Of a stretch of 64,000 nucleotides of DNA, positions 1 through 64,000 are shown piece after piece. The stretch is taken from positions 549,501 to 613,500 of the forward strand of contig OZ014420.1 in assembly GCA_963965975.1 (NCBI GenBank). Direction: 5' to 3'. Within the stretch, counting starts at the first letter, position 1. Each line of letters starts with the position of its first letter. The translations under genes and the position numbers were made by a program. The notes below the pieces were generated by a model. The model worked only from the letters and a program-made list of their open reading frames with translations, did not search any database and was not told the DNA's origin. The DNA is from Xestospongia bergquistia (taxonomy: Eukaryota; Porifera; Demospongiae; Haplosclerida; Petrosiidae).

Positions 1-303
1 CAGGTGTAAAAATTTGATCACAAGGTGATGTTATATTCGAAGATGATTCAAGATAAGGTTCACAGTTACCATTAGTCCTGTATAATATCATAATAATATA
101 GACTGTCATGATAACTAGTTAACTTACATCATATTCTCCCATAGATCATCATCAAGTTCTGTACTACAGACTGATATGTTTCTTATATGATTGCTGAAGA
201 TTACTAAAGAAAAATTAATAGTTTCTTATACATAATTAGAATATTTACCTTTGCAGCAAAGTAGCAGGAAAGAAACTGATAACATCAGATAATCCATGTA
301 CAT
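1..303 (-). CDS. RTK locus 0, 5' end only (runs off left edge)
   Basis: This is the first part of a Frizzled-domain receptor tyrosine kinase that continues beyond the window. Three exons are visible. The signal-peptide exon (about 249-303) has in-frame ATGs at 303 and 297 and belongs to the class reading MDYLM-type then CCK. Exon 2 (128-203) carries the first cysteine of the Frizzled domain. The Frizzled exon starts at 77 and is cut at base 1. The visible part reads CDQIFTPG, which marks the class II ectodomain shared with loci 3, 7, 8 and 10. Splice sites are canonical. The kinase part is not in view, so I cannot say whether the locus is intact. Confidence 0.75.
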
Positions 304-443
304 GCTGTGTCACAAAGTTTTACTCTATATCAAATTATGAGTGATTTCAATTTTTTCAATCAATGCTTTAAATTTTTGAATCAAAACTACAAAATTATAT
401 TGAATATTTATACATAAACAAGCTACTTTAAGCATTGTTGTAA

Positions 444-3271
444 TTATGGAATAGAATATTTTTTAATTGGGTCTTCAACAAAAGCAGAAGAGAAGTCAAG
501 ATAACCAGCTAGTGGTTTCATAATGTCTTCTACAAACTTAACCAAATCAGAGAATCTTGGTCTCTCCTCTGGATTATATTGCCAACAGGATATCATTAAT
601 GTGTATCTAAAGACATTATAAGTTAGAAAAAGTAAATATACTCATGTCCTGTTTCTTACATTTCCTCAGAACATGCTGCATTATCAGGACAGATAAGTCT
701 CCCTCCACTGTCTAGTAATTGAACCACACTCAATGGATCTAATCCAGGATAAGGAGTTTTACCAAGACTGAACACCTCCCAACATAACACACCATATGAC
801 CACTGTGTAATTGAATAGAATAATATCTTTGTATATGACAAAATAAATAATGTACTAACCACATCTGTCTTCTCAGAGAACAGACCATCATGAAGGCTCT
901 CTAATGCCATCCACTTAACAGGTACTTTTATAACAGCTGTACTATCAGAATCATCTCTTTTCCATTGTCTAAAGTAGTTATGTAAGTAAACATCTTCTGA
1001 AAGCCCAAAATCACCAACTTTAACAATACCATTAACATCGATCCTAAAATGATAGAGATATAATATAATATTTAATAAAGATAGACTAGTCTTACATGCA
1101 GTTTCTAGCAGCAAGATCTCTGTGAACAAATTTCTGTTGAGCTAGATATGACATTCCTTTAGCAACTTGTAAACACATTGATAAAAGTTGTTTCCTTGCA
1201 TCAAGTATAATATTATCATCACTATTTTCTGATATTGTTAAATTTGGTCTCTCTTTCTTGAGATAAGACAACAGACTACCTCTAGCCATAAAAGGCATTA
1301 CTATGTAAGGTGCTTGACCAAGATCAAGACAAACTCCAATAAGAGAAAGTACATTAGGATGATCAAAAGAGGACATCTTTAGACTTTCTTCCATAATAGA
1401 GTTGACATCTTCTTTACTGTAAAGCCCTTCCATGTAAAAGAATTATAAATAACTTCAGAGTTAATAATAGTACTGACCTTTGAGTGTTTTGATGGCCACA
1501 GGTATTGGAGTACTATTAATGACATCACCATCAGGAGTTAGTAATCCTTGATACACTATTCCAAATTCACCTTTGATCACAAATAGTATTAATCAGATAT
1601 ATAACTGTCATTATATCAATGATACCTTGACCAACTGTCTCTTGTAATTGTAATGTTGTTCCTGTAATGATATTCTTGGATAGTTGTCTTAAATATGTAG
1701 AGGAAACACGAGATCTAAATGTGTCAGTAGTACTAGACTTTTCTTTATTTCTCATATGTACTGTAGGAACATCACTAACTATATAATAGTTATAATTTAT
1801 TGATATGTAAGTAGATATATCTTTACCATATCTCACAGATGTCTTTGTATCTGCTTTTAATCTAGAAAAAAAATAACAATATCAATGTTCTTTTCACAGT
1901 AATGTCACTTAACTTTGAGGTCAAAGTTAAAATGCACAAGATAAAGTTTGTGTTGCTCTATTTAAAAAACCACCAAATCATTACCTTGTTTGTTTCTTCT
2001 TTCTTCTTCTTAAACACACTATTATAAACAGTAATATTAATAGTGTTATTACCAGGAGTACTACTACAGATACCACAAAATATATAACTATAGATGTTAA
2101 GTTATCTGATGTTAGCTGTACAGGCTGAACAGAACTTGATGGAATGTATGATTGTGTTGATATAGATATTATTGAGTGATCTGATGTTAGTAGTGCTGAC
2201 TGGAGAGAACTTTGTAGAACAGGGATGTGGAAGAAAGTGGATTGTGTTGCTGTAGATACCATACCTGATGAGTGTTAAAGAACACACATACACACATATA
2301 GATAGGTAGATAGATCATACATACATTGTTACAACTACATACAACAAGTCACAATGTAAAAACATCTTCCTTCACCATTTTGTGTTTATATTTGCTCATC
2401 ATATGGTTGTACAATGAATGGATATGTTATGTATCTTAGTTCCAACTAAAACGTTATAGACTAACAGAATGATATTGATAACCCAGCTATAATTATTGTA
2501 GTATTAAAAGTATGAAGAGCATGTACACTCAAAAGTCAAGCGAACAAGTTACTAATTGTAAACATGTTGACTTACTGGTTTCACTGTTCCAGTTATAGCA
2601 ACAGTCATTACTAAGATTTAAATAACTAATATGTTCATCTGTGTTGTTACAATCAGGTAGTCTTAAAGTTTTATCATTTCTGAGGGAGGGGGCAATTTGT
2701 GTTATTAGAAGATCAGCTGCTTGCTTCCATACATCTGGACATAGAGATTGAGATACATATTTACAAAACTCAGAGCATACAAACTGTGGTACATGATATG
2801 TACCATTGTAACCACAAGGTAAGTAATAGTTATAACAGAGAAGTCTGACACTTATATCACGACAATGCTCTGGAATAAAATCTACCACTGCTTTTGCATC
2901 TTCAACAAAAAGTCTCAAACGATATTGGCTCCCTCCAACACGAGCATTTGGCATGTAGACATAGTCCACTCCAGGTGTAAAGAATTGATCACAGGGTGAT
3001 ACTCTATTATAAGATGAATCAAGATAAGGTTCACAGTTACCATTAGTCCTGTATAATATCATAATAATATGGACTGTCATGATAACTAGTTAACTTACAT
3101 CAAATTCTTCCATAGATCATCATCAAGTTCTGTACTACAGACTGATATGTTTCTTATATGATCACTAGACACTACTAAATAAACATTAATAGTTTTTTAT
3201 ACATAACTAGAATATTTACCTTTGCAGCAAACTAGCAGGAAAGAAACTAATAGATACATCAGGTAATCCAT
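444..3271 (-). CDS. RTK locus 1: Frizzled-domain receptor tyrosine kinase
   Basis: Single-pass plasma-membrane receptor kinase, about 676 aa over ten exons. The Frizzled exon is 2576-3048 and the stalk/transmembrane exon 1985-2264. Kinase exons run from 1571 down to 444. Motifs seen: glycine loop GQGEFG, VAIK lysine, HRDLAARN, DFG, PVKWMALES and DVWSYGV, so catalysis should be intact. The stalk exon is 75 bp longer than in locus 11 and holds a doubled LTSD-containing Ser/Thr segment, shared with loci 4 and 10. The C-terminal tail ends KKYSIP, because the usual stop after NQK is not kept. The signal exon begins MDYLMYLL. The ligand is unknown; Frizzled domains often bind Wnt or lipids in other receptors, but that is family knowledge only. 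Confidence 0.82.
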
Positions 3272-3394
3272 GCAGTGTAACAAATCTATATCAAATTATG
3301 AGTGATTTCAATTTTACAATTGATGCTTCAAATTTTTGAATCAAACTACGTTTTACAAAATTATATTAACAACTCATACTTAATTAAACATTGT

Positions 3395-4506
3395 TGCATT
3401 GTAATTATGGAATAAATTATTTTGATTTACATCTTCAACAAAAGCAGAAGAGAAATCAATATAACCAGCTAGTGGTTTCATAATGTCTTCTACAAACTGA
3501 ACCAAATCAGAGAATCTTGGTCTCTTCTCTGGATTATATATCCAACAGGACATCATCAATGTGTATCTAAAGACATTATAAGTTAGAAAAAGTAAATATA
3601 CTCATGTCCTGTTCCTTACATTTCCTCAGAACATGCTGCATTATCAAGACAGATAAGTCTCTCTCCACTCTCTAGTAACTTAACCACACTCAGTGGATCT
3701 AATCCAGGATAAGGAGTTTTACCAAGACTGAACACCTCCCAATATTGTCGTTATATAGCTGTCAGACTTTTTTGTTTTAACCTTTACTTACCTTGTGGTT
3801 ACAATGGTACATATCATGTACCACAGTTTGTATGCTCTGAGTTTGTAAATATGTATCTCAAACTCTATGTCCAGATGTATGGAAGCAAGCAGCTGATCTT
3901 CTAATGTACTATCAGAATAATTTATTAGTATATACATAGAAATGTCCTTACCATATCTCACAGATGTATCTGCTTTCAAACTAAAAAAAATAAAGATGTG
4001 ATCCATGTTCTTTGAGGTCAAAGTTAAAATGCACAAGATAAAGTTTGTGTTGTTCTATTTAAAACCCACCAAATCATTACCTTGTTTGTTTCTTCTTTCT
4101 TCTTCTTAAACACACTATTATAAACACTAATATTAATAGTGTTATTACCAGGAGTACTACTATAGATACCACAAAATATATAACTATAGATGTTAAATTA
4201 TCTGATGTTAGTTGTACTGCAGGCTGAACAGAACTTGATGGAATGTATGCTAGGTGGAGAGAACTTGATTGAACAGTGTAAGGAAGAGTACTGTGTCATT
4301 ATTGATGTAGATATCATATCTGATGAGAGCTCTATATATATTATAAAATAATGTATTATATTAGTTGTTAAAGAAGTATGGACAAATATGTTTCTTATAT
4401 GATGACTGAAGATTACTAAAAAATTAATAGTTTCTTATACATAATTAGAATATTTACCTTTGCAGCAAACTAGCAGGAAAGAAATTGATAACATCAGATA
4501 TTCCAT
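3395..4506 (-). pseudogene. RTK locus 2: rearranged pseudogene with inverted Frizzled fragment
   Basis: Only scraps of an RTK remain. There are two last kinase exons (about 3420-3565 and 3627-3740), a short juxtamembrane remnant (about 3905-3985), a complete-looking transmembrane exon (about 4083-4318) and a signal exon (to 4506). The kinase core, including the glycine loop, HRD and DFG exons, is missing. Between the kinase and juxtamembrane remnants, 3790-3900 carries part of a Frizzled exon in the opposite (plus) orientation; it reads LPCGYNGTYHVPQFVCSEF before the frame is lost. The Frizzled exon is absent from its normal place. An inversion plus deletions within the array explains the layout. 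I see no route to a functional receptor. Confidence 0.8.
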
Positions 4507-4626
4507 CATGCGCATGCAATGTCACAAAGATTTACTCTATAATCAAATTATGAGTAATTTCAATTTTTTCCAATCAATGCTTCAAATTTTGAATCAAAAC
4601 TGCATTTTACAAAAATTATATTACAA

Positions 4627-7422
4627 TTATTTTTGATTTGCGTCTTCAACAAAAGCAGAAGAGAAGTCAAGATAACCAGCTAGTGGTTTCATAATGTCTT
4701 CTATAAACTGAGCCAGATCAGAGAATCTTGGTCTCTCCTCTGGATTATATTGCCAACAGGACATCATCAATGTGTGTCTAAAGACATTATAAGCTAGAAA
4801 AAGTAAATATGCTTATGTTCTGTTCCTTACATTTCCTCAGAACATGCTGCATTATCAGGACAGATAAGTCTCCCTCCACTGTCTAGTAATTGAACAACAC
4901 TCAGTGGATCTAATCCAGGATAAGGAGTTTTACCAAGACTGAATACCTCCCAACATAACACACCATATGACCACTGTGTGATTGAATAGAATAATATCTT
5001 TGTACATGACAAAATAAATAATGTACTAACCACATCTGTCTTCTCAGAGAACAGACCATCATGAAGGCTCTCTAATGCCATCCACTTAACAGGTAGTTTT
5101 ATAACAGCTGTACTATCAGAATCATCTCTTTTCCATTGTCTAAAATAGTTATGTAAGTAGATATCTTCTGAAAGTCCAAAATCACCAACTTTAATAATAT
5201 CATTAGCATCAATCCTAAAATGATAGAGATATAATATAATATTTAATAAAGATAACTAGTCTTATACATGCAGTTTCTAGCAGCAAGATCTCTGTGAACA
5301 AATTTCTGTTGAGCTAAATATGACATTCCTTTAGCAACTTGTAAACACATTGATAAAAGTTGTTTCCTTGCATCAAGTATAATATTATCATCACTGTTTT
5401 CTGATATTGTTAAATTTGGTCTCTCTTTCTTGAGATAAGACAACAGACTACCTCTAGCCATAAAAGGCATTACTATGTGTGGTGCTTCACCAAGATCAAG
5501 ACAAATTCCAATAAGAGAAAGTATATTAGGATGATCAAAAGTAGACATCTTTAGACTCTCTTCCATAATGGAGTTGACATCTTCTTTACTGTAAAGACCT
5601 TCCATTTAAAAGAATTATAAATAACTTCAGAGTTAATAATAGCACTGACCTTTGAGTGTTTTAATGGCCACAGGTATTGGAGTTCTATTAATGACATCAC
5701 CATCAGGAGTTAGTAATCCTCGGTATACTATTCCAAATTCACCTTTGATTACAAATAGTGTTAATCAGATATATAACTGTCATTATATCAATGATACCTT
5801 GACCAAGTGTCTCTTGTAATTGCAATGTTGTTCCTGGAATGATATTCTTGGATAGTTGTCTTAAATATGTAGAGGAAACACGAGGTCTAAATGTGTCAGT
5901 AGTACTAGACTTTTCTTTATTTCTCGCATGTACTGTAGGAACATCACTAACTATATAATAGATATAATTTATTGATATGTAAGTAGATATATCCTTACCA
6001 TATATCATAGATGTATCTGCTTTCAAACTAAAAGAAATAAAGATATAATCCATGTTATTTGAGGTCAAAGTTAAAACATACAAGATAAAGTTTGTGTTGA
6101 TCTATTTAAAAACCACCAAATCATTACCTTGTTTGTTTCTTCTTTCTTCTTCTTAAACACACTATTATAAACATTAATATTAATAGTGTTATTACCAGGA
6201 CTACTACTACAGATACTACAAAATATATAACTATAGATGTTGAGTTATCTGATGTTAGCTGTACTGCAGGTTGAACAGAACTTGATGGAGTATATGCTAG
6301 ATGGACAGAACTTGATGGAGTATATGCTAGATGGACAGAACTTGATGGAGTATATGCTAGATGGACAGAACTTGATAGAACACGAATGTTTAAGAAAGAG
6401 TACTGTGTCATTATTAATGTAGATGTCATATCTGATGAGAACTATCTATATATTATAATATATTATATTAATTGTTAAAGAAGTATGTACAGATTACTAA
6501 CATTTGTAACACAAACAAATAACAACAACAAGTCATATTATAAACAATAACCTTTTCCAGTTTCTATTTACATAATCTGCTATCATATTTAGACACAATG
6601 TATTAATATAACTTGACATATACTGATAACCAACTATTATTACTGTAGTATTACTATAATTACTATAGTATTACCATTCTTGGAGACTATTAGTCAAGCC
6701 TAATAGTAAACATTTGTACTTACTGGTTTCGATGTTCCCATTATAACAACAATCATTACTGAGATTTAAATAACTAATGTGTTCATCTGTATGGTTGCAG
6801 TCAGGTAATTTTAATGTTTTCTCATTTGGGTATATGATGTTAAGACGAGATTCTAAGAAAATAGCCCCATTTCGCCATTCAGCTGAACACAGAGATTGAG
6901 ATACATATATACAAAACTCAGAGCAAACAAACTGTGGTACATAATATGTACCATTGTAACCACAAGGTAAGTAATAGTTATAACAGAGAAGTCTAATGGC
7001 TACATCACGACATTTGAGTGGAAGATGAAGTAATGCTGATTCCATATCATCAGCAAAACCTCTCAGCCTTTTTTGTGAACCATAAAGACGGTTATTTGGT
7101 ATGTAGACATAGTCCACTCCGGGTGTAAAAATTTGATCACAAGGTGATGTTATATTTGAAGATGAATCAAGATAAAGTTCACAGTTACCATTACTCCTGT
7201 ATAATATCATAATAATATAGACTGTCATGATAACTAGTTAACTTACATCATATTCTCCCATAGATCATCATCAAGTTCTGTACTACAGACTGATATGTTT
7301 CTTACGTGATTACTAAAGATTACTAAAGAAAAATTAATAGTTTCTTATACATAATTAGAATATTTACCTTTGCAGCAAACTAGCAGAAAAGAAATTGATA
7401 ACATAAGATAATCCATGTACAT
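4627..7422 (-). CDS. RTK locus 3: Frizzled-domain receptor tyrosine kinase with repeated stalk
   Basis: Apparently intact ten-exon receptor kinase. The Frizzled exon (within 6720-7195) is class II (NNRLYGSQKRLRGF, LKLPDCNHTDE). The stalk exon (about 6128-6430) contains three tandem copies of a 30-bp unit encoding SSVHLAYTPS, seen in no other locus here. The transmembrane helix is followed by an RRRKKK stop-transfer run. The kinase has GQGEFG, VAIK, HRDLAARN and DFG. The donor after the HRD exon is GTATAAG instead of the array-typical GTAAGA, still a legal GT site. The signal exon has two in-frame starts (7422 or 7416). Class II Frizzled combined with the MDYLM-type signal exon suggests recombination between array members. 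Confidence 0.82.
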
Positions 7423-7573
7423 GCTGTGTTACAAAGATTTACTCTATATCAAATTATGAGTGATTTCAATTTTTTCAATCAATGCTTTAATTTTTGAATC
7501 AAAACTACAAAATTTTATTAACCATTTATGTATAAACAAGCTACTTTAAGCATTGTTGTAATTATGGAACAAA

Positions 7574-10383
7574 TTATTTTTGATTTGCATCTTGAACAAA
7601 AGCAGAAGTGAAGTCAAGATAACCTGCTAGTGGTTTCATAATGTCTTCTACAAACTGAAACAAATCAGAGAATCTTGGTCTCTCCTCTGGATTATATTTC
7701 CAACAGGACATCATTGATGTGTATCTAAAGACATTATAAGTTAGAAAAAGTAAATATACTCATGTCCTGTTCCTTACATTTCCTCAGAACATGCTGCATT
7801 ATCAGGACAGATAAGTCTCCCTCCACTGTCTAGTAATTGAACCACACTCAGTGGATCTAATCCAGGATAAGGAGTTTTACCAAGACTGAACACCTCCCAA
7901 CATAACACACCATATGACCACTGTGTAATTGAATAGAATAATATCTTTGTATGTGACAAATAAATAGTGTACTAACCACATCTGTCTTCTCAGAGAACAG
8001 ACCATCATGAAGGCTCTCTAATGCCATCCACTTAACAGGTAGTTTTATAACAGCTGTACTATCAGAATCATCTCTTTTCCATTGTCTAAAGTAGTTATGT
8101 AAGTAAACATCTTCTGAAAGCCCAAAATCACCAACTTTAATAATTCCATTAGCATCAATCCTAAAATGATAGAGATATAATATAATATTTAATAAAGATA
8201 GACTAGTCTTACATGCAGTTTCTAGCAGCAAGATCTCTGTGAACAAATCTCTGTTGAGCTAAATATGACATTCCTTTAGCAACTTGTAAACACATTGATA
8301 AAAGTTGTTTCCTTGCATCGAGTATAATATTATCATCACTGTTTTCTGATATTGTTAAATTTGGTCTCTCTTTCTTGAGATAAGACAACAGACTACCTCT
8401 AGCCATAAAAGGCATTACTATATGAGGTGCCTGACCAAGATCAAGACAAACTCCAATAAGAGAAAGTACATTAGGATGATCAAAAGAGGACATCTTTAGA
8501 CTTTCTTCCATAATAGAGTTGACATCTTCTTTACTGTAAAGACCTTCCATGTAAAAAATTATAAATAACTTCAGAGTTAATAATAGTACTGACCTTTGAG
8601 TGTTTTAATGGCCACAGGTATTGGAGTACTATTAATGACATCACCATCAGGAGTTAGTAATCCTTGATACACTATTCCAAATTCACCTTTGATCACAAAT
8701 AGTATTAATCAGATATATAATTGTCATTATATCAATGATACCTTGACCAACTGTCTCCTGTAATTGTAATGTTGTTCCTGTAATGATATTCTTGGATAGT
8801 TGCCTTAAATATGTAGAGGAAACACGAGCTCTAAATGTGTCAGTAGTACTAGACTTTTCTTTATTTCTCATATGTACTGTAGGAACATCACTAACTATAT
8901 AATAGTTATAATTTATTGATATGTAAGTAGATATATCTTTACCATATCTCACAGATGTCTTTGTATCTGCTTTTAATCTAGAAAAAAATAACGATATCAA
9001 TGTTCTTTTCGCAGTAATGTCACTTAAGTTTGAGGTCAAAGTTAAAATGCACAAGATAAAATTTGTGTTGCTCTATTTAAAAACCACCAAATCATTACCT
9101 TGTTTGTTTCTTCTTTCTTCTTCTTAAACACACTATTATAAACAGTAATATTAATAGTGTTATTACCAGGAGTATTACTACAGATACCACAAAATATATA
9201 ACTATAGATGTTAAGTTATCTGATGTTAGCTGTACAGGCTGAACAGAACTTGATGGAATGTGTGATTGTGTTGATATAGATATTATTGAGTGATCTGATG
9301 TTAGTAGTGCTGACTGGACAGAACTTTGTAGAACAAGTATGTGGAAGAAAGTGGATTGTGTTGCTGTAGATACCATACCTGATGAGTGTTAAAGAACACA
9401 CATACACACATATAGATAGATAGATAGATCATACATTGTTGACCAACTACATACAACAAGTCACAATGTAAAAACATCTTCCTTCACCATTTTGTGTTTA
9501 TATTTGCTCATCATATGGTTGTACAATGAATGGATATGTTATGTATCTTAGTTCCAACTAAAACGTTATAGACTAACAGAATGATATTGATAACCCAGCG
9601 ATAATTATTGTAGTATTAAAAGTATGAAGAGCATGTACACTCAAAAGTCAAGCGAACAAGTTACTAATTGTAAACATGTTGACTTACTGGTTTCGATGTT
9701 CCAATTATAGCAACAGTCATTACTAAGATTTAAATAACCAATATGTTCATCTGTGTTGTTACAATCAGGTAGTCTTAAAGTTTTATCATTTCTGAGGGAG
9801 GGGGCAATTTGTGTTATTAGAAGATAAGCTGCTTGCTTCCATACATCTGGACATAGAGATTGAGATACATATTTACAAAACTCAGAGCATACAAACTGTG
9901 GTACATGATATGTACCATTGTAACCACAAGGTAAGTAATAGTTATAACAGAGAAGTCTGACACTTATATCACGACAATGCTCTGGAATAAAATCTATCAC
10001 TGCTTTTGCATCTTCAACAAAAAGTCTCAAACGATATTGGCTCCCTCCAACACGAGCATTTGGTATGTAAACATAGTCCACTCCAGGTGTAAAGAATTGA
10101 TCACAGGGTGATACTCTATTATAAGATGAATCAAGATAAGGTTCACAGTTACCATTAGTCCTGTATAATATTGTAATAATATGGACTGTCATGATAACTA
10201 GTTAACTTACATCATATTCTCCCATAGATCATCATCAAGTTCTGTACTACAGACTGATATGTTTCTTATATGATGACTACACACTACTAAATAAACATTA
10301 ATAGTTTTTTATACATAACTAGAATATTTACCTTTGCAGCAAACTAGCAGGAAAGAAACTAATAGATACATCAGGTAATCCAT
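7574..10383 (-). CDS. RTK locus 4: Frizzled-domain receptor tyrosine kinase
   Basis: Apparently intact receptor kinase of about 672 aa, very close to locus 1 through the Frizzled exon (class I, about 9690-10165), the long stalk exon (about 9099-9378) and the juxtamembrane exon. The last exon differs: the tail ends FVQDANQK. Kinase motifs GQGEFG, VAIK, HRDLAARN (preceded by QQRF rather than QQKF), DFG and WSYGV are present. Upstream of the start, at 10399-10786, the usual spacer is replaced by an unrelated 390-bp insertion, so the promoter of this copy may differ from its sisters. The tail and HRD-region changes point to separate histories for parts of the gene. Confidence 0.82.
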
Positions 10384-10398
10384 GTAGTGTAACAAAGA

Positions 10399-10786
10399 TT
10401 GCGTTATGCCGGGTTCGCCTACTCTACTTTTAATACAATAGTACGGTTTCGCCTACAGATAACGTAATTCTAATTAATCAAAATTTAATATTGTGAATTT
10501 ACAAATTACAAGACAAAAGCTACTGGACCAAAAGGGACTGAAACAATCTAAGTAATGACGAAGGAGTTTAAGGTAAATGATGATTAAAGAGTGTATAATT
10601 TAATGTTAAGAAAAGTAATGAATGATTAATGAATTACAAGTTAATGTGTTGAGACATGCGTCAGATAAAGAGATTACATCATTGCTAAATCTTTTGAGTT
10701 CCTTAATGTGTTGATCTTTTTCTATAGCTTTCTTTTTCTGATGATGTGGATGTGCACCTGCTGCAAGCTGCTGTATCAAAAGCTCT
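10399..10786. other. Insertion of unrelated DNA in an RTK spacer
   Basis: The sister loci have a short conserved spacer here (AAAGATTTACTC then TATGAGTG). Here about 390 bp of foreign sequence lie between AAAGATT and TATGAGTG. The insert has a GC-richer left end with two related motifs, GGGTTCGCCTAC and GGTTTCGCCTAC. On the minus strand it holds an open frame of about 60 codons (10606-10800) with AAGAHPHHQKKKAIEKDQH, which may be a fragment of a gene I do not recognise. No terminal repeats or clear target duplication are visible. Confidence 0.6.
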
Positions 10787-10909
10787 ATGAGTGATTTCAA
10801 TTATTTTTCAATCAATGCTTCAAATATTTGAATCAAACTACGTTTTACAAAATTATATTAACCATTCATACTTAATTAAACATTGTAAGCATTGTAATTA
10901 TGAAATAAA

Positions 10910-13639
10910 TTATTTTTGATTTATATTTTCAACAAAAGCAGAAGAGAAGTCAAGATAACCAGCTAGTGGTTTAATAATGTCTTCTACAAACTGAACTAAA
11001 TCAGAGAATCTTGGTCTCTCCTCTGAATTATATTTCCAACAGGACATCATCAATGTGTATCTAAAGACATTATAAGTTAGAAAAAATAAATATACTCATG
11101 TCCTGTTCCTTACATTTCCTCAGAACATGCTGCATTATCAGGACAGATAAGTCTCCCTCCACTGTCTAGTAATTTAACCACACTCAATGGATCTAATCCA
11201 GGATAAGGAGTTTTACCAAGACTGAACACCTCCCAACATAACACACCATATGACCACTGTGTGATTGAATAGAATAATATCATTGTACATGACAAAAAAA
11301 TAATGTACTAACCACATCTGTCTTCTCAGAGAACAGACCATCATGAAGGCTCTCTAATGCCATCCACTTAACAGGTAGTTTTATAACAGCTGTACTATCA
11401 GAATCATCTCTTTTCCATTGTCTAAAATAGTTACGTAAGTAAACATCTTCTGAAAGTCCAAAATCACCAACTTTAATAATATCATTAGCATCAATCCTAA
11501 AATGATAGAGATATAATATAATATTTAATAAAGATAGACTAGTCTTACATGCAGTTTCTAGCAGCAAGATCTCTGTGAACAAATTTCTGTTGAGCTAGAT
11601 ATGACATTCCTTTAGCAACTTGTAAACACATTGATAAAAGTTGTTTCCTTGCATCAAGTATAATATTATCATCACTGTTTTCTGATATTGTTAAATTTGG
11701 TCTCTCTTTCTTGAGATAAGACAACAGACTACCTCTAGCCATAAAAGGCATTACTATATGAGGTGCCTGACCAAGATCAAGACAAATTCCAATAAGAGAA
11801 AGTACATTAGGATGATCAAAAGAGGACATCTTTAGACACTCTTCCATAATGGAGTTGACATCTTCTTTACTGTAAAGACCTTCCATGTAAAAGAATTATA
11901 AATAACTTCAGAGTTAATAATAGTACTGACCTTTGAGTGTCTTAATGGCCACAGGTATTGGAGTACTATTAATGACATCACCATCAGGAGTTAGTAATCC
12001 TCGGTATACTATTCCAAATTCACCTTTGATCACAAATAGTATTAATCAGATATATAATTGTCATTATATCAATGATACCTTGACCAACTGTCTCTTGTAA
12101 TTGTAATGTTGATCCTGGAATGATATTCTTGGATAGTTGTCTTAAATATGTAGAGGAAACACGAGGTCTAAATGTGTCAGTAATACTAGACTTTTCTTTA
12201 TTTCTCATATGTACTGTAGGAATATCACTAACTATATAATAGTTATAATTTATTGATATGTAAGTAGATATATCTTTACCATATCTCACAGATGTATCTG
12301 CTTTCAAACTAAAAGAAATAAAGATGTTCTTTGAGGTCAAAGTTAAAACATACAAGATAAAGTTTGTGTTGCTCTATTTAAAAACCACCAAATCATTACC
12401 TTGTTTGTTTCTTCTTTCTTCTTCTTAAACACACTATTATAAACACTAATATTAATAGTGTTATTACCAGGAATACTACTACAGATACCACAAAATATAT
12501 AACTATAAATGTTAAGTTATCTGATGTTAGTTGTACAGGCTGAACAGAACTTGACGGAATGTGTGGTAGGTGGATAGAACTTGATAGAACAGGGATGTGT
12601 AAGGAAGAGTACTGTGTCATTATTGATGTAGATATCATATCTGATGAGAGCTCTATATATATTATAAAATAATGTATTATATTAATTGTTAAAGAAGTAT
12701 GGATAGATTACTAACATCTGTAACACAAACAAATAACAACAACAAGTCATATTATAAAACAATATCCCTTTACCAGTTTGTGTTTATATAAATCTGCTAT
12801 CATATGGCACAATGTACCAGTATTGATATAACTTGACATATACTGATAACCAACTATTATTACTGTAATATTACTATAATTACTATAGTATTAACATTCT
12901 GGAGAGCATATAGTCAAGCCTAATGATATACATGTTAACATACTGGTTTCGATGTCCCCATTATAGCAACAATCATTACTGAGATTTAAATAACTAATAT
13001 GTTCATCTGTGTTGTTACAATCAGGTAGTCTTAAAGTTTTATCATCTCGGAGGGAGGCGGCAATTTGTGTTATTAGAAGATCAGCTGCTTTCTTCCATAC
13101 ATCTGGACATAGAATTTGAGATACATATTTACAAAACTCAGAGCATACAAACTGTGGTACATGATATGTACCATTGTAACCACAAGGTAAGTAATAGTTA
13201 TAACAGAGAAATCCGACAGCTATATCACGACATTGCTTTGGAATAAAATCTATCGCTCCTTTTACATCATCAAGAAGAAGTCTCAAACGATGTTGGTTCC
13301 CTCCAACACGAGTATTTGGTATGTAGACATAGTCCACTCCAGGTGTAAAGAATTGATCACAAGGTGATACTCTGTTAGAAGATGAATCAAGATAAGGTTC
13401 ACAGTTACCATTAGTCCTGTATAATATCATAATAATATAGACTGTCATGATAACTAGTTAGCTTACATCATATTCTCCCATAGATCATCATCAAGTTCTG
13501 TACTACAGACTGATATGTTTCTTACATGATCACTAGACACTACTAAATAAACATTAATAGTTTTTTATACATAACTAGAATATTTACCTTTGCAGCAAAC
13601 TAGCAGGAAAGAAACTAATAGAAACATAGGGTAATCCAT
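10910..13639 (-). CDS. RTK locus 5: Frizzled-domain receptor tyrosine kinase
   Basis: Apparently intact ten-exon receptor kinase with class I Frizzled exon (about 12935-13416), a short stalk exon (about 12400-12640, ISTSIMTQ type) and a complete kinase. The glycine loop, VAIK lysine, HRDLAARN, DFG, PVKWMALES and the last-lobe exon all read through. The activation-region variant is YLRNYFRQ where most copies have YLHNYFRQ, a histidine to arginine change three residues after SEDV. The signal exon reads MDYPMFLL. It lies directly upstream of locus 4 with no MEI1-derived DNA between them. The stalk is the same type as in locus 6. Confidence 0.82.
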
Positions 13640-13797
13640 GCAGTGTAACAAAGATTTACTCTATATCAAATTATGAGTGATTTCAATTTTTTCAATCAAT
13701 GCTTCAAATTTTTGAATCAAATACGTTTCACAAAATTATATTAACCATTCATACTTAATTAAACATTGTAACCATTGTAATTATGGAATAAATTAAT

Positions 13798-16533
13798 TTA
13801 TTTTTGATTTATATTTTCAACAAAAGCAGAAGAGAAGTCAAGATAACCAGCTAGTGGTTTAATAATGTCTTCTACAAATTGAACCAAATCAGAGAATCTT
13901 GGTCTCTCCTCTGGATTATATTTCCAACAGGACATCATCAATGTGTATCTAAAAACATTATAAGTTAGAAAAAGTAAATATACTCATATCCTGTTCTTTA
14001 CATTTCCTCAGAACATGCTGCATTATCAGGACAGATAAGTCTCCCTCCACTGTCTAGTAACTTAACCACACTCAGTGGATCTAATCCAGGATAAGGAGTT
14101 TTACCAAGACTGAACACCTCCCAACATAACACACCATATGACCACTGTGTGATTGAATAGAATAATATCATTGTACATGACAAATAAATAATGTACTAAC
14201 CACATCTGTCTTCTCAGAGAACAGACCATCATGAAGGCTCTCTAATGCCATCCACTTAACAGGTAGTTTTATAACAGCTGTACTATCAGAATCATCTCTT
14301 TTCCATTGTCTAAAATAGTTATGTGAGTAGATATCTTCTGAAAGCCCAAAATCACCAACTTTAATAATTCCATTAGCATCAATCCTAAAATGATAGAGAT
14401 ATAATATAATATTTAATAAAGATAGACTAGTCTTACATGCAGTTTCTAGCAGCAAGATCTCTGTGAACAAATTTCTGTTGAGCTAAATATGACATTCCTT
14501 TAGTAACTTGTAAACACATTGATAAAAGTTGTTTCCTTGCATCAAGTATAATATTATCATCACTGTTTTCTGATATTGTTAAATTTGGTCTCTCTTTCTT
14601 GAGATAAGACAACAGACTACCTCTAGCCATAAAAGGCATTACTATGTGTGGTGCTTCACCAAGATCAAGACAAACACCAATAAGAGAAATTACATTAGGA
14701 TGATCAAAAGAGGACATCTTTAGACACTCTTCCATAATGGAGTTGACATCTTCTTTACTGTTAAGACCTTCCATTTAAAAAAATTATAAATAACTTCAGA
14801 GTTAATAATAGTACTGACCTTTGAGTGTTTTAATGGCCACAGGTATTGGAGTACTATTAATGACATTACCATCAGGAGTTAGTAATCCTCGGTATACTAT
14901 TCCAAATTCACCTTTGATCACAAATAGTATTAATCAGATATATAACTGTCATTATATCAATGATACCTTGACCAAGTGTCTCTTGTAGTTGTAATGTTGT
15001 TCCTGGAATGATATTATTGGATAGTTGTCTTAAATATGTAGAGGAAACATGAGCTCTAAATGTGTCAGTAGTACTAGACTTTTCTTTATTTCTCATATGT
15101 ACGGTAGGAACATCACTAACTATATAATAGTTATAATTTATTGATATGTAAGTAGATATATATCTTTACCATATCTCACAGATGTATCTGCTTTCAAACT
15201 AAAAGAAATAAAGATGTTCTTTGAGGTCAAAGTTAAAATGTACAAGATAAAGTTTGTGTTGCTCTATTTAAAAACCACCAAATCATTACCTTGTTTGTTT
15301 CTTCTTTCTTCTTCTTAAACACACTATTATAAACACTAATATTAATAGTGTTATTACCAGGAGTACTACTACAGATACTGCTATATATATAACTATAAAT
15401 GTTAAGTTATCTGATGTTAGTTGTACAGGCTGAACAGAACTTGACGGAATGTGTGGTAGGTGGATAGAACTTGATAGAACAGGGATGTGTAAGGAAGAGT
15501 ACTGTGTCATTATTGATGTAGATATCATATCTGATGAGAGCTCTATATATATATATTATTATAAAATAATGTATTATATTAATTGTTAAAGAAGTATGGA
15601 TAGATTACTAACATCTGTAACACAAACAAATAACAACAACAAGTCATATAATAAAACAATATCCCTTTACCAGTTTGTGTTTACATAAATCTGCTATCAT
15701 ATGGCACAATGTACCAGTATTGATGTAACTTGACATATACTGATAACCATATATTATTACTGTAATATTACTATAATTACTATAGTATTAACGTTCTGGT
15801 GAGCATATAGTCAACCCTAATGATATACATGTTAACGTACTGGTTTCAATGTTCCCATTATAGCAACAATCATTACTGAGATTTAAATAACTAATATGTT
15901 CATCTGTATAGTTGCAGTTGGGTAGTCTTAAAGTTTTATCATTTCTGAGGGAGGGAGCAATTTGTGTTATTAGAAGATCAGCTGCTTTCTTCCATAGATC
16001 TTGACATAGAGTTTGAGATACATATTTACAAAACTCAGAGCATACAAACTGTGGTACATGATATGTACCATTGTAACCACAAGGTAAGTAATAGTTATAA
16101 CAGAGAAATCTGACAAGTACATCACGACAATGCTCTGAAATAAAATCAATCCCTCCTTTTGCATCTTCAACAAGTAGTCTCAAACGATGTTGGTTCCCTC
16201 CAACACGAGCATTTAGTATGTAGACATAGTCCACTCCAGGTGTAAAGAATTGATCACAAGGTGATACTCTGTTAGAAGATGAATCAAGATAAGGTTCACA
16301 GTTACCATTAGTCCTGTATAATATCATCATAATATAGACTGTCATGATAAATAGTTAACTTACATCAAATTCTCCCATAGATCATCATCAAGTTCTGTAC
16401 TACAGACTGATATGTTTCTTACATGATTACTGAAGATTACTAAAGAAAAATTAATAGTTTCTTATACATAATTAGAATATTTACCTTTGCAGCAAACTAG
16501 CAGGAAAGAAATTGATAACATCAGATATTCCAT
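13798..16533 (-). pseudogene. RTK locus 6: receptor kinase with a 2-nt frameshift in the juxtamembrane exon
   Basis: All ten exons can be located. The Frizzled exon (class I, about 15840-16313), the transmembrane exon (about 15290-15530, IVIYIAVSV variant) and the kinase exons are open. The juxtamembrane exon, however, has an extra TA in a TATATA run at about 15159-15164. The frame after YGKDI shifts and hits a stop within about ten codons, before the kinase. I tried the next downstream AG as an alternative acceptor and it gives an immediate stop. Either this copy is a young pseudogene encoding at most a membrane-anchored, kinase-less receptor, or the assembly has a 2-base error. Confidence 0.65.
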
Positions 16534-16695
16534 GCATATGCAGTGTCACAAAGATTTACTCTATATCAAATTATGAGTGATTTCAATTATTTTACAATCA
16601 ATGCTTCAAATTTTTGAATCAAACTACGTTTTACAAAATTATATTAACCATTCATACTTAATTAAACATTGTAACCATTGTAATTATGAAATAAA

Positions 16696-18029
16696 TTATT
16701 TTTGATTTATATTTTCAACAAAAGCAGAAGAGAAGTCAAGATAACCAGCTAGTGGTTTAATAATGTCTTCTACAAACAGAACTAAATCAGAGAATCTTGG
16801 TCTCTCCTCTGGATTATATTTCCAACAGGACATCATCAATGTGTATCTAAAGACATTATAAGTTAGAAAAAGTAAATATACTCATATCCTGTTCCTTACA
16901 TTTCCTCAGAACATGCTGCATTATCAGGACAGATAAGTCTCCCTCCACTGTCTAGTAATTTAACCACACTAAGTGGATCTAATCCAGGATAAGGAGTTTT
17001 ACCAAGACTGAACACCTCCCAACATAACACACCATATGACCACTGTGTGATTGAATAGAATAATATCTTTGTACATGACAAATAAGTAATGTACTAACCA
17101 CATCTGTCTTCTCAGATAAAGTTTGTGTTGCTCTATTTAAAAACCACCAAATCATTACCTTGTTTGTTTCTTCTTTTTTCTTCTTAAACACACTATTATA
17201 AACATTAATATTAATAGTGTTATTACCAGGAGTATTACTACAGATACCACAAAATATATAACTATAGATGTTAAGTTATCTGATGTTAGTTGTACAGAAG
17301 TCAAGCAAACAAGTTACTAATGGTAAACATGTTGACTTACTGGTTTTAATGTTCCCATTATAGCAACAATTATTACTGAGATTTAAATAACTAATGTGTT
17401 CATCTGTATGGTTGCAGTCAGGTAATTTTAATGTTTTCTCATTTGGGTATATGATGTTAAGACGAGTTGCTAAGTATGTAGCCCCTATTTGCCATTCAGC
17501 TGAACACAGAGATTGAGACACATATTTACAAAACTCAGAGCATACAAACTGTGGTACAAAATATGTACCATTGTAACCACAAGGTAAGTAATAGTTATAG
17601 CAGAGAAATTTAACGGCTGCATCACGACATTTGAGTGAAAGATAAATTAATGCTGATTCCATATCATCAGCAAAGCCTCTCAGCCTTTTTTGTGAACCAT
17701 AAAGACGATTATTTGGTATGTAGACATAGTCCACTCCAGGTGTAAAAATTTGATCACAAGGTGATCTTATATTCAAAGATGAATCAAGATAAGGTTCACA
17801 GTCACCATTAGTCCTGTATAATATCATAATAATATGGACTGTCATGATAACTAGTTAACTTACCTCATATTCTTCCATAGATCATCATCAAGCTCTGTAC
17901 TACAGACTGATATGTTTCTTATATGATCACTGAAGATTACTAAAGACATAATTTTTATACATAATGTATCATGAACAGATAATTACTTTTACAGCAAACT
18001 AGTAGAGATGCCAGCAACAGAAACATCAT
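16696..18029 (-). pseudogene. RTK locus 7: kinase-core deletion pseudogene
   Basis: The signal exon (MMFLLLASLLVCCK class, start 18029), exon 2 and a class II Frizzled exon (about 17330-17818) are open. At about 17297 the stalk/transmembrane exon is cut and joined directly to sequence that normally lies 3' of the Frizzled exon, so the transmembrane exon has lost its acceptor. At about 17116 the DNA jumps from the kinase exon ending LFSEKTDV to the spacer beside the transmembrane exon. The juxtamembrane, glycine-loop, N-lobe and HRD/DFG exons are therefore missing. Two C-terminal kinase exons remain. Two deletions explain it. A secreted Frizzled-domain protein is conceivable but unsupported. 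Confidence 0.8.
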
Positions 18030-18119
18030 TGTCTTGACTAATAAAAATTTTCCAAATCTCAAATTTTTTAACAAAATTCTAATTTTTTTAAACAAAATTC
18101 TAATTTTATTATCATAATA

Positions 18120-18625
18120 TATTGCACCATAATATATTAAATAATTAATAGTTTTATTAATATATTGTATTTTTATATTGTTTCAGAAACACTTGAAATG
18201 AAGACTTGAGCTCTTTATCATTAATAAGTGGTGAAATCTAAAAAAGATAACATCTCTAAATTTTCATATCTATCATTCACAAATTTTAATCCTTCAAAGT
18301 ATTTTCTGTGTTCCCTTCTCTATCACTAAATACATTATCATCATAAAGTATTTAGTTGAAAAATCATGTTTACAAACTATTATTACTAATATATATTCAA
18401 TTATAATTAAAACAGAACAAAGCATACACTAACTCATTACATACCTCATTAATCAGTTGTTGTACATAAGATGGTATGGATTGGTCTTGATAATATAGTT
18501 AAAATGATGAAGCAATAGTTGTAACCAGTCCTTTGAAACAAGTGTATCAACTGAAAGAAAGACAACACACTCATGTCTGGTTTCAGCTGCTCCATTAGTG
18601 CTGGAAGATACTTGGTGAGAACTTT
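18120..18625 (-). pseudogene. MEI1-tail copy D (shortest)
   Basis: This is a partial copy of the 3' end of the MEI1-like gene at 33.9-39.9 kb. The terminal exon (about 18190-18240, reading SPLINDKELKSSFQVFLKQ-like) and the penultimate exon (about 18444-18550) are recognisable. The penultimate exon lacks one base in its TTTAAA run relative to the intact gene, which breaks the frame. At 18560-18610 the copy switches to a single arm of the sequence that forms the hairpin at 23.2 and 30.7 kb (reading KYLPALMEQLKPDM on the minus strand). It lies upstream of locus 7 and downstream of locus 8. Confidence 0.7.
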
Positions 18626-18758
18626 AAAAGTCGACAAGTCTACTTAGAGGGTTGACCCTTAATTATTTATAATTATATAACTATAATTATTACAGTTAAT
18701 GTGTATTGCAGCACATAGCATATATATATATATAATAAGAGAACCAGAAAAAATAAAT

Positions 18759-21676
18759 TTAAACTTTTGAGATATTTTCAGCAAAAGCAGAAGAGAAATC
18801 AATATAATCAGCTAGTGGTTTCATAATATCTTCTATAAACTGAACCAAATCAGAGAATCTTGGTCTCTCCTCTGAATTATATTTCCAACAGGACATTATC
18901 AATGTGTATCTAAAGACATTATAAGTTAGAATAAATAAATATACTCATGTCCTGTTCTTTACATTTCCTCAGAACATGCTCCATTATCAGGACAGATAAG
19001 TCTCCCTCCACTGTCTAGTAATTGAACAACACTCAATGGATCTAATCCAGGATAAGGAGTTTTACCAAGACTGAACACCTCCCAACATAACACACCATAT
19101 GACCACTGTGTGATTGAATAGAATAATAACTTTGTACATGACAAAATAAATAATGTACTAACCACATCTGTCTTCTCAGAGAACAGACCATCATGAAGGC
19201 TCTCTAATGCCATCCACTTAACAGGTAGTTTTATAATAGCTGTACTATCAGAATCATCTCTTTTCCATTGTCTAAAATAGTTATGTGAGTAGATATCTTC
19301 TGAAAGCCCAAAATCACCAACTTTAATAATACCATTAACATCAATCCTAAAATGACAGTGATATAATATAATATTTAATAAAGATAGACTAGTCTTACAT
19401 GCAGTTTCTAGCAGCAAGATCTCTGTGAACAAATTTCTGTTGAGCTAGATATGACATTCCTTTAGCAACTTGTAAACACATTGATAAAAGTTGCTTCCTT
19501 GCATCAAGTATAATATTATCATCACTGTTTTCTGATATTGTTAAATTTGGTCTCTCTTTCTTGAGATAAGACAACAGACTACCTCTAGCCATAAAAGGCA
19601 TTACTATGTGTGGTGCTTCACCAAGATCAAGACAAACTCCAATAAGAGAAAGTACATTAGGATGATCAAAAGAGGACATCTTTAGACTCTCTTCCATAAT
19701 GGAGTTGACATCTTCTTTACTGTAAAGACCTTCCATGTAAAAGAATTATAAATAACTTCAGAGTTAATAATAGTACTGACCTTTGAGTGTTTTAATGGCC
19801 ACAGGTATTGGAGTTCTATTAATGACATCACCATCAGGAGTTAGTAATCCTCGGTATACTATTCCAAATTCACCTTTGATCACAAATAGTATTAATCAGA
19901 TATATAACTGTCATTATATCAATGATACCTTGACCAACTGTCTCTTGTAATTGTAATGTTGTTCCTGGAATGATATTATTGGATAGTTGACTTAAATATG
20001 TAGAGGAAACATGAGCTCTAAATGTGTCAGTAGTACTAGACTCTTCTTTATTTCTCATATGTACTGTAGGAACATCACTAACTATATAATAGTTATAATT
20101 TATTAATATGTAAGTAGATATATCTTTACCATATCTAACAGATGTATCTGTATCTGCTTTTAATCTAAAAGAAAGAAAACTAACAATATCAATGTTCTTT
20201 TCACAGTAATATCTCTTTACTTTGAGGTCAAAGTTAAACCATACAAGATAAAAATAAGGTTATTTTATTTAAAAATCACTAAAACATTACACTTTAAAAA
20301 TTAATATGTCATTTTAACTACTATATTTGTAGCTTACATGGATGGATTACTATGGAATATAGAATTCTTGCAAATTGCTCACTACAATAATTTGTCAAAT
20401 GTTGTACTAATATATACCAACCAATTATAGTATGAGTAATTCACATAAATTGTACATTCCATAGTAATCCACCCATTTAACTAATTGTGAAATAACATAT
20501 TAATTTTTATAGTGTACCTTATTACCAAATCATTACCTTGTTTGTTTCTTCTTTCTTCTTCTTAAACACACTATTATAAACACTAATATTAATAGTGTTA
20601 TTACCAGGAGTACTACTACAGATACCACAAAATATATAACTATAGATGTTGAGTTATCTGATGTTAGTTGTACAGTCTGAACAGAACTTGATAGAACAAG
20701 GATGTGTAAGGAAGAGTACTGTGTTGCTGTAGATATAATACCTGATGAGTGTTAAAAGAACATACACACACACGCACATATAGAGCATACATACATTATT
20801 GTGTTTGTATTTGCTCATCATATGGTTGTACAATGAAATGGATGTGTTACATATCTTAGTCCTAATGAAAATATTATAGATTGATATTGATAACCCAGCT
20901 ATAATTATTGTAGTATTAAAAATCTGAAGAGCATGTATGCTCAGATGTCAAGCAAGAAAGTTATTAATGGTAAGCAGGCTTACTTACTGGTTTTAATGTT
21001 TCCATTATAGCAACAATTATTACTGAGATTTAAATAACTAATGTGTTCATCTGTATGGTTGCAGTCAGATAATTTTAATGTTTTCTCATTTGGGTAGAAG
21101 TTGTCAATATGAGTTGCTAAGATTTTAGCCCCTATTTGCCATTCAGCTGAACATAGAGATTGAGATGCGTATTTACAAGAATCAGAGCATACAAACTGCG
21201 GTACGTAATATGTACCATTGTAACCACAAGGTAAATAATAGTTATAACAGAGAAGTCTAATGGCTACATCACGACATTTGCCTGAAAAAAAAATTAAGGC
21301 TGATTCCATATCATCAGTAAAACCTCTCAGCCTTTTTTGTGAACCATAAAGACGGTTATTTGGTATGTAGACATAGTCCACTCCAGGTGTGAAAATTTGA
21401 TCACAAGGTGATACTCTGTTATAAGATGAATCAAGATAAGGTTCACAGTTACCATTAGTCCTGTATAATATCGTCATAATATAGACTGTCATGATAACTA
21501 GTTAACTTACATCATATTCTCCCATAGATCATCATCAAGTTCTGTACTACAGACTGATATGTTTCTTACATGATTACTGAAGATTACTAAAGACATAATT
21601 TTTATACATAATGTATCATGAACAGATAATTACCTTCACAGCAAACCAGTAGAGATGCCAGCAACAGAAACATCAT
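18759..21676 (-). CDS. RTK locus 8: Frizzled-domain receptor tyrosine kinase
   Basis: Apparently intact receptor kinase with the MMFLLLASLLVCCE signal exon. The Frizzled exon (about 21000-21461) is a hybrid: it starts with class I residues (YNRVSPCDQ) and continues as class II (IFTPG, NNRLYGSQKRLRGF). The kinase exons are open with GQGEFG, VAIK, HRDLAARN and DFG. The intron between the transmembrane and juxtamembrane exons is long and contains a small inverted-repeat element (about 20330-20485) shared with locus 11. The tail ends AENISKV. MEI1-tail copies flank the locus on both sides, unlike loci 1-6. Confidence 0.82.
20330..20485. mobile_element. Small inverted-repeat (MITE-like) element in an RTK intron
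   Basis: The left end reads ATGGATGGATTACTATGG and the right end is the reverse complement of ATGGGTGGATTACTATGG, with about 110 bp of AT-rich DNA between. There is no coding capacity. A homologous element sits in the same intron of locus 11 (32490-32645), while other loci lack it. It therefore inserted before the duplication that made loci 8 and 11. I could not define a convincing target-site duplication. Confidence 0.6.
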
Positions 21677-21779
21677 TGTCTTGACTAATAAAAATTTTCC
21701 AAATCTCAAAATTTTTTAACAAAACTCAAATTTTTAAACAAAATCTAAATTTTATTACCACACATATATTGCACCAAAT

Positions 21780-23220
21780 GTTAAATAATTAATAGTTTTA
21801 TTAATATATTGTATTTTTATATTGTTTCAAAAACACTTGAAATGAAGACTTGAGCTCTTTATCATCAATAAGTGGTAAAATCTAAAAATCAAAGAAGATA
21901 ACATCTCTAAATTTTCATGTCTATCATTCATAAATTTTAATCCTTCAAAGTATTCCTGTGTAATCTTTTCTATCACTAAATACATTATCATATAAAGTAT
22001 TTAGTTAAAAAATCATGTTTACAAACTATTATTAGTAATATGTATTCAATTGTAATTAAAACAGAACAAAGCATACATTCATTACATACCTCAATAAGTA
22101 GTTCTTGTACATAAGATGGTATGGATTGGTCTTGATAATATAGTTTAAAATGATGAAGCAATAGTTGTAACCAGTCCTTTGAAACAAGTGTATCAAATGA
22201 AAGAAAGACAATACACTTAATCTTCTAGAAGAATAAGTACAAACATACACTTTATATTAGCTTCCAGTTTTGAATAATGCAATAAAGAAAGAAAACATTG
22301 AATAGCTTTTATATTCAACTGACCAACATTCTATCATAAATTTATTAATAGAGATCATTACTAGAGTAGGACACATGTCATTTACCTCTGTGAGCATATT
22401 AATTAGTAAAAATGCTAATACTTTAAGAGGTTTGCTTTGAGTAGAAGTATCTTTAACTAATTTGAAGCCACCCTCATTATTAGTTAGTATAGCTCTCCAT
22501 AGAGAGAGAGAGGACAGTCTCACATCAAACTGATCATGAAGGAGCGATCTCATAAGAATAGGACAAGAGAGTGAGTGATTATGCTAAACAAATATTATAT
22601 ATCAATGTAACTGTATTAATGTCTATAGTATGTACTACCATATATTGAATGCCTTCAATGGACTGATTCTCAATCACTATGGCTACTATTTGTAGAGAAA
22701 CTGCAAGACAGTGGTGCTACTTCAAAAATAAATTCTAATATCCTCTGTAAATGTAGTACCTACCTTCAGTCTATGAATTATATTCAGTAGTCTAGTTAGC
22801 AATGAAGTGTTACTTAATACTAGAGATATAACTGTGCGTCTGTGTGTGTGAGAGAGAGAGACCAGTGAGAAAGCTGGTTTTATATTAAGGCAATGGTTTT
22901 TACCTTGTTGTTGAATCTCAGGAGTTGATAAACTTTTGACAACAATCTGAAGACCATGCAAAAGTATTAATGATGTATCTTCAGTTGGAATACTGTTAGG
23001 ATATCCTTGTAATTAGAACAATAATAATAATAATAATATCTGTTTAAAATACTGGTAACTACAATGATAACAAGAAGACAACAAGTGTTAGTTAATATAA
23101 TACTTTTGATCTTACTGTGACATATAAATTTGATTTTAACACCCAATGGTAATTAAGTAGATTTAACATAGCTACCATGTTTCATATTTCTAGAATCTAG
23201 TCAAACATACAGTGGTTGCT
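21780..23220 (-). pseudogene. MEI1-tail copy C
   Basis: This truncated duplicate of the last exons of the MEI1-like gene is nearly identical in sequence. Recognisable exons are the terminal exon (about 21820-21890), the penultimate exon (about 22090-22200), the exon beginning after MRSLLHDQFDV (about 22257-22553), and three small exons at about 22640-22720, 22760-22830 and 22905-22990. Upstream exons, including the start, are missing; homology to the intact gene ends near 23190 and the hairpin follows. The reading frames are mostly preserved, so the copy is young, but it has no start or promoter of its own that I can see. It could form part of chimeric transcripts. Confidence 0.75.
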
Positions 23221-23223
23221 CTT

Positions 23224-23331
23224 ACCAAGTATCTTCAAGCACTAATGGAGCAGCTGAAACCAGACATGATCCTAATATCTTAGGATCATGTCTGGTTTTA
23301 GCTGCTCCATTAGTGCTTGAAGATACTTGGT
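23224..23331. repeat. Near-perfect 52-bp-arm hairpin (copy 1), candidate hairpin RNA
   Basis: Two 52-base arms flank a 4-base loop (TATC at 23276-23279). The arms pair throughout with a single mismatch (GAAACC against TTTTAG side), which would be a G-U pair in one RNA strand. One strand of the arm has a coding look (TKYLQALMEQLKPDM). The unit lies between a MEI1-tail copy and the 3' end of an RTK gene. An identical copy is at 30664-30771, and a single-arm version is at 18560-18610. Confidence 0.85.
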
Positions 23332-23511
23332 GAGAACTTCAAATGCGATGACAGTCTACTTAGAGGGTTGACAATTAATTATTATAATTATATAACTATA
23401 ATTATTGCAGTTAATGTGTATTGCAGCACATAGCATATATATATATATATATAATAAGAGAACCAGAAAAAATAAATTTAAAAATTAGAGGTATTTTCAA
23501 CAAAAGAAGAA

Positions 23512-26211
23512 TTAAGAGAAGTCAAGATAATTAGCTAGTGGTTTCATAATGTCTTCTACAAACAGAACCAAATCAAAGAATCTTGGTCTCTCCTCTGGAT
23601 TATATTTCCAACATGATATCATTAATGTGTATCTAAGGACATTATAAGTTAGAAAAAATAAATATACTCATGTCCTGTTCCTTACATTTCCTCAGAACAT
23701 GCTGCATTATCAGGACAGATAAGTCTCCCTCCACTGTCTAGTAATTGAACGACATTCAGTGGATCTAATCCAGGATAAGGAGTTTTACCAAGACTGAACA
23801 CCTCCCAACATAACACACCATATGACCACTGTGTGATTGAATAGAATAATATCTTTGTACATTACAAAATAAATAATGTACTAACCACATCTGTCTTCTC
23901 AGAGAACAGACCATCATGAAGGCTCTCTAATGCCATCCACTTAACAGGTAGTTTTATAACAGCTGTACTATCAGAATCATCTCTTTTCCATTGTCTAAAA
24001 TAGTTATGTAAGTAGATATCTTCTGAAAGCCCAAAATCACCAACTTTAATAATTCCATTAGCATCAATCCTAAAATGATAGAGATATAATATAATATTTA
24101 ATAAAGATAGACTAGTCTTACATGCAGTTTCTAGCAGCAAGATCTCTGTGAACAAATTTCTGTTGAGCTAAATATGACATTCCTTTAGCAACTTGTAAAC
24201 ACATTGATAAAAGTTGCTTCCTTGCATCAAGTATAATATTGTTATCACTGTTTTCTGATATTGTTAAATTTGGTCTCTCTTTCTTGAGATAAGACAACAG
24301 ACTACCTCTAGCCATAAAAGGCATTACTATATGAGGTGCCTGACCAAGATCAAGACAAACTCCAATAAGAGAAAGTACATTAGGATGATCAAAAGAGGAC
24401 ATCTTTAGACACTCTTCCATAATGGAGTTGACATCTTCTTTACTGTAAAGACCTTCCATGTAAAATAATTATAATTAACTTCAGAGTTAATAATAGTATT
24501 GACCTTTGAGTGTTTTAATGGCCACAGGTATTGGAGTACTATTAATGACATCACCATCAGGAGTTAGTAATCCTCGGTATACTATTCCAAATTCACCTTT
24601 GATCACAAATAGTATTAATCAGATATATAATTGTCATTATATCAATGATACCTTGACCAATTGTCTCTTGTAATTGTAATGTTGTTCCTGGAATGATATT
24701 ATTGGATAGTTGTCTTAAATATGTAGAGGAAACACGAGATCTAAATGTGTCAGTAGTACTAGACTTTTCTTTATTTCTCATATGTACTGTAGGAACATCA
24801 CTAACTATATAATAGTTATAATTTATTGATATGTAAGTAGATATATCTTTACCATATCTCACAGATGTATCTGCTTTCAAACTAAAAAAAATAAAGATAT
24901 GATCCATGTTCTTTGAGGTCAAAGTTAAAATGCACAAGATAAAGTTTGTGTTGCTCTATTTAAAGACCACCAAATCATTACCTTGTTTGTTTCTTCTTTC
25001 TTCTTCTTAAACACACTATTATAAACACTAATATTAATAGTGTTATTACCAGGACTACTACTATAGATACCACAAAATATATAACTATAGATGTTGAGTT
25101 ATCTGATGTTAGTTGTACAGGCTGAACAGAACTTGATGGAATGTGTGCTAGGTGGATAGAACTTGATAGAACAGGGATGTGAAAGGAAGAGTACTGTGTC
25201 ATTATTGATGTAGATATAATATCCGTTGAGAGCTCTATATATATATTATAAAATAATGTATTATATTAATTGTTAAAGAAGTATGGATAGATTACTAACA
25301 TCTGTAAAACAAACAAATAACAACAACAAGTCATATTATAAAACAATATCCCTTTACCAGTTTGTGTTTATATAAATCTGCTATCATATGGCACAATGTA
25401 TTAATATAACTTGATATAATTATACTGATAACCAACTATTATTACTGTAATATTACTATGATTACTGTAGTATTAACATTCTGGAGAGCATATAGTCAAC
25501 CCTAATGATATAACGTACTGGTTTCAATGTTCCCATTATAGCAACAATCATTGCTAAGATTTAAATAACTAATATGTTCATCTGTATAGTTGCAGTTGGG
25601 TAGTCTTAAAGTTTTATCATTTCTGAGGGTGGGGGCAATTTGTGTTATTAGAAGATCAGCTGCTTTCTTCCATACATCTGGACATAGAGTTTGAGATACA
25701 TATTTACAAAACTCAGAGCATACAAACTGTGGTACATGATATGTATCATTGTAACCACAAGGTAAGTAATAGTTATAACAAAGAAATCTGACAAGTACAT
25801 CACGACAATGCTCTGGAATAAAATCTGTCACTCCTTTCAAATCTTCAAAAAGAAGTCTCAAACGATATTGGTTCCCTCTAACACGAGCACTTGGTATGTA
25901 GACATAGTCCACTCCAGGTGTAATGAATTGATCACAGGGTGATACTCTGTTAGAAGATGAATCAAGATAAGGTTCACAGTTACCATTAGTCCTGTATAAT
26001 ATCATCATAATATAGACTGTCATGATAACTAGTTAACTTACATCATATTCTCCCATAGATCATCATCAAGTTCTGTACTACAGACTGATATGTTTCTTAC
26101 ATGATGACTAAAGATTACTAAAGAAAAATTAATAGTTTCTTATACATAATTAGAATATTTACCTTTGCAGCAAATTAGCAGGAAAGAAACTGATAACATC
26201 AGATATTCCAT
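23512..26211 (-). CDS. RTK locus 9: Frizzled-domain receptor kinase with altered splice site and shortened tail
   Basis: Receptor kinase with class I Frizzled exon (about 25520-25994) and complete kinase motifs. Two oddities. First, the acceptor before the stalk/transmembrane exon, CATCAG in sister genes, reads CAACGG here, so the normal AG is lost. An upstream AG at the end of the TATATATAG run gives an in-frame exon adding KLSTD before IISTSIMTQ, so splicing may be rescued. Second, a small insertion in the last exon creates a stop right after LANYLDFS, removing about eight tail residues but leaving the kinase fold. The N-lobe insert has NSDNN instead of NSDDN. Probably functional, but transcript evidence is needed to settle the splice. 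Confidence 0.7.
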
Positions 26212-26363
26212 GCGCAAGCAAGATTTACTCTATATCAAATTATGAGTGATTTCAATTTTTTAAATCTATGTTTAAAAATTTTTGAATCAAACAACGTTTT
26301 ACAAAATTATATTAACCATTCATACTTAATTAAACATTGTAAGCATTGTAATTATGGAATAAA

Positions 26364-29177
26364 TTATTTTTGATTTACATTTTCAACAAAAGCAGAAGAG
26401 AAGTCAAGATAACCAGCTAGTGGTTTCATAATGTCTTCTACAAACAGAACCAAATCAAAGAATCTTGGTCTCTCCTCTGGATTATATTTCCAACAGGACA
26501 TCATCAATGTGTATCTAAAGACATTATAAGTTAGAAAAAGTAAATATACTCATATCCTGTTCCTTACATTTCCTCAGAACATGCTGCATTATCAGGACAG
26601 ATAAGTCTCCCTCCACTGTCTAGTAATTTAACCACACTAAGTGGATCTAATCCAGGATAAGGAGTTTTACCAAGACTGAATACCTCCCAACATAACACAC
26701 CATATGACCACTGTGTGATTGAATAGAATAATATCTTTGTACATGACAAATAAATAATGTACTAACCACATCTGTCTTCTCAGAGAACAGACCATCATGA
26801 AGGCTCTCTAATGCCATCCACTTAACAGGTACTTTTATAACAGCTGTACTATCAGAATCATCTCTTTTCCATTGTCTAAAATAGTTATGTAAGTAGATAT
26901 CTTCTGAAAGCCCAAAATCACCAACTTTAATAATTCCATTAACATCAATCCTAAAATGATAGAGATATAATATAATATTTAATAAAGATAGACTAGTCTT
27001 ACATGCAGTTTCTAGCAGCAAGATCTCTGTGAACAAATTTCTGTTGAGCTAGATATGACATTCCTTTAGCAACTTGTAAACACATTGATAAAAGTTGTTT
27101 CCTTGCATCAAGTATAATATTATCATCACTGTTTTCTGATATTGTTAAATTTGGTCTTTCTTTCTTGAGATATGATAACAGACTACCTCTAGCCATAAAA
27201 GGCATTACTATATGAGGTGCCTGACCAAGATCAAGACAAACTCCAATAAGAGAAAGTACATTAGGATGATCAAAAGAGGACATCTTTAAACTTTCTTCCA
27301 TAATGGAGTTGACATCTTCTTTACTGTAAAGACCTTCCATGTAAAATAATTATAATTAACTTCAGAGTTAATAATAGTACTGACCTTTCAGTGTTTTAAT
27401 GGCCACAGGTATTGGAGTACTATTAATGACATCACCATCAGGAGTTAGTAATCCTCGGTATACTATTCCAAATTCACCTTTGATTACAAATAGTATTAAT
27501 CAGATATATAACTGTCATTATATCAATGATACCTTGACCAATTGTCTCTTGTAATTGTAATGTTGATCCTGGAATGATATTATTGGATAGTTGTCTTAAA
27601 TATGTAGAGGAAACACGAGATCTAAATGTGTCAGTAGTACTAGACTTTTCTTCATTTCTCATATGTACTGTAGAAACATCACTAACTATATAATAGTTAT
27701 AATTTATTGATATGTAAGTAGATATATCTTTACCATATCTCACAGATGTCTTTGTATCTGCTTTTAATCTAGAAAAAAACTAACAATATCAATGTTCTTC
27801 TCACAATAATGTCACTTAACTTTGAGGTCAAAGTTAAAACATACAAGATAAAGTTTGTGTTGCTCTATTTAAAAAACCACCAAATCATTACCTTGTTTGT
27901 TTCTTCTTTCTTCTTCTTAAACACACTATTATAAACACTAATATTAATAGTGTTATTACCAGGAGTATTACTACAGATACCACAAAATATATAACTATAG
28001 ATGTTAAGTTATCTGATGTTAGTTGTATGGGCTGAACAGAACTTGATGGAATGTATGATTGTGTCGATATAAATTTTATTGAGTTATTTGATGTTAGTAG
28101 TGCTGACTTGACAGAGATTTGTAGAACAGGTATGTGGAAGGAAGAAGACTGTGTTGCTGTAGATATTATACCTGATGAGTATTAAAGAACACACAAACAT
28201 GTACATACAGAGAGAGAGTATGTGACATTGTTGACCAACACAATTACATAATGTCAACAAGTCATGATGTAAAAACATCTTCCTTCACAATTTGTGTTTA
28301 TATTTGCTCATCATATGGTTGTACAATGAATGGATATGTTATGTATCTTAGTCCTAATGAAAACATTATAGATTGATATTAATAACCCAGCTATAATTAT
28401 TGTAGTATTAAAAATCTCAAGAGCATGTACACTCAGAAGTCAAGCAAACAAGTTACTAATGGTAAACATGTTGACTTACTGGTTTTAATGTTCCCATTAT
28501 AGCAACAATTATTACTGAGATTTAAGTAACTAATGTGTTCATCTGTATGGTTGCAGTCAGGTAATTTTAATGTTTTCTCATTTGGATATATGATGTTAAG
28601 ACGAGTTGCTAAGTATGTAGCCCCTATTTGCCATTCAGCTGAACACAGAGTTTGAGATACATATTTACAAAAATCAGAGCATACAAACTGTGGTACAAAA
28701 TATGTACCATTGTAACCACAAGGTAAGTAATAGTTATAACAGAGAAATTTAACGGCTGCATCACGACATTTGAGTGAAAGATAAATTAATGCTGATTCCA
28801 TATCATCAGCAAAACCTCTCAGGCTTTTCTGTGAACCATAAAGACGATTATTTAGTATGTAGACATAGTCCACTCCAGGTGTAAAAATTTGATCACAAGG
28901 TGATCTTATATTCGAAGATGAATCAAGATAAGGTTCACAGTTACCATTAGTCCTGTATAATATCATAATAATATAGACTGTCATGATAACTAGTTAACTT
29001 ACCTCATATTCTCCCATAGATCATCATCAAGCTCTGTACTACAGACTGATATGTTTCTTACATGATTACTGAAGATTACTAAAGAGAGACATAACATAAT
29101 TTTTACACATAAAATATCATGAACAGATAATTACTTTTACAGCAAACTAGTAGAGATGCCAGCAACAGAAACATCAT
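26364..29177 (-). CDS. RTK locus 10: Frizzled-domain receptor tyrosine kinase
   Basis: Apparently intact receptor kinase with signal exon MMFLLLASLLVCCK (start 29177), class II Frizzled exon (about 28480-28953; NNRLYGSQKSLRGF), long stalk exon (about 27894-28172; contains SALLTSNNSIKFISTQS) and a full kinase (GQGEFG, VAIK, HRDLAARN, DFG, WSYGV). It pairs a class II ectodomain with the long stalk otherwise seen with class I (loci 1 and 4), another sign of exon exchange. The MEI1-tail copy B lies immediately upstream. Confidence 0.82.
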
Positions 29178-29279
29178 TGTTTTGACTAATAAAAATTTTC
29201 CAAATCTCAAAATTTTTTAATAAAATTCAAATTTTTTAAACAAAATTCAAATTTTATTATCATAATATATTGCACCATA

Positions 29280-30660
29280 TATTAAATAATTAATAGTTTT
29301 ATTAATATATTGTATTTTTATATTGTTTCAAAAACACTTGAAATGAAGACTTGAGCTCTTCATCATTAATAAGTGGTAAAATCTAAAAATCAAAGAAGAT
29401 AACATCTCTAAATTTTCATGTCCATCATTCATAAATTTTAATCCTTCAAAGTATTCCTGTGTAATCTTTTCTATCACTGAATACATTATCATATAAAGTA
29501 TTTAGTTGAAAAATCATGTTTACAAACTATTATTAGTAATATGTATTCAATTATAATTAAAACAGAACAAAGCATACATTCATTACATACCTCAATAAGT
29601 AGTTCTTGTATGTAACCAGTCCTTTGAAACAAGTGTAAGAAAGACATTACACTCAATCTTTTAGAGGAATAAGTACATACATACACTTTATATTAGCTTC
29701 CAGTTTTGAATAATGCAATAAAAAAAGAAAACATTGAATAGCTTTTATATTCAACTGACCAACATTCTATCATAAATTTATTAATAGAGATCATTACTAG
29801 AGTAGGATACATGTCATTTACCTCTGTGAGCATATTAATTAGTAAAAATGCTAATACTTTAAGAGGTTTGCTTTGAGTAGAAGTATCTTTAACTAATTTG
29901 AAGCCACCCTCATTATTAGTTAGTATAGCTCTCCATAGAGAGAGAGAGGACAGTCTCACATCAAACTGATCATGAAGGAGTGATCTCATAAGAATAGGAC
30001 AAGAGAGTGAGTGATTATGCTAAACAAATATTATATATCAATGTAACTGTATTAATGTCTATAGTATGTACTACCATATATTGAATGCCTTCAATGGACT
30101 GATTCTCAATCACTATGGCTACTATTTATAGAGAAACTGCAAGACAGTGGTGCTACTTCAAAAATAAATTCTAATATCCTCTGTAAATGTAGTACCTACC
30201 TTCAGTCTATGAATTATATTCAGTAGTCTAATTAGCAATGAAGTGTTGCTAAATACTAGAGATATAATTGTGCGTCTGTGTGTGTGAGAGAGAGAGAGAC
30301 CAGTGAGAAAGCTGGTTTTATATTAAGGCAATGGTTTTTACCTTGTTGTTGAATCTCAGGAGTTGATAAACTTTTGACAACAATCTGAAGACCAATGCAA
30401 AAGTATTAATGATGTATCTTCAGTTGGAATACTGTTAGGATATCCTTGTAATTAGAACAATAATAATAATATATAATATCTGTTTAAAATACTGGTAACT
30501 ACAATGATAACAAGAAGACAACAAGTGTTAGTTAATATAATACTTTTGATCTTACTGTGACATATAAATTTGATTTTAACACCCAATGGTAATTAAGTAG
30601 ATTTAACATAGCTACCACATTTAATATTTCTAGAATCTAGTCAAACATACAGTGGTTGCT
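29280..30660 (-). pseudogene. MEI1-tail copy B
   Basis: Second long partial copy of the 3' exons of the MEI1-like gene. The terminal exon (about 29320-29385), the exon 29693-29989 and three further small exons (about 30080-30155, 30200-30270, 30345-30410) match copy C and the intact gene closely. The penultimate exon (about 29590-29640) has lost its middle, about 60 bp that encode HHFKLYYQDQSIPS in the intact gene. No start codon or upstream exons are present. The 108-bp hairpin follows at 30664. Confidence 0.75.
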
Positions 30661-30663
30661 CTT

Positions 30664-30771
30664 ACCAAGTATCTTCAAGCACTAATGGAGCAGCTGAAAC
30701 CAGACATGATCCTAATATCTTAGGATCATGTCTGGTTTTAGCTGCTCCATTAGTGCTTGAAGATACTTGGT
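30664..30771. repeat. Near-perfect 52-bp-arm hairpin (copy 2), candidate hairpin RNA
   Basis: Identical over all 108 bases to the hairpin at 23224-23331, in the same setting between a MEI1-tail copy and the 3' end of an RTK (locus 11). The flanking DNA on both sides is also shared with small differences, so the hairpin was duplicated as part of a larger segment. Confidence 0.85.
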
Positions 30772-30918
30772 GAGAACTTCAAATGCAATGATAGTCTACT
30801 TAGAGGGTTGACAATTAATTATTATAATTATATAACTATAATTATTGCAGTTAATGTGTATTGCAGCATATATTATTGTATATATATAAATATAATAAGA
30901 GAACCAGAAAAAATAAAT

Positions 30919-33820
30919 TTAAAAATTAGAGGTATTTTCAACAAAAGTAGAAGAGAAGTCAAGATAATTAGCTAGTGGTTTCATAATGTCTTCTACAAAC
31001 AGAACCAAATCAAAGAATCTTGGTCTCTCCTCTGGATTATATTTCCAACATGATATCATTAATGTGTATCTAAGGACATTATAAGTTAGAAAAAATAAAT
31101 ATACTCATGTCCTGTTCCTTACATTTCCTCAGAACATGCTGCATTATCAGGACAGATAAGTCTCCCTCCACTGTCTAGTAATTGAACCACACTCAATGGA
31201 TCTAATCCAGGATAAGGAGTTTTACCAAGACTGAACACCTCCCAACATAACACACCATATGACCACTGTGTGATTGAATAGAATAATATCTTTGTACATT
31301 ACAAAATAAATAATGTACTAACCACATCTGTCTTCTCAGAGAACAGACCATCATGAAGGCTCTCTAATGCCATCCACTTAACAGGTACTTTTATAATAGC
31401 TGTACTATCAGAATCATCTCTTTTCTGTTGTCTAAAATAGTTATGTAAGTAGATATCTTCTGAAAGCCCAAAATCACCAACTTTAATGATTCCACTACTG
31501 TTGATCCTAAAATGATAGAGATATAATATAATATTTAATAAAGATAGACTAGTCTTACATGCAGTTTCTAGCAGCAAGATCTCTGTGAACAAATTTCTGT
31601 TGAGCTAGATATGACATTCCTTTAGCAACTTGTAAACACATTGATAAAAGTTGTTTCCTTGCATCAAGTATAATATTATCATCACTGTTTTCTGATATTG
31701 TTAAATTTGGTCTCTCTTTCTTGAGATAAGACAACAGACTACCTCTAGCCATGAAAGGCATTACTATATGAGGTGCCTGACCAAGATCAAGACAAACTCC
31801 AATAAGAGAAAGTACATTAGGATGATCAAAAGAGGACATCTTTAAACTTTCTTCCATAATGGAGTTGACATCTTCTTTACTGTAAAGACCTTCCATGTAA
31901 AATAATTATAATTAACTTCAGAGTTAATAATAGTACTTACCTTTGAGTGTTTTTATGGCCACAGGTATTGGAGTACTATTAATGACATCACCATCAGGAG
32001 TTAGTAATCCTCGGTATACTATTCCAAATTCACCTTTGATCACAAATAGTATTAATCAGATATATAATTGTCATTATATCAATGATACCTTGACCAATTG
32101 TCTCTTGTAATTGTAATGTTGATCCTGGAATGATATTATTGGATAGTTGTCTTAAATATGTAGAGGAAACACGAGATCTAAATGCGTCAGTAGTACTAGA
32201 CTTTTCTTCATTTCTCATATGTACTGTAGGAACATCACTAACTATATAATAGTTATAATTTATTAATATGTATATAGATATATCTTTACCATATCTCACA
32301 GATGTCTTTGTATCTGCTTTTAATCTAAAAGAAAGAAAACTAACAATATCAATGTTCTTTTCACAGTAATATCTCTTTACTTTGAGGTCAAAGTTAAACC
32401 ATACAAGATAAAAATAAGGTTATTTTATTTAAAAATCACTAAAACATTACACTTTAAAAATTAATATGTCATTTTAACTACTATATTTGTAGCTTACATG
32501 GATGGATTACTATGGAATATAGAATTCTTGCAAATTGCTCACTACAATAATTTGTCAAATGTTGTACTAATATATACCAACCATGAGTAATTCACATAAA
32601 TTTACATAAATTCTACATTGCATAGTAATCCATCCATGTAACTAATTGTTAAATAACACATTAATTTTTACAGTGTACCTTGTTTGTTTTTTCTTTCTTC
32701 TTCTTAAACACACTATCATAAACACTAATGTTAATAGTGTTATTATCAAGAGTACTACTACAGATACCACAAAATATATAACTATAGATGTTGAGTTATC
32801 TGATGTTAGTTGTACAGTCTGAACAGAACTTGATAGAACAAGGATGTGTAAGGAAGAGTACTGTGTTGCTGTAGATATCATACCTGATGAGTGTTAAAAG
32901 AACATACACACACACACACACATATAGAGCATACATACATTATTGTGTTTGTATTTGCTTATCATATGGTTGTACAATGAAATGGATGTGTTACATATCT
33001 TAGTCCTAATGAAAACATTATAGATTGATATTAATAACCCAGCTATAATTATTGTAGTATTAAAAATCTGAAGAGCATGTACACTCAAAAGTCAAGCAAA
33101 CAAGTTACAAATGGTAAACATGTTGACTTACCGGTTTCAATGTTTCCATTATAGCAACAATCATTACTAAGATTTAAATAACTAATATGTTCATCTGTAT
33201 AGTTACAATCAGGTACTCCTAAAGTTTTATCATTTCGGAGGGAGGGGGTCATTTGTGTTATTAGAAGATCACCTGCTTGCTTCCATACATCTGGACATAG
33301 AGTTTGAGATACATATTTACAAAACTCAGAGCATACAAACTGTGGTACATGATATGTACCATTGTAACCACAAGGTAAGTAATAGTAATAACAGAGAAAT
33401 CTGACACTTATATCACGACAATGCTCTGGAATAAAATCTATCACTCCTTTTATATCTTCAAGAAATCGTCTCAAACGATATTGGTTCCCTCCAACACGAG
33501 CATTTGGTATGTAGACATAGTCCACTCCAGGTGTAAAGAATTGATCACAAGGTGATACTCTATTATAAGATGAATCAAGATAAGGTTCACAGTTACCATT
33601 AGTCCTGTATAATATCGTCATAATATAGACTGTCATGATAACTAGTTAACTTACATCATATTCTCCCATAGATCATCATCAAGTTCTGTACTACAGACTG
33701 ATATGTTTCTTACATGATTACTGAAGATTACTAAAGACATAATTTTTATACATAATGTATCATGAACAGATAATTACCTTCACAGCAAACCAGTAGAGAT
33801 GCCAGCAACAGAAACATCAT
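30919..33820 (-). CDS. RTK locus 11: Frizzled-domain receptor tyrosine kinase (reference copy)
   Basis: Best-resolved array member: 644 aa in ten exons, all phases consistent. Exons: 33778-33820, 33655-33730, 33132-33604, 32679-32883, 32089-32324, 31941-32033, 31559-31889, 31323-31506, 31123-31265, 30919-31069. Residues 1-18 are a signal peptide (MMFLLLASLLVCC). Residues about 30-185 are a Frizzled-type cysteine-rich domain with the LCYYYYLPCG and FVCSEFCKYV signatures. A Ser/Thr stalk leads to the helix at 231-257, then RRRKKK. Kinase about 335-620: glycine loop 343-348, lysine K372, HRD 477-479, DFG 497-499, PVKWMALES. The kinase resembles Met/Axl groups from memory, not ROR or MuSK, the usual Frizzled-domain RTKs. 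It is the array member closest to the intact MEI1-like gene. Its promoter must overlap the 125 bp separating it from that gene's stop. Confidence 0.88.
32490..32645. mobile_element. MITE-like element, second copy
   Basis: Homologue of the element at 20330-20485 in the equivalent intron of locus 11. The inverted ends read TTACATGGATGGATTAC and, on the other strand, TTACATGGATGGATTAC, so the termini here are better preserved than in locus 8. No coding capacity. Confidence 0.6.
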
Positions 33821-33944
33821 TGTCTTGACTAATAAAAAATTTCCAAATCTCAAAATTTTTTAACAAAACTCAAATTTTTAAACAAAATCTAAATTATATT
33901 ACCACACATATATTGCACCAAATGTTAAATAATTAATAGTTTTA

Positions 33945-36900
33945 TTAATATATTGTATTTTTATATTGTTTCAGAAACACTTGAAATGAAGACTTGAGCT
34001 CTTTATCATTAATAAGTGGTAAAATCTAAAAAAATCAAAAAAGATAACATCTCTAAATTTTCATGTCTATCATTCATAAATTTTAATCCTTCAAAGTATT
34101 CCTGTGTAATCTTTTCTATCACTAAATACATTATCATATAGAGTATTTAGTTAAAAAATCATGTTTACAAACTATTATTACTAATATATATTCAATTATA
34201 ATTAAAACAGAACAAAGCATACATTCATTACATACCTCAATAAATAGTTCTTGTACATAAGATGGTATGGATTGGTCTTGATAATATAGTTTAAAATGAT
34301 GAAGCAATAGTTGTAACCAGTCCTTTGAAACAAGTGTATCAACTGAAAGAAAGACTATACAGTAAATCTTCTAGAAGAATAAGTACATACATACACTTTA
34401 TATTAGCTTCCAGTTTTGAATAATGCAATAAAGAAAGAAAACATTGAATAGCTTTTATATTCAACTGACCAACATTCTATCATAAATTTATTAATAGAGA
34501 TCATTACTAGAGTAGGATACATGTCATTTACCTCTGTGAGCATATTAATTAGTAAAAATGCTAATACTTTAAGAGGTTTGCTTTGAGTAGAAGTATCTTT
34601 AACTAATTTGAAGGCACCTTCATTTTTAGTTAGTATAGCTCTCCATAGAGAGAGAGAGGACAGTCTCACATCAAACTGATCATGAAGGAGTGATCTCATA
34701 AGAATAGGACAAGAGAGTGAGTGATTATGCTAAATAGGACATGATTATTATAGTAATGTAATGTCTATATTATGTACCATATATTGAATGCTTTCAATGG
34801 ACTGATTCTCAATCACTATGGCTACTATTTGTAGAGAAACTGCAAGACAGTGGTGCTACTTCAAAAATAAATTTTAATATCTTCTGTAAATGTAGTACCT
34901 TACCTTCAGTCCATGAATTATGTTCAGTAGTCTAGTTAGCAATGAAGTATTACTTAAGACTAGAGATATAACTATGCATGTGTGTGTGTGAGAGAGAGAG
35001 AGACCAGTGAGAAAGCTGGTTTTAAGGTAATGGTTTTTACCTTGTTGTTGAATCTCAGGAGTTGATAAACTTTTGACAACAATCTGAAGACCATGCAAAA
35101 GTATTAATGATGTATCTTCAGTTGGAATACTGTTAGAATATCCTTGTAATTAGAACAATAATAATAATAAATACCTGTTTAGAATACTGATAACTACAAT
35201 GAAAACAAGAAGACAACATGTTGTTAATATAATACTTTTGATCTTACTGTGACATATAAGTTTGATGTTAACACCTAATGGTAAATCTTTAAGTAGTTTT
35301 AAGATAGCTACCATATTACTATCTATTAAAACATTACTAACATACATAAGACTAGTTAGTTCATTATTACCTTGAATGGGTAATTGTAGTCTCTGTGTTA
35401 AAAGAATTGTCTCAAGTTGTCTAACAACCTAACATAACAACTGATTTAGTAACAGCAACATTGTTAATATTATACCTGTTTTTGTTTGAGTGCAATCTTC
35501 TTTAACAATACTAAGTTATTATCAAGACATTCTTCCTTACCATATATCAATAAATTCTATGCAAACAAGGAAGTACATTGATGTTCATTTTCTCTTTTAA
35601 TTTACCAAAGTATCTTCTATGAGGTAGTTTAAATCAGTTATTCCAGTTAACAAAAGATCATAATCAGAGGTTTCTCTTGAACATAATAGCCATTGTTCCA
35701 ACTAAACAAATGTTACTCATGCTCATAAATTCATTAATTCATACCCATTCTTTTGCCAGCTGTTGTTTTAGAGGTACTCTTCGATAAACCCAATACATCA
35801 CAGACATATTGTTGACAAAGATTGAAGCAAGACTTGGTAACCTTAACAACCCCTTGACCAGGATCTCCTCAGCTTTAGTCAAGACATTGGTATCATAGTA
35901 ACAATATTGCAGTTAAATACTTTGCATTGTTTGGTCATTATTGTTAACTCCAGCTTGTGAACCGACCTGAGAGAACTGTAGAATTAATAGACGTTATTAT
36001 TATATTGATATTATCATTTTATAGTATTGATGAACTTATTGTTGTCACATAAATTTAACAATTTTTTATGTTCCTCACTGTATAAAGAGCTATTAAATGT
36101 TGGAGAGTATTAACTGGTAAAAGATGAATATTTCCATTAAGAGAGAGATAATTTGTTAATGCTGTAAGTATTGTATCACAGGAGATAGGTCTAGGATTAA
36201 ATAATGTTCATAGTTAGTTAATATATAGTTCTATTAGGAGGAAGAGATGAAATTTCATCTTTACAACTTACAAGTCTCCATACTTTATTGATAGGAAATA
36301 TAGACAAAGTACAGTAGCTTGAACTGATCTAGTATAGGACTGAGTCTCAGTGGAATAGACAGAAGTATGTTGACATAAATACTTCAAACAATCTGGTAAA
36401 TTACCTAAAAATAAAAGAGTTATATTGTTGTCACAATCAATGTGTCATTTCTATAGTATTATAACATACACTTGATATTTGACAGACCAATGTGAAGTGT
36501 AGTTCTCATTTGTTCAGCTAAAGAACAATCATTACCATTGTCTGATAAAATGAGTTGATAACATAACTCTTCAATAAAGAGAACATTGCTTTTCTCAATA
36601 GGAACTGAGCTAAAATGGAAATGATACAATTGACAATATATGAATGATAATGATAGAAATAGATATACACTCTATATTTGAGACATATTTTATTTCCTAA
36701 TTTAGCATAATTATTGAGAGGACATATTAAGGATCTTAATATCCTAAAGTGTCTATTATAGAGATATCTTGTTTCACTGAATACAAAAATAAACATACTT
36801 GTTTGTTGATGTGATTAGTTTAGTTTGCATTGCTAGTTCAATAAAACCAGTTTGAGCTAGAAATAAAGGACAATATTCTAATAATTTAGTTTATCAAAAA

Positions 36901-38648
36901 TGTACCTAGTTTACAAGCTAAAGATGATGTTATATCAAATTCTGATATTTGTAACAAAACAGTTAATATATTAAATAAATGATGTAGACTTTGGACATTA
37001 GAGATTTCATCAAGATCACTGCAGTAAGCCTGCATGTATTGAAAGCAAGTAATCTCAATAAAAGGAGAGAGAGAGAGAGAGAGAGGAGAGTATTTACCAG
37101 TGTGAGAGGAGTTAGAGTTTGTTCACATGAATTTACAAGAAAATCTACTACTTCAATGTGCTCTAAATTGCTGGCTTGTAATGAGGAGGATGGCTGGTAA
37201 CGTTGACACAGTCTAAAAAACTCAATTATTTAAACACATTTTAATATTTGTAATGATGATCTACTAGTAGTAACTTCATTTCTACTTACACACACATCCT
37301 ATCAAATATACACAATATCTCAATAAGTTGCTGGTATGATGGAGTTCCTTTCTTGCTAGGAAGATTAAGTGAGGACAACAATCCATCAAAGGAAAATTCA
37401 AGATTATGTAGCAGAAGTGCTAGATGATGGAGGATACTAGTGAGTGGAAAAGATGTAGGGATATACCAAGTCCTAAATAAATTATATTAAGTTAATGATA
37501 ATAGTTAATTGTTAGATGACCTCATTAAACTGTTTAGTGTACGAGCTGATGAAGAAATAATAGTATTGTCTGTGTAACGTAAACCATTGTATATTGTATC
37601 AAGTAAATAGTTGATGTTTTTCTCTGATGTCAACAATGGTAGTCCTTGAGGTTGTCTTAAAAGAGCATTCATTAATGGTTCATCCCTTCCATTTAACTGT
37701 CCATCCATCCATCCATTCATCCATCCATTCATAATATACCTGTCTAATAACTTTGTGACTAAAATAAATCTATTAATATAACAATTACTATAATAATTAT
37801 ATTTATTAAATTTACAATAATACTTACCCTGACTTAATACCTTCATTATTACGAGATTGTAAGGCATTAGAAACAGCTTGAATAATAGGTTCATAGCCTA
37901 CATGTAACAGATAATGTACTAGTTAATGTATACTACAGTACCATATATCACATGACAGATAATGTACTAGTTAATGCAGTACCATATATCACATGACAGA
38001 TAATGTACTAGTTAATGCAGTACCATATATCACATGACAGATAATGTACTAGTTAATGTATACTACAGTACCATATATCACATGACAGCCGGAATAAAAC
38101 TCTTGAGTATTAGCCAAACAGTTCAAACAATGAAAAATTGCACTATAAAAAAGATACATATATATTAATTAAGTGAATTATGCAAATTATGTAGTAATAC
38201 TTGACTAATGTTGAATTGTCAGTGGAAAGTGCTTCAAATAAATATTCTACATGTGAGAAAATAGAATTAATAAATGAAGAATGAGAAGATAAGTTAAAAA
38301 ATGGAGGATAAATATATAAATAAAATAAAAGGAAGATGACAAAATAAGTAAAATAAATGGGAGAATGAATAGTCAAATAAATAAATGGCGATAGATAGAT
38401 AACAGAGCAGGTAGAAGACAATATTTTGAATGCATGTGATATTTCTTACCTGCTATATCAGCAGCAAGTAGAGCTTGAACATAATGAGTGTGTTGAGTGA
38501 GAACATCAGAGACACATTCTACACCAGACAACTGCAGTAACTCATCTCTACTTAACAATACCTACCACACAATAATATAACAAATTAAAGTTTTGTTAAC
38601 AATTATCTTACTCTTTTAAAAGCTGAAGCAAATGTTGCCCCTAGCAAC

Positions 38649-38681
<33 letters not shown>

Positions 38682-39937
38682 TTATAATAATAATAATAAT
38701 AACAATAATAATAATGTTATTATTAATTGCGTTTATACCTTTTGTTTCTGAATTAGATTGATCAGATTGTAATAAATATTTTGAATAGTTGGGGACACTT
38801 AACAAATTTCTCACTAATCCTAGTAAAAAATATACTTTCAATATCAAAATACACAAGATTAATACTAGTACAATATGACATGTCATATTACAGTTCAAAG
38901 AATTGACTTACCCATTGAATTTAAAGTTAGTTCATGACATTTAGCTGTAGCTAAACAAACTGATAATTGTTTACAAACTTTTTGTACACTAGATATTGTT
39001 AAAAGAGGTCCTGTAGTCTTTGCACATAATTGAACAAGTATATAGATCACAGAGGATTTCACTGAATCGTCTTGGTAACACATACCATTAATAAGATAGT
39101 CTATAAATGAACCTGTAAATAAATTAGATTAACAAAATTTATGAACGATGAGTCGATGATCAGTTAAAATTAAATATAAATCAATTAATTAGTCAATTAA
39201 TAGGGTCAAATCAATCTGTTAATTAAACAGGAGGGTTGCTCTTACTCTGTGTCTGACACACTTCAGCTGACAATGCAGGTTTGTGATGTAACAGTTGTCC
39301 CAGTAAGGTCAAGTGACCTAGACAAGTCAAGTAGTTACCAGATGAAAGGACCTATTAAAGTAGATGTATTAAAATTAATTAATGTTATCTGGTAAATTTA
39401 CATGTTCAATGGATTTGAATATAATAATTCTTGATAGCTCTATTTTGTCTGTGACCTTTATAAGTTGAGTTAGAACTAAATGTAATATAAGTTAAAAATA
39501 TTTTAAAATGTAAAGTAGGGTAATACCTTGGAGTGATTTTTGGACTAAAGTAGATTTAGATCTTGACAACAGCCCTGGAGGGAGAGAGAGAGACACAGAG
39601 AGAGAGAGTCTATAATGACTATCAACAAATGACAACAATCATACATGAAATCATTTAGTTTTTTGCTATTAAGATCACCTAATAGTGTATTACAAATATG
39701 TTCTGTTATCCTCCAATCAGAAGTTAACATCTTCAAGAAAGGGCTCTGATGACTACTGCAGTTAATACCAGCTGCAAATTCTTCAAGAATTTTAGAGACA
39801 TGTACAACTAATTCATGCTCATTTTCCAGTCTTTCTGTAGCACAAGCTATACAAAGTGTTGGCATAGTAACTCCTGGAACTGTCCATACAGCACTGTGTT
39901 GAGAATGTCTGCCTGTATAGATTGGATAGCCAGCCAT
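33945..39937 (-). CDS. MEI1: MEI1-like protein (meiotic double-strand-break formation / meiosis inhibitor 1)
   Basis: Long alpha-helical (armadillo/HEAT-like) protein split into about 20 or more short exons. The start is MAGYPIYTG at 39937 and the end VFLKQYKNTIY at 33945. Diagnostic stretches recalled from vertebrate MEI1 are LLSRDELLQLSGVEC and ADIAEYLFEALSTDNSTLV (38.56-38.20 kb), then CLNCLANTQEFYSGCHVIYG and YEPIIQAVSNALQ (38.14-37.84 kb); spacing and order match. In mice and plants MEI1-family proteins act in meiotic DNA break formation; the same role here is inference. I did not fix every exon; the exon 1 to exon 2 junction is uncertain. Introns hold microsatellites, and one (37.9-38.1 kb) holds a tandem repeat. 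The last about 1.4 kb is duplicated in the RTK array. Confidence 0.65.
37905..38092. repeat. Tandem repeat in a MEI1-like intron
   Basis: About four copies of a 45-53 bp unit containing ATAATGTACTAGTTAATG and ACCATATATCACATGACAG. It lies entirely in the intron between the exons encoding CHVIYG and YEPIIQAV. No coding role. Confidence 0.85.
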
Positions 39938-40582
39938 GGTTAATATTAATATTATTAATAATTATTAATAATTTTTATTCTGTGTCTATGAATAATAATA
40001 AGATTATAACTATTCAGGGCATTTCTAATAAGTGTGTTATTAAAATTAGAGTCATGCTAAAATTGACACCTTATTAAGATTTTACTTTCTCTATTCGCTT
40101 CTCGTCTTCTCAAATTCACTAAGTGTTAGTCTGAACATTATATAATTATAATATTGAATAAATCATTATTATAATAATTAATATTTACTCTACAATCAAT
40201 GATTTTATGTTCTAATGTCCTTGTTGCTAGAGTAAATGTGTTACTATGGTGACAAATATACTATTACCTTCTGAATGGTTCTGAATTTTGTGATTCCATA
40301 GGTCTTACGGACCTGATTTAAATTTTATCTTTATGAACTATTAAAAGTTTTACTGTGTTTATATGATCACTGCTTCAAATTTTGCTTGACTTTCAAAAAT
40401 ACTTGTAACAAGAAAAAAATAAACATATTAAAGAGTAGACCAGTTTCATAGATGAGAGCTTCCATTGAAGTGTAAAATAAATACTTCAATAATGAGGTAT
40501 TGTCAATCAAATTTAACACAACATATATAAGTTAACTAAATATAATCATAATATGTTAAGATTAACAATGTAAATAGTAGTA
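39938..40582. other. Intergenic region between the MEI1-like gene and KNL2
   Basis: 645 bp of AT-rich DNA upstream of the MEI1-like start and downstream of the KNL2 stop. No open frame with coding character and no repeat was seen. It must contain the promoter of the MEI1-like gene, but I recognise no motif in it. Confidence 0.7.
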
Positions 40583-43056
40583 TTATTGTAGATGTTTCAT
40601 TATTTGTTGATATTGTTCCTCTAAATCACTGAGAGAATTATTACCATTATCTTCCTCCTCTTCATTGTCACTATCATCGCAATCTTCAAATATTTTAAAA
40701 CGTGGTACTTTATATTTCTTTATATCTCTCATTTGCTCGTTGCTCATACCAGTCAATGGAGAATTGGATTGAACAGGCTATATAATAAACAATAGATGAT
40801 CAATTGTAAAATAATATCGAAATGGCCACTGTAAGCAAGATTTTTGGATTAATTTAACAGAGAAAACATTTGGAATAATAACATTAATATACTTTAAACA
40901 ACTTGGAAAGAATATCATTACTAGTCATTATATCGTGGTTTCAAAGTCCCATTAAGAAAATCCACTGGTACCTACTACATTTTAATAAATATTAACAATA
41001 CCTTAACAGATAGCTTGGGTTGTTTTCTTCCTTTGAGGTCTTTTGTCTTTTGGTATCGATAAACAATAATGTCAGCATTACGCCTATAAAAGACCAGAGT
41101 CATTTACATTAACACATTTCTACATGTTGTAACGAACCTCTTTCGATCCATGTCTAATTCAGACTGTGAATAGTACTCATCCTGAGAATGAGAAGGCGTG
41201 GCTGATATCGAAGCACCCAAAGTATGTTTATAAGAAAGTGGACTATGATATTGGTGCTGTCTAATTTGGTATCTCCTTTCTTGTTCTTGATGGTCATCAT
41301 CATCATCATTAGATGAAGAACTTTCCATACCATTTAGATAATAAGAATCATAGAATCGTCCCTTGAGGGTTAAAAATAAATAGTCTTCACTCAACTAAGA
41401 CAACAAAATCATTTATACATAAACTCATTCAGTCTATCCATCCAGATTCCTATACCTCCATGTGCTTCCATCTTTTTTGCATTGGAGTGGACACAAAAGC
41501 ATCATCAATATAATCATCGTCCATGTGTTCTAGAACAGTACGCAGTTCTCTTTTTCTTTTCAATGTTCCAGCTCGTCCAGTAATCACCCTTGAATCAGCT
41601 AGAATAGAAAAAAGAAAACCAAACGAGTCTTTTAGTCAAGAAATAAAGTTAGTATTCAAACTTACTGCTATTATATTCATCTCTTCTTTCATATTTTTTA
41701 TTGTTTCCTTTATGGTTCTGAGATGTAGGATTACCACCAAATTGAAGATATTGGTGACGACAGTCTTCGGGAGTGAAGTGTTTTCCCATTTTGTGAGCTA
41801 CATCGCCCCAAAAATCCTCAGTCAATGCAGAAACTGAATGAACAACACTGCAAACAAGAGAATGAGGAAATATACTTGAGTTAGCATGGACATCAAATAT
41901 ATAGTTCATTTAATAAGTACCTCTTAAGTCTTTTCAGTTGATTTTCTGACCAATTGATAGTCGTGTAGTCATTTTCCTCTGAGTCAGTGATCATCACTTT
42001 CTTTGTTACAGGTTTGACATCATTTGTGTGTTTGTTTGATTTTTTTGGTAAGCAAATTTTTTTACGACGTTGTCGACCAGTTTTTGATTTAAAAGGTTGA
42101 TTAACTTTTGATTTCGGAGGTTGACTGTTACTTGATTTCGGAGGTTGACTGCTACTTGATTTTGGAGGTTGATCTACTTTAGATTTTGAAGGCTTATCAC
42201 CGCTTAATTTTAAAGACTGGCTGTCATTTGATTTAGGAGGTCGACCTATTTTTTTCTTTTGTGCAACAATCTTAGAGCCTTTAACAGAATCAGATGTGCA
42301 CGTCTGTAGTTTAGAATACATGTCATCAGTTACACTAACAGATATTTCTTTCTCATTTTGTGAGGTGTTCAATGATCCAGTTTTACTTCTCAATCTACTA
42401 GAGATTGAGTCTTTATCGAGTGTAATGCTGAAAGACTTCAAAGAGACATCACTACACTGAGATTCCTCAATGTTTGAAGTTGTCTCTTCTTCAAACTTTA
42501 ATTTTTTGACTTTAGTCATTGTTTTTGCATGTTTTTTTCTCTTACTGGAACCAAAGTCCTCCACAATTGTTAACTTACCACTAAAACTATTGTTTAGCTT
42601 TTTTGCTAGTGAGTCGTCTGATGTAAGATCAATAACAGTAGATGAATTCAGACCTTGGAATTCACCATAACAATTATAGCTGTAACTATTAGAGGCTGTT
42701 AAATTGTCCATTGAAATTACATTATGTAATACAGGTTTAATAAGACGACCACGTGAAGAACGCTAGAATAAAAAAGTTCCTTCAACGTAGAAAATACTAA
42801 AAAATAATTTACTTTAAGAGATGATAGGAACTGTTCTTCATAAGAAGATTTAAAGGAGATGTTTTGAGTGACATCAGCTAAAGGTAGTGTTGTTAATAAT
42901 TATATTATCTATTACAATAGATTCTAACCTTCTGCTTTAATGTCTTTAGTTTCAATAGTTGTCTCTTTATCTGGGTCCAAGGAAGGCTCATTTGGAGTAA
43001 CTGCTATAGACTCTGAAGGCAAAGTAGATTCTTTATTAACATCTGACACTCTGAGG

Positions 43057-43087
<31 letters not shown>

Positions 43088-44748
43088 AGGGAGGGAGGGA
43101 CGTATATATATGACAGTGATATGTTATGGAGCATGGCATATAATTATTTCACACCTTTTTTCTTCATCCACGTATGAATTTGCCAACATGACCCAGTCTT
43201 CAGGAAAACCATCTTGAAAAGCCACTGTTATATCTTCACTTAACTTGTCAGAATTAAGTGGACCAACGAGCTCATATATAGAACCACTCTTAGTAAGCAA
43301 CTCTCGAGACGACAGTCTTTCAACAATAGGCCCACTGTGCCACAAGTTTTTCATATCATCACTACACAACAAGAAAGAATAACTATCAATTTAAAGTATG
43401 TAACTGAAGTTATATCAATAAATAATTCAGCTGGGTATATCCCTCCATAATTACACAATAATTATCTTACTCTTTATATCCTTCGAGAATAGTCACATCT
43501 TTTTTAACAAAAATGACTCGCCATTTTCTCAGTTGCAAATGAGATTTACCGGACTTCTTAGACGATTTTAATACAGGCTCTGCTACACAAGATGCACCAT
43601 TCGTCTCAGTTGTCATCGTAATCTCATTGTAAACTGGTGATGGTATAGGCTCAACTACAGCCACAGGTGGGATGGCATTGGTAGGTACAGTGTTCACTTC
43701 TGGTACAGGAGCATCCAAAGTGTTCATTGATGGTAACTCTTCTAGTTTAATTGAGTCAGATGATATAGTCATTTCATTAGCTCTACCATTATGGCAATTG
43801 TCCTTATCAACATCTTTGTTCAGAGATTTTTTCTTAAATCTAGACTGTTTCTTGGACTTAGATCTAGTCATTATTATAGAAGATGTATCTTCTTCACTGT
43901 TAACAGCTATACAAGTTTGTTCTCCCTCTTGAGGTTCTTCATCAAAGTCAATTTCAGAAATACGAGGTGAAATGGATTGTTGTAAACTGTTGCGTTTAAA
44001 ACGGACACGGTTCTTCATAAGATGAGAAGGTTCAGAATAAGTCATGTGACTATCACAGGTCCCCTGAGAATGTTCATATTGAGGACAAGATGAGTCGTAA
44101 TCTGCATTAAAACTCCTATGCGTCATACAGAGAGGAGATAAGGGGCGTGGTTGATGGTGATATAAGGAATGATGATGACTCTTGATTTGTGGTCGTAAGT
44201 AATGATAATTATGATGATAAGAGGGAGATAACAGGGGTCTGTGGTGGTGGGAAGGGGGAGGTGATGTATGTCTGTGACGGTAGACAGGGGGCGAAGATGG
44301 GTGCCTATGGTGGTGAGAGGGAGGAGGTGATGGGTGCCTGTGATGATGAGAAGGGGGAGACGACGTAAGCTTTTGATGGTGCACAGGTGACAGGTGTCTG
44401 TGATGATGAGACGGGGGAGGTGATAGGTGCCTATGACGATGGGAGATGGGATTTGGTGGTTGATGGTGATAATAAAAAGATGGTAGATAGTCTTGTGTGT
44501 GTGGAATATAACGCGAGGAGGTTCTGTTCCCAGAGCAACAGTGACTATCAGAATTGTAAAACTAATAAAAAGAAAATTCAGTAATTTACAACTTACATTC
44601 AGCATTATACTATCCATGTTTATTATAAACAATCTTATAGTTGTAGTTTTTGACATTACGACAAAAGTTTATTTAATGAGTTTACTAATTGAATTTAAAG
44701 ATCTAGAGTAGGTATGTTAAAACTTACCTGGTGATGTCTCGAGTTCAT
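40583..44748 (-). CDS. KNL2: KNL2 / Mis18-binding protein 1 (SANTA + SANT)
   Basis: Centromere-licensing factor that, with the Mis18 complex, directs CENP-A deposition in animals. I splice it as 11 exons, 1068 aa, all phases consistent: 44728-44748, 43471-44561, 43155-43361, 42929-43050, 42813-42877, 41921-42762, 41666-41847, 41456-41598, 41138-41394, 41002-41083, 40583-40777. Residues about 350-432 form a SANTA domain (WRVIFVKK, then LWHSGPIVERLSSRELLTKSG, GFPEDW). Residues about 772-815 form a SANT/Myb domain (WSENQLKRLK, FWGDVAHKMGKHFTPEDC). After it comes ITGRAGTLKRKRELR, a conserved M18BP1 tail motif. The N-terminus is rich in His and Pro with 11-residue repeats (HRHPSPPPSHH). The middle carries a GRPPK AT-hook-like motif and QPPKS repeats. 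Human M18BP1 has the same order and similar length. Confidence 0.9.
43051..43100. repeat. (GA)n / G-run microsatellite at a KNL2 acceptor
   Basis: Purine tract on the plus strand, (GA)n followed by a long G run and GGGA repeats. On the coding strand it is a C/T tract ending in CCCTCAG, the acceptor of KNL2 exon 4, so it doubles as the polypyrimidine tract. The G run could form a G-quadruplex. Confidence 0.85.
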
Positions 44749-44789
44749 AGTATCACTACCACATTGGCGCTGTTTCTAGTTTTGACGAA

Positions 44790-44801
44790 TGCGCATGCGC
44801 A
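44790..44801. promoter_or_regulatory. NRF1-type palindrome upstream of KNL2
   Basis: A perfect TGCGCATGCGCA palindrome lies 42 bp upstream of the KNL2 start codon. It matches the known NRF1 (nuclear respiratory factor 1) site. CpG-rich sequence is rare in this AT-rich window, so chance is unlikely. Function is inferred. Confidence 0.65.
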
Positions 44802-45004
44802 GAATAATATAACTATGATTTGAACTGATAGTGATATAATATAATAATATATAATTGTTAATTCATATAAATAATACTAAAACAAACTATTATTAAATTT
44901 AACTAACAATTATAACAACAACAATAATATAATTATAATTATAATAATATCTTGTTCCAGCTAACGTTTTGAACAAAATGAGAAAACACATTACAACTAA
45001 ATTA

Positions 45005-49992
<4,988 letters not shown>

Positions 49993-50061
49993 GGCTATTC
50001 CCTATCATCCAAGAGGCGGAGAACAGAAGAAGAAAGACATACCTCTTCGTCACAATATAAA

Positions 50062-50075
50062 CTGCGCATGCGCAG
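50062..50075. promoter_or_regulatory. NRF1-type palindrome in the divergent Miro promoter
   Basis: CTGCGCATGCGCAG lies between the Miro start (49992, minus) and the most likely start of the plus-strand gene (50107), so one site could serve both. It is the same core as at 44790. In vertebrates NRF1 drives genes for mitochondria and cell growth; its use here is inference. Confidence 0.65.
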
Positions 50076-50106
50076 TCAACCAACCCGGGATGGATTAATT
50101 TTAGGG

Positions 50107-50904
50107 ATGGCCACTTTACCTGATCCTTGGGAACCCAGACGGGTACAGCGAAGTTCATATCGTTCGACACGTCATTACGAACTGAAAACCCCAGAGAGAG
50201 TAACTTCAGATCACCATGACAACGACAATCATATGGAGAATGTGCTGTCACAATCTACACTCAGAAAAAATGGAGGAGTTAAAAGGATTCGCCAACATTT
50301 CAATGATGATGATGAAAATGTAATTGTAAAAGATAATAAAAGATGTAAAATTCAAACCATACCACCCACATCCAATCATGGCAAACTCAAAGACCAAATG
50401 GAAAATCCCAAAACAACAAAACAAACATCAAAAATTAATAGCAATAAATCAAAATTAACAAGAACACAAAAGGGGTCCACAAAAACAATAGATAAGGATC
50501 TATCTGCATCGGTACAGGTACCACCCACTAATGTTGACTCTGATGATCTGGAAACCAGTCAAATAAAACAGTTGCTATGGCAACCTCAAGACATCATACG
50601 TGAACATGACGATTTATGTGAACTGGATCTTTGCTTGTCGTTTTACGTAGAGACTATAAACAGTGAAATAACTAAACATGTCACTGACCAAACAATACAA
50701 AATGTATTGAGATCTCATAGTGATAGAACACAGCAAGATTTAGTAACTTATATATGTATGGCCCATATGATACAGGCTATACGTGAGAGAATAAAGAGAG
50801 AACAAAAAAAACACGAAGAGCTTCTAGACTCTATTAAACAAACGCTTACCAAATTCAGAGATGAGGCAGTTAATTATACTTCTCCAAAGAAGCGGAAAAG
50901 ATAA
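50107..50904 (+). CDS. Unrecognised basic coiled-coil protein, single exon
   Basis: I do not recognise this gene. From the ATG at 50107 (context GGGATGGCC) it gives 265 aa. An upstream in-frame ATG at 50068 lies inside the NRF1-type palindrome and is less likely. The N-terminus (MATLPDPWEPRRVQRSSYR) and a basic, low-complexity middle (to about residue 160) are followed by a helical C-terminal region with ELDLCLSFYVETINSEIT and a charged coiled coil (RERIKREQKKHEELLDSIK). It ends SPKKRKR, a good nuclear localisation signal. A nuclear or chromosome-associated role is plausible. It is head to head with Miro and may share its promoter. Confidence 0.75.
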   Translation: MATLPDPWEPRRVQRSSYRSTRHYELKTPERVTSDHHDNDNHMENVLSQSTLRKNGGVKRIRQHFNDDDENVIVKDNKRCKIQTIPPTSNHGKLKDQMENPKTTKQTSKINSNKSKLTRTQKGSTKTIDKDLSASVQVPPTNVDSDDLETSQIKQLLWQPQDIIREHDDLCELDLCLSFYVETINSEITKHVTDQTIQNVLRSHSDRTQQDLVTYICMAHMIQAIRERIKREQKKHEELLDSIKQTLTKFRDEAVNYTSPKKRKR

Positions 50905-51647
50905 AAACTTAATGATCATTAATATATGGGACTATTATCTTGTGTAAATTTCCTTGATTATCGATATCACTGTCATAACATTCTCATTCATTACATCCAC
51001 GCATATAACTTAAATAGCAGACATTTGTACCCTCCGGCCTCCATGTCATTGAACATGGACAGTTAAGCAAAAATGTTGTACAATTACATTGTCTAAATAA
51101 TCTACTGTTGCCCTGTTAATCATCTTGCCAAATGTCTTTAGTCACTATAATAATAATGATGATATATTGAAGGAAATGAAGTTATTTCAGCAACAAACAT
51201 TCATTATCTTATTATCTCAACAAAAATGTAATATGTATTATAAGAGGCACAATCCATGACTGGCAATTTGTTATTAATTGTATTAGTACAACAGCAATAA
51301 TTTGCTAGTATATAAAAGTTTGTATAAACTAATCACTATCAATTACTGACTCATTTGAAGCCTATAATAGTCAATTAATAGCACTCGTGATACTTCCAGG
51401 AACTCTGGCTACATGAATTAAATTATTCCACATCATATTAGATTATGTAGTAATCTTAGTACTGTATCCTATAGCTAAAACAACACGTCCAGGTGTGAAT
51501 TTAATTTGGAGAATATGAACACGCCTACCTTGGCCTGTGCTATTTAAGGAGGCTATTCTGCAAGCTACTCTCAGAGCTGACCTTAGCTGACCTGAATTTG
51601 CAAAAAATTAATAACTCCTGTGCTACTCAAAGCAATTAAACTTTGAA
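50905..51647. other. Intergenic region
   Basis: About 740 bp with no coding signal. The last 100 bp before the DNPH1-like start contain GAGCTGACCTTAGCTGACC, which recurs in the inverted relics at 57.25 and 58.0 kb and so belongs to the duplicated DNPH1 promoter. Confidence 0.6.
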
Positions 51648-52232
51648 ATGGGTGATTCAACCAAAGTATTCTTTACTCATCGAGTTTCTGGAACTCCTGA
51701 CCAAGATCCCATGGAGAAATGGTATGATTGTGTTAGAGGTAATTTGGAGAAGTACAGCATTGATGTCAGTCTCAAGAAGAAGAAGAAGAAAGCTGGTTAG
51801 TGAAATTTTAATAAAATATTGCAGAGAATTTGTAATTATTTTGCAGATCGTGAAGGACTGAGTCCTGACACCATCTATTACGGAGAAATGGAGTCTTTGG
51901 AGTCAGCTAATTGTATGTATATCATAGTAACTATTATCATGCTATATCTTTTGGTATATTTAGGTCTTGTTGCTGATGTGACTTACCCTTCTCTTGGTGT
52001 GGGTTATGAGATCAGCTATGCTCAGAACAAGGGCTACAAAGTTCTCTGTCTTTTCCACAAAACATCAGAACGAGGTACATAGCTATATTACTAGTACATT
52101 GATTATGTCTGATCAATAGATGTGGAGAACCTGTCTCCTATGATCAGGGGAGCTACTGGGCCCAAGTTCTATGTTGAGTCTTATGAGAATGAAGAAGAGC
52201 TCCAGAAAATCTTGGTGTCTCATTTAGTTTGA
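51648..52232 (+). CDS. DNPH1: DNPH1/RCL-like 2'-deoxynucleoside 5'-phosphate N-hydrolase
   Basis: Four exons (51648-51795, 51847-51912, 51964-52074, 52120-52232), 145 aa, phases consistent. Family members cleave the base-sugar bond of deoxynucleotides and clean the nucleotide pool. The core motif ADVTYPSLGVGYE (75-87) matches the family's catalytic region; Glu87 fits the catalytic glutamate. KVLCLF and SPMIRGATG follow as expected. The N-terminus is unusual: where human DNPH1 has YFCGSIRGG, this protein has VFFTHRVSG, and a run of lysines interrupts the segment before exon 2. The phosphate-binding region may thus be altered or substrate use changed. A first exon that I have mis-started is the alternative. 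Confidence 0.8.
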
Positions 52233-53096
52233 TCATGAGTGCACAAAGGCCAAGATAATGCAGCTGCACAAATATAGGAACAACTTCTCTTTTATCGATT
52301 ATAATTTTTAAATAATTTTTACTTCATATTGTGCACTGCCATAACAGTTACATAATTTTGTCAAAGATACAAAAATCATTCACACAACATTTGTCATTAA
52401 TTGTCAATAAATTAAACCACGTACTGATCACACGGGAGGTTATCATAATCTCACTATATAGTTATACTAGCTACATAGGTATCTGCATGCTGTAGCATGG
52501 CATAGTCCATATAAACTGTTGTGTATGACTAATTTGTTTAAACTAAACAAAAAATAAGATTTTAAAATTGATTTTTCACTAAAAGTTTTATTTACTACAA
52601 ATTTAATCAATAATATGTAGCGTGATATTGATGAGGAGAGCGCTAGACAGAAAAATTCCATTAAACAAACTACCTGTAGATAGCCACAGTTAAAGAATTC
52701 CTTCATAATAACTATCTGTGGACAGCCACAGTTAAGGAATTCCTTCATACACACTATCTGTGGACAGCCATGGTTAAGTAATTCCTTCGTAACAAACTAT
52801 CTATTATTAAGTAGAATTTGATCATCAAATTTAAAAGTTAAGAAAATGGTGGTGCAGTTTCGTGTGAATTTGTCTCATAAAGATTGCTAAGTAAATACGC
52901 CATCATATCATTAGCAGCCCTTATACACTCTAATGTAATTTTGATATTCCAAGCATTCGATAATTATATAATTCAGTCGAGTGACTAAATCTAGAAGGCT
53001 TCTGTGTGTGATAATATTTTGAATCAAGTGCGTTGTGTGTGGCAAAACAAAAGATGAGGCGTGGCTTATTACAAGTTTCCACTCCTTAAGAACAAT
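52233..53096. other. Intergenic region with a short tandem repeat
   Basis: About 860 bp. At 52665-52805 a unit of about 45 bp, with CTATCTGTGGACAGCCACAG and TTAAGGAATTCCTTCAT, is repeated three times. A related, more diverged stretch lies at 56880-56975. The rest shows no gene. Confidence 0.7.
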
Positions 53097-56000
53097 ATGG
53101 ATAACAAGAGTGAGCTTGAAGGCCAAGAGCGAGAGACTGTTCCACAGCGTCAACTCCAACTTGAAGGACAAGTATGTTTAACAGAAATAGGAAGTAGTTA
53201 TAATTAATAAATAATAATAATAATATTTATAAATAGCAATCTGACATTTTTCAACTATTATAGAATCCAACGAGGCCACAAAATTTACTGCCATCAGCTG
53301 ATGATAGGAATGGACAAACAGATGTCAGTGAATACTATACTGTTCCATATGAGTCTCCATCTTATGAAGGAGATGAACATGAAAACAGATGGGTTGTCAG
53401 TAGCGAGTCTGTATTTTATCTGGAACAATCTGACATTAGTCATGCAATGGATAGATTTCTAGAAATTGCTAAAGATCCGTTTTCACTAACTCTAGGATCT
53501 CGAAAACCAATAAGTAAATAAACAGATAATGTATATAGTAAGATATTTTTGATAGGGTTTCAGTTTGGGAAATTTTGGAGAATCATTTAAAATTTTGCTG
53601 ATATTCTTGCATTTATCTGAGTTTGCATAGTTTTTATTCTATCCAATAATAAGAAATGAATACAGTTTAATTTTAGTTAGTGCCGGCTATGATAGTTGTA
53701 TACAACAGTAAAAATTATAGAATAAAACAGTGTAATGTGAAATGGTCTATATATAACATACATATATATAGTTAACATGTGGTTCAAAACAACCTCAGGA
53801 GTGCCTGCAATGCAGAAAATAATGCATATTTACTTACTTAAACAATATTCATTCATTCTTTGAGTATTGATTGAGGTTATATGATATCGTTATTTGTCTT
53901 ATCTAAACTTTATTGTATTTGTATCTAATTTTTTATCCAGGTCGCTTTGAGGTTAATGATTTAATTAAACTAATCTGCAGTGATTCTGTTCCTGTTGCAT
54001 TGTGTTTAACTACACTCTCTGGGCTTGCTTCAAAGGAAAAGAATGACATTTTTATGTCACTCATGAGGAAGACAATAAAAGGCCAAGAATTTCAAGTTGA
54101 AATTGCTTTGATGAAACAATTGTCTTCAAAGATCACAAGACCCGGTTTATCACGTTTTTGTTTTGATATATTGGGTTCCTATCCTTTTGAGGACCCTATG
54201 TGGTTGTATGGTACTAAACGTTCAAGTATAAGTTTGTGCCTTATGGCCAGTATTGCTCGCCTTTACGCCTCACGAAATGTTGGAATTGAAGATGTTGCAT
54301 TTGATGACATCCCCAATGATGTTGTTTCTGATAATTTTGCACATAGACATGTTGAATGGTTATATAGAGAAGTTTTAAAAAGGATGAATGTGTTAAAAAA
54401 TCAATCATTCAAAATGAATTGTTTAAAAATTGGTATATGCATTTTGAATGTTTTCAATGTAGGCTATAGCAAAGCGGCATATGAAGTCCTACCATTTATA
54501 ACTCAACATTGCAACAAACTATTGCCACTTGTGTTCCTTAATATTGATCGAGATCTTAATCATCTGGAGCAGCCTCTTAGTGTGGAAGATATTCGGCATT
54601 GCAACACTCCGTTAAATCATCTTACTACTCCCTTTAAGTCGAGAGTAAAACATCTCTGTCATTATGCTTTAGCTGGACATCAAGAGTCTAGACAATGTCC
54701 AGTGATAGTTGGGTTAACAGAAAAGCACTCCTACCCTACTGAAGAAAAGTATCTTCAATTACAGAAGCTTCAGACAGATATGATTCAGAGTCTACGAAAC
54801 ACTTCAACTGCCACAGAGGCTTTAGTTGGCATTCCTGGTTTCGAAGATGCAACAAGAAAGTACCTGGAACAAATGATACTTAAGGAAGTGAAGTTTTTTG
54901 ATTCAATTCCCCTAAGATGGGTTTTTCTTCGTAGTGCTATTCAAGTGCAAGATCCTTTACCGATCCTAATGAAAAAATCAGATATCATTAATCTGGTAGC
55001 TTCTGTAGTTGTTATGGACAACAATGATATTGAGATGTTTCTCAAAACATTCACGAGCTTTGGAAGTCTCTTTTATGCTAGTGACATACCATCTTTAAGA
55101 GAAATTGTCGTCACAGATATAGAAAGATTTGTGACATGCCTTGACAAGGTTTATAGTCATCAAGATGATACCTCGTCTGACTATGGATTAATAGAGGAAG
55201 TTACCATAAATGGCTTGATCAAAGATGATCTTAAGTTGTTTATGGCAGTAGTGACATCTTTTCAGCTAGCTGTTCCCATTATGAAGGGTAAAGTACATGG
55301 AGAAGAAGAAGCAGATGATAGCAAGCAAAAATACTATATTCCTAGTATGCGACGTTCATCTGTTATAGATGGTCCATTGAAAGATTCCTTGTATATTTGT
55401 CTAGAGCCCAAATACATACCAGGCAATCTACAAGTCTCACTGACACGTTCCTTTTTGAAATATAGCAATTGTTTTCTTGTGCCTTCTAAACCAATCAACA
55501 TTACAATCATTGAAGTTCAATACATTAATGATATGGAAAGGAAGAGTGTCCAAGTTACATTAGTAGATCATGGAGATGCTACTGAATTACGACTTGATGG
55601 TTGTCATGAACTATATGCAGAGACTTGTAAACTTAGTATTGGAGTTTGTCGAGCTGCTCTAGAGAACATCAAAGAAACTTTGCCATCATTGCAGTATCAT
55701 TTTGCCTTTTGCTGTCAAAAAGAGAAAGAGAAATTCCACAACCTTGAAAACAGTCATAATACTGACTCTTTATGTGTTGAGTGTCAGCCTATAAATCAAT
55801 GCTGGCTCTCAGCATACATTGAAGTAAGACAACTAATTTAAAATTTATAAGTCAGTTATTAATTTATTTCTTTTTTTATGTGTAGTGTTCACAACAATCT
55901 GAGCCACAAAGTAAGGAATTAAATTTAGTTTCATTATGATATTACACTATCTATTATATAGGCACTCTCCTCACACTAGAAGAAATGACAAAATTAGCCA

Positions 56001-56206
56001 TTGGATTGTCTAAAGAAGTTCTCGATTCTCAGAAGCTAGAAAAGCTATGTACTGCCTTAAATGTTCCAATAGAGAAGATACAAACAATAACAGGATGGCG
56101 TCGTTTTCTTAAGTTGATAATGATTTGGGAAGAAAATAATGCTACCAACTGCTCCAAGCAAAATCTCCTATCTATTTTACATCACCTAGGTTATAATGAC
56201 ATGTAA
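53097..56206 (+). CDS. Roc-like pseudo-GTPase / COR-like / Death-domain protein, paralogue 1
   Basis: 825 aa in five exons (53097-53171, 53264-53513, 53941-55823, 55886-55910, 55962-56206). Residues 1-108 are divergent, ending HAMDRFLEIA. From about 115 a region has the layout of a Roc GTPase, but its key sites are degenerate: SGLASKEKND stands at the P-loop position, ILNVFNVGY where Roc proteins have a DxGG motif, and VIVGLTEKHS at the base-recognition loop. About 427-520 resembles COR (IPLRWVFLR; GSLFYASDIPSLREIVV). About 750-825 is a Death-fold domain (LSKEVLDSQKLEKLCTALN, ITGWRRFLKLIMIWEE). The order recalls the C-terminal half of DAPK1. It is probably a signalling scaffold. GTP binding is unlikely. 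Domain calls come from pattern memory only. Confidence 0.7.
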
Positions 56207-56514
56207 CTACTGTTTATCTTTTTGTACATTTTTATAATTATACTAGAACATTTAGCTATGTAGTTTGTTGTTGACATTTCAGTCAATATATGACCGTATT
56301 CTTACTATGTTTGAGTATGATAAATGTTACTTAATATTAATATACCTTAGGTAATGCTGATTATAGCATAATGATGAATCTCCTACCAGAAAAAAGTAGA
56401 GGGCAATACCAATAGCCAAATGAAACTTGTGTTAAAACAATGTCATTACTACTTGATTATCAATTACGTGTACCAATGTTAGATGAGTCACTAATTAACT
56501 ACAAGTAACACTAA

Positions 56515-56790
56515 TGATTATTGCATAATTATATTGATTGTGGAGCTGTACATACTTCAATGAAAAAATAATACCAAACATTATATATAGTGTACTAAAG
56601 TTTCAATACTGAAACACTTACTTGTTTTTCAAGCTGTGCAGGTTGTAAATGACTCTGAACCACTAAACGACTGGGATTTTGTGAAACTTCTGATTTAGAG
56701 ACTACTAGATCTACTGGAACTCGAGCTTCAGTAGTTATAAGAACTACACTTCGACTGCTGGTGTGAAGTGTGGGAGGGGCTGCCTAATAC
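56515..56790 (-). pseudogene. Inverted, start-less copy of exon 1 of paralogue 2
   Basis: On the minus strand this segment matches the first exon and flanks of the gene starting at 58122, including the shared 5' stretch GCAGCCCCTCCCACACTTCAC and the end LQPAQLEKQ with its GTAAGTG donor. A deletion of about 19 bp has removed the ATG. Together the two segments form a large imperfect palindrome about 1.3 kb apart. This arm lacks the MITE present in the other. Confidence 0.8.
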
Positions 56791-57164
56791 CTGGAGGCGA
56801 GGAGACAGAGGAGCAGCACAGTTACTATCTACATTTGTTTAAATTTAAATTGGATTGTCAAATTTCTACTTCACAGATAGTTTGTTATGAAGGAATTCCT
56901 CAACAGTGGCTATATATCTGTAGATATTTCCACAGATATATATCAATAGTTAGTTTTTTAGAAATTCCTTAACTGTGTCTAGTATTATCCTCACCACACT
57001 ATATATATTTGATTTAATTTGTAGTAAACAAAACGTTTAGGGAAGATCAATTTTAAAATCTTATTTTTTAACTTCATTAATGACTGGGCTCCAGATACAA
57101 GCTTTAATTTATACAAATTTGTACAGTTTATATGTCATACTACAGCATGTACTTATAATCATAG

Positions 57165-57300
57165 GAGACACATCTATTAGATCAGACATAATCAATGTAT
57201 GTCACATCAGCAACAAGACCTAAATATACCATAAGATATAGTGTGGTCATAGTTATTATAAGCTAAGGTCAGCTTTGAGAGTAGCTTGCAAATCTCTAAT
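57165..57300 (-). pseudogene. Short DNPH1 relic
   Basis: On the minus strand it keeps a few bases of exon 4, a scrap of exon 3 and intron 2, and the promoter motif AAGCTAAGGTCAGCTTTGAG of the DNPH1 locus. Most coding DNA is deleted. It is a direct repeat of 57775-58020. Confidence 0.65.
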
Positions 57301-57589
57301 TATATAGATGATAATCTGCAGGCTTATCTTAATATCTTATAGGCACAACAAGCTTATATAACAGCAGTTTATATATGTATGCTACAGCATGTACAGGTAC
57401 CTCCTATATATGTATATATACCATAACTATAGTGAGATTATGATAGCCAGTTACAATTCCTTGTGATTAGTATGTAGTTTATTGATAATCACAAATATTG
57501 TGTGCACGTGAATGATTTTTGTATTTTTAAATTTGGCAAAAAAATTATGTAACTGCAGTGCACAATATGAAGTAAAATTACTTTAAATT

Positions 57590-58025
57590 ATAATTGATAA
57601 AAAGAAAAGTTGTTCCTACAATTTGTGCAGCTGCATTATCTTGGGCTTTGTGCACTCAAACTAAATGGGACACCATGCAAGATTTGCTGGAGCTCTTCTT
57701 CATTAATATTCTAGCTCATAAGATTCAACATAGAACTTGGGCCCAATAGCTCCCCTAATCATAGGAGACAGGTTCTCCACATCTATTAGATCAGACATAA
57801 TCAATGTAATAGTAATACAACTATATATGTACCTCCTCCTGGTATTTTGTGGAAAAGACAGAGAACTTAATTTGTAGCCTTTGTTCTGAGCATAGCTTAA
57901 TTATCTCATAACCTAGGGAAAGGTAAGTCACATCAGCAACAAGACCTAAATATACCATAAGATATAATGTGGTCATAGTTGTTATAAGCTAAGGTCAGCT
58001 TTGAGAGTAGTTTAATTTGCAGAAA
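57590..58025 (-). pseudogene. DNPH1 relic, exons 3-4 plus promoter
   Basis: Inverted partial copy of the gene at 51648-52232. Exon 4 (about 57640-57780) and exon 3 (about 57825-57945) are recognisable with many substitutions. Exons 1-2 are deleted, joining intron 2 directly to promoter sequence. Homology with the DNPH1 3' flank continues on the left side to about 57500. Non-functional. Confidence 0.75.
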
Positions 58026-58121
58026 TAATCTAGTAAATGTTACATGATAATCAGTATAGGCTTAATGTCACGCCTGACGCCTCATGTGTTATGCAGCCCC
58101 TCCCACACTTCACCGCACAAA

Positions 58122-61100
58122 ATGGGGACGAGCACCAGTCGAAGTGTACTTCGTAGAACTACTGAAGATCAACCTCCTCCAATAGATCTAGTAGTTTCTG
58201 AACCAGAAGATTCACAAGATTCCAGTAGTTTAGTGTTTCATAGTCATTTACAACCTGCACAGCTTGAAAAACAAGTAAGTGTTTCAGTATTGAAACTTTA
58301 GTACACTATATATAACATAGGTGTAGGAACAGGGGGGGGCACAGGGGGCACGTGCCCCCCCCCCCCCCCCCAATATTTTTGGTATATTGTGAGATGGTTT
58401 CACAATCAACTGATTTAGATTAGACACTTTTCAATCCCTGTCCTCATAATACAATTTACATCTGTAGATGCACATCTTATGTAAAAACATTTTTAAAAAT
58501 TTTGTCAGTGTAAACGACAGAAGGTTTTATTTTGGTTGTTATTGAAATATTTCATTGTTAAACTAACAATGTTAAAATGTTACATATGTGCCCCCCCCCC
58601 CAATGACAAAATTGTTCCTATACCTATGTATAATGTTTGCTATTATTTTTTCATTGAAGTATGTACAGCTCCACAATCAATATAATTATGCAATAATCAT
58701 TAATTTCAGTCTTACATGTAAAGCATTGTCTACAGATCCAGCAGTAAGTACTAGTGCATACTTTATTGTAATATCTATGGTATAAAACCAGTAAAACAAT
58801 ATGATTTCCTGACAGAGGTCTGGTCTTGCCACTCCTTCCTTTCATCTTCTCTATGCAAAGGTGTGGCAAGACCATATAAGGCTACCTACATTATTATATT
58901 GTAGTAAACTTACTGTTATTAACTTTCAATGAACTAATGATATAGATAGAACTGAATAATATTGAAAGTCAATGGTTACAGAACTGAACTAAATAAGGTT
59001 AAAACAATGCTTTTTATACTGTCGGTTGCTCAGCAATTAAATAGTCTTAACTGATTGGTCCCACGCATCAGTTGCATATGCAACTGTACACATGGGCAAA
59101 TCTGATTGGTCTTTTCCGGTTTCCCTGGCAACCACACCCTGGGGACTCGCCTCTTGTCAAATCGAGCATCGTCACATATATACATATATGTACTGTATTT
59201 TATACAATGATTCTTGTATATATGTGACCATTTTCGTATTTATGGTCACATATGGTTTGGGACTTGTGCCTTGTTCCCATGCATGAAGTATGGTCGCCAA
59301 TACTTTTTATACCACATGAATTGCATTACCTAAATGTTGTCAATTTATTACATTTATACAGTCACAACAGCAATTACGGCAGCCAGAACATGAAAACATT
59401 ATACCTGTGAAATCTCAACCCACCTTACTCTCATCACCTATTGGTGATGACAAATCAGATGTCAGCTATGGCTATTGTACAGAAGCAGAAGCATGCTCCG
59501 CTGCACTTATTAGTCATGGAGATGTTTTAAAGTGTCAAACCTTTGGGCCAACTACAAGCTATCAGGAAAAGACAGATTTCATTCATGAAATGGATAGATT
59601 TTTAGATCTCGAGCTTCCTTTGTCTCCATCTCCAATAGTAATAACAGGTAAATAAAAGATACAACTTACTATGTATATTGATAACACTAACAGGTAGTAA
59701 GATTGTCTAAGAATTTCACATGCAATGATAAATAAATTTTTAAATAAGTAATAATAATAATGTGTTGTATGCAGATCGCTTTGATGTTATTGAGCTGAAT
59801 AAGCTAATTTGTAGTGATTCTGTCCCTGTTATACTTTGTCAAGCAACTCTCTCAGGATTTGCTTCAAAAGGAAGGAGTCAGATATTTACATCACTCTTTG
59901 AAACTGCCATAAATGTGTGCAGCCATGATTTGATAGAAGAAATGACTTTAAAGATCAAAAGCCAAGGCTTGTCATGTTTCCATTTTGACATTTTGGGTTC
60001 TTTTCCTTTTGATGATCCTATGTGGCTGTGTGGTACTAAACGTTCAAGTACAACTCTGTCTCTTATGTCCAGTATTCTCCGCCTTTATATTACACGAAAA
60101 GTTAAAATTGAAGATGTTGCATTTGATGATTGTGTCTCTAATGAAATTAATTCTGATGATTTTGCGCATAAACACATCAGATGGCTGTACAAAGAAGTTT
60201 TAAGAAATCTAAGAGAATTAAAAACCCAGCCTGGCAAAATGAGCTACTTGCAAAGTGGAGTCTGCATTTTGAACATATTCAATGTAGGCTATAGCAAAGC
60301 AGCATATGAATTTCTGCCATTTCTAACCCAACATTGCAACAACCTGTTACCACTTGTGTTCCTTAATATTGACCACGACCTCTACTGTCTACAGCATCCA
60401 CTTAAACTAGAAGATATGGAGCATGATAATATCCCAATGAACCATCTCGTTCGTTCGAGAATAAAACATCTCTGTCATTATGCTTTAGCTGGACATCAAA
60501 AGTCTAGACAATGTCCAGTGATAGTTGGGTTAACAGAAAGGCAGTCGGACAATTTTTCAACGGAAACTCAAGATTTGCAAAAGCTTCAAAAAGATATGAA
60601 TATAGAAGACGTCACAAGTCCTCTATTGTTCTCTCCTGATCTTAAAGACATAATAAGAAAACAGCTTGAGGAAGAGACTATCAAGGAAGTGAAGTTTTTT
60701 GATTCAATTCCCCTAAGATGGATTTTTCTCCGTAGTGCTATTCAAGTGCAAGATCCTTTACCGATCCTAATGAAAAAATCAGATATCATTAATCTGGTAG
60801 CTTCTGTAGTTGTTATGGACAACAATGATATTGAGATGTTTCTCAAAACATTCACGAGCTTTGGAAGTCTCTTTTATGCTAGTGACATACCATCTTTAAA
60901 AGAAATTGTCATCACAGATATAGAAAGATTTGTGACATGCCTTGACAAGGTTTACAATTATCAAGATGATACCTCATCTGACCATGGATTAATAGAGGAA
61001 GATACCATAACTTCAATAAGTGGCTTAATCAACAAGGATCTAAAATTGTTTGTATCAGTAGTGACATCTTTTCAGTTAGCTGTTCCCATTATGAAGGGTA

Positions 61101-62016
61101 AAGTACATGGAGAAGAAGAAGCAGATGATAGCAAGCAAAAATACTATATTCCTAGTATGCGACGTTCATCTGTTATAGATGGTCCATTGAAAGATTCATT
61201 GTACATTTGTCTAGAGCCCAAATACATACCAGGTAATCTACAAGTCTCACTGACACGTTCCTTTTTGAAATATAGCAATTGTTTTCTTGTGCCTTCTAAA
61301 CCAATTAACATTACAGTCATTGAAGTTCGATACATTAATGGCAAGGAAAGGAAGAGTGTCCAAGTTACATTAGTAGATCATGGAGATGCTACTGAATTAC
61401 GACTTGATGGTTGTCATGAACTATATGCAGAGACTTGTAAACTTAGTATTGGAGTTTGTCGAGCTGCTCTAGAGAACATCAAAGAAACTTTGCCATCATT
61501 GCAGTATCATTTTGCCTTTTGCTGTCAAAAAGAAAAGGAGAAATTCCACTACCTTGAAAACAGTCATAATACTGACTCTTTATGTGTTGAGTGTCAGCCT
61601 ATAAATCAATGCTGGCTCTCAGCATACATTGAAGTAAGACAACTAATTTAAAATTTATAAGTCAGTTATTAATTTATTTCTTTTTTTATGTGTAGTGCTC
61701 ACAACAATCTGAGCCACAAAGTAAGAAATTAATTTTAGTTTCATTATGATATTACACTATCTATTATATAGACACTCTCCTCACACCAGAAGAAATGACA
61801 AAATTAGCCATTGGATTGTCTAAAGAAGTTCTCGATTCTCAGAAGCTAGAAAAGCTATGCACTGCCTTAAATGTTCCAGTGGAGAGGATACAAACAATAA
61901 CAGGATGGCGTCGTTTTCTTAAGTTGATAATGATTTGGGAAGAAAATAATGCTACCAACTGCTCCAAGCAAAATCTCCTAGCTATTTTACATCACCTAGG
62001 TTATAATGACATGTAA
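58122..62016 (+). CDS. Roc-like pseudo-GTPase / COR-like / Death-domain protein, paralogue 2
   Basis: 855 aa in five exons (58122-58274, 59362-59647, 59775-61633, 61696-61720, 61772-62016). The N-terminus MGTSTSR fits an N-myristoylation signal, absent from paralogue 1, so membrane attachment is possible. Residues about 150-400 are the degenerate Roc-like region (SGFASKGRSQ at the P-loop position; ILNIFNVGY in place of DxGG). About 455-550 is COR-like. About 780-855 is the Death-fold domain. From EVKFFDSIPLRW onward it is almost identical to paralogue 1, introns included, while the first half differs widely. Intron 1 (about 1.1 kb) contains a MITE and, near 59050-59110, two inverted CCAAT boxes. 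Convergent with the gene at the right edge. Confidence 0.72.
58316..58628. mobile_element. 313-bp non-autonomous DNA transposon (MITE) with target duplication
   Basis: Terminal inverted repeats CATAGGTGTAGGAACA and CATAGGTATAGGAACA (15 of 16 match) with inner C/G runs. The flanking 5-bp duplication TATAA is at 58311-58315 and 58629-58633. The inverted paralogous segment at about 56570-56590 has the empty site with one TATAA. No transposase. The superfamily is not assigned; the G/C-run ends loosely recall hAT-type elements, but the duplication length does not fit. Confidence 0.85.
59050..59112. promoter_or_regulatory. Paired inverted CCAAT boxes in intron 1 of paralogue 2
   Basis: CTGATTGGTC occurs at about 59051 and TCTGATTGGTC at about 59101, followed by a relatively GC-rich stretch. 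This looks like a core promoter and could mark an alternative start upstream of exon 2. Weak evidence. Confidence 0.3.
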
Positions 62017-62427
62017 CTACTGTCTATCCTTTTGTACATTTTTATAATTATACTAGAACATTTAGCTATGTAGTTTATTGTTGACATTTCAGTATTAATA
62101 TACCTTAGTTAATGCTGATTATAGCATAATGATGAATCTCCTACCAGAAAAAAGTAGAGGGCAACACCAATAGCCAAATGAAACTTGTGTTAAAACAATG
62201 TCATTGATTATCAATTACATGGATCAATGTTAGATGAGTCATTAATAAACACTATTGTTGCATTGTGATTTGCAACAGTTATTATTAATTAGTTAATTTT
62301 ATGTGCTATTGGATCATTTGTCATAATAATATATGATCTTTTTGCTATTTTGAAAAATAACAACAAAAATATATGATGTTCTTGTGTGAAAACAGTGTAC
62401 TGTAAATAAAAAGGCAAAATAATGAAG
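62017..62427. other. Convergent 3' intergenic region
   Basis: Space between the stop of paralogue 2 and the stop of the minus-strand gene. The first about 210 bp are homologous to the region after paralogue 1, part of the same duplication. AT-rich, with no other feature seen. Confidence 0.7.
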
Positions 62428-64000
62428 TTAGAAATCCATTTCTTTCTGGCTTTCTAAAATTGCCTGAACTGTCTCACGCAACTCTGGAGGAAGATCTTGC
62501 AGTAATTCAGCCTCTGTCAAATTTAAATCTATATCTTGTTCTTCATCAAGTCCTTTACTCTCTTGAAGGACAATCAATTCTGACTGCACTTGACCTGAAG
62601 TAAGTGCCAATTCATCCAAAGGATCTTCTGGCTGCAAAAGAGAAAGGAGATCAGACATGTTTAGAAGGCAAGGATCAATTGAATCTACTCCAAGTTCTGT
62701 TGTGACAGTTTCAAGGAGGATTTTTTCATCAACATCTGTAGATACTAGAGGAGTTGTTGGAGAAGATATAGTGTTTATAGATGGTGATATAAGAGGAGGC
62801 CTAGGGTGTTGTGGTGATCCTGGTATGGAAATTTGAGACTCTATAAGAGATGATTCAGATAAGAAGTGTAACTCATTGGATTGTGATGGGGAAAGATTAG
62901 TGGAGAGTTCAGCCAAGGTTGGTATGGTAGGAATAGTTGGGGGTTGAGCAGAAGATAGTATAAGTGTATCTGGTTTAATGTTTACTGGTTCGAATAAAGA
63001 TGCAGGAGGTTGGTAAGAAAGAACAGGAGTAGTTTCTGTGAGTGGCATTGAGTTAGGTAATGATGGAAAAAGGAAAGAAGACTGTGCAGGGACTGGTTGG
63101 GATGAAAGTGACAACAAGTAAGGTTGAGTAATAGGAGAAAGGACTGGTGCATTAAGTAAAGCAGGTAATATAATAGGACTTGTAGTGATTGGTGCAGCAG
63201 GTGGGAGAAAAGACAAAGGAACAGATGATGTAGTTGAAACAAGACTTGGCAGAGGAGAAAGTAAAAAGTCAGTTTCTTGAATATTGGTACTTGTCATCAC
63301 ATCAGGTGAGGAAATTGATGGAGACAACATTGGAATATCCAATGAAAGAGTTGTTGTTGTTGAAACAATAGGTATTGGTAAATTTTCTGTTTCTTTCACA
63401 GACAAATTTACAGCTAGACCAGCAGTTTCAGACAATGTTGTCTCTATAAAAGTACTAGTACTGGAATCTGGACAAGGAAGAGCATCAGACTCCAATGATA
63501 CCAAAAGAGAGTTTGAAATAATATCGTCAACAATTTTGTTGTCATCATTTTGAAGATCTTCAATATTTAATGAATCAATTTCAGATTGCTTGTCAAGTGA
63601 TACTGTCAGATCATTGTCATCAACTTGTATTACAGATACGATATTACTTGAACTAACTTGAACAGTACCACTCAATGAAGTTGTTAAAGGTTGTGAAACT
63701 ATGTCACCAATAGATGATTCTAAACCTGATTTATCTACAGAAATAACTGGTTCAACTGGTTTAACAGGACTAGTAGGTGGAGTAGTAACAAACTGATAAG
63801 ACTTATCCGAAATGCCCAATGGAGTTAACAGTGGCATAGATCGAAGAGCCACTGGACTATTGACTGCAGACAAGCTCTCAGTAATCACATCAGTATGGCA
63901 AGTACTGGGTTCTGATGTACCAGTATTGACAGACGTGAGGTCTGGCATACTGGTGCTAAAATGAGCTATTTTAGCTGGAGGAAAATCATCTCTACTAAGG
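62428..64000 (-). CDS. C-terminal part of a Ser/Thr/Pro-rich protein (runs off right edge)
   Basis: I do not recognise this gene. One open frame extends from the stop at 62428 through the window end with no stop, so the exon continues outside; the first visible residues are LSRDDFPPAKIAHFSTS and the ATG at 63948 is probably internal. The visible 520 or so residues are low complexity, rich in Ser, Thr, Pro and Leu, with repeated SP and TP sites. The end is acidic and leucine-rich (LTEAELLQDLPPELRETVQA), of a kind seen in transcriptional activators or adaptor proteins. A regulatory, disordered protein is the best guess. Confidence 0.6.
   Translation of the reverse strand, partial: LSRDDFPPAKIAHFSTSMPDLTSVNTGTSEPSTCHTDVITESLSAVNSPVALRSMPLLTPLGISDKSYQFVTTPPTSPVKPVEPVISVDKSGLESSIGDIVSQPLTTSLSGTVQVSSSNIVSVIQVDDNDLTVSLDKQSEIDSLNIEDLQNDDNKIVDDIISNSLLVSLESDALPCPDSSTSTFIETTLSETAGLAVNLSVKETENLPIPIVSTTTTLSLDIPMLSPSISSPDVMTSTNIQETDFLLSPLPSLVSTTSSVPLSFLPPAAPITTSPIILPALLNAPVLSPITQPYLLSLSSQPVPAQSSFLFPSLPNSMPLTETTPVLSYQPPASLFEPVNIKPDTLILSSAQPPTIPTIPTLAELSTNLSPSQSNELHFLSESSLIESQISIPGSPQHPRPPLISPSINTISSPTTPLVSTDVDEKILLETVTTELGVDSIDPCLLNMSDLLSLLQPEDPLDELALTSGQVQSELIVLQESKGLDEEQDIDLNLTEAELLQDLPPELRETVQAILESQKEMDF

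Follow-up and report, generated by a model that had tools for sequence, protein, structure and literature searches.

ROR and MuSK are single-pass receptor tyrosine kinases (RTKs) with a Frizzled-type cysteine-rich domain (CRD). The TAM receptors (AXL, MER and TYRO3) have an Ig-Ig-fn3-fn3 ectodomain, and the published RTK of the sponge Geodia cydonium combines Ig domains with a Pro/Ser/Thr-rich stalk. The introns of the Geodia gene lie outside the kinase domain (PMC5793068). A Sema-domain-based survey traces MET receptors to the base of Bilateria; because that search used Sema, MET-class kinases lacking this domain would be missed there (PMC6374515). A kinome-wide survey across taxa proposes domain shuffling as a possible reason why a single RTK subgroup has diverse ectodomains, and describes CRD-FZ as older than the ROR/MuSK kinase motifs (PMC8662651). 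The putative receptors of Halichondria panicea include tyrosine kinase, Ig and fn3 domains, and a figure legend in that report names both FZ and TyrKc among the domains, leaving unstated whether they share a protein; this may be a precedent for the pairing (PMC8242945). Among the titles and abstract beginnings of the open-licence literature we found no publication that describes either a MET/AXL kinase in an RTK with a Frizzled CRD or such a cassette.

Here we describe an array of RTK genes in Xestospongia bergquistia, most of which lies in the window (the whole stretch of DNA analysed, 64,000 nucleotides). As in ROR and MuSK, the predicted products are single-pass RTKs with a Frizzled-like CRD, which has the cysteine spacing of ROR2; they differ in that the kinase is of another class and a single CRD stands directly before the stalk, and Pfam matched neither Ig nor kringle in the two array proteins scanned. 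With MET/RON and the TAM receptors AXL and MER they share a kinase clade and motifs of the HRDLAARNCM and PVKWMALES type, and Pfam found no Sema, PSI or IPT domain (as in MET) and no Ig or fn3 domain (as in TAM) in the same two proteins. Five introns interrupt the array kinase, whereas those of the Geodia gene fall outside it (PMC5793068).

Twelve tandem units and their predicted proteins

BLASTN with one unit against C10:529501-613500 (the window and 20 kb of its left flank) recovered 12 head-to-tail units on the minus strand, with a gene span of 2.7-2.9 kb per unit. The tandem array of twelve that the first-pass annotation had proposed is thus present, and is slightly longer than stated there: it runs from window position 33,820 to about -2,450, with unit L, the twelfth, spanning the left window edge. 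Ten units are full length by BLASTN (A, B, C, D, F, G, H, I, K and L), while rearrangement has truncated E and scrambled J. Eight (A, B, C, D, G, H, I and K) have open 10-exon models; the remaining four are broken or truncated.

30919..33820, minus strand: unit A, RTK with CRD type 1, 10 exons, open, 644 aa (BLASTN and gene model)
26364..29177, minus strand: unit B, RTK with CRD type 2, open, 669 aa (BLASTN and gene model)
23512..26211, minus strand: unit C, RTK with CRD type 1, open, 646 aa, early stop near the C-terminus
18759..21676, minus strand: unit D, RTK with CRD type 2, open, 644 aa (BLASTN and gene model)
16694..18006, minus strand: unit E, truncated; 5' part with type-2 CRD, short middle piece and last ~430 bp of the kinase
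13798..16533, minus strand: unit F, full length, 2-nt insertion in exon 5 (juxtamembrane)
10910..13639, minus strand: unit G, RTK with CRD type 1, open, 657 aa (BLASTN and gene model)
7574..10383, minus strand: unit H, RTK with CRD type 1, open, 672 aa (BLASTN and gene model)
4627..7416, minus strand: unit I, RTK with CRD type 2, open, 677 aa (gene model)
3415..4554, minus strand: unit J, scrambled remnant; CRD piece inverted, plus strand, 3746-3882
444..3271, minus strand: unit K, RTK with CRD type 1, open, 672 aa counted, stop four codons further
1..297, minus strand: unit L, exons 1 and 2 and the beginning of the CRD exon in the window, ~2.45 kb more leftward

In unit C, the exon-4 acceptor used by its neighbours is altered, an in-frame AG upstream could replace it, and the stop falls a few residues early. 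Unit L is broken by the loss of an acceptor and a 29-nt duplication in exon 7. Scans of the window for tRNAs and Rfam families gave no match.

Predicted splicing was deduced by comparing paralogues, and the open models place signal peptide, CRD, stalk, transmembrane (TM) helix and tyrosine kinase in that order over 10 exons, as in unit I:

7368..7416, minus strand: exon 1, signal peptide, ending in phase 1
6724..7196, minus strand: exon 3, Frizzled/ROR-like CRD
6128..6431, minus strand: exon 4, TM helix preceded by a Ser/Thr-rich stalk
4627..6027, minus strand: exons 5-10, juxtamembrane segment and tyrosine kinase

Exons 2 and 3 of this unit form one phase 1-1 module, and its stalk holds 3.4 copies of a 30-bp (10-aa) repeat at 6275-6376. 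Every open model (8/8) has a hydrophobic N-terminus, a single TM segment and all seven kinase motifs examined, giving each the signal peptide (called from hydropathy only), single TM helix and complete tyrosine kinase of an RTK. The order of parts given by the first-pass annotation stands in these 8 of 12 units, and the domain searches that it suggested divide: in the two array proteins scanned, the kinase profile PF07714 scores 279 and 278 bits, but the Frizzled profile PF01392 reaches 17.8 and 18.6 bits as single sequences, below the Pfam cut-off of 32.1.

Class of the kinase and character of the CRD

The array kinases belong to the MET/AXL class and not to ROR/MuSK. In the kinase tree, array kinases and 12 sister kinases from elsewhere in the genome cluster with AXL/MER/MET/RON with support of 99/98, on a long stem of the whole family (0.83). 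A tree limited to sequence letters from database records retains the grouping with AXL/MER/MET (98/93), to be read with caution because the long AXL/MER and MET branches join in it. Four of the eight open array kinases were used in the trees. The 14 sister kinases extracted were reduced to 12 by excluding C7c as degenerate and C2c for its misplaced first exon; of 13 other kinase loci, four lacked a usable frame and a fifth (C5_8.7) was excluded, and the C1 kinases entered no tree. The grouping with ROR/MuSK that the first-pass annotation had named as refuting its reading is not recovered: forcing the array and sister kinases into ROR/MuSK/TRK, a constraint group widened from that pair by TRKA and three C14 rows after inspection of the tree, is rejected (AU p 5.6e-8). 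Placement as sister of MET/RON (AU p 0.44) and placement as sister of AXL/MER (AU p 0.35) are both compatible with the test. A grouping with INSR/ALK/ROS1 is disfavoured (AU p 0.006). In a phmmer search of the PDB the best ordinary chains are AXL (214 bits) and MET (212 bits); a two-kinase EGFR chain ranks top with 342 bits in total, 169.5 per copy, and ROR and MuSK are absent from the best 60 of 846 matches. The first-pass annotation had read the class correctly from HRDLAARNCM and PVKWMALES, although HRDLAARNCM is not diagnostic alone because INSR carries it too. Since the kinase is of the MET/AXL class, a CRD joined to it is an independent architecture, as that annotation had also supposed, and the 12 units bear out its local expansion.

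The same genome holds Fz/kringle ROR/MuSK-like RTK genes at C14:2.39 Mb, 2.40 Mb and 0.067 Mb. These likewise bear a CRD and differ from the array in having a kringle beside it (by Pfam in L017 and L019, by eye in L018, with Ig upstream in L017) and in their kinases, which cluster with human ROR/MuSK/TRK; the C14 kinase matches MuSK in the PDB with 289 bits (phmmer), and the 2.39/2.40 Mb pair has its kinase within one open frame.

The CRD, whose failure to score as Frizzled was to be the other refutation, falls below the cut-off in single sequences, and unit E reaches 26.9 bits in a profile search of the genome (cut-off 32.1), but spacing and profile tests agree with the Frizzled call of the first pass. 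All ten CRD copies in the window have the cysteine spacing 8-6-12-3-7, compared over six of the ten CRD cysteines, which is that of two ROR2 chains. Among the RTK-type CRDs of the genome only L019 has exactly this spacing, the others having 8-6-12-3-8 and 8-6-11-3-9; in three strong Frizzled-type CRDs of the genome it ends in 6. With hhalign, the array CRD scores 35.7 against an RTK-type profile (best of 100 column shuffles, 24.2) and 31.6 against a Frizzled-type profile (best of 100, 26.7). A PDB profile search returned ROR2 or MuSK as the first five of eight matches, all weak (E 0.044-0.67). On these tests the array CRD is predicted to be Frizzled-like, which the single-sequence Pfam score is too weak to establish, and to lie closest to the Frizzled CRDs of RTKs (ROR/MuSK), so that what is new would be the pairing of CRD and kinase and not the sensor fold.

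Sister kinases, module borders and exchange within the array

The same kinase, 75-86% identical over the matched parts and with the same kinase introns, occurs on four other contigs. The same six kinase exon pieces, separated by introns of 42-61 nt, are found in 12 of the 14 sister kinases; one (C6b) contains a stop. On three of the four contigs, Pfam identifies SRCR+Ig, fn3, Ig or EGF in the ectodomains of the sister genes; those on C6 are Ig-like by eye and by a weak match (Ig_2, E 0.037), and at C7:6.94 Mb a single upstream frame was scanned, which gave no family match. Inspection upstream of the sister kinases revealed no CRD, and a genome CRD search found the array CRD nowhere outside the array. 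In five loci all 12 readable module borders are in phase 1, while the stalk start was ambiguous in two cases. The array is a single branch of a larger set of predicted genes that join this kinase end to at least four other ectodomain types, and this suggests that new receptors in Xestospongia bergquistia are built by swapping the outer part. Domain shuffling was raised in PMC8662651 from a kinome-wide survey across taxa; the swap here involves kinases of 75-86% identity within a single genome.

The CRD exons of the array have not travelled with their flanks: the split of units by CRD conflicts with the splits by 5' end, intron 3 and intron 4, and these three agree with one another. The two CRD types differ by a pS of 0.31, compared with 0.058 in kinase exon 7. 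Pooled over the 28 pairs of the eight open units, dN/dS of the CRD is 0.60 (0.71 among type-1 copies and 0.54 among type-2 copies), and it is 0.18-0.42 in kinase exons 7-9. In these units dN/dS is below 1 in every exon tested, and diversifying selection on the CRD was not found.

Origin and possible roles of the array

We consider it likely that the array consists of tandem single-pass RTKs in which a CRD was put on a MET/AXL-class stalk-TM-kinase cassette via phase-1 introns, the product then being multiplied and its CRD types exchanged. The shared parts lead us to infer which way the swap went: varied ectodomains would have been added through phase-1 introns to a stalk-TM-kinase cassette that stayed conserved, with the CRD gained in the array and, at the other loci of the genome, Ig, SRCR+Ig, fn3 and EGF modules. 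Genes with the CRD would later have multiplied in tandem, and recombination or gene conversion would have kept the kinases near-identical and passed two old CRD types between copies. In such a receptor the CRD would bind a protein ligand or partner, bringing two receptors together; the paired kinases would phosphorylate one another on the activation loop and on juxtamembrane tyrosines (the juxtamembrane segment of open copies contains tyrosines), and SH2 proteins would dock at the phosphorylated sites.

A plausible role, somewhat short of probable, is the response to an endogenous putative ligand, Wnt-like or of the matrix, in development or wound repair, with the units as dosage or tissue copies. 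It is consistent with near-identical kinases under purifying selection and with an upstream stretch of ~0.5-1.5 kb common to A, B, D and E, with no other match in 84 kb, which fits differently regulated copies; the ROR2 CRD, moreover, is active in WNT5A signalling despite having no lipid groove (PMC11219042). The array CRD, however, has no strong Frizzled profile score, and its AlphaFold model, from an alignment of the 10 window sequences, has a mean pLDDT of 38, too poor for fold or groove to be derived.

The mobile CRD exon also invites a broader and rather doubtful proposal, that the MET/AXL-class cassette is a general output end to which CRD, Ig, SRCR, fn3 and EGF sensors are fitted interchangeably at phase-1 introns, and that the array, by passing its CRD exon between copies whose flanks remain linked, is a germline module-swapping recognition system on an RTK. 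It is unlikely that the array serves allorecognition or microbe sensing, with two types of CRD, two kinds of 5' region and stalks that vary shuffled into a private receptor set for each animal: the independent movement of the CRD exon, the long-kept pair of CRD types, the tandem position and the SRCR and Ig modules of the sister genes would suit such a system, but there are only two CRD types, compared within one genome, and dN/dS is below 1 in all exons tested, including the CRD, so that the environment-, partner- or self-sensing expected by the first-pass annotation is not supported. That the copies arose in a recent burst, are mostly decaying and do little is quite improbable: 4 of 12 units are indeed broken or truncated, but eight ten-exon frames are open, with all seven kinase motifs intact and constraint on kinase exons 7-9. 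Descent from a diverged ROR/MuSK family, with CRD and kinase inherited together and kinase motifs converged on MET/AXL, would account for the ROR2 spacing, for ROR2/MuSK as top PDB profile matches and for the MuSK-like C14 kinases as the top-scoring genome matches beyond the array family (42-45% identical), but is very improbable given the kinase tree and rejected ROR/MuSK/TRK placement, Fz and kringle ROR/MuSK-like genes on C14 that join the human ones, and a CRD found only in the array, with none seen upstream of the sister kinases.

On the preferred reading, a cassette fitted with a CRD and then multiplied, the locus presents ectodomain swapping on RTKs at close range: the kinases are 75-86% identical with the same introns behind unrelated sensors, so the exchange would be recent enough for dating and testing. 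It adds a MET/AXL-class kinase family with neither a Sema nor a TAM ectodomain, in an animal that also has ROR/MuSK-like genes. A sponge host would put the MET/AXL kinase class near the base of animals, compared with the base of Bilateria for MET receptors in the Sema-based survey (PMC6374515), and the array may offer a natural test of how a CRD acts when wired to a MET-like kinase.

Tandem receptor genes and their products

A BLASTN search of the window (C10:549501-613500) and 20 kb of its left flank, using one unit as the query, recovered 12 head-to-tail units on the minus strand. Ten are full length and the other two (E and J) are remnants.

Units of the receptor array (BLAST ends, window numbering)
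33797-30937, minus, unit A
29154-26362, minus, unit B
26246-23496, minus, unit C
21653-18777, minus, unit D
18006-16694, minus, unit E, remnant
16577-13789, minus, unit F
13677-10908, minus, unit G
10400-7572, minus, unit H
7460-4600, minus, unit I
4554-3415, minus, unit J, remnant
3302-457, minus, unit K
341 to -2432, minus, unit L, running past the left window edge

Alignment of the ten full-length units yielded a model of 10 exons, with GT-AG borders in nearly all units. In order, these encode a signal peptide, a short linker, a Frizzled-like cysteine-rich domain (CRD), a stalk with the transmembrane helix, a juxtamembrane segment that includes the first kinase residues, and, in five further exons, the rest of the kinase. 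The model is open throughout in 8 of the 12 units; their proteins (about 644-677 amino acids) have a hydrophobic start, a single transmembrane segment with 15-16 cysteines ahead of its basic inner flank, six juxtamembrane tyrosines and all seven kinase motifs tested. In unit C, which stops a few residues early, the common exon-4 acceptor is missing; an upstream in-frame AG could be used instead. The 2-nt insertion of unit F, within a short AT repeat, might be an assembly error; unit L has lost an acceptor and carries a 29-nt duplication. Stalk length differs among units, and the stalk of unit I contains a perfect 30-bp repeat (3.4 copies, window 6275-6376) that encodes a 10-residue repeat.

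Downstream of the receptors, left of the window, lies a second tandem array (repeats at about C10:537.7-546.8 kb, pieces 85-94% alike), in which the minus-strand open reading frames L002:694-1119, 3086-3502 and 6175-6597 resemble GNAT/glycine N-acyltransferases by eye. The right half of the window holds minisatellites of 39, 61 and 41 bp and a long AG-rich microsatellite (sites at 48622-48970, 46824-47070, 37936-38058 and 49172-49387). Two long paralogous plus-strand open reading frames (window 53907-55838 and 59744-61648), near-identical by eye in their C-terminal parts, match COR-A (C-terminal of Roc) weakly: their scores of 21.7 and 22.5 bits are under the cut-off of 35.3.

Identity of the ectodomain and class of the kinase

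The genome (146.46 Mb, 21 contigs) also contains ROR/MuSK-like receptor genes. One (L017, which with L018 spans C14:2.387-2.407 Mb) encodes Ig, Fz, kringle, Fz, kringle and a MuSK-type kinase; its convergent neighbour lies in L018 (Fz 31.3 bits, narrowly below the cut-off), together with a partial plus-strand copy, and L019 (C14:64-74 kb) encodes Fz (31.8 bits), kringle and kinase. Clusters of Fz matches also occur at C1:9.377-9.455 Mb and C6:370-409 kb, parts of which (L022 and L021) resemble, by eye, tandem Frizzled-type seven-transmembrane receptor genes.

Used as a genome-wide query, one array CRD gave 13 matches, all inside the C10 array, two of them pieces of an inverted fragment in unit J. 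The Pfam Fz model scores two array proteins at 17.8 and 18.6 bits, below its cut-off of 32.1, and a genome-wide Fz search picks up one array copy (unit E, 26.9 bits). All 10 CRD copies in the window space six successive cysteines 8-6-12-3-7, exactly as in two ROR2 chains; MuSK has 11 where the array has 12. Among the RTK-type CRDs of this genome, L019 has the same spacing and L017/L018 have 8-6-12-3-8 and 8-6-11-3-9; in three strong-scoring Frizzled-type CRDs the spacing ends in 6. In a PDB search with a profile of eight CRDs, two ROR2 chains and three MuSK chains make up the first five of eight matches, all weak (E 0.044 to 0.67). Profile-profile comparison scored 35.7 against the RTK-type CRDs, where 100 column shuffles reached at most 24.2, and 31.6 against Frizzled-type CRDs (shuffle maximum 26.7); a structure prediction was too poor to use (pLDDT 38). 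On the basis of cysteine spacing, PDB profile matches and profile-profile scores, we concluded that the array CRD is probably a diverged Frizzled-type CRD, somewhat nearer to the RTK sort.

Two array proteins match PF07714 at 279 and 278 bits. The top PDB match of the array kinase is a chain of two EGFR kinases (342 bits, 169.5 per copy); among ordinary chains AXL (214 bits) and MET (212 bits) lead, ahead of RON, ROS1, IGF1R and ALK; ROR and MuSK chains are absent from the best 60 of 846 matches. For a control kinase at C14:2.40 Mb, MuSK is the best ordinary chain (289 bits). A 38-kinase tree unites four array members with 12 sisters (loci on other contigs with a very similar kinase) in one clade (100/100) that joins AXL, MER, MET and RON at 99/98. 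Human ROR1, ROR2 and TRKA and MuSK (1luf) form a separate clade (100/97) with kinases of the genome itself: the three Fz/kringle kinases and those on C11 and C5. A topology that holds the family with ROR1, ROR2, MuSK, TRKA and the three C14 rows is worse by 61.6 log units (P = 5.6 × 10−8), and kinship with ROR/MuSK/TRKA is rejected. Placement with INSR/ALK/ROS1 is disfavoured (P = 0.006); MET-only (P = 0.44) and AXL-only (P = 0.35) placements are both allowed. A tree restricted to database-derived sequences keeps the family with AXL, MER and MET at 98/93, at a point where long branches meet. The family sits on a long stem (0.83), and long-branch effects may therefore influence its placement.

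One kinase cassette with several sensors

Pairwise identity shifts sharply along the units. Units A and D are 99% identical in the 5′ part and fully (100%) so in exon 2 with the intron after it; identity falls to 79% in the CRD exon and rises again to 93% in intron 3 and 97% in exon 4. With two-way splits forced on 10 segments, many of them weak, all four combinations occur in 21 of 45 segment pairs. Clean splits, in which the smallest between-group distance exceeds the largest within-group distance, are found in the 5′ end, CRD, intron 3, intron 4 and kinase N-lobe, the last separating only L, with its duplication, from all others. The CRD split conflicts with those of the 5′ end, intron 3 and intron 4, which agree with one another, indicating that the CRD exon has moved on its own, separately from flanking segments that remained linked to each other. 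The kinase exons are near-identical (pS 0.058 in exon 7), and pS reaches 0.31 between the two CRD types. With dN/dS of 0.60, the CRD is under weaker constraint than kinase exons 7-9 (0.18-0.42), as is the juxtamembrane exon (0.58); none of these values gives a sign of positive selection. An upstream stretch of about 0.5-1.5 kb common to A, B, D and E, with no other match of at least 120 nt within 84 kb, hints at two promoter types in the array.

Among the matches listed in a genome search with the array kinase, loci with 75-86% identity over the matched part lie on C6 (2), C7 (6), C4 (1), C2 (4) and C10 (10), with two shorter or weaker loci on C7; the C14 kinases follow by score at 42-45%, and matches on C1 and C3, which cover short stretches of one exon each, are 47-63% identical. 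Spliced alignment recovered six common kinase exon pieces (22, 93, 331-334, 181, 143 and 115 nt within the query; introns 42-61 nt) in 12 of 14 sister loci. Upstream of the kinase, the sisters differ.

Ectodomains of sister kinases
C2:7.39 Mb, SRCR and Ig (Pfam)
C2:3.17 Mb, fn3 (Pfam)
C4, Ig (Pfam)
C7:6.49 Mb, PEAR1-like EGF (Pfam, over cut-off)
C6, Ig-like by eye (single weak match, Ig_2, E 0.037)

Another C7 exon has an EGF match under the Pfam cut-off, and at C7:6.94 Mb, where a single upstream frame was scanned, no family was matched. The stalk and transmembrane helix, with a CLKRRK-like end, are alike by eye across most genes of this set. A phase-1 intron lies at all 12 readable domain borders in five loci, a count that leaves out two stalk starts that could not be read clearly. 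Within array units both exon 1 and the CRD exon end in phase 1, and exons 2 and 3 therefore form a 1-1 module. Such an arrangement is the classical setting for exon shuffling. More distant MET/AXL-looking kinases with other ectodomains, outside the kinase trees, lie at C1:7.31-7.39 Mb: two in tandem in L030, and L031 with SRCR-like and somatomedin-B-like pieces by eye.

Proposed action and relation to known receptors

Ligand binding at the CRD would drive receptor dimerization, the MET-like kinases would then trans-phosphorylate each other, and the juxtamembrane tyrosines could serve as docking sites. According to PMC11219042, the CRDs of ROR2 and MuSK have no lipid groove, yet ROR2 binds WNT5A, presumably with no contact to the lipid; a protein ligand would therefore be as likely as a lipidated one for the array CRD.

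The open-licence literature searched yielded no published case of this CRD paired with a MET/AXL-class kinase, and none in which several sensors are exchanged at close range on a single kinase cassette; a figure legend in PMC8242945 may point to a precedent for the pairing. A CRD on an RTK is already known from ROR and MuSK, as are MET/AXL kinases by themselves, and the shuffling of ectodomains between RTKs is an existing general proposal (PMC8662651).
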